NCBI RefSeq assembly: GCF_019649055.1
Contig: NW_026570308.1
Location: 372,001-436,000, forward strand
DNA: 64,000 nt
Origin: Paramacrobiotus metropolitanus
Lineage: Eukaryota > Tardigrada > Eutardigrada > Parachela > Macrobiotidae
Direction: 5' to 3'
Positions 1 through 64,000 of this stretch are shown here, piece after piece. How positions within the stretch are numbered: position 1 is the stretch's first letter; each line of letters starts with the position of its first letter. The position numbers and the translations under genes were made by a program. The notes beneath the pieces are model-generated. The model did no database searches and was not told the origin of the DNA. It worked only from the letters and a program-made list of their open reading frames with translations.

Positions 1-423
1 AACAGTGCAAAAGTTGTCATACGGTATACAAAGTTCACTACCTACTTGTTAATTATTGTTTATTAATTATTAATTTTTAGTTCATGTTGGGTATGGCTGA
101 AGGAAAGACGGCTCAGGGGTTGGCATCAGTTGCCTGTTAGTATTGTCTGATGACTGATACTAAAAAAATATTTTAGCAATATATTGGAAAAATAGCCAGA
201 ACTTGATGTGACCTCTAAATCTCTTGCGTCTTATAACGATAAGTGATAGTGATAGTAGTATTATGTAGCTCGTGCATTTTAGTTGACAGCCGCTCGTTGA
301 CCACGCGACCAAAGGTCATAAGTAAGCCCTCAAATTGTATGTCTTATGAACAGATAATCAAACGAATAAGTAAACGAATAGTTTCGTGCGACCGCATATC
401 ATTACTTTTCAAAGGTTAGGAAC

Positions 424-2959
424 TCATCCCCACTTTTTGACCGCAAAGACCACGAAGCCGGCAATTGGCGCCACCCCGGCGATACACCCAATTACAATTC
501 CCACAATGGCTCCCGTCGACAGCCCACCCGAATCACTCGTTTCGACCACCTCGATGGGACTTTTAAATTCGCAAGGTACTCCGGGTTCCCCATTGACATC
601 GGTGGCGTACAGTATCACCGTTTCACAGCACGAAGCACCGGCGACCTGCTTGCGCATTACCAGTTTCCCGTTGACCCGCACCCAACGACTGGTGACAACC
701 GCTCCGCTGGTGTTTTGACCAGTCCCCGCGGAAGCTCACCGGATGGACGGCATATTGGAAATCGTCCATGTCATCGTTCATCTCCACTTGGGCGTTGTAT
801 GTGGCGTTGAAACAGGTTGTGATGTTGCTGCAGCGGCTGTGCGTTGACTGGCGAACGGTACATCGCGGCGGGCGTGCAATGCCATCGAGAACGTTAATTT
901 CCCTGATGATGAAGTTATCGGCACTCTGTTGCGGGTTGTCGCTGAGCAGCGCAAGGAGTAAATACTGCACACTTACCCCCGTACCAAGGCGTTCATTGGA
1001 AGTGATTTTGAATTCGTGAGTGTTAATACCGGTTTGGTTCATGGCTGATAACAGCTCGTCAAAAGTTTTCCTGACTTCCAGCTTTGGAGATAAATTACCG
1101 GTGGTGTAGGTCAGTTTGGCGCCTGTGCCGGATGTACTGTAGACGATATCGACTGCTCGATTCGTGATCAAGTCCATGGCGTGTTGGTGTGATCAGCGTT
1201 TGGCTGTAGCGTCTGTAAGGCCGACCTTCAGAATCCCCGCTTACCGCAATGCGAAACGGTTGCGCAGGAACTACTATGTCCGCCACAAAAAATTGTTTGC
1301 TGATTGGTTGGGCCATGATGTTTACCAGAACGTCACTAGTTGAGGTGATTATCTGCACTTGAGGATAAACGGCTTCGCAGCCGATGCATGCCAATCGACT
1401 GATAAGAATGCTGACGGTTTGGTTGACAACCGGGTTTCCTTCGATTCGCACGTAGCCGCGGTGCGACCAGGGTCGGGATGTGGTCCCCGTGGAGTCCTCC
1501 AACCGGTACAGGCCAACAGTGTGGAAAGCGTCCGACTGGATGAGTGCTTGCAATGACCATCCCGGAGTTGTAGATCGTGCTTTGAATTTCCAAGTTCCAT
1601 TGAAGTTAGTGAGGTAATCCGGTGCTTCGACCCACTGTCCGCGGCGGTAAGACTGAAAGCTGCCGTTAGATGAAAGATCCACAGAAATATCCTGGTTTCC
1701 AATTAGTATACCGACCGGTACGTCCCGTCGCGAACGCACGGTAATTTCGATTTCTTGTTCAGTTTCTTTTGAACCGTCTATGCAAGCAGCCACGACTAGA
1801 TTATCTTTGTAAGCATGATGCAAAAAGCCCATATTGTGATAGAGATCATTCTCGTTGTTACTGACAAAGACCGCGCTTCCTCCAGTCTTCTGTGCGAAAT
1901 CCGAGTAGACGGACTGATAATCGCTGCCTGGATTACCGATAATACTCAGCCGGTTCTGGCGGGCCTGTAATAACGGCAGATGTAATCGTGGATCAGAGCT
2001 GAAGGGGCGGTCGGTGAAGAGAATTACTGCAGTACCAACTGCTCCATCGGCCTCTCGGAGTGCTCATCTAGCGAGGCTAAAAGATCGCCGTCATAGGCGG
2101 CCAGACACGATGTTATGTTCTGCCTGCATCCCGTAACAAGACCATTTACATACTGTAGAATTGTCTCTGGATAGTTTGATAAACTCAGACCAAGACGATC
2201 GTGCGATCCAATTCTGATGGTGAAGTCCGCGGGGATATGTTTAGAAACCCACGAATTCGGAGGCCGGTCAAGCCGGCTGACATAGTCCACTGTCCAGCGG
2301 GCCAAAGCGTTCAGGCGATCCAGAAACCCATCCGGGTGGTTGGGTCCGTTGTCCAGTATGATCAGAATATCCCGACCGCGGTTGCTGTCGGTAAGTAGCA
2401 GTTTTCGGTGCCGCGTTGAATCGAGATCTCGAAACATACGGTTCCATCAATCGACGGAAGCCTGTACCGCGCCAGCGGTCAAGGTGCCGTTGCCAGTACG
2501 ATACGGATCCTGTGCCATATGCAGCGCCTGGCCAATCAGCTGGCGAGTTTCATACTGATACCCTTGATCTGTTCGGACCACGGCCATTTCCATGAACTCG
2601 GCAGATAGACGATCGGCGATGTCCAGGGAGCCGTCACCGGCGTAACGGTGCCAAAAACGGTTATCCTACCGGCTGCTTTGCCGACTGGCAATAAACTCGC
2701 TAGCGTCGCAGATCTCCTGGACAGCCAGCAAGTGGGATAGCGGAACACCGGCGTCATATTGGTAGTTACGGAAAATGGCGTCGGAATACTCCCGATCTTC
2801 CGGCTGGAAGGGGCCGTGATAGACCGGTCTATGGGACCAGTCCTCCTGGAGTGCGGCATCGGTGATGCGCATGAGCGCAGCGTACGTCACATCACGATGG
2901 GACGCGTACTGCGTGTAGGCCAGAGAGAACAGACTGGAAAAGACGAGCGCCCAGTACAC
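424..2959 (-). pseudogene. VWA7-like von Willebrand A domain protein, reading frame broken
   Basis: The coding trace runs from an ATG at 2959 to a stop at 424. It opens with a hydrophobic signal peptide (MYWALVFSSLFSLAYTQ), followed by a HRDVT element resembling the S-H-x-D-I-T start of VWA7-type proteins, and a helical stretch with an ALHMAQDPY motif like their ALHxxQDFYSH. A VWA domain follows: its first strand DILIILDN lies near 2370, and a later strand AVILFTDRP near 2020. An Ig-like or beta-rich region comes next, then a C-terminal membrane segment (AIVGIVIGCIAGVAPIAG) with a short basic tail, so a type I surface protein is expected. The frame is interrupted by TAG at 2668-2666 and TGA at 2449-2447, and changes near 2062, 1178 and 721. 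The 2062 change fits one missing base; the other two need one extra or two missing bases. A pseudogene is favoured because of the two stops, but assembly error could explain part. A possible AATAAA lies at 64-59. The VWA assignment is firm, VWA7 moderate. Confidence 0.62.
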
Positions 2960-3921
2960 ACCTAAAGGGTTATGAAGTCGGCTGATAGATTAACGACGAT
3001 CGGTTTTCTTATAGCAAATATTTATTTTGTTGTAACTATGATCATTCATACCGTCTAAACGCATGTTCCAGTTTTTCAGCTAGCAGTGCACGAAATGGTC
3101 AAGTTTATCAGGGAATCCACAAACTGTAATCTATCTTTACTACTTGTATGTATGTTGCAGGATGGCACTGTTCAAGAGTCTTATTCGACATACGACCAGC
3201 TGGTCGGTGTATTGTGATTTGGGATAGCAGTTTGACAATTCACCGGCGATAAGTGGCAATCAAGTTGCATGGATGCTGATAACGCCAAACTTCAAGCTAC
3301 TGCATCTGTATCTAGTGAGTATGTGCAACCAATTGTACCAAACAAAAGTAGTCTGGTTTTAGACAATATTATCGACGATTTCTTATCTACAATGGTTTTG
3401 CTATACAATCATGGTTCTCCAAACAGTTTTTGTTTTGTAAAGATCCCAATCCTTGTTATGCTTGGTACGAAACATCAATGTAGTCACAAATTGTACGTAA
3501 ATTTTTAAATCTCATGCTCTGCCCTGCTCTGTTTGTTTCAAAGTATCGCTCTGCCTTATTGAATTTAACTTCGAAATAAGGAGCTTGGCAAGATGGTGTT
3601 ATTGGCTGCAAGTCACAATCCCGAATTCGTACTACCTACAATGTACTGTTTTGTGAGGTGCTGCTGTTAATTGATCGTCACGAGCACAAAATTTGGCTGA
3701 CGCCACGAAGAACGTCATGTAACACCTTTCCAATTCCGCAATCCCAATACCATTTCTCAGTGGTATTGGCGCTAGCGCTCGTGCAATAACATGGTTCGCA
3801 GCCACCGCTAGTACGTACAGTAATTGAACACGTTTTACACAGTAAATTCAGATGCATACCGTAGTTACAATCGATTCAGTGGGCGATTCACGAACAACAG
3901 CACGCAATGGCTGTAAACTAT
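2960..3921. other. Intergenic region, 5' side of the VWA7-like gene
   Basis: No supported gene. The small plus-strand frame at 3269-3508 has no recognisable domain. A stretch near 3715-3830 resembles one near 21655-21760 and 22085-22130 (cttttccaattc..., cgctagcgctcgtgcaat..., ggttcgcagccaccgctag), so part of it is a dispersed repeat. Confidence 0.4.
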
Positions 3922-4240
3922 TGTCACAGAGACAAATGATAAAACGGAAAATGAAGGCAAATCTGACTGCTAAATCGTGATCACTGACAAATACCACCCT
4001 AATCTAAATGAATCGGCACGGAAACCACTGAAAAACACTCGAAAAGTCCCAGATCCCGACTTTCTAAACAAAGGAAACCTTTATTCAAAAAGCGAGAAAC
4101 AAGACTGAAAAATCGCATAGCCCGGCGAAGCCGCATAGCCCACAAATACAGCGCTAACGAACAGGAATGAACAGAAATGAACTACCGCTGGAAAGAACCA
4201 ATCATCGCTAAACAACGCTAAAGGCGCATCCCATGTTACA
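3922..4240 (-). repeat. 3' LTR of the gypsy element
   Basis: This 319-bp copy matches 12631-12949 at a constant offset of 8709 with no difference seen by eye. On the minus strand it starts TGTAAC and ends GTGACA. TTTATT at 4080-4085 gives AATAAA on the element's strand, a likely polyadenylation signal. Confidence 0.95.
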
Positions 4241-4250
4241 CGTCCCCCCG
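4241..4250 (-). other. Polypurine tract next to the 3' LTR
   Basis: On the minus strand a G-rich run (GGGGGGACG) lies directly before the 3' LTR start TGTAAC. This is the position and composition expected for the plus-strand priming site of an LTR element. Confidence 0.55.
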
Positions 4251-4361
4251 GAACGAAAAGGCTGGACCCCAGCCGCACAAAGAAAGGTAATAGAATAAGA
4301 AAACTATAATGATACGTAATCATGTTGCGAAAATTTCGAAAAATAACTAGACATCGCGCCC

Positions 4362-5627
4362 TTAAAATACAATCGTCAGTGAGAGACAATGACACCTATT
4401 TCGGATCCTCCGCGCCAAGGTCCTCTTTCTCTGCATCTTCCGGTGTTCCCGACATCTCCGCGTCGCCACTGTTATGAGCTTGTTCATCCTGCGCGTCGAC
4501 CAACATTTCTTCTGACACAGAATCGCCTCGCTGCTCTTCGGTTTTCGTCGGTGCTCCGCGGCTTGAAGCCGGATGTCGCTCAGCGGAAGGTTACGCAAGA
4601 CTAACGGAATGTAATTCTCGTAGTCAACATTCACATACACGGGGCCACTTTCTTCCGATGTAGTCGGATTGGGGACAGCGTAGAAGAATCCGAATCCGTC
4701 CCAAGGCTCATAATAAACAGGTGCCGGCTTCACCCCGATGTTACTTGGAATGGGGAAGTGTTGTTGTGCGGCAATCTCCAGTGCGGTGTGGCTGCCGGCA
4801 GGGACTGGCAGTTGCAAGATCATGCGTGCCAATAGCGGTGCAAACCGTGCGACGATCTTGATACGGCGGGCCAGGGCGAGATACTTCTCGGCATTGCCGG
4901 AGGCAAACGCATGATGAATGCGAACCCACTCGCGGAGGGTGGAGTCGGCCGGAAGCGAGCGGCTGCCACTGTAGTGAAATGGATACCCGTTGTACTGATG
5001 TTCCAACAGGGTAGGTGGGCCAATGTACCACCGCACCACGCGTGGATCTCCGGGTACGACGGAAATCGGTACATGTCCTCGTATTCTTCATCGGTGAGCG
5101 ACAAATCATTAAGAAAATCCCAGTAATCATCCATTCGCATGTCGCGCAGAAGCCACGGCATGGGTGGACCGCGTCCATCTGGTGGCTGTGCTGACGAGTT
5201 GGCGGCGGCCGTTGTATTTGCGCTTCCGGACTTAGATGACACTGTGGTGACGGCCGACAACACCGCACTCCCGGGCTCAGGCTGTTGCGCCGGTACGACA
5301 TTGGCCGCGTTGTACACTGCTGCCAACTGCTGAGACGGGGTAGGCAGAAGACTCATTGCTACCGGCCGCGGAAGTAAGCCTCCTTTCCAGGCTGGAGTTA
5401 CAGTCAGGACGGCACTACAAATGGCGGAGGCATGTAGACCGGCGGCGGCGGCGGAGGTTTTGCTTCTCACGCTGCTTCTGCATCATGATTGCCAGTCCGC
5501 GCATGTATATGTTGGGCATGCTGCCGAGTCCCACCTCCATCAACGCGTCCACTTGCGGCAGGGAAGCAACCCCGAGCGCGTTGTGCCGTGCTGTAGAATA
5601 AAACAGCATTATAAGCGTCCAGCGCAA
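4362..5627 (-). CDS. Third ORF of the gypsy element (env position, function unknown)
   Basis: Between integrase and the 3' LTR lies an extra coding region, read in two or three frames (5627-5415, 5470-4820 and 5039-4362). One frame near 5445 reads a short polyproline stretch. The main part contains an acidic run (DDYWDFLNDLSLTDEEYEDM), then WYIGPP and YEPWDGFGFF motifs, and ends in a basic tail. I see no signal peptide, furin-like site or membrane anchor, so it does not look like an envelope gene. The continuous amino-acid sense across the frame change near 5043 suggests one protein with a missing base. It may be an accessory or captured gene. No homologous family is recognised. Confidence 0.55.
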
Positions 5628-6016
5628 TTACTGCGAGAGCACGCATAGAGCGAGACGCTTATCTTTCCGGACAATATCTCAAAACATTAGGTGCCAAGCG
5701 CCAAAATGGCGAGCTATACCGCGTAAGCGCAGCACACGTACGAATGTTCACTAAACTTTAAAACTTTTTCGCATTTTCTGCGCACCGGAGTCTAGTAGTC
5801 CCAGGCTAAAAAGTAAGGCGCTGCTGCGTGATTCACTTGCGTCGAACGCTGGCTGCATTTCGCAATATGCGCAGTTCTCGTGTTACTCACGCGGCAACCC
5901 GATTGCTTCCTTACAGTTAGTCATTACATTACTTATTATCAACTGAACACGAAAAACAAATTATGCGTCGGTTGTTTATCGCAGACTGCGCACCAAACGT
6001 GAAAACGCAGCAACAA
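5628..6016. other. Non-coding stretch between integrase and the third ORF
   Basis: About 390 bases inside the retrotransposon without a supported frame on either strand. It could hold a splice acceptor or spacer for the downstream ORF; no clear signal was identified. Confidence 0.35.
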
Positions 6017-7273
6017 CTACTCTAAATTATACTTCCCACGTACCTCCTCGCGCAGAAACAGCGATTCGAAGCGCTCTTGCGGGCGGAGATTACGTGCTTC
6101 TTCGCGGATGGTAGGAAAAACTGCTGCACAATCATCTACAAATGCTTGCAGTGCTTTATCAGCGTACACGTAGTTCTCAGCCAAACGCTGAAACCCTGCT
6201 GGAATGTTGGAAGCGGCGGCGATAATCGCATAACGCGTGTTTTCGTCAGAGACGGACTCCAGCGCACGGAAATAAACCTGGTCAAATTGCGTGTGCGTGC
6301 AGCTATCCGTCACCAGTTGACCCGAAAACTGGAATCGAGCGTGGATCGCTGCCCTGCACGCAGCACACGGAAAAACTGTCTTATCAGTACTCCTCTGAAT
6401 GTACGGTTGAATGCGCTTAACATTCACTGTATCCGGCTTAGCACGCCGCCGGGTTTTAAACATTGGCTTTAGTAAATATACGTTATCACTACATTTGATT
6501 ACAACTTCATACGGAAATTTGTACTTTGGTGTTAACTTAGTATTGACTCCGACTTTACGTGAATAGTTTCGAACTTTCACTAACTGTCCCGGTTCAAATG
6601 ACACTGCTTTTCGGTGTTCGTCAATACGCGAGGCATCGCGGCTTTGCTGTAATTCTATTCTAGATTTCGCAAGATCGTACGATCGTGACATCCGGTCAGC
6701 TAGCTGCTGTACATAATCGGGATAGCCCCCGTACCGTGATGGTTCACATGTCTTAAAAATAGTATCAAACGGGAAGTTCGCTTCTCGACCGAAAAGCAAG
6801 TAAAACGGTGTGAATCGAGTGGTTGTTTGTTCCACCGCATTATGCGCAAAAACCACCGACGTCACGTACAAATCCCAGTCCTTTTGATTGTCACTAGTGA
6901 ACATCGAAATCGCTTGCGAGATAGGACCCATCTGCCGTTCGCATAGTGCGTTTCCTTGCGGATGATACGCCGTTGTGGCGACGTGCTTTAGCCCTATGAG
7001 CTCGGTGACTTTTTCGATCAGATCGTTTCGAAAATGTGTACCGCGGTCAGTCAGTAACTTGAAAGGGGTACCGTACTTGAAAATAACGTGCTCTACAAAA
7101 AATTCAGCTACGACTGCTGCGGTGTCATTCGGAATCGGTTGAGCAATGACAAAACGACTGAGATGGTCGATCGCCACAACAACATAACGGTTTTTACGGC
7201 ATGTTGCCGGAAATGGACCAAGGATGTCCATCGCTACCGTATGAAAAGGCGCAGGTATCGGCATATGCTGCAT
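6017..7273 (-). CDS. Integrase core and C-terminal region of gypsy pol
   Basis: This 418-residue frame carries the catalytic integrase core. The first Asp is in MDILGPFP, the second in LLTDRGTHF, and the Glu in GNALCERQ, which follows the usual YHPQGN block. The downstream FTPFYLLFGREANFPFD and the later KLTPKYKFPYEVV motifs are typical of gypsy integrases. The tail beyond about residue 280 has a CAAC cysteine pair and no assigned role. The integrase zinc-binding half lies upstream in another frame (7330-7872); the change is near 7340 in a short T run on the plus strand. The product inserts the element's cDNA into chromosomal DNA in the nucleus. Confidence 0.93.
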   Translation of the reverse strand: MQHMPIPAPFHTVAMDILGPFPATCRKNRYVVVAIDHLSRFVIAQPIPNDTAAVVAEFFVEHVIFKYGTPFKLLTDRGTHFRNDLIEKVTELIGLKHVATTAYHPQGNALCERQMGPISQAISMFTSDNQKDWDLYVTSVVFAHNAVEQTTTRFTPFYLLFGREANFPFDTIFKTCEPSRYGGYPDYVQQLADRMSRSYDLAKSRIELQQSRDASRIDEHRKAVSFEPGQLVKVRNYSRKVGVNTKLTPKYKFPYEVVIKCSDNVYLLKPMFKTRRRAKPDTVNVKRIQPYIQRSTDKTVFPCAACRAAIHARFQFSGQLVTDSCTHTQFDQVYFRALESVSDENTRYAIIAAASNIPAGFQRLAENYVYADKALQAFVDDCAAVFPTIREEARNLRPQERFESLFLREEVRGKYNLE

Positions 7274-7329
7274 TTCGCCTTGTGCCTTTAGTTTTGACAG
7301 TTTGCGGGCCTGACATTCGTCACAACTTT

Positions 7330-7872
7330 CTACGTATTCTTTACGTACTTATGCATACCCGGCCACCAGAATCGTGGAACTATAAGGTCCCACGTTTTCT
7401 GAAATCCCATATGCGCCGTAATGGGTAAGTCATGACATGCTTTCAGAATTTCTGCTCTAAGCTGACCAGGTACCACAAAACAGCAGTGCTTGCTGGTTAA
7501 GTACCGCTTATAGCGATAAAGTACGCCATGTTTAATACAGTAATCTGCCTTGTACCAGCGGTTATTCTCAGACTGACCGTTCGCCATGTCCTCAATAATC
7601 GTCCGAAGACGTACATCCTTTGCCTGTTCTGCCCGGAGATACTCGTAGTCTTGTAAGTCCACATCAGCATCGCCTATGCATGTGCTAGCAGCAACTGCAG
7701 TAAGATGTACACTTTGGCAGTTAACTAAGCCCATACTGTGAGATACGGGAGGAAGATCAATTTCTTCCTCAGGTGCTGCTGCATCGACCGGAAAACGACT
7801 TAAACAGTCGACGTTGCCGTGTAAACACGCTTTCCTGTATTCTACAGTCATGTCAAGCGCACTTAACCACAA
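7330..7872 (-). CDS. RNase H end and integrase zinc region of gypsy pol
   Basis: The segment begins with WLSALDMTVEYRKACLHGN, the connection after RNase H, followed by DCLSRFP. It ends with an integrase N-terminal region: CHDLPITAHMGFQKTW and PRFWWPGMHKYV. The paired CxxC of the zinc finger lies just past 7330 in the next frame. It is one piece of the pol polyprotein, separated from its neighbours by one-base frame changes near 7908 and 7340. Confidence 0.88.
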   Translation of the reverse strand: MWLSALDMTVEYRKACLHGNVDCLSRFPVDAAAPEEEIDLPPVSHSMGLVNCQSVHLTAVAASTCIGDADVDLQDYEYLRAEQAKDVRLRTIIEDMANGQSENNRWYKADYCIKHGVLYRYKRYLTSKHCCFVVPGQLRAEILKACHDLPITAHMGFQKTWDLIVPRFWWPGMHKYVKNT

Positions 7873-7904
7873 AGCCCATCGTACGCATCGCGGATTAGTT
7901 CCCG

Positions 7905-8777
7905 CGTTTTTAACAACGATACCAGAGCTTGATGGTCGGTTCTCACCGTGAAACTGGTGAACTCAATGTAATGCCTAAACTTAGTGACAGCGAAGACTAC
8001 CGCTAAACACTCCTTCTCTGTAATCGGGTAGTTACGTTCATGATTTGATAACGTACGACTAGCGCATGCTACAATGTGCCCGTCTTGCGACAATATGGCA
8101 CCTACCCCGTGCCCACAAGCATCACATTCGATGACAGTTGGTCGACTTGGGTCGAAGCGTGCTAGCACCGGTGCAGTGGTCAGAGCATTTTTCAACGTAG
8201 CAAAACTTTTATCATGTACTGCATTCCATCCCGTCTTGACATCGATATCTTTTCGCGTTAACGCGTACAATGGATCCGCAATATGCGAGAACCCTTTTAT
8301 AAACTTCCTGTAATAGCTAGCCAAACCTAGAAATGACTTAATATCGGTTGCGGACTTGGGAACCGGAAAACGCTCAATTGCGGCAATCTTTTCTGGGTCC
8401 GTACGTATGCCGTGACAATCGATAATGTGCCCTAAAAACTTAGTTTCGTTGTATGCAAACGAACATTTAGCGGGCTGAATGGTTAACCCGGCACTGCTGA
8501 TCGCTTGGAGAACGGTTTCTAACCGATCAGCGTGCTCCTCAAAGCTGTTAGCAAATATAATAATATCATCTATGTACACAAGACACATGGTCCATTTCAG
8601 TGCACCTAGTATAGTGTCCATTGTAAGCTGAATGTTGCTGGTGCATTGCACAACCCGAACGGCATACGAAGAAATTCGTACAAGCCGTCTTGGGTTGTGA
8701 ACGCAGTTTTCGGTTGATCTTCGGGAGCGACCGGTATTTGCCAGAAACCCGAATAGCAGTCGATGCTGCTGTACCAA
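7905..8777 (-). CDS. RT palm/thumb and RNase H of gypsy pol
   Basis: The active-site motif YIDDIIIF lies near 8560, followed by the gypsy-type blocks LGHIIDCHGIRTDP and FLGLASYYRKFI. RNase H follows with TVIECDACGHGVGAILSQ, an acidic residue in TEKECLAVVF, and RTDHQALVSLL. The first residues of this frame (above about 8640) are out of frame with the RT. The true upstream continuation is at 8606-8830. This frame continues as the RNase H to integrase linker at 7872 through a shift in an A run (plus-strand T run 7905-7911). Confidence 0.92.
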
Positions 8778-8830
8778 CTACTATTGCCGACAGCTTCCAG
8801 CAAATCCTCCGGTAGCGGCAATGGGTACAC
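8606..8830 (-). CDS. RT fingers/palm segment of gypsy pol
   Basis: A 74-residue segment carries the conserved RT blocks WYSSIDCYSGFWQIPV, KTAFTTQDGLYEF and RMPFGLCNAPATF. The catalytic Asp of the first RT motif is in SSIDCYSGFWQ. It bridges the upstream frame (ending near 8836 in an A run) and the downstream frame starting near 8632. Confidence 0.9.
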   Translation of the reverse strand: MYPLPLPEDLLEAVGNSSWYSSIDCYSGFWQIPVAPEDQPKTAFTTQDGLYEFLRMPFGLCNAPATFSLQWTLY

Positions 8831-8835
8831 GTTTT

Positions 8836-10506
8836 ACGTGTCAGCGAATTTAGCTGCTTAAAATCGATACAGAACCGTACGCCTCTACCTCCTGGCTTTT
8901 GAACAATTACAACCGGTGAACTCCAAGGCGAGCGCGACTTTTGTATTATACCTTTTTCTAACATTTTGTCGACCTCGTCTTGTATAAGTTTTCTGCCGTG
9001 CCACGATGTCCGCCGCGGAGCGGATTTAAACGGCTTAGAGTCGCCGGTGTCGATTGTATGCGCATTGAAGTCCGTCTGACCGTACGGTTTACGTTTCGTC
9101 GGAAACAGTCCGCGCTGTGAGCGGAGTATTCGCATTATGCGCTCTCGCTGTTCAGCGTTTAAAGAAGAATTAATATTTACGGTTTTCAATGCTTCTTCAA
9201 ATTCCAAATTTTCTTCATCTGTAAATGTGCCAACGTCACCCGTACAACACGTCAGATCGAGGTCTTCTTCGTACGACTCGATAGTCCCTACGAGCGTACC
9301 TTTACGTATTATACGAGGATTGTCATTAGGGTTTACCACAAATAAGTCCAGACGGTTTTCGAATACGTTGACAACGGAATTCGGTATGGCTACCGTTAAG
9401 TGATTGGACAGTACCTCATTCTGAAAAAATACGCACCGCTGCTGCTTAACCTTTACTCTAGGTTTTGCGTGGAAAAATACAGCGCTACGCGGCGGGATAG
9501 TCACCGAATGCGTCGCATAAGTACGGACGGGTTTAGAATGCACTACGGGCTCTACCTTATTGGTGCTCGAGCCTAGCGGAAGTTCACCCGCTATGTCGTT
9601 ATCCCAGCCCGACGCCTTGTCGACAGTTTCTGCGCTAAACACGACATGTTTTTGCTGAACGTCTACTTTAGGGAAAGACTGTTGCTGACGTTTAAAAGAA
9701 CTCATAGTAACAGTAGCTTTCAGACTGTTTATCAGTGAAAACGCCTCGATAGCATTGCGCGTAATTGCGGCTTCAGCCGAATTCAGACAACCATTCCAGT
9801 GAATGACGGCATACTTAATGTTCTCGTGGGGCGGGATAACCATAATCTTATATCCCTGTAAGTATGGGCAAGCATACACTTCAGTTAAAAACTGGGAAAT
9901 CGCAACGGACGAAAGACTGCACCTGTCGTCCCATTGAATGTCCACCCACTGAATCGTCTGTTCTACACAATCATTCGGCAGTATGTTAGCTTTTAACAGG
10001 TCTACACATTTAGGTTTCCGTATAAAAAAATCCATTCCCAATAAAAACTGCTGCTGAATGTCCGCGACAAATACGGCGTGCGCATACGTTGCGTTCAAAA
10101 AGTTAACATTTACTATAGTGTACAATGTTAGTGGTTGCACCTTACCCGTAATGCCGCGCATATACAGCGGACTGCCGCTTCGTATAAGATCCTTATATAC
10201 GATTCCTTGTTGATCACAAAACGCTTTGGAAATTAGCGAGAAATCTGAACCAGTATCTATTAGCGCGGGAACATCGTACCCGTTAACTGTAACGTTAAAC
10301 CGGAAATGCTGTGCTATGATAGGAATATCAGTCTCAAGCCGTTCAACAGCACTCACTGTCGCCGGAAGTTCCGTGCTAGCAGCAGCGTTAGCTGACCCAC
10401 GGTAATCCGAAAATTTTCGGTAACCTGTACCTCCCGGCACTGCATTATAACTAGCATCCTTCTCACTAAGAGGTAATTCTAGCGTACCGACAGCTACACC
10501 TCCCAC
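8836..10506 (-). CDS. Protease and N-terminal RT region of gypsy pol
   Basis: The frame holds a retropepsin-like aspartic protease: VPALIDTGSDFSLIS near 10260 with active-site DTGS, and LLGMDFF near 10040. A long linker follows, then the RT start with HTIDTGDSKPF, WSSPVVIVQKPGG and FCIDFKQLNSLTRK. The frame physically stays open to 8566, but homology moves to another frame at about 8836, in a run of A on the coding strand. The protease is expected to cut the gag-pol polyprotein. Confidence 0.92.
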
Positions 10507-10661
10507 TACTGTCGGCTCCCGTTTTTTGGCGGTCCCGCACTCGGTGGGCGGCTGCCCGCATTATCTGCGCTATCGCGTAATGACTCGCGGCGTTGTCGAC
10601 GCTGCACCTGGTACTCGCGCACAGACGGCGGAAGTTTGGCCGGGTCGACCTGATACCACTT

Positions 10662-10703
10662 ACAGCTGGGGCTTACATGGCCTTTTTCTCCACACGTCCA
10701 GCA
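10662..10703 (-). other. CCHC zinc knuckle of gypsy gag
   Basis: In one minus-strand frame the sequence reads CWTCGEKGHVSPSC, a C-x2-C-x4-H-x4-C nucleocapsid knuckle that binds the element's RNA. It lies in a frame different from both the gag part above (10706-11083) and pol below, so a frame change is needed on each side. The upstream one is at a plus-strand G run, 10716-10719. Confidence 0.85.
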
Positions 10704-10705
10704 AG

Positions 10706-12372
10706 TTATGTTGCTGGGGTGGGCGGTCGACTTGTCCCTTGATTAGTCCCTGAATCAGTTGGCCTGCTATTCTGCTGCTCGGTTTCTGAGAATGAGATTA
10801 AATCACCCGTCGACCGTTCTGAGAACGAACTGCGCCTATGGCGATTCCTATTGAAATGATCACTGACATGCAACTGTGACTGAATTCCCACTGCAGCATC
10901 GCTGGTTTTCTGCGCGAGAATGCGGCTACAGTTACGTGCTTGCAGGAGGAAGTTTGCAGGTGTCAATGGCATATTAGTCGCAACCAAAGTATACAATTCA
11001 GGTAGCGTACGCAGACCATTAACCAAGTAATTAACCTGCATTACCGGAGTAAACACGCATCCGCAGTCCGCGATTAAATCCATAACCGCCTGATAGTAAT
11101 CATCGATACTCTCTTTTGCGGTTTATAATACCGAGAAGCTAGATCTTGAGAAGCGACTAACTCACGATCGTGCTCATAAAACTTTTCCATTAGCTTAATT
11201 TTCCACTCTGAGAACGAAAGGCGTCCTACGTACTGTTTACGCACGTTGTCATAAAAATCTCCAGCCCTCCCTTTTAGAGCTTGCACCAAACCAGCAACCA
11301 TAAAATCATCAGACCATCCGTTAATAAACGCAATCTCTTCATACCGAGCTATGAAGTTTTCTACTCGTTCTGTTTTATCCCCTTTAAACTCTGGGATTTT
11401 AACAATCTTCTGTGAAGGTGCCTGCATGAACATGTAAGGATTATATGCGGCAGTGCCGGAAGTCGCATTGAGCTGCGCTGAAGTGGTAGTGTTGAGGCCA
11501 GAGTGCGAGACGCGGTGTGATGGCGAGTTTAACTCGGGCTTTTCACTTCGTACACCGGAACTGTTATTACGTCTGCTGATACCCGCGTGATCATCGTCTA
11601 CTGACGCGGTCTCGTCATCGCGTGAGCTAAAAAACCTGTCTGATCTGCCGGGAGAATTTAATTGCCAGCTAACCTTTCTGGCATCTCCACGGTTGCTCTC
11701 AGAATACATGTCACACTCCATGTTGTCTTCGTGCGCGAATCGCGAGCGGGTTGGTTCGCTCCTAAATGCGGAGAAACGAACATCCTGGGAAACAAAATCA
11801 GCCGAATTAGTGGTCCCGAACGGGCGGTTATCCACTCCACCAAAAACATTTGGATGCTGTCTGAACATGCGCGCTTTCGCACGATCCTGCGTTTGAGAAA
11901 CGTTGCTGTGAATGTTAGGTCGTTCTCTGTATGGTAGGTCGAACGGCTGCGCGCCGAATTGTGACGTCACACGCTCAGGGCTGTGGATCATGGACTCCGG
12001 CCGCCTTTGTGACGTCATGACATCATGCTGCTCCGCTCTACTGTTAGGGACGTGTGCAACCGGCGCTGCCGATCCAGGCACGTGTGAAGGAAAATCCCCC
12101 GGTGCCGCAGTTAAACTGCCTAATTTCACGGTATCCTTTTTTCGTACATCTTGGCTGTTTAAACTCAGGTTTTTAAACTTCTCCTCAACCAGTTTTTCAA
12201 AGTGCGATTCAAACTCACGACTAAAGTCGGATACAAACGCCTGCAAGGCGGCTTTGAGATCAGAAGCCCTGAGGAACTCATCGGTTCTCCCCGTAGTTTC
12301 TACGCTCTTTTCGACATGTTCGTCTGGATTATCGCTTCTATGCGTACTCTGACCGTCTCTAGACATTCGCAA
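10706..12372 (-). CDS. Gag polyprotein of the gypsy element (two frames)
   Basis: The first part (12372-11074) starts near the 5' LTR. It is rich in Ser, Arg and Asp, and has a short coiled-coil-like region (FSREFESHFEKLVEEKF) at about residues 50-66. It ends in a retrotransposon gag domain with KIPEFKGDKTERVENFIARY, then ALKGRAGDFYDNV and FSEWKIKLMEKF. The second part (11083-10706) continues the gag domain in the next frame (VMDLIADCGCVFTP, VNYLVNGLRTLPELY). The frame change is near 11115 in a short A run on the coding strand. Gag would form the particle that packages element RNA. Confidence 0.88.
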
Positions 12373-12609
12373 CAGATTCTCGAGGTACCGACTTGGCGGA
12401 CGGCTCAGGAGAAAAAACTACTCTGCCGGCGTATGCCGCTGTGCTTACCTGTTGCACACCGAACGAAATCGATCGGCCGACTCCGCCGAGCGTCCGTGCG
12501 AATTCCGTCTCCACGGACTAAAAAAAAGGGAACGGAGTCCTTCGTCCTACTGAACGGCTTGGCGTCAAAATTCAACAGCCCGTTGCTGTTTACATCCGAC
12601 AATGGGTGA

Positions 12610-12627
12610 TTGATTACAGGAGCGCCA
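12610..12627 (-). other. Putative tRNA primer binding site
   Basis: Three bases inside the 5' LTR the minus strand reads TGGCGCTCCTGTAATCAA. The position and the TGG start are those of a minus-strand primer binding site complementary to a tRNA 3' end. The tRNA was not identified. Confidence 0.55.
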
Positions 12628-12630
12628 CTT

Positions 12631-12949
12631 TGTCACAGAGACAAATGATAAAACGGAAAATGAAGGCAAATCTGACTGCTAAATCGTGATCACTGACAAA
12701 TACCACCCTAATCTAAATGAATCGGCACGGAAACCACTGAAAAACACTCGAAAAGTCCCAGATCCCGACTTTCTAAACAAAGGAAACCTTTATTCAAAAA
12801 GCGAGAAACAAGACTGAAAAATCGCATAGCCCGGCGAAGCCGCATAGCCCACAAATACAGCGCTAACGAACAGGAATGAACAGAAATGAACTACCGCTGG
12901 AAAGAACCAATCATCGCTAAACAACGCTAAAGGCGCATCCCATGTTACA
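12631..12949 (-). repeat. 5' LTR of the gypsy element
   Basis: Partner of 3922-4240. Transcription of the element should start here and run to lower coordinates. AATAAA on the minus strand lies at 12794-12789, as in the other LTR. Confidence 0.95.
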
Positions 12950-12953
12950 CTAT

Positions 12954-14611
12954 TAACTTACTAAGGCGTACTGCGTTTTTTTGCTATTCAGTTTAACCAC
13001 GTAACCGCTGAATTCACTAACCTGAAACATGGTAAATTAAATGGCTGAATTTTGGCATCTTGACGATATATCGAAAAAACGCAGGACCTAAAACTGGAAA
13101 AATACCACAATCAACAAATCCCGTTTTAATCACGTCAGCCTTTAAGATGCAAAAGGAATGCTCGTAGATGCCCTATCTTATTTAGCATTATTATTATTTC
13201 ACTGCGAAAATATACGCGGGGCGCCCCCGTAAACTGCCACGTACCTCTGTATAGTGATATAAACAAAATGTTCTTCCATAGGCCCCGTTAAATTTTTCTG
13301 GACTGATTCCTAGGTTCGTTTACCTAGCACATTTGAGTGGTAGAAAACGCACAAATCACACTTACCAATACACAAACTGTTTTAACCTGTGTCGCGGTAG
13401 ACAAAAGTCTGCTACGGTAAAGTAGAGTTCTTCCCACTTCCCTAGCCTCGACTCAATCGGTAGAACAACTCATAACTCAACTGTTACAGTAATAACGGAC
13501 TGAAACTGATCAGGAACACGAACCTTGACGAACGCAGGAATCCCTAACTCGAATGCCTGCAGGAAAAAGTACAGAATGTTCTTACTTCCAACTTCCGGTC
13601 GCAGTTAATGCGAGGGTCAGCAAGATCAAAGGTCGATTGTGACACGAGCATACCACGCAAACTACGTTATGATCCGAAACTAATTACGAACGCCAATCTA
13701 CACGGAAGATGTCTTGTTAATCACAACACATTACACAACACAAGGAAATTAGAAATAAGCAGCCAGTCAAGAATGATCAAGACTAATCCTGACTGATATC
13801 GTTAACACAGGAAGACCAGATCTTATATTATAGACTGCGAGGAGTAAGAGATACACCTCTATCAAGATTAGCACAGACGAATCACAGATAGCAGTAAACA
13901 CACAACTGCAGTGACGTAGGAGAAGGCGTACAACAGTAATGATAGGTAAACAGAGATGTGTACGTACTATCATCCCCACACGTCACCTGTGCGGCAACGT
14001 TTCTCAAAATCTTGGTATCTTAAACAAGAATTACGTCACGAAGTTTCCACCCCAAAATATGCACCGCATGATCCGTATGCAGATAATCTGTTCAAGAAAT
14101 TCTTGTTACAAATCATATTTACACACAACAGCATAATGTTCGTTATAGAAGTATAGACAGTCTCGATCTGTACAAAGTATGGTAATTCATAGTGTTATAG
14201 CGGCTAACACGTAACACTGAAGTGTCGCATATTGCAAAGAAGGGAACACATTAAAATGTGATTTCAGGTTTTAATTTACGACACAGACGTTTTAATTAAC
14301 GACGCGTCCTCGTGCAAAATAATGCCGTCGACGGCAACCGTAAAGCGGGGAGTGGCAAAAAAAGCGATGAGGAGTGCACAGTGCTAGTTGCATCGGAGGC
14401 ACGCAAAAATCAATGACCAATCCGTTCATGAAACTTAAAAACTGGAGTAGAGCGTTATGTCCCAGGTGGCTGCCAGCTTGTTATGCGCAACAAGGACGCA
14501 CTGAAGGTTAAAAGTCAGGTAAATCCAAGCAAAAATTATACCGGTCGGTTAATGTTAAGTAACGGTTAGCCAGGATGGATGTGTCCCTTTTCCTTAACAC
14601 ATGAAGCTTTG
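12954..14611. other. Intergenic region before the array
   Basis: No supported gene. Its right end, about 14290-14611, is similar to 23525-23850 downstream of copy 3, including shared blocks around gaggagtgcacagtg and atgaccaat.cgttcatgaa. This shows that the 3' flanks of copies 1 and 3 were duplicated with the genes. Confidence 0.45.
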
Positions 14612-15861
14612 TCACACTGAACGGCGAAAGCCCGCAATTTTAGCCTCGTTGGCATCCAGTTTCTTTCCACAGCAGCAACAATGTGCCTTATCCTGCTGAG
14701 CTACAACGCGCTCTCCGCGGTACAGCGCCAGTACATCGCGCAGAAATTCCCGGTACATCCACATCATGAAGAGCGACAAGAGCAGCAAGATACCCGGCAG
14801 CTGCAGCCGCACCGGAAGGAAGAAACCCACCACCGGAAACGGGAGCTTTGTCCAGCCGAAAAGGCGCAGGTGCATGGTCAAGTTGACGCACTGGAAACAG
14901 GCCCACATAGAGCAGACGCAAAAGTGTTTCTTGGACGTGGAATGCAGCGGCGACGGTTCCGCTGCCGGTAGCTCCTTGCGTTCGTTGGCTTCCACGTCAT
15001 TGTTCACCTGAGTTTCATCGAAATGCGGTTGAACAGCGCTGCGAAAGAAAACCGATTTTTAACCCAGGCAAAACGTTCGCCACAATTTTATTTGTTTTGC
15101 TGCGCTTATCATTTCTAGCACAGTATTTATTTTAAAACTGCAGAGTCATCACGTCGCAGTACGTAAAGCCAATCATTTTATAATATGACATTTATCGGCA
15201 AAAGCTCTTCAGATATAATTTGGTTACTATATATTAATCCTGGTTTTTTCATTATTTACATTTAGTGTGCCCTTTTGGAGCTTTCTGAAAGTTTATGGTC
15301 TACAGCCATTCAAAGAATTTTTGTAAAAGACATACTTCACGCATTCACAGTTTTCTAGAAAATAATTGATTTTTGCAACGTTCCTGCGAGAAACTGGATT
15401 GCAGTGGTTATTTTTTAAAAGCGATCACCCAAAAAGAATAAGGAAATTTCCGGCAAAGATGTCTTAACATTTCAAAAACAGAATATTTTTGCAATTTTAA
15501 CACTTTAGCACTTTGTTTAAGGTGGAGACCATGCTAAAGTTCCAGACCTCTCTATCTTCGATACACCACACAAAAGAAATAATGAAACACGCTTTTGTTT
15601 CGCTTGTCGTATCGTAAACAAAAAGCAGGTGCCTAGATAAAAACTTACGCATCCGAACCACCCCAGTAAAGTATCAAAGTCTTTCCGAGAGTCGGGATCG
15701 ACGCGGCTGTTCGCCCATTGCGGAAAGACACGAGTGCCCAGCTTTAGCGCAATGTGCAGTGAAAACCACAGCACAACCAGGGCTTCCGCTCTGATCTCCT
15801 GGTGAACCCACTCCCGATTGCGGTCAAGAAAATATCCGATCGTTTTTCGAACCCTGCCCAT
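14612..15861 (-). pseudogene. Tandem membrane protein family, copy 1 (exons A and E only)
   Basis: Exon A is 15861-15649: 213 nt, starts MGRVRKTIGYFLDRNREW, donor GTAAGT. Exon E is 15038-14612. Exons B, C and D are absent from the 610-base gap between them. Exon A ends in phase 0 while exon E enters after two codon bases, so joining them is out of frame and the copy is probably dead. Exon E has the family core (FCVCSMWACFQC, LPFPVVGFFLP, LQLPGILLLLSLF) and a C-terminal CCCCGKKLD cluster. It is nearly the same as exon E of copy 3, and its exon A and 5' flank are closest to copy 2. It reads as a remnant of an internally deleted or recombined duplicate. Confidence 0.72.
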
Positions 15862-17442
15862 TGCATTAGCCAAGTAAAAGTAGAGAAGCAATCCAGGTAA
15901 ACGTTTGTACAAGTGCCAGAAAATCTTTGAATATAGTGGTATTTTGTATCAGGTAAGTAAAAGCTCTCTGAGCCGCATCGATCAACAGAAATTTACTGCA
16001 GCGGGAAAACAACATCCCGTGTATTCAACGCCGTTCCAACTCCACCTTCATTGACGCACAAAACCCACTACCCATGCACGCTGCGCCCACACGTGAAATA
16101 GATCTTCCTCTAGGTTCTGTTCGTCGACCTGCAATCGCAGTTTACTATTCCTAATACAAAGTACTATCCGATGTTGCATAGGTGCCGATGTTGCATTTCT
16201 TTCTAAAGGTCGCGCTAGCATTAACACATGTTGTTTGTGTGTACGTTGTTAGACTTCCGTTGCGTGTGTTCAATGCACCAGTGTTACTGCGCTGAAATGT
16301 AGTTTATTTAATAAGTTCCTTTGGACTGCATAGAAAATTCCTTCGTTACAAATAATTATAGGAAAATAAATTCCGTGACGCTGAACTGAACTTTCTAACT
16401 TTACTTAAATATCACTGGCATATACTGTACAGAATATCTTGTCAAATTCAAAAACTGAGTTATTTTAAGTACCGGCAATGCAATACAGAGTGCGATAAAC
16501 GGTACTGCAGTCCGCAGAAGGCATCGATTTAGGTTGCTAATGCCGTATTTTTGACGCATTTCGTGCTGTGGTTGCATTATCGGATCCTGAGGCGCAGCTA
16601 ATCACTTCACCGTTCTCAATAAAGGAGGATACTATTGCTGGATACTCGCAGTCTCGCACTAATTACAAAATGTCCTTTCTGGCAGACATGCAGCGCATCC
16701 AATTGGGTTCCATGTTTCAAACTTAGGCAAAAAAGTGGTCGGCTCAAAGGGCTGGAAGCTTTTGCTCTTCCCTAACAGTGGTAAGAAAAACTAAAATCCC
16801 GAAGGAATAAGGAAGATTACAGGCAGAAAACGAATAAATGCCGAATAAAAACATAAAACGAATAAAGCCAACGAATACCGGGGTAATACGCGATAATACC
16901 AGGAATACGCAGCAATCGGTAGCGAAGAGTGATGGGTCGATTTTCTGGAGTGGTACGATCGAAACGAGCCATAGGTAACCTGTTCAGATTCGCTACATGA
17001 GATTCAATTATTATTTTCCTTCGGCTTACAAGCATCAAAATCACCGGTGTTAAAATCATAATTGTCAAATCAAAGCCTCTTTTGTCTGTAATTATCACTG
17101 TAGCAGTGTTAATAAACCGGTCCGATAAAACGAACGACGAAACTGATTATTAAAATTTGATTCCGGTATTATACACCATTTTGCCGCTAAAGTACGAGTA
17201 GAAGTTTACGACAAAGAATTGCAAATTAACTAGTCGGTTCCCGGTCCAAGAATTTGATAAATAATTCAATAAACAGCGTGCAACAGGCATACATTCAGTG
17301 CGCTGGCACCGGTTTCGACCGAGAAAAGCTTGTGTGCGGTATATATATGCGGTAAAACGAAACAGCTAATCTTTTGTTCTAAATTTTGCACGGTGACCAT
17401 ATATCTCCAGCAGAGCGTTCCGTTCTCGGTGCAGGAATGCTC
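15862..17442. other. Intergenic region between copies 1 and 2
   Basis: No supported gene. Positions about 15870-16180 are similar to 20760-21070 upstream of copy 2 (blocks such as cgatcaa.agaa, ctgcagcggaaa, cacacgt), i.e. a shared 5' flank. Confidence 0.45.
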
Positions 17443-20400
17443 TCAGTCGAAGGATCGCATGAATATGAAACAAGGATTTTGATCGTCTTGACCGGGCGGT
17501 GGAATCAGCGGTTGTTGTTCCTGGCCAATCTGGCGCACATCGACAACAAACTTCCAGATCATCCAAATTCCATAGATGGTAAGCAACAAGAGCAAAGCCC
17601 ACAGTTGTAACGGTTCCGGGACAAATAGTTGCACCAGTGGATAGGGAAGATTGGCCCAGCAGTGATATCGACGGTAATTAATTATCAGGATAGCCACTAA
17701 ACTAGCCCACACTGGGCAGCAACACCGAACGATGTTCGCCGGTTCGTCTATCGTGTTTTCCATGGTGATAGTTATGCTGGTATCGCCGGGCTGTGCATCA
17801 TCGACGAGGGATACCGTAGTAGGACAATCTTCTCCGACCGTTTCCCGTGACTGTTCGGATTGCTCTTGGCTATCCTCAGTTGGTAAATTATCAATAACGC
17901 TAAATTCAATAACGCTACTTGAAAAAAATAACTATGGCTATTTTGCCGCAGTCTGGCGATAAGGGTCTGAATAACCGGTCGGCTATAATTTGCCACGCAC
18001 ATCTACATCTACAATTTCTACATATGCAAGTTATATTATCACTAACTCGCACAATCTAATATTTTGCGTTAAACCCCAAAAATTTAATTCTGACAGTCTT
18101 GGGATTTCTTAGAATACTAAGAAATTAAATCTAAAAAAATCTCTGAAGTATCAGAATTCTTTTAAATCTCAGAAGCATGGTCCACTTTATTGTGGCAGCT
18201 GCGGCAAAATACCTGAAACCTCTTTTGCCAGTAAGATTGCGGCAGAACGAAACCATTATGGGTCCACCATATGGTTTGAGTTTTATATTATGCGTTAGCG
18301 AGGTCAGTATTTAACGTTTGTGGGCGCTACAAACCTGTTATGAATCCGACGAGCGCGCCAGCGCTTGTACAACCACTGAATACCCCAGATCAGCAAACAA
18401 AGGTACGGTGCCCACAAGATGCGGAACAGTACAGCGATCCACGCACGGAGAAAGATGTACATATCCGGAGAGAATGTAGAAGCAAACAGAGACGTCAGGG
18501 CAGGTTTACTGGTATTCCAGCGCGGATACCCTATATCCATCCAATGTGATAGCATTGCTTGGGGGAACTCTAGGCCCTGACAAATCCAAAGACAATATGC
18601 ATAGTGATAAAAAGCCGATTTGTATGCTACAGTAATATAAAATCTACGGTCTACGAGCACGAGTACTCATAACGACGATTCCTTACCGTTCCAGAATTGG
18701 GATAGCACCGCTTGTAACCGAAGGCATACCGTTCCCAGAACTCCGAGGCACGGACGCTTGAATTAGCCGAGGGAACTTCATCACTGATTGGTTCCACATT
18801 CGCCGTCACAGCCAAGCAGCATGTAAATACCACACACAACTTGAAATTCAGAGTGGGCATATTGAGCACCTTCCGCTCTTCTTTCTGTTCCTTCGGAGTT
18901 TTGGCTTGATTTTCGATATATGCCGCTGGGAGCGGGACACGTTTAACCGCTGAGGCTTCCAAAACCAAACCCAGAGCAAATATTCGCCTAAATACACGGA
19001 GATTGCTTTTTGCGATCCACCATTCGTGGTATTCTGGTTTACGAGTGCAGTATAATATGCTAAAATACATCTACATATGCGGTGCTGAAACTACGGGGTT
19101 GCTGCAGATTTCTGTTTTTTCTAGCATACAGTTTTGAACAAGAATGTATTTCTATGCATGCTGCGTCACTGTGCACAATATGACAATTCGCCATCAGACA
19201 TGCGACCTGTTCCGGTTAACTCTGTAGAACGCATATTGAACGTTCCAACCGATTTTACAGCTGATTAAGCGGACCTGAATGTGTTGTTAATGCAGCTGAA
19301 GTAGGTATCCTTCATCCACCATCCCCAAATTCGCCCGGTGCAGTATATACTCAAAAGGCAGATGGACAGAACACAACATGGAACTACGGCTTCACGACCC
19401 ACGGCTTGAACAATCAACCACACAGCAGTGACGGCCATCAAAATAACCGGCAGTGCCCACAACGCCAGCCAAAGGAAAAAGCAGGCAAAGATGAGAATTG
19501 TACCAATAACCAGATATGCCAGGAACCCGATTATAAATAAGCCCTTCACTAGTTTCGACTTTTTCAATGAATCTCTGCTCATTCTACGGACGATGAAAGC
19601 CCGGATCTGCTCACATTTGTGGATATGCTGCGTCCATACCGGATACCGCCAGTTTCGGTTGGCGAACAAGTAACAGCCAACGGAGATACTAAGGAGGACC
19701 GTGGCGCAGACAGCAGCGATAGTGCCAACATAGCCCACATGACCACGTATGTCGATACCGCTAGGCGCCGTAAAGGGCAAAGTATCGCTCTGGTTGGTGC
19801 TTTTGCGGCTAGACACCATCCATTCGGATGCGATCTCGTCCCACGCGCATCCATTTGTTTTCTGTCGAAAACAATACAGAGATTATTATTGAACAGCTAA
19901 GTGTAATGCTATCGCAGTACATACTCACAACAGTCTTACGGTTGCAGACATGAGTTTAAAACATCTACCGTTTATGTAAATCCATCCATGGCTCGTTTCG
20001 TACCACTAGAAAAACTCGACCCATTATTTTTCGATACGTATTCCTAATGTTCTCGCGCATTCCACCGGTATTCTTCCGTGTTCTGGCTGTATCTGTAACT
20101 TTCCGTATTCCTCCGGTGTTTTAGTTTTTGTCAACTCTTCCTTGGTCAAAATACCGGTGGAATAAAGACAGAACACGCAGGAATACTGGTACAATGCGCG
20201 GAAATGCAGGCGTGTTGCAAAGAGATATTTACCGGATGCGGAGAGAATAGAGGAGGTAGATAAGCGCAGAATACGCATGAATAATTGGTTGAATACGTGA
20301 GAGTGCAATGAATACGTATCGAAAAATGACGGGTCGAACTGTGGGAGTGTTCCAAAATCGTTTATATGTCCGGTAGATACTTTTTTTATAATTACAATAT

Positions 20401-20752
20401 ATTATGTATCGTAAAAACGCTAACAAGATAAACTGATTTAACAATTTTTATTTAAAATAAAAATTTTATTAATTATTTTGTTTTGTGCTTTGCCATCATT
20501 TGCCTTAATGGACAGAAACCTCCTCAGGCGAGTACTCACCCATCCAAACCGGCGCAGTAGTTTATCAAAATCGGTCTGAGAGTCGGGATCGATGCGGGTG
20601 TTCCGCCATTCCGGAAAAACACGCGTGCCCAACTTCAACGTTATGTGCAAGGAGAACCAGAGTACCACCAGGGCTTCCGCTATGATCTCCTGGTACGCCC
20701 AGGCCCAGTTGCGGTCGAGAAAATATCCGATTGTGTTTCTTACTTTACCCAT
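17443..20752 (-). CDS. Tandem membrane protein family, copy 2 (five exons, intact, 599 aa)
   Basis: Exons are A 20752-20540, B 19861-19275, C 18987-18687, D 18576-18335 and E 17899-17443. They total 1800 nt and join without a stop. All introns are GT-AG with phases 0, 2, 0 and 2. By eye the protein has a short hydrophobic helix in A (EALVVLWFSLHITLKLG), about four membrane segments in B, one in C after a basic lysine/arginine run, two in D and two in E. Family marks include YQEI in A, CTGRIWG near the end of B and PYPLVQLFVP in E. This copy is divergent: D is short (242 nt), and E has an acidic N-terminal part and ends QEQQPLIPPPGQ. Likely a plasma-membrane or endomembrane protein; function unknown. 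Confidence 0.78.
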
Positions 20753-23700
20753 TGAATGAGCTAATTAAACTGTGTAATAATCTTAAAAAACAGTGTAAAA
20801 GTGCCAAAAAGCGGCTAAAGTAGAGAGATTTCATCTATGGGAAAAAGGGTAGAGATGAGCTCTTTTACCGGATCGATCAATCGAAGATGACTGCAGCGGA
20901 AAGAAAGGCAGGTATCTTGTGGATTCCGCTCCGTTCTAACGCCGCCTCCTCCGACGCAGGCAACGTGTTGTCGTCATGTGGTTACTGCACCCACACGTAG
21001 GTGAGATTTCCCTCTAGATTCCACGCGACCGGCATTTGCGGTTTCCATGTTTTTAATACGATATGATTAGAAGCAAAACGGTAAATGTACTGAGTAGGTA
21101 ACTCGTAACTATAACAGCTCCACCGCTGCAAATTTCATGGACTGGACCGAATGTGTGCAGCCATTAAAATATTATGATTTCTACTCAGTCTTAAAACGCA
21201 GGAGTCAGTTGCTGATGCTGACTTTACGTTCGGATAAATGCTGAGTAATCATCGTCCAGTAGAATCAGCTTCAAGATTGTGTTTTACAATGATGCCCAGT
21301 TACTACGTGAACGGTGAACCTGATTACCCACCGTGTCTTAATTTTTGTAATGTTTCAGGTTCCACTAACATTCTTTAGATTTCAGTATTACCATAAACAA
21401 TGCAAAAAAGATCAGTGCATGTGGAGAGAAGAACACTGTGACAAACTGCGCTTTTTCAAGTAGGAGTCGCAAAAGAACGGTGAAGTTATAACACACTTTA
21501 CCACAAACGTATCATAATCTGCACCGAGCGCGAAGCGCGAGGTGCTACTCTATGCCTTCGTCAAGCGATAAACGCATTCATAGCATTCCATAGCAGAGTA
21601 TACGCTTCCCGTAGCAGAGTTTGTCTGTCGCCCACGAAAAGTGTCAGTCACGCTTTTCCAATTCTACAAATTTTCATTTCCATTGGCAGTGGTATTTCAT
21701 AGCGTACGCGCTGTTTCAAGGATGTCATTAACATCGTTTTCTAATGGTACTGGAAGCGCGCAATAATACTTGGTGTCGTTAATACTTTAGCAAGAAATTT
21801 TCTGGTCAGAATTTCGATAAAAACCATTTGTTTTATCTACAGCGAAATCTTTTTTGAATGTTTTCCTAAATGTAGTATTCTGTAGTGTTTTACTGAATGT
21901 AGTTTCCCAGATTGACAGTAGATCACGGGATCGTAACAATAGACTGGAACACGCCAGCGCAAAACTTGCACCAGCGAGCTTATATTACATGTACGCTGGC
22001 TACACAATCCCCGAAGAGCGCCATCAGAACTGGGTTTGCGGTGCGCCATGTCGATTCATAGTTTAACATTCCCAGCGGACCGGCGCTCGCGCTCGGTGCA
22101 ATGATGTGGTTAACAACCACCACTAGTTATTATTATTAGTTTTTGTTAGAAATAAATTATTACATTAATACTCGCAATGATAATCTTGAGTCAGCCGTCC
22201 GTTTTCCCTTCTCTTTTTGTTTTTGATCAGCACGCAAAGCCTTTCCCATGGATAACTGGAAAAGTCGCATGGCAGGTGCCCTAATCGTATAAGTGCGAGT
22301 ACTTAGTCTAGCGTTTTATTCTAGCTGTTGTGAGAGGAAATGTTACGGGCCGCCGGTACACTACGTTTTAACCCGAGAGAAGATAGAGGCTTTGGTTGTT
22401 TTTTTAATCTTTAAATTTTAACTTTCAAATAGCGTGCCGCCGCTTGCGATTTTTTTTATCTGGGTGGCTATTGCTAAATTAAAATTATATAAGCGTTGGC
22501 GCGTTGCTATGTCAATTCGTCGGCAATGTTGGCACGAAAATTACAACTGCCGCCAATATCGCTACAATCTTCAATGCGCTCAAAACCATAAAGATACAGA
22601 AGGACGAAACCGATTTTTTAAACTTTGACTTTACTACGAAATGCTCATAACACGCTCATGAAATGCTTTGCTAGCTCATAATACTAACTTGCGAGCAGCA
22701 TGTTTAAAGTAGAATACAATAAAGCAGGACGATAACTGGAAACCGACATAACAGGGCGTAGCATGAGATTTAAAATTTACGAATAATTTGTGAACACATT
22801 AATATATTACTTATACCAAGCATAAAAATGACTAGAACTTGTTCAACACAAAGACTGTATGCAGAACCAAGATGTAGAAAAACATTGTACCAAGAGATAG
22901 TCGGTGCTATCGTCTAAAACCTGACTACTTTTGTTTGGGTACAATCACATTAAAGTTGAAGTACAGTAGATACAGATACAGTAGCTTAAAGTTTGGAGTT
23001 ATCGTCCCCATTGTCGTACAGAGTATGTCAAACAAAATTAATAAACAGTACCATTCTCCGGACATTCTGCAACATATTTGTACATACAACTGTATCTGTA
23101 GTAGAGGTAAATTTCAGTTTCGCGATTCCATAACAAAAACTGATAGCGCAACTTTATATGATAGAATCAACTTGAAAGTAGTGCAACTAGCCAAAAAACT
23201 GGAACAGTAAATCAAGACCGCTGGCGTTCAGTACCAGACATCACAAACTTCCACATCAAAAGCGTGCCAGGGCATGAACGGTATGCATACCAAGCATTCT
23301 AGAATTTCGCGTTGTTATCACGGTTAACACCATAATGAGAAAAACAACTTTTTGTTTATCTTCACGTAACATTTGTTGTACAGGGAGTCTCTGTAAGAAA
23401 TATCAAATATGGTACTGTAATTCCGAGTTCCGATGCAGCAAACGCGAAAAAATGAAGCGTCGCATATTCAAGGAAAACATTTGAAGTATGTGATAGTCAG
23501 TTACAAATGTACAACATTGAAGTTTTAAGGACCTCAAGAAAAATAACGCCGTCTTCGGAAAATGTGAAACGGGAACTGGTAAAAAAATTAGGCGAAGAGT
23601 GCACAGTGAATAAACTTAAGATTAGAATCGAGGCTTCTCAAAAAGAAATGACCAATACGTTCACGAAGCCTGGCTAATAACGAGCGCGTGATAACGAAAC

Positions 23701-23850
23701 GTGGAGTAGCGCGTATAGTTCCAGTAATTTTTTAGCTTTGTTATGTGCAGCAAGGAGAAGCTGAAGGGATCCAAAGTCGGCCGAATCAAAATTACGCCGG
23801 TGGGGTAACCATGATAAACATGTCCCCTTTCCTGAACACCTACAGCCTTT
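20753..23850. other. Intergenic region between copies 2 and 3
   Basis: About 3.1 kb without a supported gene. 20760-21070 matches the 5' flank of copy 1. 21655-22130 contains blocks shared with 3715-3830. Small frames at 21854-22066 and 22935-23210 have no family support. 23525-23850 matches the 3' flank of copy 1. Confidence 0.4.
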
Positions 23851-26686
23851 TCACACTGCACGGTGGAAACCCGCCGTTTTAGCCTCGTTGTCGTCCAGTT
23901 TCTTTCCACAGCAGCAACACTGTGCTCGTTCCGGCTGAGTATTGCCGCGCTGTTCGCGGTACAACGCCACTACTTCGCGCAGGAACTCCCGGTAGATCCA
24001 CAACATGAAGAGGGACAAGAGCAGCAGGATACCCGGTAGTTGCAGCCGTTCGGGAAGGAAGAAACCCACCACCGGAAACGGGAGCCTCGTCCAGCCGAAA
24101 AGGCGCAGGTGCATGGTCAAGTTGACGCACTGAAAATTGGCCCACATGGAGCAGACGCAAAGGGTTTGTTGGACGTGGAATGCAGAGACGATGATTCCGC
24201 TGCCAGCGGCTCCTTGCGTTCGTTGGCTTCCACGTCATTGTTCACCAGGGCTCCATCGAAATGCGGTTGAACAGCGCTAAGACAGGAAACCGTTATTAAT
24301 CTAGGATTTTCCGCCAGTTGTGCAGATAAGACTTTTTTTTATTTTATTTATTCTGCTGCGCTTATGATTTCTACCCAATAGATGCGTTACCGGCCGGTTG
24401 ATGTGTGACGATTCTCAGTTGTACCACGGGAGTGTCGCGAGGCAAAGCAGCACTTGTAGCACAGGTAAACGATAAAAAACAATGCGATCCCAGAGAACCC
24501 TACGATGTCGACGATCCAAATCAGCGTCAACGGTAAAGCGCCAAGGAACGCCACCAGTCCGGTCCAGGCCATAAAAACCCAGCCCACGACGGGCGAGAGG
24601 GAGGGTGCGAACCCCGCCAGCAGCGCGGCGTTACTGGAATTAGCGTGCAACTGATCGTACGCCAAATCTGTCCAGTACGAAAGCATGGCTCCGCTTTGAC
24701 TCAGTCCCTGCAAACAAAGACTATATTACCTTATAGAGAACGTAAAGGTCATCTGTAATAAGGTCGTTGTCAAAAGTCATTTTTTATTTTTATTGCATCC
24801 GTAAAAGGTTGAAATTCATCTTAATTACGTCGGAGAAGCGTTACGATCGTGGTGCCGTAAAAACATAAATTAAATAAAAAGAGAGAAACGTTAAATACCG
24901 TATGTAGTTGTGGAGAATGTAAACAAATTAAGAGAGCCAAATATGATTGCCAGAGCAGTTGATACTCACGTACCGATCCCCCATTCGTGCAGCACCCGGT
25001 GCAGTTGACCAGTGTCCAATAGCTCCAGTTGCCAGAATCGGAGCCACTGAAGGCGCTCAACACGTAATTCGCCTGTGGGAATTTCGCTAGCAGCAAATCG
25101 GCATTGTTCTGCACTGCCGTACAGCCATAGGTCAGCATCAACGTGCTAACAAAGCAAGCAAGCAGGCGACGCTTCCATATTTCGTCAATCGGGGCATCTG
25201 GATTTCGCTCCATAGTGTCCGGTAGACAGTCCGGAATCGGGGTTTTCGTAAACAGTTCCATGCCGCAGTAACGCCTCAAAAAAGTAAAAAATGCACAATA
25301 CAATTTAACTTTACCATTAGAAACATTGAACTTCAACAATTAACTGACCTGATTTTCTTATTTACCCATGCCAGATAACATCCAGTCATCCATAATCCCC
25401 AAATCCTTCCGGTGCAGTGCAAGGCCAGCAAGATCACCAGAATCACGCAGCAGGGAAAAACAGCGCCTTCGCCCACTATTTGTGCTACCGCAAAGAAAAC
25501 TAACGCCGCAATACTAACCACCGGCAGCGCGCAGAGAACGAGCCACACCCAAATGAAACACATAAAGTTGGCAGCTAGCAGGACCAGGTGCAAGCCAACA
25601 AAAAGCCATCGCGATGCCTGAGGTTCTACAATGTTTTCGAAATACCCCCGGCTGTTCTTGTTGTAGCAGAAGAACGCCGTGATATGTCCACAGCAGCGGA
25701 GATGGTACTGCCATGTGGGTGCTTGCCAGCGTCGGTTGATGAAGAGCGAACAACCCAGCGACATACCCAAGATGGCCGTGACACATACCGTGGCGAAGGT
25801 GGCAACATAGGCAAAAATAGCTTTCAGTTGGTTGGGCGATGAGGAAGTGGAAGGAGTGTCCAAGATTATGAGACCCTTGGGTGATGTCCAGGGAGCCATG
25901 ATACTATCCCAAATGCAACCGTCCATTTCCTAATTAATCGCATAACAAGTTTGCATTCATACAGTAATTATCGCGCAGTGCGTTGAATGTTCATTTATTT
26001 ATTTCTTACGTAATAAACTTTTCAATCATTTTGTTATCGATACTTCCAAATTCCTCACATTTAATAGAACCGCTTCTGCTGCATGGTTCTTAGTAGAAGC
26101 ACTGGACATTACCAGCCCTCTGAAGTGCGGTGAATTGAACAGCGGCTGCTAACTTCACGTTTGTCAGTAATTACAAATATAAACTACCGATAAAGTCAGT
26201 AATTGCATTTCAAGCATTACTTTGATCTGAACAAACATTCTTAAAATCGAAGGTATTCACATATACGGGGGTAAAAATGTTTAGCGGAGACAATTACTTT
26301 GAGTATTTTTCTTGCTGATAAAGCCAAATGTTTACGGACCTTCGAAGTTTAAAGAACTTTCGAACTTCGACGTCAGTTACCCTGTTAATATCTTTCCCGA
26401 AATATTTAAATAATTTTTCACACGTTTTTGAAGTTTACTGGAAGCCCCAGCTAACGCGACAAATACTTACATATCCAAAGTTTTCCAGAAGCCAATCTAG
26501 ACGGCTCTTTGCATCCGGGTCGACGCGGCTGTTGCCCCACTCGGGAAAGACCCGATTACCAAACTTTACAGAGACCTGACAGGCAATAAACAGCACAACC
26601 AGGGCTTCCGTTATAATCTCCTGATGCGCCCAGTCACGGTTCTGGAGACGGTGGCGTAAGGTTTTCGGAACCTTCTTCTTAAACAT
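23851..26686 (-). CDS. Tandem membrane protein family, copy 3 (five exons, one frame break)
   Basis: Exons are A 26686-26471 (216 nt, MFKKKVPKTLRHRL), B 25929-25349, C 25274-24974, D 24707-24391 and E 24276-23851. Intron phases are 0, 2, 0 and 2. The total is 1841 nt, one short of a multiple of three. The missing base is in exon E near 24160, where copy 1 has four T and this copy three, before the GCGTCTGCTCC block. With that base the frame would run about 613 residues. Exon C has a basic run, a membrane segment (LLACFVSTLMLTYGCTAV), the family FPQxxYxLS motif and NWSYW with a possible glycosylation site. Exon E ends with the CCCCGKKLD cluster seen in copy 1. The break may be sequencing error or recent inactivation. 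Confidence 0.72.
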
Positions 26687-27963
26687 GATCGAATTATGAA
26701 GCGATTAACTGGACAATTAAAATTCTATCCGCAAGACGACGCCTCCAAAGCAGAAAGCAAGTGGATCTAATCGAGAACCTAAACACGATAACTCAATGAT
26801 GTCTCAATCTAATGCGCCCGATTCAATGCTAACGGCGCAGTGTGTGGTTTGCGTCGCTCCACATAAACTGGGTTACATTACCAGTTGATGGTTGTTATTT
26901 CCGGAAGCAGATCAACAGAATCAGATCAGCAGCACCATTCCGGCAAGTGACGCTCGCAGTCATCGTGAGAAACGCGAAAAAAATCTGCCGGATCATGCAC
27001 ATTCAAAGCTGTTGTGGTAAATGCGGTAATAATCAATAATGGCCCAGTACTGGTAAATGTAATCACCCAAATGCAGTGTTTTCTGGAACACCAACCGAGC
27101 GCGTGCGTCGGTACGCCTACCCGTTGCTATTAATACGTATAGTTACAAGTTTATAGACTAAATGCGGAAAATCTTCTGAACATGTAGATATTAATCTGCT
27201 ATGCGGCAAACGCTATCCAACACAGCGCCAGTTAGCGGTGTGATAGAATCTGTATCTTCAACTTCGTGCTTTGTATTAAAGGGGTTTTTTGTCCTGGCTT
27301 ACTGGCTACAGACCGAACGAAAAGTAATCATGCACATTCACAACTACTTTCATTTTGTACGGTCCAAAATCGTTTCTGGGTACTGCTTTATGTACTGAGA
27401 ACCAAACGATTCGTTTACACTGGCCTCTTGAAAACTGATGCCTGCGAAACTTCCGGTTGCTGAGATATGGCAACGTACGCACAGATAAAACGTTAAAACG
27501 CAACGTTGGACCTCAACATTCAGTTTGTTTAACAATATTTTTAGATTCAGCTCTTCTTAAATAAGAATCTGTTTATTTTTTTATCATGAGTATTAACGAA
27601 TTCAAACGTATGCAAGCTTAATGGAAACACGAATACCGCAACGAATGTTGTTTATAAAATTGTTTTAATCGGACTTAAATTAACTATCTAAAAACTTAAC
27701 GTTGGTTATTTCTGTATATAAAGAAGAAAAGCAATTTGCAGACACCAGCTAAGTACTTAGTACAGATACTGCAAGTGAAATTGTGAAGCGGTCGATTTAC
27801 GAATCACGCAGGTGTTCGGCATCAGCAGCCCGCCGCAACGCTAGCGCATAACGTAAACTTCAGCACGGTCACAGGTGGGCATGTCAGGGCAACATGCCAG
27901 ACATCACGGAGAGCAAAGCCGAAGGTAAGTATGCCAAGAAAACTGCGTATCGAGACGATTTCT
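26687..27963. other. Intergenic region between copies 3 and 4
   Basis: No supported gene and no clear repeat. A TTTATT at about 27569 gives AATAAA on the minus strand, some 400 bases past the stop of copy 4, and could serve as its polyadenylation signal. Confidence 0.35.
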
Positions 27964-30900
27964 TTAGCTTGCTGAAAACTTCATACAAGGGCCTTCACAG
28001 TAGCGCCCAGTGCGATCTTTCATAACGAGCCAGGATCCCGCGCATTTCTTCCTGACATCACCTTTCTCCTTTTTCTCCTGATTCCCACCGTTTGCACGTT
28101 TCTCCGCGGCTTCATCAGCCTTCTCTTCTCTCGAATTCCACCACAAAACGCTGATCAACTCCCAATAATTCCACAGCATGTAGGCCGTCAGCAATAGCAG
28201 TAAACCAGGCAGCTGCAGCCGCTCCGGCAAGAAGAATCCCACAATGGGAAAGGGCAGACAGAGCCAGCATAACATCTGTCGTGTCAGGCTGATGGCGGCG
28301 CATTGAAGGGACGCCCACGTCGAGCAAACGCAGAACGGCGGGCAAGCGCTCATCGCGGTACAATCAATCGCAGTAAAAGCAGCTGCACCCTTTTTCGATG
28401 TACGATCCTTCGACGCCTCCAGCACCATCCGCTCGGCAGTGATATTGCTCTGCTGTTCGTCAGCATCGCACTGTGACGCCGGATGATTCGTTCCCGTCGT
28501 GTCGGTGATTGATAACTGGGAGTCTACAACGCCAGAAGAGACACGATCGTCGCTACCCGTAGCTTCGTTACAGCAGCCTGTGATTCCGACATGGAAAAAT
28601 TCTTCTCCGCACTCCTTGCAAATATAATCAGGCTGGTCGGGTGCACCGCTAGCCCGCCTTAAATGGTCTGCCTCAAAGTCGAACCAATGGCCGTAACTGC
28701 AAACGGCCAATGCATTGTACCAAAATCATACAGTACAGCGCGCTTTCCAGACAACTGAGTCACGGTGAGCAGAAAAATTCATAGGTTTGTCTTACATTAT
28801 GTACCGGTTATAGATACGCCCAAAGATTCTTGCAACAACCCAGAAATATTGCATTCATACCGTCGGCACTTGCTTCGGCTTTTTCCGTACCAGACGCGGT
28901 AAAAAACGGCCACCAGAAATCGAGAGACATAGCGCCACACGACGATTGCCAGGACTACGGTGACACCAATCAGTCCGATGGCGATGAGTCCGCCTAAGAC
29001 TATTACTTCCAGTAAACCCAACAGTATGGGTGGCATGCCGCTAATTAGCAGTAACAAGAAGCACCATAACATAAAGAGCCACTCCACCACCGGCGAAAAT
29101 GACGGTGAAAAACTAGCCAACAGCTCAGTGTTAATACTAGCGTTCGATGTGTTCTGTCCATCATAGGTGAAATTTACCCAGTACGATAGCATTGCTTGGG
29201 TCTCCGTAAAGCGCTGCAATAATTTGCCCATTTATCAAGACCATTCTAGCTGCTTTTCATTCTTAAATCTCAACCGTGGCAATGTCACCATAGCAATGTC
29301 GTATCATGCAGAATATATCCTTTAAGATACCTATATTAATTTCGGTTCAAATATCGTTTTAGCGATATCACCGTACATACATTTAACCAAATCAGTTACT
29401 AAATCTTTTATTTTTGTCAAAGCATCTTAACTGCTCGTATGTATGAAGGCCATGTATGTATATCGTGTACGGTACTAAGAAAACTCTGCAGTCTGCGGTT
29501 CATAACGTGATTGAAAAACCATTTCCTAACAGACTTTTGCTTCTCTAGTCAAAAATTTGTACCGTTTTCGGACTGGGTAGACAGGACTCTGTGTCATTGT
29601 GTCCCATTAGTGTCCCATTGGTCCAGTTAGCAGCCGGAGCGTGTAGGGTGGTGCTATTGATTAGTGTGCTAAAAATGTCGTCAGGCAACGCGAACTGCGG
29701 ACTGGGCGTATTGCTGATAACAGCGCTGCAGGCCAAAGCGACCACGAAAGCAGTGTAGGAAAGGAAACATCCACGCCGTGCTCGCTTCTCCTTTCGTGGC
29801 ATGTCGTTTGTCGTCTGCATGGCTCCCAACAGCCTGTGAGGCATGGACTGTTTCGTGCGAAAATCGCTCTGAAGCTTGTCTTTGCTGAACGCGCTACAAA
29901 GAAGATTACACCAGACGTCCAAAAAAGGGAAAGTAATCAGTCCGTCGATAAAATACACTTTATGCAGTAACAGCTATATGGTAGCCAATTGTACTATTCT
30001 CAACTTAACAAAAGACCAAGCAACTTTGGGATATATGTTTGTCGATATTTCTACCGAATGTCATTGCGAAAAAAGCGCAAACATGCTATCGAGTCTTTGC
30101 GCTGGACCTTCCATTAGTACTTACCGGGTTTCATTTCGTATCCGTGTCGAATAGCATTCCGGCATCCAGACTCCCCAGATTCGTCCGGTACAGTGAACAC
30201 TCAGAACGCATACGAACAGCACCCAACACGGGAACGTCGCTTCCTCTCCCAGGTTGTTAATGGTGACCAGTACCAGCATTCGCGATACCGAAACTACAGG
30301 CAGAGCGCATACAGCCAGCCACACCCAGACAAAGCAGGCAAAATTGGCTCCCAACAGGACTAAGTGGAGCAGTAAAAAGACAATCCGCGGAACGTTTGGG
30401 TCTTTATAATCGGCCCAGTAGTCTTGCCGGTTCTTGTCGTAGCCGAAGAACGCTGTGATGCGCTGGCAGCACGGGAGATGCTGGGTGAATCGCGGGAATC
30501 GCCAGTGACGGTTGACGAAGAGGGACAGCCCGACGGACACACCCAAGATAGCCGTTGTGCAGATAGCAGCGAAGGTTGCCACGTAGCCGACAACAGCACG
30601 AGTTGTACTGGTGACGACGCCTGTGGTCTCATCAGATGCGGTTGTTATGGGAGCGGACTGTTTCCAGGTAGAAACCATGCTGTCCCAGACGCATCCATTT
30701 TCTCCCTGAACAATAACAACCAGCAAAATTTTCCGCTATGTCATTTTACCTATTCTAATTCGTAACACTGTACTGGCGTGTTACGAATTAGCAAGATTTG
30801 AATTAGATTTCCAGATAACTATAAAAAATTTAAAGCATGGGTGAATGTCATCTTTGTGAATAAAAATATCGACATATTTATTGTTTATGCTCACATTAAC

Positions 30901-31107
30901 GAGACGCAGAAGATTCTTTCCCGTTTCCGACATTCTGCTAGGATCAACGCGTGTTGTTCGCCATTGCGGATAGATTCGGGTACCCAACTTGGCAGAGATT
31001 TCGCAAGCAATCCACAGAACAACCAGGGCTTCCACCATAATTTCCTGATATGCCCATTTGCGGTTATTATCCAGACGTTGTCTAAGAGTTCTACGATATT
31101 TCCTCAT
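27964..31107 (-). CDS. Tandem membrane protein family, copy 4 (five exons, intact, 736 aa)
   Basis: Exons are A 31107-30895, B 30705-30125, C 29893-29563, D 29213-28861 and E 28696-27964; total 2211 nt, in frame. I chose the ATG of MRKYRRTL at 31107 over one three codons upstream because it gives the 213-nt exon A shared by paralogues. B (residues about 72-265) has GYVATFAAICTTAILGVSVG, a long double hydrophobic stretch (IVFLLLHLVLLGANF onward) and CTGRIWGVW. C has an RRARRG run, one membrane segment and several N-x-S/T sites (NST, NWT, NGT, NDT), placing that loop outside. D has SPVVEWLFMLW and a following hydrophobic pair. E opens with YGHWFDFEADHLRRA and a CKECGEEFF pair, then FCVCSTWASLQC, PFPIVGFFLPERLQLPG and a highly charged tail. 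Cytosolic CxxC zinc binding is inferred. Function unknown. Confidence 0.82.
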
Positions 31108-31165
31108 TTTAACCAACGCGGTTATAGCGCGATGAACCTTTTTAAACTTGCAGTTATCACATCGA

Positions 31166-31184
31166 TCTATACTAGACTAGAGCC
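31166..31184 (-). promoter_or_regulatory. Conserved upstream near-palindrome, copy 4
   Basis: Plus strand TCTATACTAGACTAGAGCC begins 59 bases upstream of the start codon. It aligns with TCTAATnTAGATTAGA-like sites at the same distance in copies 5-8. It could be a core promoter or factor site, or shared ancestry only. Confidence 0.4.
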
Positions 31185-32234
31185 GGGTCATGATTTATAG
31201 CGTTGTTGTAGCGTATTGATGCAGCGACACTGATGGTAGCTTGTGACTGATGCCTCCCGGGAGCATTTCAATGTGATTGCAAAACATCGGGATAACCAGG
31301 TATGAAAATCTGCTCTGGGAATTAAATCACTGCTGCACGCACAATGAGGCAGATCAATACGGACAGATTTACATTAACGTGCACCCGCATGCAGTTCGGA
31401 CGTCATTCGCGAAATGTCAGCGCACTAGCACATTACTCAGCCAGTTTCCCTTCTGTATATTGCTCAATGAGCCTGTTTCACGGTCCAGTAAAAACTCGCC
31501 TTGCAGTGTTCCTGTTTTTGCAGTAAGCCGGTGCCATCACGATTTCTCATCCAATGTTCGGTTCTAAGTTTTTACCCGCGCGTACATTTACATAATGATG
31601 GTAAAATTTATGATGAGCTGTATGGTCGATAGTCGATAGGGATTTTTAAGTTATACATATGATCGAAGTGCACTCGCTGTACAAATCTTTTCCTAGCAGA
31701 CTGTTTTGCTTGATAAAGTGTCGTCTAGCAATCCCTAATTCAAGCCGCCGCTTTAATCTAGCTCACAAAAGAAACCAGCTAAAATGTTCTTATTACTCGT
31801 GTTCCATACGACGTCTACTGGAAGTCTGGAACACGAATTTCCCGCGCTTGCAGTTAGGTAAGCACTGAAAATTCAAATTTCTTTACGCGAACACATAATA
31901 TGAAATGGATATTATTTTGAATTCGATTAATGGGCCAAGTGAAAACTTTACAACAATACCATTGTATTTTTTAATATAACGTAATGGTTAATACCAAATA
32001 TTGCGATTTTGTAATATGGGGGTGTTTGTCCGGCATTAAGAGAAAATACGTATCTGAAGCTATCTAATACAAGGTACGCAGGCATTAGCGCGGCGTAGTA
32101 TCAGTGAGCGTACAAGCGAAAGCAAACAGGTTTCAGGACAGAGGCGGAAATACATCGTAATGAGAAAATGAGACTATATTCCGCTGAAATCGCTCTTTAC
32201 GCCGGGACCTGTGGGCCAACGGGGCAAGCGAGCT
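31185..32234. other. Intergenic region between copies 4 and 5
   Basis: No supported gene. Positions 31185-31400 belong to a 5' flank shared with copies 5-8, with recurring blocks ttgtgactgatgc and agatcaata. Confidence 0.45.
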
Positions 32235-35200
32235 TCAAAATGATGCGGAATCCCGCGAGTTCAGCGTCAGATTCTCGTTTTCGCTTTTCGTTTTGTATTC
32301 GCTCTTCTCATTGCTTGCACGTTTTTCCGCGGCTTCGTCAGCTTTCTCCTCTTTCAAATTCCGCCGTACTAAGCTGATGAACTCCCAGTACCTCCACAGC
32401 ATGTACACCGTTAGCAGTAGCAGCACACCAGGTAGCTGAACGCGTTCCGGCAGAAAGAATGCCACCACGGTGAAGGGCATACTCTGCCAGCATAGAAACT
32501 GTCGTAAAATGATAATGCCGGCGCACTGGAGAGACGCCCACAATGAGCACACGCAGAACGGCCGGCAGGCGCTTTTCCTGGCACAATCAATCGCTGTACG
32601 TGCAGCTTTCATATCTACCAATACAAATTCCATCAGCGCCGCCTGCTGACCAGTGCGGCTAATTTGCTGTTCATCAGTTTTTTCCTCTGACGCGGGAAGA
32701 TTCGCTAGCGTATTATCTGTGATGGATAACTGTGAGCCCTCAACGCTGTCAGTGGGATTGCTGCCGTCTGCCTCCGCTACTTCAATGTCATCTACGGTTG
32801 CACCGTAATAGTATTCTTCCCCGCATTCGAAGCAAATATGATCAAGCTGACCGGGATCACCTATGGCCCGTCTCAGATCGTCCGCTTCAGGATCAAACCA
32901 GTGGCCGTTACTGTAAAACGTCAATACATTGCAATACCATCACACATTTTAAAACCCGCTTTTCAAACATGATTGGTGCTGCCCAGCTGCTTTTCGTTAC
33001 TATCTTCAACTTTGTCTTGAACTGCCACACTCGAAGAAATCTTCAACAACTGGTGCGAGGATCTGTTTGCATCTGTTCTGTTTGGATCTGCCGTGAAATC
33101 ATTGCCACAAAATCCAAACGCATACGAACAACATTTGCAGTACGAATATTGCAACAATATTGGAACAACACTGCAGCAACAGTATTGGAACAACAACAAC
33201 ATTGCAGCAACAATGTTGGAACAATATTGCAGCAGTATTAGTACTGGAACAATATTGCATTACGAGTATAGATGTACTACGCTGGAAAACGGAAACTGTT
33301 TTGAAATGCGCAAGGTGGCAGCAACCGTAAAAATGTTTGCTAGATACGTTTCAGAGATTCGTTTCCGTAGACATTTGTGCTCGAAAGCCTTTAACAATCT
33401 CATAGGTTTTAAATTTTGCTGTTGCTTCAAAACAATTGGCCTTTAAAAGTATTTCCAGACTATTGGAATGACGTAATGTTTACTTAAGGTTGCCGTTTTC
33501 GGCAAAAAGCGAATGATTTCATCGTTAGGGCACAACTGATGCTAATAGCATGCCGTATTTCAAAGATGTCTGTCAACTCTGCGCGTTATATTTTAACTGC
33601 CGATGCATGGTACAAGCCGGATTTACAAATGGCTGCGTAAAGAAGCAGCAAAGAGTACAAATTTACGAGATACCCTAAATGCAATACCATGGAGCGCCTC
33701 GCCACGCGTTCTTGACGATTCAGGTATTTGGAAAAGTTAATACAGTAAAATCTGTGTACTTTGAACACGGCAAATACTAATTTAGTCATATTCATGTGAT
33801 TATTCTTTTGTACCAAATTACAATATTTAATTCTTTTGTGATGCTGAAATTGTTCTTAATTTTGCCATTTTGACAACAATTGTAGCGTAGAGGCTTTCAC
33901 TTTAAGCGGCAACGCCGCGCTTATTGCGCAGTACAGACTGTACCCGTTCCTTGAGGCAACCCATTTCAAATTCGGCTTGTACATTTTTGTTCTCGGTACC
34001 TACGACATTATTGCCCTGTTTGCATACCATCGGCATTTGCTTCTTCTCCCATACCGGACACGGTCGACAGCGGCCATCCCAGCCCGGTAGATGATTAGCA
34101 GAATGCCGAATACCAGGCCTGCAGCGATACCGAGCAGATCAATGGCTATCAGTCCGCCGATGATGACGGCTTCCACAGTAACCGTCAGCAAAGGTGGTGC
34201 GCCGCTGAGTAGCACCAGCATTCCGCTCCACACCAGAAAGAACCAATCCACCGCCGGCGAATACGACGCTGCAAAACTGACCAGCAGCGGAGCGTTACTA
34301 GAGCTGGATACCCTCAGTTTCTTTTTGCGCAAAGTTCTACGAAAAGAACAGCCGGCAGAGACAGTTATCAAATAAAACGCTCAAAATCCTACACACACGC
34401 TCACCGGCAGCTATCTGGTTACGGCTATCTTAAGTTTAACAACAGCTTCAAGATAGTTTTTATAAAGAAATTTTTCTGAAAAACATTCTCCAGAAAAAAT
34501 CTTGAAAAATTTCTTCTAATACGTACCGAATCTTATTTTTTATCCATGTCGAGTAGCATTCCGTCATCCAGACGCCCCAGATGCGGCCGATACAGTGAAC
34601 ACTCAGCAGACAAACGAACAGTGCCCAGAATGGGAACGTTGCTTCTTCACCCAATTTGTTAACGAGGACCAGCACCAACACGCGCGATACTAAAACCACC
34701 GGCAGAGCGCAGACGATCAGCCACACCCAGACAAAGCAGGAATAATTGGCACCGAACAAGATTGAATGGAGCAGCAAAAAGACGATTCGTGAAGCGTTAG
34801 GGTCTTTATAAGGTGCCCCGTAATCTTGCCGGTTCCGGTCGTAACGGAATAACGCTGTGATGCGGTGGCAGTACGGCAGATGCTGGGTGAATCGCGGGAA
34901 TTGCCAGTGACGGTTGACGAAGAGATACAAGCCGACGGACACACCTAAGGTGGCCGTTGTGCAGATAGTAGCGAAGGTTGCCACGTAGGCAACAGCGGCA
35001 CGTGTTGTGCTGGTGGCGTACGCCTGCAGTCTCAGCAGGCGAAGTGGTTATGGGAGCGGACTGCTTCCACGCAGACACCATTCTGTCCCAGAAGCATCCA
35101 TTTTCTCCCTAAACGATAGCATTTATTGCCATACTTGATTACTTAAGCGCTATATTACAAGCGCTAGGTACAGATTCTGTATTTATAGATTCGCACTTCG

Positions 35201-35570
35201 GAGATTTTTTCGAATCAGCATCCGCGTCAGATGAGCAGTAACATCAGCAAATTATCACAGCAAAACCCGACACTAAGCTAAGCTATATGAATTATCACAG
35301 CAAAACCCAACACTAAGCTATATGAATGAGAATTATCAATATGATAATCATACTCACATGTACGAAGTACAGCAAACTCAAGCCCGATAACGAGAACTTG
35401 CTGGGATCGACACGGGTTGCTTGCCACTCCGTGTAAATGCACGTCCCCAGTTTAACTGAAATTTCACAGGCAATCCACAGGACAACCAGAGCTTCTATCA
35501 CAATTTCTTGATAAGCCCACGAGCGATTCTTATCGAGGCGTTGTCTTAATGTTTTCCGATATTTTGCCAT
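32235..35570 (-). pseudogene. Tandem membrane protein family, copy 5 (exon C lost, exon B frameshifted)
   Basis: Exon A 35570-35358 (213 nt) and exon E 32910-32235 are well formed. Exon B 35108-34527 is 582 nt instead of 581. Alignment to copy 4 places one extra base near 35020, after which the frame changes. Only about 155 bases separate exon B from the family-like part of D (ending 34028, donor GTATGC), so exon C is gone. The start of D (the SYW..LAYD region) is also missing. The D-E intron is long, about 1.1 kb, and holds a minisatellite at 33125-33262. Exon E has the YGHWFD-type module in the form NGHWFDPEADDLRRA with CFECGEEYY, closest to copy 4. With one exon deleted and a frame break, this copy is best read as a pseudogene. 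Confidence 0.78.
33125..33262. repeat. Short-period AT/CAA minisatellite
   Basis: Imperfect tandem units of about 10-12 bases with the motif attgcaacaatattggaaca lie inside the D-E intron of copy 5. The period drifts, giving repeated ggaacaa and gcagcaac blocks. Confidence 0.7.
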
Positions 35571-35628
35571 GTTGGCCAAAGCAGTTATAGCGCGAAGAAA
35601 CTTCCCAAAATTACCGTTAGCACATGGG

Positions 35629-35646
35629 TCTATTCTAGATTAAAGC
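35629..35646 (-). promoter_or_regulatory. Conserved upstream near-palindrome, copy 5
   Basis: Plus strand TCTATTCTAGATTAAAGC begins 59 bases upstream of the start codon at 35570, matching the sites of copies 4, 6, 7 and 8. Confidence 0.4.
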
Positions 35647-36702
35647 TTGGTTCGCGATTTGCTGGGCATGCGTAGTGTTTGAATGCGGCTTGTGACTGAC
35701 GCCTGCCGGTTACACTGCATCCTGTTTGCAGCTTGCTTGTAATACAGTAACGGGATACCCAGGCAAGAAAATTAATGCTCTCTCGGAAAGACAAATGCGG
35801 CTACAGCAGCTGTCGGGCCAGATCAATACTGAAACTGTATTGACAAAGCCGATTCGTACAGACACTATACGACTAATACGAGTATGCAATCCGTACTTCA
35901 TTTGCACACATCGAAGTGCGTCATTGGCGAGGATGGGGAAGCGCTTGTTCCGCATCACCTGCATCCTGTTCTCATGTAGCAGAAAACGGCCGTCGGGCTT
36001 CTTCTGTGATCATGTTGAGTTTTTACACAATTTGAGCCGGTTTTTTTCTTCTTATTTTCTGGGTTCCCGTTCAGTTTTAGCTACGGAAGCATTTCCATGC
36101 ACACAGAAGAATATGAAACAGCGCTCACCCATGTTTAAAGGGGAAGAGAATCCTCATAAAAAACCTAATTAAACTGCCTATGTTTTCGGTGCTTTTAAAA
36201 TGTGTTTTCGCTATAAAACGGCTCTTCTTGTTTTAGGCGATGCTCTAGGAATAATGGATTATAGGAACGGTTGAAGTTTTTTGGGACAGAAAACGTTTAT
36301 GCAAGCACAGAGGGCAAAGTACACAAATGATTATAATAATAATTCATAATTACTTAAGAGTCACGCAACACATACATATGTACACCAGCTGGGCAACTTC
36401 AAATTTTACCATACACTAACCGTAAACTTTCAGAAAGCTATGAATGCTATTTTAAAGAATGAAGAGAAAATCCAGCTGCTTCGCTGAGATTTTAAGGATG
36501 CGAAAGCTTGCAGCGAAATAGTTAGCTGAAATCCATTATTTTGCGACAGCAGCGCATGTTCTAGGTTCACCCAAAACCGGCTGCGGAGTTTTGGACGGCA
36601 GCACAGGGCGCATATGGAAATTAACGTGTTCCCGGGTTACGCCGCTAACAACCAGCCGGAATCCCACCGGTAAAGCCGGCGCGCGGTGTTAGTCCATCTG
36701 TT
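35647..36702. other. Intergenic region between copies 5 and 6
   Basis: No supported gene. The frame at 35726-36172 on the plus strand overlaps the shared 5' flank of the array (agatcaatactg block) and has no recognisable domain. Confidence 0.4.
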
Positions 36703-39700
36703 TCACAACATTATTAGTGCACCCGGCATTTTTCCATTTTTCTTCTTTTTGTCCGCTACCAGCTCCTTCTCTTCGTCTTGTTTTTCAGCGGCTTTACTAG
36801 CCCGCCTTTCTTTAAGCATTACACGTAACACACAGATGAAGTACCGGTAGTTCCACAGGATGTAAACCGTCAGCAGCAGCAGCAGACCGGGCAGCTGTAC
36901 ACGTTCCGGTAGAAAGAACCCTACCACCGAGTAGGGCATGATCAACCAGCTGATCATCTGACGCAGCAGCGTGACGATGGTGTAGTGTACGGTGGCCCAC
37001 AGCGAACACACGCAAAATGGCGGCTGAAAATCCTGTATACCGCTATTCATGGTCAGCGTAGTCTGATGTTTATCTGTCTTGCTCATGGTCAGCATTGCAT
37101 TCGTAGCTTCGGTTGGCGGCGGCAAGGACTGTTGGGGACCGGAGTTGCTCTTCATGCGACGTTTGTACGCGTCCCTGTACTGTTTGCCTAACAATAAAGA
37201 TATGCACCTGTTGTTTTGTAAAATAAATGACTAAACAAATTGAAGCCGGATAGTTCAGTTTGCAGTCAAATAATCATTTAAAAAAGTTTTGAACAGTAGA
37301 AATATGCAAAAGGAATACACGCAAGACGCAGAAACCGGCAGCACTTGATTTGATCAAACAGACCAACGCTTGTCTGCGCAATATGCCAGAAAACGAAGCA
37401 TCTCCATTTTTTTTATACGGCATTTTACCTACACTGCGATACTTTACTCAGTTGGTTAATAAATTATTACACATGTAAATGTTAGATTTAATAAAGATTA
37501 CTTACAGTACGATAGAGTGCGATCATAAGGACGAGCCTATCCATGCCGTACCCATGCGTTTCCCAGATAAAATCTGCTCCACAACCCAGGCAAACGCAAT
37601 CAGCGCCAGCACCGGATTCATTACAAATATCGCGGAAACTCTTCGAATCGGACGGATGGCATTTGCTGCACTGCGCAATGAAGACGATGGCGTAGGGGAG
37701 ACTGTAATTATTCCCGATGAAGCAACATTTCATCATGCCTTAACCTAAACCATGTATTGTATTTTCTGTTTACTAACCGCTCCCACTGTTTTCCTTCGCT
37801 CCATGAAGTACAGTCTGTAAGCATCTCCGCTACACAATCCACGATGAAAATCACAAGTAGCATAAGCAGCGCTACGATGATGAGGACAACACAAACCACC
37901 ACGGCTCCACCAATGCCGGTAACCGTCAGCGCTCCCGCTAAAAGAAGCGGTGCGCCACTGATCAGAAGCAGAAAGCTGCACCACACCAGAAAAAACCATT
38001 CCACCGCTGACGGCAATAAAGGGGCAGAGCTGGTGAGAGGTGCCGCGGTACTTGCATTGGAGATCGACAGTTGATCGTAAACCAGATCCGCCCAGTACGA
38101 TAACATGGCCGTGCTTTGGGAAAATCCCTGAAATAACAGCACTTCGGAGGCTCTTGTTGGGTGCTCTGCGTTCGGTTTTTTTTATATGGTTTTGTAAATT
38201 TGTAGTGAATTTCTTCCAAAACAGAATATCACGTTTAGCATATTCCGAATTTTATTTTACAGCTATCAAAAGCATGCAAAACGAATTTGCATGAAGCATG
38301 ACAAGAGACATACAGCATCTGTCGATCGTTGCTTACCGTTGTCGGAGTGGGCACACAGGACTCATGGCTCATGACCCGAACCCAGTAATCCCAGGCCCAG
38401 GGAGCATCGGCACGCATCGGAGTGCTGAGTAGGTGGTTCACCTGGGGAAAACGCATTAACAGCGGTTCCCCGATATTAGCGGAGACGACGAAGCAGGCCA
38501 CAAAGAATGTTATCGTGCTATACAGGAACGAACGACCGTTTCGCCCTTTTCTACCATTTCTTGCTGCGTCATCCTTTATTTGTCCGGCATTCGGCTGATC
38601 ATCTTGTATTAATGGCTTAGGCTGCTGCCCGACTCCAAATAATCGCCTGTACAGTGATCTACCAACAAATAAGGTCACACGTTAGAAATACAGGGCATAA
38701 TCCAGTAGTTGCAGTATCGCAGTCAGCATTGTAATAACTGCTTGTAATGCGTAGAAAAACAGTATAATTTAAAATATTATTCCATTTCTGTTGGACCGCC
38801 CAATCAAAAGGCCATCTGACCAAAATATTATGTTGAAGCCGCCGTTAATTTCGGTTACATAACAGATTTGGTTTTTTTATCTGTACTCCGAAAATAATTT
38901 CTGCGCGTCATATGCGTATACTTCACATAAACGTCGAATCACTTGGCCATTGTTACTGAGCAAACAAAATGGGATATGTGGTGAGAAAGGAATGAAGTCC
39001 TGAATTACTGTGAGTCGTTACCTGCATTTGTTTATGATCCACACCGAATAGCATTCCGTCATCCACACTCCCCATATGCGACCGATGCAATGCACTCCCA
39101 GAAGAACCACCAGCAGTACACAGCTCGGGAAAGCGGCTCCCTCACCCGCAGTGCGCACGATGACCGCGACAAGAAATCCCGCTACTGTGACAACCGGCAG
39201 AGCGCATAAGATTAGCCAGAACACAAGAAAGCCCAACAAACACACGACTCCCAGGAGCAGATGGAGAAACAAAAACGGAATCCAGGAGGTATGGTGGTGG
39301 TTTGTATCATAGCGCAAAAACGCCGTAATGCGTTGGCAGCACGGGAGATGCTTCGTGAACCTCGAGAATTTCCAGTGACGATTGGCGTAGAGGGACAAAC
39401 CGACAGACACCCCCAAGATGGCCGTTGTGCAGATGGCAGCGAAGGTGGCCACGTAGCCGACGATGGCACGTGGTGCGCTGACGCTGGTCACGGCTGCGCC
39501 ATGGGAGGCGATAACGGGAGTTGACTGTTTCCAACTAGCCACCATTCTATCCCAGAAACATCCACTTTTGCCCTAAGCAGTTGCAATACGTTATGGTTTC
39601 TAGTTGTGGCTTTATTCGAACAATCAATACCGCAAATGGTATCAGAAGGTGATACTTCTACGTCTTTTTAAATAAATCGATAATATCTCAACGACGATTA

Positions 39701-39996
39701 GTATTTCAAAGAAACGCGTGTTCAAAAGCACCCAAATTTGAATTTATAAAAACACATACGTTATTCAACAATCTAATTCTTACGATTATGGCATACGAAA
39801 CGCCATGAACAAAACCAGTCAGTATGTTGGGATCGACGCGGGTTGTTTGCCATTCAGGAAAAATACGTGTTCCCAGTTTAGCAGAGATTTGACAGCTAAT
39901 CCAGAGAACGACAAGGGCTTCCACCATAATTTCTTGATAAACCCACGCATGGTCCTTATCAAGGCGCTTTCTTAACGTTCTTCGGTGCTTCTCCAT
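36703..39996 (-). CDS. Tandem membrane protein family, copy 6 (six exons, intact, 702 aa)
   Basis: Exons are A 39996-39784, B 39572-39022, C 38658-38337, D 38127-37778, E1 37701-37506 and E2 37179-36703; total 2109 nt, in frame. Unlike its paralogues the terminal exon is split by an extra phase 0 intron (donor GTAAGT after 37506, acceptor before 37179). E1 encodes a cysteine module with CSKC and later CVCLGCGADF, which fits a small zinc ribbon. E2 has PPFCVCSLWATVHY, MPYSVVGFFLPERVQLPG and a Lys/Glu-rich tail. Exon C has a GRKGRNGR basic run, a membrane segment and the FPQVNHLLS form of the family motif, then a WDYW block. B is 30 nt shorter than in copies 4 and 8. The model assumes E1 and E2 belong together; phases support this. 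Confidence 0.78.
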
Positions 39997-40052
39997 TACG
40001 ACCAGTTACAGAGTAATGAAAGAACCTAAAAGGAACACAGTTAAACAGAGGA

Positions 40053-40068
40053 TTTAATCTAGATTAAA
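40053..40068 (-). promoter_or_regulatory. Perfect 16-bp palindrome upstream of copy 6
   Basis: TTTAATCTAGATTAAA is a perfect palindrome starting 57 bases upstream of the start codon at 39996. It is the most symmetric version of the site found in copies 4-8. Confidence 0.45.
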
Positions 40069-41694
40069 CCCACATCTCGGAAGTGTCGACGCTCTAGCAG
40101 ACTACGGCAACTTATAATAAGCGCCTCCGTAGCGTTAACCGTTGCATGTGGTCCTGTTTGTTTGCCTCATACTGGAAACGCATCGAGGTAATTGTGTACG
40201 AGTTTGGCTGGGCATGAGATTTAAAGCAATCTGGTGAGATCAATATCGACTCCTCGTAACCGTTCGATTCGTACGTCCGCGATGTAAAAATGTTAAATTG
40301 CAATGCGTCGTTGTTATAAGCTGATCCAGCGGATACCGTGTGCCGCTGCTAGGTAAAATCAGGTAGATTCATACTTCCCTTTCATACTCCCACACGCAAG
40401 GTTTTCATCTATCCTGGATGTGGGATACTATTTTTATTTCAGTCACAGCCAATATGTCGTGCTTGCGTAGATACCGTAACCGCAGCCGCACGAGTTTAAA
40501 CCAATGCTCAGTAAGTCAGTATTACGTAACTTAATGCAGAGATGTCCTTAATGCAGAGTACAATCTGGGGCGATGACCGCTTAATGCTATTAAGCGGATC
40601 ACTGCCCCAAACTGCCCTCTGCATGTCTTTTTGCAGAAAATCCGTCGACAGTGAGATGCGCTGCTGTTTGTGTGCTCTGTAACTTTCAGGGCTTCGTGGA
40701 TTTGAAAAGTGTTACTTTGCCGTTTTCGGTATAAACTAGAATAATACTGCACTTGTGACTTGACTGACCATCTAACAGTACAATCGATAAGCATGTGATT
40801 GCCAACCGATGGGGAATTGCAGTGTGTATAGTGTCCACGGTCCAGTAATGCATGAAATTCTACAAGGATAAATATTTATTTGCACCATTTTATGACGTAA
40901 AGTTGCTGTAATCCATTTTAAACAATGGCTGAAGAGGCAGATATGGTATACAGCTAATGCGATCATGCGAACAATTATGCAAATGCTTTTCTATTTTAGC
41001 AAACGGAAAACTACAGTATAAGCAATTACCAAAGGAAAGAATTTATTTAAGAAAAATTACTGAAGTATATTATGCGAAGCCTCTGCAAACCACAGGCCCG
41101 CTATAGGTTTTTTCAGTTGCAGCTGCGGTGTCGTTCCGAAAATGCATAAATCTGCTATTGGCACAACCACAAAAGCAGAAAATGTAAATTACTGCGTAAG
41201 GCTCAACGATATTTCGTCGACCAACACTCCGGCGACCGACACAATGTCGGCCACACTACATCGATCGTTACAAGGGTGACGACTAAGATAAACATAAGAA
41301 AACAAAAAAAAACGTAAGAAAACATAATAAAGCATAAGAAAATATAGGAGAACATAAGAAGCATAAGGAAACGTAAGAAAACCTAAGAAAACTAAGAAAA
41401 GAAAATCAAGAGGATTTAGGCTCATTTAGCTACACACTAGCTCAATGTCGTGACGGTTCGATATCATGTCTGTTCGACGACGTGACGGTTGACGAAATGG
41501 TGAGTCACCACTAAGTAATACTTCAGCGATGTACAGTCTGCAGTGCGATGCAAAGTTACGCGCAGTCTCGCAGTGATAGGGTCGCCGGATTAGCGATGAT
41601 GCCATTCATGCCAGTTGTTGGCTAGGTGGTATGGGTACCCGTGCATGTTGTCGCCGCAGGTACTTTCCATCTTGGCATGCTTGCTGTTGGAGCA
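40069..41694. other. Intergenic region between copies 6 and 7
   Basis: No supported gene. It contains the cataagaaaa minisatellite (41280-41405) and, near 40190-40280, the shared 5' flank block agatcaatat. Confidence 0.4.
41280..41405. repeat. Minisatellite of about 10-base cataagaaaa units
   Basis: Imperfect tandem units related to cataagaaaa/cgtaagaaaa run from 41280 to 41405. The complementary motif ttttcttatg recurs at 50345-50475, so the two tracts are in opposite orientation about 9 kb apart. Confidence 0.7.
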
Positions 41695-44600
41695 TCATCC
41701 ACACGAACGTGTAACGACTTCATTTTTCACCTTTATTTTTCCCGATTGCGCCGTTTTCTCCCGTTTCTGTTCTTCCTGTTGCTTTTCGGCGGCATCATCA
41801 GCGCGTTTTTCTTTGCGCAGCTGCCACGCAGTGCGAATCATTTCGCCATAGTGCCACAGCAAATATGCCGTCAGCAGCCACAACAGTCCGGGCAGTTGTA
41901 AGCGTTCTGGCAGGAAGAACGCAACAACGGGAAACGGCAAGCTTACTCCGGCAATGTTATTTCGCAGCACTACGATAGTGGCACACTGCACATTAGCCCA
42001 TAACGAGCAAACACAGAAGGGTTTGTCGGTTATTTCTGAGTTCTTCTGTGAGCACATTTTTGTGGCTGGTTCTGGCATGACCGCCTGCTGTTTTGCGCTG
42101 CTTGCCTGGAGGTTTTCCGAAGTGTTCTCGTCCAAGGAACCCTCTGCCTTCTGCTTCTCCGAATGGTCAAGACAATCTCGAATACTCGCTTCGATGCCAT
42201 CCTTATTGCAATCTGCACAGTGACGAATATTAGGGCCTATGTCGTCCACGGAACCGTTTCGACCGTCTGGGTTTAACTGACCGTTTTCCATGGTATCATA
42301 GTCGCGGAAATGGCTAAAAAAAATTCAAAAATTATTTCTATAGCGGGTTACATCCGATTAGCGAAGTTCAATGCCTTCGACAGATGTTGCTCATCGAATC
42401 AGGATCAAAATTAGCATGTGGACGTGTTTTTAGTTTCAGACAATAACCGGTTTCCGTCGACAGGCCCTAGCAGCCGATCAGATTTTCAATTGTAAGCAGA
42501 CCCATTTGGACATTTGCGCGATAGTTAATACTGCGTACTATACTTACGTAGCACGCTCCATCCGGCTTCTCATTTGGGGAAAAAGTGAGTTGACAGCGGC
42601 TGCCAGGGCTTTATAGAGAATATGCAAGATAGCATATACAATGGTAACTGCGGAGAATATCAGACCAGCCGCTAGAATTACGACCACGACCAGCACCTCC
42701 AATGTTACTAATAAAGCTAATGGCGCATCACTTAGTACGACAAGGATGCCGGTCCACACCATGAATATCCAGTCCACCACGGGCGATAACGATGGGGCAA
42801 ATCCCATCAAAAGAGCAGACGTGCTAGTCGTGGAGGCACGCAGTTCGTCGTATGCAAGATCGGTCCAGTAAGACATCATCGCCAGGTTCTGGGCAAAACC
42901 CTGCCATATAAATCAAAAGGTACAAAATTCTGCCAAGTATACAATATTATAGGTTTTAGGTATAATATATCTGTATTTTGCATCGAGCGCAGCGAGTTGC
43001 TGCAATTAGCGGAAGTGACCCGATGCATGGTGCCCAATTTGGGTACAATAACGAAAACTTTCACTTTCGCACACTCCCAAACACCTTTTTGCAGGCTTAA
43101 ACTTTTCAAAACCTTATTTCGCCCATAATTTCCCAAACAGATATTGCGCGCACAAACGGCTTTTACAACAGTGCATACAAATCATGATTTGTACATCATG
43201 ATTTGCAGTCTATAGCCAAATGATCATTTGGCTATAGATTGCAACAAAACAATGCGAGAAGGTGCTTGGAAGTGCGCGAAAGTAACAGTCGTTAACTATT
43301 CTGCAATTGACTTCATTCACTGATATAATGGGATGTTATTCACATCACAGGTGCCATTATCGCTTGTTGAAGAGCCGTGCTGCGATTTTTAAGAAACAAT
43401 AGCGCCAAATTTGTTTTACGTAATATGTTCAAATATGTACATAAAATCTTCGAGATCTAGACATGTTGTACCAGAATTTCTTTCGCAACTTCGTCGAATA
43501 ACATTCCGTCATCCACACTCCCCAAACGCGGCCAGTACAGTGTACACCCAGCAGAGAAACAAACAGCACACTGCAAGGAAACGCGGCTTCCTCACCGGCG
43601 AATCGAATAATTACTGAGACCATTACTCCCGCCACTGTGACAACCGGCAGAGCGCAGACGAAACACCACACCCAGACTAAGCATAATATATTGACTGCCG
43701 CCAGGACGAAGTGCAACAGCAGGAAGATAATCCATGAAGCGTTGGGGTCTTTATAATCCGCCCAGTAATCCCGTCGGGTCTTGTCGTAGCCGAAAAACGT
43801 TGTGACGTGGTGGCAATACGGCAGATGCTGCGTGAATCGCGGGAATCTCCACCGACGGTTGACGAAGAGGGATAAGCCGACGGACACACCCAAGATGGCC
43901 GTTGTGCAGATGGCCGCGAAGGTAGCCACATAGCCAACAGCGACACGGGCTGGGCTAGTTTCGACCGCCATACTACCACCATCCGCGGCGATTACAAGAG
44001 GAAAATGCTTCCAGCTGGCGACCATGCTGTCCCAGAAGCAGCCATTTGCTCCCTAACCAAACAACAATATCAGTTTTTACATTTCCTCATTCTCGTAAAT
44101 TTGTAACATGGCAGAGAAGAGCAATATTTCGAGTTCAACCCATGACGTAAATCACCAATAATATTTCAAGGAAAAAATGCGTTCGAATACACCAAGCAAA
44201 CTTTAAATTCTCGAAATTCAATTTTTGATTTATTTTTTACTTCCATTAATTTTTATTATTACATGTATGATTCTGTAAATTTGCTGGAGATTGCTGTTTC
44301 CAAGTTTACCCCCACGCAGTCGTAAGAGAACCGCCTAATTCCCTAACAACTAAAATGCAACTCTGCACTCGTACTGCTGTGGTAATGGCTTCGCATTTCA
44401 CCAAACGTAAAGATAAAACTTAGATTACTTCGACATATATAGTATATCATTTATTATCATGTACGCATGATGCGGCTAATAGTAACACAGACTGTGACGG
44501 GAATACTGCTCATTTTGTAGCAAGCTCAGTACTTGCAGCAAAGTTAAAGTCGTCGAGACAGAAAGTAATTTTTTTCGGAAAAACAATTCAACAAGACATT

Positions 44601-44914
44601 TATTAATTTTCGATATTAAAGAGCTTTTTCGGAAGAACAATGCAATCAAGCATTTAGCAATTTTTGGTTTTAAAGAGCTGCCATTAGTTTACAATGCTCA
44701 CATTCAAAATGCCCAAAATGATACCATCTGACAAAGTCAATCGGCTGGGATCGACGCGCGTTGTTTTCCATTCCGGATAAATCCGCGTTCCGAGTTTAAC
44801 AGAGATTTGGCAGCCAAACCACAAGACAACGAGGGCTTCTAATATAATTTCCTGGTATACCCATGCACGGTTCTTATCCAAGCACTGTTTGAACGTCCTC
44901 CTATATTTTCCCAT
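41695..44914 (-). pseudogene. Tandem membrane protein family, copy 7 (exon C missing)
   Basis: Exons are A 44914-44702, B 44052-43472, D 42900-42548 and E 42313-41695, all with family splice sites and good coding quality. No exon C was found between 43471 and 42901. Without it B (phase 2 exit) joins D (phase 0 entry) out of frame, and the sum of 1766 nt is not divisible by three. The gap instead holds an inverted-repeat element at about 43057-43290. Exon D reads SYWTDLAYDELR, SPVVDWIFMVWTGILVVL, and a second hydrophobic block. Exon E begins with FRDYDTMENG, then FCVCSLWANVQC and FFLPERLQLPGLLWLL. Either exon C was lost with the insertion, or an unrecognised replacement exon restores the frame. 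Confidence 0.72.
43057..43290. repeat. Foldback (inverted repeat) element in copy 7 intron
   Basis: The left side (ctttcactttcgcacactcc, caaacacctttttgc) and right side (gcgagaaggtgcttgg, aagtgcgcgaaagt) are imperfect reverse complements. The centre holds a perfect 30-bp palindrome at 43209-43238 (half TCTATAGCCAAATGA) and a smaller one near 43180. The arms resemble those of the foldback at 50955-53024, so they may be one family. It sits where exon C is expected. Confidence 0.65.
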
Positions 44915-44969
44915 TGCTGCAAATTAGCAGTCTTGGTGATCCTTCTCAGAATACAGTAAAAACGATGTG

Positions 44970-44986
44970 TCAAATTTAGATTAGAG
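44970..44986 (-). promoter_or_regulatory. Conserved upstream near-palindrome, copy 7
   Basis: TCAAATTTAGATTAGAG begins 56 bases upstream of the start codon at 44914 and aligns with the sites of copies 4-6 and 8. Confidence 0.4.
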
Positions 44987-45213
44987 CCGGTTTTTTATGT
45001 GCTGCAAGACCGCGCACAAGCATTTGTGACTGATGCTGGCCGGAAATGCGCCTGATCCTGTGGGCTCGATGCAAAACAGCAGAGAATGTAGACAACATGA
45101 GTAATGCGGCAAGCCCATGGTTTACTCTCGCAAATCTGTTATATTCAATATTGACTTGACAGATCCGCACCATCAACTCGGAACACCCGAATGAGTACGT
45201 ACTATGTCTTCAG

Positions 45214-46192
45214 TAAGGCGTACAAAACGCGCAAAATTAAAATTATGTGAAGTGGTGAGTTATGAATGGTGATCTATAATTAGTGAATAATAACTGCTGA
45301 TAGATTAGTGTTGATTAGAAAATGGTGATGTGAAAGTGATGGTTTGAAAGCGGTGATTTTGAGTTAATCGGTAATTTATATGCGTGAGTTCAGAGCGGGG
45401 AGTTAAGAGCGGTGAGTTCAAAAGTGGTGAGTTTAAACTACTGATGTAATAGTGGTGATTTGAATGTGGTGACTTAGTAACGTAACTGGCGCGTTGTGCA
45501 CCGGAAAAGCGATTACGACGTTTGTGGTTCTGCTGAGTCATCTGTGTCTGTCATTCAGCTGTGCTAGTTTTACTGTTTGCACTTTACACTTTACAGTACT
45601 TACTTGCGATTTGCGAATATGCGTCTAGCTTTTAAAACTGGATTCTTCCCGTTCTTCCCATTTTTTGGGTTTCCTAGGAATTTTTTGATTCCTGCGGCAG
45701 TTATTTGATTTGTCATTTGGAAAATGGAAGTTGATGGAGAAGTTCTGGAGAACCTTCCAGTACAAATAACATTTCCATTTCCAGTACAAATAACTGTCAC
45801 TTCCAAAAAATACGTTAAATTCCACTCACTCATTGGAACTGGTAGGGTGGAATGGGAATTTACAAAAACTCAGAAAAAATTCTAAGTCCGGAAATTAGGC
45901 TTCCGGTTGACGAGGCGGCAGTCACGTTGCTGAATCACCACTCTATCATCACCACTTTTTAATCACCCCAGTCTTATCATCATTGTTAAATCAGCAGTAT
46001 CTAATCAGCACTATCTGATCAGCACTATTTAATCAGCACTATTGATTCACCATTTTGAATCACCACTTAAAGATCACCGAATTAATTAAAATCAACAGTT
46101 ATTAATGAAAAGTTATTATTCACTACCTATAGCTCACCACTCATAACTCACCACTTCACGTAATTTTAATTTTGCGCGTTTTGTACGCCATA
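45214..46192. mobile_element. Foldback DNA element with long inverted repeats
   Basis: Left end TAAGGCGTACAAAACGCGC and right end (reverse complement TATGGCGTACAAAACGCGC) begin inverted repeats that match for more than 80 bases. A likely 6-bp target duplication CTTCAG flanks it (45208-45213 and 46193-46198). The interior carries tandem gtggtgagtt-type units in the left half and the reverse complement aactcaccac in the right half, so the whole element can fold back. No transposase frame is seen; it must be non-autonomous. It lies between copy 7 and the non-LTR element. Confidence 0.8.
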
Positions 46193-46328
46193 CTTCAGGG
46201 CGGATTGTACAATTTAGAACTAATTAAGTGGCGGCGTTATTTAATCAGGGCTGACTCAGCCTGACTGCTTTTCACTTTGGCTTTGCGGCGAAAAACGGTC
46301 ACATAAGCATCGTTCAGTATTTCATGCC

Positions 46329-48784
46329 ATGTTTTCTACAGCATTACGGTATTGTACTGGACAGTGCGTAATAATAGAGAGGCTGTGGAAGAAAAGATCG
46401 GGCGATGAAACACTTAGGAAAGCCGTAAACGCAAAGTTACAGGATGGGGATATAAGTGGCGCTGTAAAAGTTTTAACATCCGACGATTCTGTTGCAACGG
46501 TTTCGGATGAAGTCCTGGCGTCGCTTAAAGAAAAGCACCCTAATCCCCCTCCTGATATGAATTTCCCCTCGGCGCCTCCTGGTGGTACTCCCCCCGAGTT
46601 CTCATCGGAAGAAATCAACACCGCGCTGAAATCGTTCCCTGCTGGCTCTTCAGCCGGCCCCGACGGCCTGCGGGCGCAGCACTTGAAGGAACTTATTAAA
46701 GTCCCTGGAGAATGTGGTGAACTGCTCCTGACAGCCCTTACCAAGCTAGTAAATCACATCGTGTTCAAACCCATTCCCGACAGCATCCGTACGGTACTCT
46801 TTGGAGCCACGTTCATCCCATTGAATAAGAAAACGGGTGGAATTCGGCCCATAGCGATTGGGTGCACCATCAGGCGTCTTTGTGGCAAGCTGATTAGCAG
46901 ACGCGTGCAGTCAGAAATGGGGAGTTTGTTTCGTCCCGTGCAGCTGGGCTACGGAACTCAAGGCGGAGCTGAAGCAGCTGTACACGCAACCCGGAAGTTT
47001 CTGCGAGCTCACCCAGCCAGCCCCACTGTTTTGTTGAAGCTTGATTTTCGAAACGCTTTCAACACTATTCGGCGCGATATCGTTCTGGAGGAAGCAGCTG
47101 ATAAATTACCGAAATACTTTCACTTCATTCCTCAGTGTTACAGGGATTCCTCCACATTATTCTGCGACGAAACGACTATGCTGTCTGCCCACGGAGTGCA
47201 GCAGGGCGATCCTCTTGGTCCGTTGCTGTTTTGCCTCGCCTCCAACAAGCTGTCGAAAAGTCTCCAGTCCGATCTCAACGCATGGTATCTGGACGATGGG
47301 ACGGCTGGAGGAGACCCAGAAGTGGTTCTGGAGGATTTTATTAGAGTTTGTGATGATGCGCCAAAAATTGGTTTAGAGATTAACTTTGCAAAGTGCGAGT
47401 TGTATATTTATGGCGGGACTGAAGCGGAGCAGCAAGACATCTATGACCGATTTACCGTCGTCGCACCTGGAATTCAAAGGATGACTCCAGAGACGCTGGA
47501 ACTGCTTGGTGCTCCTCTTACGGACTGGTCAATCGGCCGCTGCTTGGACGGCAAAATTGACCAAATCAAAAAACTGACAGACTCACTGAGCGTCTTGCCG
47601 GCGCAGCAGGCGCTATTCCTCCTTAGAAACAGTCTATCGCTCCCAAGGCTTATGTATACGCTAAGAGCGGCCCCTTGCAACAAATATCCGGAGAAGCTAA
47701 AAGATTTCGACCACGTGATTAGGTCGAAAGCGGAAGAGATTACGAATGTTAATATGGATGAATGCACATACGGGCAAGCTACTCTGCCGGTCCAGTGTGG
47801 GGGCTTGGGACTGCCTAAAGCCGAAGAAATCGCAACGCCGGCCTATCTCTCCTCGCTATATTCGACCGACAAATTAGTACGCACTATTGTGCCTGAAGAT
47901 TGCCCCGATGATCGGTCTGACGTTGAGTTATACTGGCAGGAACGTACAGGAAAGGGTGCACCTGCGTTAGAAGACCGGAGTAACCAACGCTTGTGGTCGG
48001 ATATGCTGACTGCCGGGAAACTGGACGCCTTAATGGAGAGTGCCAACGTTATTGCATCTGCTCGTCTGTTGGCTGTCTCCACTAAGAATGCCAGTGCCTG
48101 GTTGCTTGCGCTACCGGTTGCTAGCCTTGGCACATTGCTGGACGATGCCGGTCTGCGGATCGCTGTTTCTTTGCGGATGGGTGCACCAGTATGCAAGGAG
48201 CATAAATGCCGTTGTGGGGAAATGGTTGACGCGTTTGGCTTACATGGCCTGTCGTGCATAAGAAGTCAAGGAAGGTTCAGGCGGCACGCCAGTCTGAACA
48301 GTGTAATCCAACGGAGTCTGGGTTCAGCAAAGGTGCCGACAATCTTGGAACCGCCCGGACTGAGCAGATTAGATGGGAAACGGCCGGATGGCTTATCACT
48401 CTTTCCTTGGAAAATGGCCTTCCTCTGATTTGGGATGTGACGGTTGTTGACACGTTCGCTACGTCGTATGTAGCCAGTTCATCAGAAGCCGCGGGATCTG
48501 CAGCTGATGACGCGGAAACACGAAAAAGAAACCTTTACTCGGAACTGACTGATCGACACTTTTTCGAACCAATCGCCCTCGAAACGATGGGAAGTTGCGG
48601 CGGTAGTACCCGTCATTTCATCAGCGAAGTTGGCCGACGCATTAAAGAGCAAACAGGAGAAGCGCGCGCCACCGAATTTTTGTGGCAACGTCTAAGTGTG
48701 GAAATTCAGCGCGGGAACGCTGCTTCTGTTCTGGGAACGGTTGGGTGTTCTAAACAGCTTGAAGAATTGTTCTTTTTGTTCTAA
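46329..48784 (+). CDS. Reverse transcriptase with C-terminal zinc finger and restriction-like endonuclease
   Basis: The first frame (699 codons to 48428) has RT motifs: SAGPDGLRAQHL near residue 115, KLDFRNAFNTI near 237, GVQQGDPLGPLLF near 295 and YLDD near 320. At residues about 620-645 a Cys/His finger reads CRCGEMVDAFGLHGLSC, followed by GRFRRH, EPPGLSRLDG and KRPDG. The endonuclease core continues in another frame (to 48784) with LIWDVTVVDTFATSY and a terminal IQRGNAASVLGTVG block, as in many invertebrate retroelements of this type. The frame change is near 48410 in a run of four A and fits one missing base. The enzyme would nick target DNA and copy its own RNA into it. Exact clade (R2-, NeSL- or CRE-like) is not assigned. 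Confidence 0.85.
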
Positions 48785-48850
48785 ATTGGTTTACCAAGTT
48801 CAAGTGTAAATGGCTTTTAGCTTGTACAATTTGTCAATAAAGTAATGTAT
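46329..48850 (+). mobile_element. Non-LTR retroelement with restriction-like endonuclease, 5' truncated
   Basis: A single ORF region followed by a short 3' UTR with AATAAA at 48836-48841. There is no apurinic endonuclease domain and no upstream DNA-binding finger, so the 5' end is probably incomplete. Its orientation is opposite to the surrounding array genes. Confidence 0.75.
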
Positions 48851-50954
48851 TTGGCTGTGGAATAAGTACATCTTTACTATGATAGGAAAAATTGTGTAAA
48901 TTCTGTATACCGCCAAATAAGACTCATTGGAAACACTTATAGAGAGGTGCACCATAGATAATTTACACGTAATACAGAGCGTTACTGCTCCGACAACTAT
49001 GATATGACACAGTACAGTAAATACAGACATTCGTCTGTTCACAACCATCACCTGAGATTGTCCCATGAGTCCGTGAGGTAAATGGCTACTTCACGCGTAT
49101 TCTGACCGGTATCTGTTACAGAGTTGCTATGCCTATCACTGCTTGTATATGATGTACCCATACATTATATCCAAAAATCTCTATGATTTGTATGTATATA
49201 CATTTATTTGCATAACAAAAAATTGTGTTTAAAAATTGTGGCTTGGTGCATTTACATAAGACAATAATTAAATTTCTTAAAACAGCCGCCAAATGCACGT
49301 ACAAATTACTATATATAGTAGTTTTGCACAGACTCCAGCTGCCAATGTGAACGTATCCAAAAATAGCCGGACGGTTCCGAAGTAAATTCTTGCAACTCAA
49401 TTCCATCACTCCTCTTTTGATTTAATTTATACGTTTTCAAATATACAAGACATTCTAATCTTGTAGTTTTCTTAATCATGATTCCGTATGGTAAGAGCGC
49501 TAGCGCCACCGACATTTGTATATTATTGCTCACACATGCCGAACCTTCCGGCATGACGGATCGGCACGTTTGAGTTATCTAATTGTAGTAAGTGCGTCAT
49601 TCAGACTCATGTTTTCAGAGGTAAGACTGCGCTTGTAGATTGGATGTATGAAAGTGAGGCATACAGTCAAAACATGCCCGCTTTAAGGCAAATTTTAAAT
49701 CTAGTCGCGACTAGACTTACGATTCGGCATCGTTGACTCATCCATGCAGCCTGCAGCAGTTTTAAATGGCGTACGCAGTTTCATCTCTGGAATATCTGAA
49801 CTAGGACTTGCTAAAACTAGGTCTTGTTAAAAATAACTTCTACCATTATTGCAAACCGTCATTAATAAGTTAGAACACTAGCGGAGCGACTTCTTGTTAG
49901 GACCATAATAAAGTTTGAAACCAATCTAATTAAGAAAATTAATTAATTTCAGTACTAAGTACTGTACTAGTTATAAATAATTCATCATGTAGATTTGTTG
50001 GCTACTGTGAAGTGATCAACAAATCTACATAGTACTACTTTTTGCGTAGTAGAGTGCAAGAAGTTAGTGACCTTTGCTTGCATGCAAATTAATTAAGTAC
50101 TCTGTACTCGTAGCAAAATTTTCAGTTTTTGCGTTCCTTATACAGTGCTGCCCGTAACGTATGATACGTATAATTTGCCGTAAACGCTTATATATCGCAG
50201 TCTGTTGCTTCGTTATCGCGTTATTAAATGCTTTTCCCTATACATCTTCCTTATTACTAATAGATTTGGTGCCTTAACTGAATCTGGGTCTGAGTCTGAC
50301 CAATAAAACTCTGAGTCTGACAACTAAAAGTCAGTCTGACTACATTTTAATTTTATGCTATTCTTACGTTTTCTTATTTTATTTCTTATATTCTATATTT
50401 TTCTTATGTTATATCTTATGCTATCGTGTGTTATTCTTGAGTTTTCTTATGTTACTCTTATTTCTTACGTAGCCATAAACAAATTTTTATTATTTATACC
50501 TTGGGTCAATGCGTACATGTCTCGGGGCCCGGGGTACCATGTGTGACTCTAAATTTTATACGAACGACTTCTAAGACCGCTCGCGAAGCAGCCGAACAAA
50601 CGTTTTGTTGGATAGGGCAAGAAGTATAAGTCTATCGTTGATCGTTTCTGTTTTGTATAAACCCCACATAAAGTGCAGAAACACTAAAAGATTGCTGATT
50701 ATCTCGAATTTCGAACCGGAAATGACCATATGACAAAGAACAAATCGTTTTCAGTGCAGTGCTTCAGCAATATGACGTTTTTTAGATGCGGGTTTGAAAT
50801 GCTAAATGCTGTGTTCATGTTGCTTTCTTACGTAATAGAAAATTGTTAAACCTGTCTAGGCCACAGCCCCACCGGCCAGATCTTAAATCTGGATTAAGCC
50901 CATGTATCGCTAGTTTTTAGACGTATAAAACAGGCCATAAATGCCATTTCAGCA
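48851..50954. other. Repeat-rich intergenic region between copies 7 and 8
   Basis: No supported gene. 49020-49135 matches 57975-58095 (cattcgtctgttc, cctgagat, ctgttacagagtt). 50345-50475 is a tttcttatgtt minisatellite. 50881-50900 is an isolated copy of the upstream palindromic site seen before copies 4-8. Confidence 0.45.
50345..50475. repeat. Minisatellite of ttttcttatgtt-like units
   Basis: Imperfect tandem units related to ttttcttatgttat. It is the reverse-complement counterpart of the tract at 41280-41405. Confidence 0.6.
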
Positions 50955-53024
50955 TTAAGGGTTTTGGCTCGGTACATAGCATCAAATTCGTGTAAGCCCA
51001 CGGCAACGGCCCGCGCTGAACCTTGGATTCGGATTCGGAGTTGGATTACTCAAACTTGGATTCGGATTACTCAAACCTGGATTCGGATTACTCAAACTTG
51101 GACTTGGATCCATAACTTGGATACATAAGTTGGATTACGTAAGTTGGATTGCTTAACTTGGATTACTTAACTTGGATTACTTAAGTAACTTGGACAACTT
51201 GGACTTCCTAAATTGGACTACTTAATTTAGGACGATTTCTCATAATGTTTTCGCGTGATTATTATTCCGTTATTCTCAGGTTATTCTAAGGTTATTCTTA
51301 GGTTTCTTAGGTTTATTAGGTTATGAGAAACCTTAAAACGTTCGAGCCGCAGAAATTATCACACTTTAAAACTAATAGCTAAACAGTATGGCGTCATTGG
51401 AGGCATTTTGGGTGATGACCTTCAGGGAGGAAAAGTTCATCCAGAAGAGATAGCATACAATGGTCTCTCCTGATCTATCATTCGCTTGTAGTTTTCATCA
51501 CATTTGTCGGCTCGAAAATTGTTCGGTTTTCTATTACTTGAGAAACCTAAGAAACCTAAAAAAACCTAAGCAACTCCAGAAAACTAATATACCTAAGAAA
51601 CCTTAGAAACCTTAAAAATAACCTGAGAATAATAGAAGGAAGAATAAGCACGAGAAAACAGTATAAGATAAGAAAATTATGCGTGGTAATGCTATGAGTG
51701 TACTGTGCACAGTCCCTTCCCATGTTAATTGGGGCAAATTCTTCATTTGATCTTATTTGCTGAGCGAAGCTCGCCTTGTACAAGCTTGTCCGGTAATTTC
51801 CTACAGGTTCGTAAAGGTACAGCTAGCGCGAAGTTTGCGCTTATAACGATGGCCACTTCACTACGTTTATCGAATTGCCTAAATGCGCTCTGCAGTCAGA
51901 TTGTCACTTACTGCACCGACCATTTTCTAGCTACTTTCCGCGAGGCAGTTACTATTATTCTCCTAAATTATTTGGCGTGCAACAAGCCAGCAGCCAGCCA
52001 AATGCATGTTACGTGTTTAAACACTGTGGCGGGGCGCGCCGTAGTGTGAAGTTTGGCGTAACACGCAAATTTGTGTAATTCGCTGTACAGATTCGTCAGA
52101 AATTACCGGACAAGCTTGTACATATTGAGAAATAAGCTATTTACTGGAAAACGTAATCCAAGCCCCAAGTTAAATAGTCTAATTTAGGAAACCAAGTTGT
52201 TTAAATTAAATAATCCAAGTTAAGTAATCCAGATTTAATCCAACTGCGAATCCAAGTCCAAGTTTGAGTTATCCGACTCCAAGTTTAAGTAATCCAACTC
52301 CGAATCCAAGTCCAAGTTTGAGTAATCCAAGTCCAAGTTTAAGTAATCCAACTCCGAATCCAAGTCCGAGCTTCAGCGCGGGCCCACGGCAACTTTCGAT
52401 GTCGCGCACTCTTAGACACTTTTTTACATTGACTTCTGTACTTGTAGCCAAACGATTGGTTAACTTAGGCGTGAAATCTGTTTGCGCGCGCAACATCCGG
52501 TTGGAAAGTTATGGTTAAACCAGAATTTCAAAAAGTTTAAATGCATTCAGGTGTACCAAAAGTCTCGTTTATGGACCGATCTCCTTCAAATATTGCACTT
52601 AAATGCACATACTTAACCATGAAAATCGTTCTTACACCGATCCACTTATCTGGCATGTTTTTTTAAATTTTAAAATTCATTTTAAAATTCGAAAAAAATC
52701 GTGGAAGTCTGGTCGGTGTAAAAACGATCTTCATTGTTATGTATATTTACGTGCAATTTTTGAAGGAGATCGGTCCATAATGAGACTGTTGGACCGCTGG
52801 TACACCTGAATGCATTTAAACTTTTTGGAACTTTGTTACCCAGATAACTCCGCAACCGGATGTTGCGCGGAAAAACGGACTTCACACCTACGTATACAAA
52901 TGTTTTGGCTACAAAATATCATAAAGCAATGCAAAAAAGTGTTTGAAAGTGCGCGACAACGAAAGTTCCCGTGGATGTACACGTATTTGGTGCTTTGTAC
53001 CGGGCCAAATCCCTTAAAGCGGTG
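50955..53024. mobile_element. Large palindromic foldback element, interrupted by a second element
   Basis: The right arm (52680-53024) is the imperfect reverse complement of the left arm, which is split. Its inner part is 52385-52680 and its outer part 50955-51007. The symmetry centre is near 52679 (ttaaaattcattttaaa). Shared blocks include atggaccgatctccttcaaa, gtttaaatgcattcaggtgt and gcgcaacatccggttg. The outer blocks taaggg.tttgg and cggtaca.agca.caaat.cgtgta continue beyond the insertion. No transposase frame was found. It is related to the smaller foldback at 43057-43290. Confidence 0.75.
51008..52384. mobile_element. Foldback element with minisatellite arms and 9-bp target duplication
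   Basis: It begins GGCCCGCGCTGAA and ends TTCAGCGCGGGCC, a perfect 13-bp terminal inverted repeat. It is flanked on both sides by CACGGCAAC (50999-51007 and 52385-52393), a 9-bp target duplication. The arms (about 51025-51235 and 52150-52375) are inverted minisatellites of ttggattac/gtaatccaa units. Inside are two more inverted pairs: 51250-51330 with 51540-51650 (ggttattctcagg type), and 51778-51800 with 52095-52125 (caagcttgtccggtaatttc). No transposase. The 9-bp duplication and long inverted ends recall Mutator-like foldbacks. Confidence 0.82.
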
Positions 53025-53640
53025 CTGCCCGATCCAGTATGCTGCTAAAAATAATCAGACAAACGTGGGATGATGGGATGCTGTTTCATAGTAGTAGTAT
53101 ATAAGAAACATACTGTTGAGTTTTAAGCTATCTCAAATGTACTGCTGCTGTTAATATATCAGACATGCGATTACCGGCCAGTTAGGGACTGCAAATTGTC
53201 CAGTAGCACCGTATTCTAAATGGATGAATATACGAGTATATAATTGTACCATTATGATTTTATCATGTAAAGTTGATCTATTCCAACCAGTATTTGAAGA
53301 TGCAGTTCACAGCTAATGCGAACCATAATGCAAATATCTACTTTTTTTAAGCAACGGGAAACTATAAACAATCATCAAGGAAACGAATTTAGTCAAGCGA
53401 AATTACTTACATAATGCGAATCTTCCGGGAACGACATATGCGGTGTCCCGTTGCAGATTTTTCCACAGCGTTGTATCTGCAGGGTCGTTACGAGCTCTTC
53501 GTAATGAGAATGCATAAATTTTGTATCAGCACAACAAAAACTATTCGGAAAAGCTAAAAATGTAGTAAATATATAATACGTCAGTGATCGAGGGTATGCG
53601 ATGCGACGTTGCGCCCATTCTCGCAGCGGAAGCGGCCGGG
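53025..53640. other. Spacer downstream of copy 8
   Basis: No gene recognised; it would hold the 3' UTR of copy 8. Confidence 0.35.
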
Positions 53641-56600
53641 CTACTCGAGCGGGTTAATGATGATGATGCGAGTCACGGGATCCGGTTGGGTGATGTTTGT
53701 ATCAGAAAATGTCGTTGACAATGGTAGGCAGGATATCGGAGTGATTTTCGCTACACCATCTTCCACGCAGTTGTCACAGTCTTCGGCTATCTCCTTAATT
53801 TTCTCTCCTTTCGCCATTTCCTTCCGTTTCTGTTCTTCTTCGTGTTTTTCGGCGGCATCATCGATGCGTTTTTCTTTGCGCAGCTGTAGCAAAATGCGAA
53901 TCATTTCACCATAATTCCACAGTAAATATGCCGTCAGGAACAATAGCAGTCCGGGGAGTTGTAAGCGTTCCGGTAGGAAAAACGCAACAACGGGAAAGGG
54001 CAGAATCACACCGGCAATGTTCTGACGCAGGAGTATGATAGTGGCGCATTGTAGGTTGGCCCATAACGAGCACATGCAGAAGGGTTTTCGGATTATTTGT
54101 GCACTTTTCTGTGCATAGTCTCTCTTTTTGTCTGAGGCCAGCAGCGCTGCCTGTTGTTGGGCGCAGCATGCCTGGGACTCGTCAGAGTCGACCTCGCCCA
54201 GGGAACAACCTACGTACTTGTCATTTTCCGACGGTTTAAAAGGAGTCTTTTCGATGAAATCTTGATTAGTGTGTTTGCAGTAGCAAGTACCAACACCACC
54301 GTCGTCCATGGAACCATCTCGATTTTCCGGGCCCATCTCACCACTTTCCACAGCGTCATAGTAATGGATATGGCTAAGAAAAATAACATCCGCTTACAGC
54401 TAATTAAAATTTTAGTGACCTGGACTTTGCTGGACTGGACAGCTACTACTCACCGGCTAATGGTAAGCGTTAATGTCCGTGTATTTTTGTGTTTTCAGTC
54501 TCATGCAAAAAACTTTTTTGTTAAAAAGTTGCGTAGGTAACAAAATTTTAATCGTGACCCGACGCACACCATAAAAAGTGGTTTTTTAGCGGTATTTTTA
54601 CTGTACACAGCGCAAGTACAAGTATGTGCAAGCTCAAGTACAAGTATGAGTACAACTGCATGTATAATATTCTGTGTACAATTTGTACGTATCTATATTG
54701 TGCGTGTATCGCACACGTGGCTGTAGGCTCTGTAAAGTGAGTGTAAACCGAGCTTTGGCTTTGAATATACAACATAATACAACTGCGGGTGTGCGTGCTA
54801 CTTTACAGTAGGCAATGACATTACAAAAATGTCATTTAGTTCCTGCGTGATGATTACTTAATTAATACTATTACAGCGTACGAGTACAGTTACCCTTATT
54901 ACTTACGTTACGCTCTCCATCCGACTTCTTCTTTGGTGAAAAATTGACTTGATAACGGCAGACACGACAGTATAGAGGAAGTTCAGGACGGTAAGCACAA
55001 GGATGACCCCGACGAGTACCAGAATAACCGCTATAACCACGCCTATGATTAAGGCCTCCATCGTCAGCAGTAAAGTAACTGGTGCATCGCTCAGCACGAC
55101 CAGTATTCCGGTCCACACCATAGATATCCAATGCACCAGGGGAGACAACGATGAGGCGAACCCCATCAGAAGGATGGATTTGCTAGAAGTGGAGTCCCGC
55201 AGTTCATCGTACGCAAGATCCGTCCAATACGACATCATCGCTAGGTTTTGCGCGAAACCCTGTCATAATCAGAGGTCCGCCTGAATTTCATCTCAGAAAT
55301 GTTCCTGCCAATTATCTTTAATATTATTAAACTCATTATCCATTGCTGAGAATTTGCTTTGCAAGTGTTACCTCAGCCACTATAATGACATCGCATGATA
55401 ATTCTTAATTGTAAGACTACTTGTGCAAACAGTTTGCATTTGCATTGAGTTCCCTCAGTTTATGCTAAACATAAGAGTGTTATAAAACAGCCCAGATTTT
55501 TGTTATTAAATTAAAATCTATAGAAGTTCGGTACTTCTTGGTTTATCCATTTTGTTTCTTCGAAATTTGTAAGGGAAGTTTCTTGAACAAGATCGAAGTC
55601 TTTCTGGACGCTTCGTTTTTAAGGACATTTTAACGGGGTTATGATCTCGTACAACTAAACTGGGAAACTTATTTAGAAATTCGAATTGGTATATGTATAA
55701 TCAACGTTGGCTTCGGTTGTGATTAGGGAGACACTAAAATCTGGCACCGGTATTGCTTACTGTTTGCGGACTGGGTCTGCACTGTTCCACCGTCCGATTG
55801 ACCCTGGTCCAGTACGTCCAGTTTGTTGGTGCGCCTTCTGTCCCGCTTGACCCACTGCTTGTCAGCGCATCGCTCACTGTACTAACTAGGTAGTCAATTT
55901 GTGGAAACATCATGAACAAGGGGCGTCGCACATTCCCATCAACAATCGCGCAAGCAAAGAGGAACACGAACATACTGTACTGTAGCAAGTGTCCACGCCG
56001 TGCGCGCCGTTCTTTTATAGGCATATCCTTCTCCATGGGGTGCGGCGATCCGCTTAGAACTACCGGGTGTGCAGCGAGCTTGGTTCCGTCCCTCCATCCA
56101 ATAGCACTTAAAAGCATAACAAAAAGAAAAACTTCAGCATTTTCTCTTTACATGTACTGTATTGTTCTGTTTGTACTTATAAGTTGCTGCAGTTGCAAGT
56201 GTTCGGCACTTCATTTTGTTTACGCTGATATAATTTAAATGCCGTTGTCGCTGGTTGAAGGACGGTGGCGCGATGTTTTTAGCAACAGCTCATAGGTCCA
56301 GATCTACTTGACGCATTACGCACTTAAAATTCTATGTACCCGAATTTCTTTCGTAACCACGTCGAATAACACTCCGTCATCCACACTCCCCAGATGCGGC
56401 CAGTGCAGTGTACACCCAGCAGACAAATAAACAGTACACTGCAGGGAAACACGGCATCCTCACCGGCGAATCTGATAACTACTGCGACCAATATCGACGC
56501 CGCCGTAACAACAGGCAGAGCGCAGACGATGCACCACACCCAGACAAAGCATAACGTATTGACGACCGCCAAGACCAAGTGCAGCAGCACGAAAATGATC

Positions 56601-57617
56601 CGTGAAGCGTTGGGGTCTTTATAATCCGCCCAGTAATACTGCCGGTTCTTATCGTAGCGGAAGAACGCCGTGATGCGTTGGCAGTAGGGGAGATGCTGTT
56701 TGAATTGTGGGAAATTCCAGCGACGGTTAACGAAAAGAGACAAACCGACGGATACGCTCACGATGGCCGTTGTGCAGACTGCAGCGAAGGTGGCCACGTA
56801 GCCGACAACGGCACGCCCTGTATTGTTTGTTACGGCCACGTTTTCGTTACCCGTTGCGATTACTGGAGGAGTCGGTTTCCAGCTGGCAACCATGCTGTCC
56901 CAGAAGCAGCCGTTTTGTCCCTAACCAATCATTAATATTTACAATTCGTGCCAGCGGCTTTCCTCGTAAATAAAATGTATGTACTATCATTACTATGTAT
57001 ATCTATACAATTGTGCAGTGTGATGCTGATGCTTTTAATTCGGTAGCAGCTCATGCGTAATCAAAAAAATCATTAAATAGACAGATCACCGATGTGTGTA
57101 CAGTACATCACCAGGTACGAAAATACGTTATAAGATGTGTCTACATCAAAAATACAGTATTACATATGTGTTGTACATCACCAGATCTACTGCAATTTTC
57201 TTTACTTTTGCGATCTACTACCAATTTTGCTGTTTGTAATAGTTTTAATATCCGTTTAAGGTTTGGCTTAAACTATCAGTGAATGCAGCAGCATTAAGCT
57301 CGACGAAACTAAAAATTTTTCGGAAGAATAATTATAATAAAACATTTAATGCGAACTTGGGTAATCCTCCCCTGCAAAGAGCTGTTAGAAGTTACAACAC
57401 TTACGTTCAGAACGCTTAAAAGGACATTGTCCGAAGTAGTCAACCGGCTGGGATCGAGGCGCGTTGCTTTCCATTCTGGATAAATTCGCGTCCCGAGTTT
57501 AACGGAGATGTGGCAGCTAAACCAGAGAATAACGAGGGCTTCCACTATAATTTCCTGGTACGCCCAAGCACGGTTCTTATCCAAGCACTGCCTGAACATC
57601 TTCCGATATTTCCTCAT
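53641..57617 (-). CDS. Tandem membrane protein family, copy 8 (five exons, intact, 741 aa)
   Basis: Exons are A 57617-57405, B 56920-56340, C 56106-55761, D 55259-54907 and E 54373-53641; total 2226 nt, in frame, phases 0, 2, 0, 2. B has GYVATFAAVCTTAIVSVSVG, a cytosolic-looking segment with RITAFFRYDKNRQYYWADY, a hydrophobic pair, and CTGRIWGVWMTECYS. C (residues about 265-380) has an ERRARRG run, one membrane segment, MFPQIDYLVS, and NWTYW with NRT nearby, so glycosylation sites face outward. D has SYWTDLAYDELRDS and SPLVHWISMVWTGILVVLS. E begins HIHYYDAVESGEMG, then PFCMCSLWANLQC, LPFPVVAFFLPERLQLPG and a charged tail with EEEQKRKEMAKGEK. It is closest to copy 7, so copy 7 probably had a similar exon C. 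Biochemical function cannot be named. Confidence 0.83.
54600..54665. repeat. Short caagtacaagtatg repeat
   Basis: Imperfect units of caagtacaagtatgtg lie in the D-E intron of copy 8. Confidence 0.5.
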
Positions 57618-57672
57618 TGTGGAGGTTTAACGAATCTTGGAGAACGTTCTCAGAATACAGTAAACAGAGGGG

Positions 57673-57690
57673 TCTAATTTAGATTAGAGC
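57673..57690 (-). promoter_or_regulatory. Conserved upstream near-palindrome, copy 8
   Basis: TCTAATTTAGATTAGAGC begins 56 bases upstream of the start codon at 57617. One base off a perfect 16-bp palindrome. Confidence 0.45.
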
Positions 57691-58934
57691 TGGCTCTCTG
57701 ATGTGTTGCAATATTGCGCACCAGCGTGTTGTAACTGCAGTGTTTAACCTTTACGCCTGAGCCTGTTTGTCAGATGAAGAACAGCAGAATATGCAGGCAA
57801 CATGGGATGTAAAGCGGCAAGCCCACGGTTTACTCTCGTAAATCTGGTAAAATCAATATTGACGTGACAGATGCGCCATCAGTTAAGACTACCCATGAGT
57901 ACGTACTCTTTAAGGTGGATATACTTTACAGCCACCATTTTACCACTCTTAATAATTATGACATGTGCAAATAATACTCATTCGTCTGTTCGTAGTCACA
58001 ATCATCCCCTGAGATCGCATACGGTGCGGTAAACAACTTACTGTACGTATCGTGAGCTGTTCGTATCGTAATCTGTTACAGAGTTATATTATCTGTCTGT
58101 TATGGAATTGTGTATCTATCAGTAGGTTCTGTAATAAGCACGATATATTCAGGCATTTTAGGCTGAAATCTCATTTGCACGGTATAGGATGATAAAACTT
58201 TTGGTATGAGTTGAAGTGTTTTCGCAGAATTTTCGTTTTGGGATTATGTGGTTTTTATGTCAAATCTTTAGTGAACTCTGCTGATAGCCATAGGTTCTTA
58301 CCAGTGTTATGGAGGCCGCCCACTAAGGATTTTCTGACTGGTTCGAATTTCCTGCCGGAAATGATTGCAAGGATAGAACCCGAGTATCGTGGGTTTCATC
58401 ATGTAATGCAAGCGTTGAATCGCAACCCCGTGAATGCTGGTTCTGAGTGTTTGAATATCGCGTTAAACTTGGTAGCGTGGTATCTAATAAAGTGTTATAG
58501 CTGTAGAATTGTCTATGCAGTGACCCAGCTTTTATATATTTACAGCATTTATTATAACGATGGAAATCTAGACTCAGAAGCATAAATAAACAAACATCCT
58601 GTATCGTTAGCGACTGTATAACGGACTTTCGATTACGAGTAAAAGCGAACAAACCTTCCAACTGCACCGTTAGGTGAATTACAGTGAATAATAAAACCGA
58701 AAATGAGTAGTGAAAACGTTGGATTATTCCAAAAAAGGTTAAACTTCTTATAACTATAAAGAACGTACACTACATCCTGTAGCGCAAATTCGCCTGTTTG
58801 GCTCACAAATCAGACGCCATAGTGACGATACTTACCATTACAATGCCACACGAAAATAAATCTGCGAATCATCTCAGCGAATTGTCGTACATTTACGGTT
58901 AAAGCATATGTCTGATAATTTAATTTTACCGAGT
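57691..58934. other. Intergenic region between copies 8 and 9
   Basis: 57691-57880 is the 5' flank shared with copy 7 (caatattgacgtgacagat block). 57975-58095 matches 49020-49135. A plus-strand frame at 58211-58585 (124 codons) has no recognisable domain. Confidence 0.4.
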
Positions 58935-61900
58935 TTACAGTGCGTTCCTATCGATAGTAATAACAATCCGGTCTTTTTCCCATTCCCACAGCTCACACGG
59001 ACTTTGGACCGCCTTCACGGCTCCTTTTGGCAGGCCAATCGTCTCCACACTCAACTGCTTTCCACTGCCCCCGTGACCACTGATATGCAGAGTGATCTTC
59101 TTCCCAGCACCGTCGGTACTGGGCTGGTATGTCACATCCAGTGTATTTTCTTCCACCGGCATCTTCGTCTCCTTAATCAAATGCACAAAGATCCACAGGA
59201 GATAGATAGTCAGCAGAACCAACATGCCCGGTAACTGGAGCTTTTCTCCCATGAAAAACTGCGTAGCTGGAAAGGAAGCCAGACCCAGCACATCATTTGG
59301 CGCATAAACACTAGGACATGGCGTGCAACGCTGCAGCGCTGACAGGAAGGCTGACTGCCGGCGGGAACGAGTGGAAGGGAACCTTGACCTTTATTTTCCG
59401 CATCGCTTTTGATTTCCGGAGGTTGGCTTATGGCGGTATATGGCGGCGGATCGCCAGTCGTACCGTGCTCCTGACTATACCCCTTTTCGGTTTCCCAGAA
59501 TCTGGAATTCAAAAAAAGACTTGGGTCTTTATTTGAAGATACCACTGGACCGCTGGGTGTTGTAGTAAATTCACGGTTTTTGCTGATACAGTCCATTTCT
59601 TTAACGCTTAAGGTTAAGGGCGTATTTCATAAATGCAGCGGCTGAAGTACAGCAGCATATATTCATTGGCATAATTTTATTATTATATTCTATTAGAAAA
59701 TTAAATGCTCCGGCTTCGTCTTAGCGCTTATTCGACGAACAAAATATGCTGCTATTTTTTAACCCAGTCCCAGTGCATACGATTTACGCGTGTATAGATG
59801 TGTTACTTGTTGCGAAACTTGAACGATTTTATGAATAACTTTTAAACCGCGACCCGACTGCCTACAGAGTAGCTTGTATTTTCCAGTTTTTCATAATAGC
59901 GTATCTGTAGCACGGTTACAGCACGGTAAACTGCTACAGCCACCGCTGAGTACCGCTGCGGTAAAAGTTTCCTCCCATTATTTTATACCTGGTTGCCAGG
60001 AGCAGTTCGATGTATTTAGGACCATAGAAGAGCATCCAACCAACCACACCAAATACGGAGAGCACCATGGCGAGTAACGGAGTCATGCTGCCGATCATAA
60101 TGAACACGGTCCAGATTTGGAACACCAAGGACGCTCCCCAACTCGATGATGCCGGATAATTTACGAGAAGAATGCCCCGTTTCCGGGCAAAGGGCAATAA
60201 GGGCATGTCCTCCCAGTACGACCACATGGCACCGCTATAGCCTAAACCCTGCACCCAAAAGTTGTTGAGCTAGTTTAACATTCCAAGGGACCGAATGCCG
60301 GCTTACAGTGGCAGTAATACCCGTAGCGGAGCAGGCGCTACCATTTCCACTTATCCAGTATGCCCAGGTGGGCAGACCCAGTTCGCCGTGGCCGCAAAGG
60401 TGTGCGATCCCACGAAGACGTGATATATGTTCCAAGCTACCGCGATGCAGCTAATGAACATCCGGACAACCGCTGCATACGACGTTTCATCGGTGCTGGC
60501 GGTGGCCGGTCGAAAATTTCCCATCGGGAATCAAGAGGCTGGTTTCCGGTATTGAAGTCTTCGTAAACGATTGATATGAGCTTCTCTTTCTGCTGAGTGA
60601 GTTTTAGTGAAGCGCAAATTTATTTTAACCGAAGTTCCGCATACCATCTTTACAATGCACTTATACCTTCGGCAAATTGTGCGACCATCGCCGCACCACC
60701 GTACAAACAGTACGGTACATACGAGTAGATACAGTAAGTGCCGCCAACTAACTCTGTGTATCAGACTTCAATATCTCGAGTTTTTACATTTCATCATCTA
60801 TGGTTACCTGTTTTGCTGGCTGTCCCATGAAAATGCCTCGGTGGAAGTTTTGATGATTATCTATGCGGATCTAAGCTTTTTTACTCAGTTTTAATTTTCA
60901 GAAATAAAAAATAATGTGATGGTGCGACCCAGGCAATGGCGGTATGCGGAAGTTCGGAACCAAGTATGTGGAACATTTACGGAATTATTTTGTTTGAATT
61001 TAGGAAGCTACGAATTTAAGCAGCGATTGCACAGCTATTCTAATTCCTTAGTGTTTTTTAGATTATTTTAGGAATTGGAACATAATAAATATTTGGGCTG
61101 GTGTAAGTGATCAAAGCAACAGGAAGACAATGAAGGTCTGGTGGTCATTTGGTTACTCGGATCGATTGCCCGTTAATGTTTACGTGTTACCTGATTTTTC
61201 TGCATAACCAGTCGGAGTATGTCTGATCCATCCACAATCCCCAAATTCTTCCGGTACAGTGCAAGGCTAAGAAGCAGGTTAGAAAAACACAGCACGGGTA
61301 CACAGCCTGCACGCCCATGACACCGATCGACACCGCAGCCACCACGCCCATGGCAGAAACCACTACCAGCACATAAGCAACTGTCCACAACAGCAAAATA
61401 CCGATGGAGACGATCCAACCCATCAGCATAACCAACAGGACCAGCATGAACTGAGCACGCCAGATGCTTGGCCAACAAGTACTGGCATGTGGCTGGAGCC
61501 ATTTGGCGTAACCGAGGAGGGACAAGTAATTCAAGCTACCGTGCCAAAAAGGTATAACGTCATGTTTTGGGTTCGGAGGTGGTTTCCAATGGAGATTAAA
61601 CAGTAGACACACGGCCACCGATACTCCCAAAAGGGCGGTGGCGCACACGGTGGCTATGGCGCCGGCGTACGCGAACAGTGAGTAGGGCGAGTGCGTCGAA
61701 TTTAAGCCGATTGATGTTGTATGGGAACCGGCTGCGTTGAGGGCCGAGGTTTCCATCCATATGGCAACAATATCATCCCACGCGCATCCGCTCATTTTCT
61801 GAACACAGCACATCACGAAATTTTTCTTTATTATTTTTTAAAAAATCGCGGAACAGAGGCGGTTATAAATGTATTTTTGTTAGCTACAATTAGGACTCTA

Positions 61901-62323
61901 AAATGGGTTTATCAGTTATTTTAATATATAAGCGTCTAGCCAAGTTTGACTTCTGTTACTAAAGAAAAAATCAAGAGGATTTATTCAGCATCAATTCCAA
62001 ACTTATATCACTTCTTTTACTTGTAGTATTGGAAACTTATAAAATAGAATGAATGGTAGAACAGTGCTGTCAGTGCCTGACAAATACGGTTGGTTAGAAT
62101 AGTGCCTTACGATTCCGATTAGATCCAATAGCCAATCCAAACCGGCATGCACGCTAGGATCGACACGACTCGTTTGCCAATCCGGAAGGACTCGCAAGCC
62201 GAATTTGAACGAAATCTGGATGGCGAACCACAGCACCACGATGGCTTCCATCAGAATCTCTTGGTACGCCCAAGTACCAATCTTAAAATGGGCCAACGGA
62301 AAGCCTTTCGTTGCGGCTTCCAT
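58935..62323 (-). CDS. Tandem membrane protein family, copy 9 (five exons, divergent, frame breaks)
   Basis: Exons are A 62323-62111 (213 nt, MEAATKGFPLAHFKIG), B 61798-61191, C 60589-60307, D 60248-59989 and E 59606-58935, all with family phases. Exon C keeps its overall phase, but its membrane segment (YAAVVRMFISCIAVAWNIYH) lies in another frame between about 60500 and 60375. This implies two compensating small indels. Exon E changes frame near 59270, where a CC on the coding strand fits a missing C inside the LPFP..FF motif. Exon E has DPPPYTAIS, a PPxY motif that in other proteins binds WW domains, and an unusual C-terminal tail (KKITLHISGHGGSG) not seen in the others. B is longer (608 nt) and glycine/alanine-rich. 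Whether it is a functional divergent gene depends on the indels. Confidence 0.68.
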
Positions 62324-64000
62324 TATGTCGTTAGTTCTGACCTAGTATTTATTAACACGCCACAATACTAACTTCGCGAACAGAAACAACCTTATCAAAG
62401 AAATTCAAACTGGTTTAATCCAACATGTCAGAAACCCGCTGTAGGTATACTTACCAGATGCGGTATGTTTTACGGGCTCTAAATTGTAACGCTAATCGAT
62501 CACACTGACAGCATTTATCCGTTGAGCCGGATCAATGCTTAACAGCATTAGCAGAAATAAGACGACGAACTTGCATCTTCGAGGTTAGCACTAGATTTCG
62601 TTAACTTAATTTAACCTGTTTTCCAACTGGCTGTTTTCAGCTTGCGTAAGTGAGAGCCGCTTTCTCATGTACTCGCGCTTTTTCTTTCCAGGCTCGACGT
62701 TATAAATACCTATCAGGATGTAAGCAGCAGGAATGCCGTTCCCAGCACTATTACGCACCCAGAATCGATGGTTCAGAAGCAGTTGTGGCTTGGGGTGAAG
62801 TATGTAACTAGTACGACTGGAAACACCAGGTGGAAAAGAATATAGCTCATATTTTTCCATTTTCCCATGTAGTTGCAGCAAAGTATGTACGTTTGGAAGC
62901 GCGGCGGAACACACTGCTTTGCTGTTATGCTAATCATCAATCCTACTACGCATTTGGAATTACCGGAAGAACAGATATAAATACTAGTCAACGGTGGGAA
63001 CCGAGCCCGTGCCAGCTGCGCTCCATAGCGTCTAACCGCTGAACCACATCGACTACAATATTATTGTTTATGTTAAGATTCTATTTTCCGTTCAGTATCT
63101 CTAATGCAGCCTTGCGTGTCCTGCTAGGAACGCATAATTTAGAAAGTTGTTATTTCTTCTGTGGGACTGCCAAACCATTACACCGTCTGACCAAAATTCT
63201 ATCGGGAAACTTACCGCCCACTTTGATTACACGATGAAACCGTTTTACTCATTCTTCAATAAAAATCGGCGTTCACGTCAGAAGCGTCACACTAACTTTC
63301 CAATGCACAAGCTTCGTATAAAACAGGATGATATGAATGCGTTTCTGGCAGAAATATATGGCTAAAAAAGAATATTGCCGTTAAATATGCTACTGTTTAT
63401 TATTTTGTAACTGGTTCTTAATAACACATATATATTCGCGTAACACGTTTGAGTCTCTTTAGGGGTTCACATTAAATTTAAAAAATTGAAGGCTGTATGC
63501 CAACTGGCAAGCGTCTATTCATTAAGGCCGGAAGCACAAAAATTGATGCGTTTATTACAAAAAAAAATCAACGAGGACTTTCATAGCAGTGCAGCGGAAG
63601 TGTCTGTTTAATTTTTTGCTTATAGTGACGCTTTTATTTCAGGGTGGGTCTGTAGCGATGTCGCAGAATCCGACTTTTTAAAAATTTGCAGAACTATGCT
63701 GTGCTCAGCAATGAACCAGTCAGTTTTCGGTAGTTCGATCTCATTGTTAGACCAACAAATTCTAAAAAAAAATGCAACATGTACAAGCGAGAAGAAATGG
63801 TAATAGGAGAAATGTAACAGCAGACCCGTTGGAGATAGGTAAACTGCATTATCGGTCGATAGCTGTGCCGGCTGGGCCTGTGCAGCGAACAATGTATGTA
63901 TGTATTCGTACAACCATTAGTTTCCAGACATTACGGCAAAAAAGATGAGTATACACCCAGTTAAACAGCTGAAGCGCCCTCATTCAGCGCTGTACGCTGA
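62324..64000. other. Region right of copy 9
   Basis: No gene recognised. A minus-strand frame at 62606-62914 (102 codons) lacks the family motifs of exon E. A tRNA-like fragment lies at 62985-63056. Confidence 0.35.
62985..63056 (-). repeat. tRNA-like fragment, possible SINE head
   Basis: On the minus strand TGGTTCAGCGGTTAGACGC resembles a pol III A box, and GGCTCGGTTCCCACC about 30 bases later resembles a B box. Acceptor and T-arm pairing are poor, so it is not an intact tRNA gene. Confidence 0.3.

Follow-up and report, generated by a model that had tools for sequence, protein, structure and literature searches.

A large tandem family of predicted polytopic membrane proteins in the tardigrade Paramacrobiotus metropolitanus

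What do the repeated genes in this part of the genome of Paramacrobiotus metropolitanus encode, and are they working genes or relics? The window, by which we mean the whole stretch of DNA analysed (64,000 nucleotides, C88:372001-436000, in an assembly of 169.8 Mb), carries on its minus strand nine head-to-tail units made up of exons A to E or remnants thereof. Exon A corresponds to a repeat family (D5) of nine copies, spaced 4.4-4.9 kb from start to start in six of the eight intervals. The conserved exon-B motif claimed in a preliminary description of the locus was borne out by eight window matches, every one of them on the minus strand, as against none in each of 100 shuffles. Given these shuffles and the identity of one copy to a RefSeq protein (below), chance or artefact as the source of the array was rejected. 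The preliminary description also had nine five-exon copies sharing splice phases 0-2-0-2. The nine minus-strand units stand, but tblastn searches with exon peptides recovered all five exons only in copies 2, 4, 6, 7 and 8; exon C was not recognised in copies 1, 3 and 5, which have A, B, D and E, and copy 9 yielded A and E, with B, C and D not found. The phases likewise apply not to all nine but to copies 2, 6 and 8 and one of two models of copy 4. Its four intact copies of 599-741 residues were correctly called: spliced models of copies 2, 4, 6 and 8 encode 741, 659 or 690 (according to how D and E are joined), 736 and 599 amino acids, respectively, and the other five of the nine (copies 1, 3, 5, 7 and 9) are incomplete or out of frame.

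The units differ widely in their state of preservation. Copy 1 (58938..62323, minus strand, as are all copies; A 62323-62111, B 61798-61191, D ~60248-60024, E ~59382-58938) is divergent and degenerate, with exon E in broken frames and an unrecognisable exon C. The product of copy 2 (53641..57617; A 57617-57405, B 56920-56340, C 56106-55761, D 55259-54907, E 54373-53641) is 91% identical to RefSeq P0001 over 100% of its length. Copy 3 (41698..44914; A 44914-44702, B 44052-~43471, D 42900-42548, E 42313-41698), whose remaining exons are open, may contain an exon C too divergent to detect. Copy 4 (36706..39996; A 39996-39760, B 39572-39022, C 38646-38337, D 38127-37751, E 37207-36706) reaches its greater length through a sixth small exon. 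Copy 5 (32238..35570; A 35570-35358, B 35108-34485, D ~34336-34028, E 32910-32238) is pseudogene-like, with a frame change within exon B, whereas copy 6 (27967..31107; A 31107-30895, B 30705-30125, C 29893-29563, D 29213-28861, E 28696-27967) reads through. Copy 7 (23854..26686; A 26686-26471, B 25929-25349, C 25274-24974, D 24707-24391) has a frame shift where the E core begins, and RefSeq P0003 (524 aa) ends there, at 24120. Copy 8 (17446..20752; A 20752-20540, B 19861-19275, C 18987-18687, D 18576-18335, E 17899-17446) is followed by the remnant copy 9 (14615..15861; A 15861-15645, E 14932-14615), in which an exon A of copy-8 type is joined to an exon E of copy-7 type. This mosaic of two subfamilies is likely to be the product of unequal exchange or deletion. 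Single CxxCG motifs, seen by eye in the predicted inner D-E linker of copies 4, 5 and 6, are possibly halves of a zinc knuckle.

Do the five exons form one gene? The spliced model of copy 6 is RefSeq P0002 (LOC129596296, 'uncharacterized') letter for letter, and the model of a locus elsewhere in the genome, L036, is exactly P0009, so the exon joins of both agree with NCBI annotation. As that annotation joins all five exons in P0002 and P0009, the possibility that they are separate genes appears disfavoured, a judgement made from sequence and gene models. The full family anatomy, namely exons A to E, phases 0-2-0-2 and a conserved core of W, C, G and R residues, was found in copies 2, 6 and 8 and in L036.

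Mobile elements also lie in this region. An open frame of 727 codons (46245..48425, plus strand) between copies 2 and 3 encodes a reverse transcriptase (RVT_1, 6.6e-20) and belongs to a mobile element, not to the family. An LTR-retrotransposon-like element with protease and integrase domains, Ty3/gypsy by eye, occupies window positions 3921-12929 on the minus strand; its direct repeats show no difference in the 300 bases compared (100% identity), and its insertion is therefore probably recent. Window positions ~600-5500, also on the minus strand, hold a multi-exon gene that by eye resembles a von Willebrand A / CLCA-type protein, with no Pfam match in the four ORF pieces scanned. Retroelements in and beside the array, together with five incomplete or out-of-frame units, raise the question of whether it is mostly decaying or transposon-borne sequence without function. 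We regard this as highly improbable: long open exons are joined over four introns with conserved splice phases, dN/dS lies at 0.26-0.44 and the same exon anatomy recurs on other contigs.

The array is one part of a much larger family. Searches with consensus exons A and B combined gave ~123 loci on 20 contigs, or 117 without contig C365 (exon B, 139 matches in 110 loci; exon A, 106 matches in 104 loci), counts that are lower bounds and include some fragments or pseudogenes. The window's own contig, C88, carries 33 of these loci, C9 21, C57 20, C98 seven, and C93 and C365 six each, with others elsewhere, and they run in tandem arrays that are mostly single-strand. Five coding exons and about 570-740 amino acids are typical of family members, to which belong 20 full or partial RefSeq proteins, all from P. 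metropolitanus and all 'uncharacterized'. Among automatic models of 20 loci elsewhere, 13 begin with phases 0-2-0 and seven do not; as the linker cannot be aligned, such models are unreliable at the D-E join. A RefSeq counterpart was available for seven models: besides the identical L036, five had a likeness of 0.94-0.98, and L038 was 0.69 alike to P0011 (312 aa). In a midpoint-rooted tree of exons A and B from 38 sequences, its clades given without support values, copies 2 to 7 form one clade with copy 1 apart, and copy 8 groups in another with copies from C19, C283 and C88.

Contig C365 offers a second view of the same region. Six of the seven pieces of it that were compared with the window are collinear with the stretch from the upstream flank of copy 1 to copy 6, at 88-98% including introns and flanks; the seventh, L027, had no match in the window. 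Consensus searches found no exon A or B between the C365 equivalents of copies 2 and 5, so copies 3 and 4 are missing from C365. Parts of PMC8277472 indicate that the P. metropolitanus assembly retained heterozygous variants and name a haplotype merger in the reference list, and C365 is therefore probably the other haplotype of the array region, although it may instead be a separate duplicate array.

To what, then, is the protein related? Judged by sequence comparison, the family itself seems unlike anything in the collections searched. Profile scans of 1, 13 and 20 members (some scanned twice) gave no convincing Pfam match. The weak ones (TMEM9 0.003, DUF1295 0.004, DUF6011 0.009, TadE 0.015, DUF2567 0.015, DUF4834 0.03 and DAG1 0.07) each occurred in one or two members only and were treated as chance. 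G-protein-coupled receptor models (7tm_1 and related) and major facilitator superfamily models had no Pfam match among the members scanned, and 7tm_7 and 7tm_6 were matched by 0 of 13 and 0 of 20 members at E<=1. NCBIfam gave nothing convincing in five members (best E 0.43, in one), PDB sequences no match below E 0.1 and Rfam none at the gathering threshold; the protein has no internal repeat. Against a collection of 5.8 billion proteins, a consensus A+B query produced 5,878 candidates, all of which were scored, and 20 matches; no relative outside P. metropolitanus was found at E<=10 by this search, which needs shared 5-residue words in a collection that may not include the Hypsibius and Ramazzottius proteomes. 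Queries with copy 2 and A1 each returned at least two proteins. No publication on the family was found, and the parts of PMC11191345, PMC5531438 and PMC8277472 examined do not mention it.

Structure prediction gave a usable model. For one member, AlphaFold2 returned a pLDDT of 76 and a pTM of 0.78, and neither Foldseek nor VIA found a significant PDB fold match for this model. All 26 Foldseek matches had E values of 2 or worse and comprised transporters of several folds plus single entries for FZD6, CRTH2 and adenylyl cyclase; the VIA matches listed were mostly MFS-type transporters, below that tool's own noise level. No gustatory or odorant receptor (GR/OR) or innexin entry is named among the 26 Foldseek matches and 50 of the 135 VIA matches, which excludes nothing. 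A membrane transporter or channel family for solutes, osmolytes or xenobiotics, expanded for varied substrates or desiccation tolerance, is a reading that we hold to be unlikely. The profile searches and structure prediction proposed in the preliminary description thus leave its statement that no known family is recognisable in place for Pfam, NCBIfam, PDB sequences, the 5.8-billion-protein collection and, for one model, PDB folds.

Its description of a polytopic membrane protein is likewise backed by the structural model, charge bias and sequon bias. The predicted topology has the N-terminus inside, about eight spans and one short helix, and the C-terminus inside. Loops were assigned from the helices and the positive-inside rule in 38 sequences, a set that includes damaged or partial models. 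Lysine and arginine make up 14.1% of predicted inner and 5.7% of predicted outer segments, a contrast that is not independent because charge was used in the assignment. Glycosylation sequons, which were not so used, number 0.51 per 100 residues inside and 1.43 outside, compared with 0.43 and 0.71 expected from composition (Fisher P 4e-8 over the 38 sequences, a value that is too small because related sequences are not independent). The predicted extracellular domain at 325-413 has 2.04 per 100 residues. The 18 sequons (1.05 per 100) in the loop at 245-293, called inside, speak against that placement. For the two ends to be consistent, one helix within 175-244 must not cross fully; the candidate is helix 204-220 (P0009 numbering), which may be re-entrant; the residues that flank it, P204, G221 and P227, are each shared by 80% or more of the 38 sequences.

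How the family evolves bears on what it might do. The dN/dS between paralogues, another check proposed at the outset, was calculated by the Nei-Gojobori method for 10 pairs, with several dS values saturated, some copies damaged and some models automatic, and came to 0.26-0.44 overall. By exon, it was 0.06-0.25 in A (8 finite values), 0.20-0.40 in B (10), 0.24-0.71 in C (7), 0.22-0.73 in D (8) and 0.28-0.46 in E (10); a value of 0.58 for exon C of copy 5 was left out because copy 5 has no exon C. Every exon yielding a value is thus below 1, with C and D high, and mean top-residue frequency is 0.53 in A, 0.50 in B, 0.25 in C, 0.39 in D and 0.35 in E. The pattern is one of purifying selection that is relaxed in the outer domain, and no proof of diversifying selection. 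The inner linker also evolves fast, so rapid change is not confined to the outer parts. The earlier suggestion of selection for diversity therefore survives in part: exon C is the most relaxed outer part, but no exon exceeds 1.

A variable outer domain rich in glycosylation sequons, tandem arrays, the copy-number difference between C88 and C365 and the mosaic copy 9 would all accord with a family that duplication has diversified for self/non-self or pathogen recognition at the body surface or in the gut. Yet Pfam scans of members revealed no recognised immune domain, no exon-level dN/dS is above 1 and it is the membrane core that is most conserved, rather than a signalling tail, which together make this distinctly unlikely in our estimation. 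Lineage restriction and fast change also fit gamete proteins, and a sex-biased, fast-evolving reproductive or gamete-surface family has some appeal in a gonochoristic species in which 1,724 transcripts show a male bias above 10-fold and 29 scaffolds carry male-enriched genomic bins, according to parts of PMC11191345. The family could not be linked to the male-enriched bins, however, and no DC-STAMP or other gamete-fusion Pfam match appeared among the members scanned; we consider this explanation improbable.

The size of the family, its tandem turnover, polytopy and variable outer domain are best fitted by an environmental receptor family, and we tentatively favour, as a possibility, a lineage-specific set of putative receptors or receptor-channels that respond to a variety of external cues at the cell surface. 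The single fast-evolving extracellular domain would come from exon C plus the beginning of exon D; with it and the adjoining outer loops, each paralogue at the plasma membrane could bind a different cue, the signal then passing through the conserved core of exons A and B. Such a mode would resemble that of insect gustatory receptors or nematode chemoreceptors, achieved by other folds. The repertoire would turn over by duplication with decay, as suggested by the four intact copies among nine in the window, the mosaic copy 9 and the lack of copies 3 and 4 on C365. Membrane-protein families are known to expand within single lineages; this one, with more than 100 loci and neither a relative in the collections searched nor a publication found, could represent a new class of receptor or a surface system that would be no less unexpected. 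It can be tested directly, since it offers intact members, a structural model good enough to use and gene models consistent with RefSeq.

A bolder form of the receptor reading, which we find doubtful, is that these are a new superfamily of roughly eight-span, N-in/C-in receptor-channels of a fold not represented in the PDB, forming the largest chemoreceptor family of the lineage and having arisen apart from GR/OR and GPCR chemoreceptors. Across the genome, 7tm_7, the family of gustatory receptors, has 36 matches (32 over the curated cut-off, 30 in open frames of 335-449 aa), all outside the clusters of the orphan family, and the iGluR ligand-binding domain has 37 exon matches. Other candidate chemoreceptors thus exist, which weakens the idea that the family supplies a missing one. 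The 7tm_7 matches, on contigs C29, C10, C38, C36, C70, C54, C72 and others, are in themselves a gustatory-receptor-like set in a tardigrade; no publication on tardigrade chemoreceptors was found in the literature on tardigrade taste, olfaction and chemosensation.

Set against known systems, the family differs from the major facilitator superfamily, whose members have twelve spans in two related six-span halves, in its fewer predicted helices and in showing no internal repeat, no sequence match and Foldseek E values of 2 or worse. With the arthropod GR/OR families (7tm_7, 7tm_6) it shares large tandem sets of polytopic membrane proteins and a predicted cytosolic N-terminus, and GRs likewise show fast birth and death with dN/dS below 1. 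Typical chemoreceptors are shorter than this protein with its long variable inner linker, a point against the receptor reading, and its five coding exons and ~570-740 aa contrast with the 335-449-aa frames of most 7tm_7 matches. GR/OR proteins have seven spans and the C-terminus outside, whereas the model and charge bias favour, as a prediction, about eight spans and a C-terminus inside. Nematode serpentine (SR) chemoreceptors differ too, in that the orphan family has no Pfam GPCR match and a predicted architecture of about eight spans, a cytosolic C-terminus and a long inner linker, but they are themselves a lineage-specific expansion of clustered, multi-exon membrane receptors, and in being lineage-specific, clustered and multi-exon the tardigrade proteins are like them.
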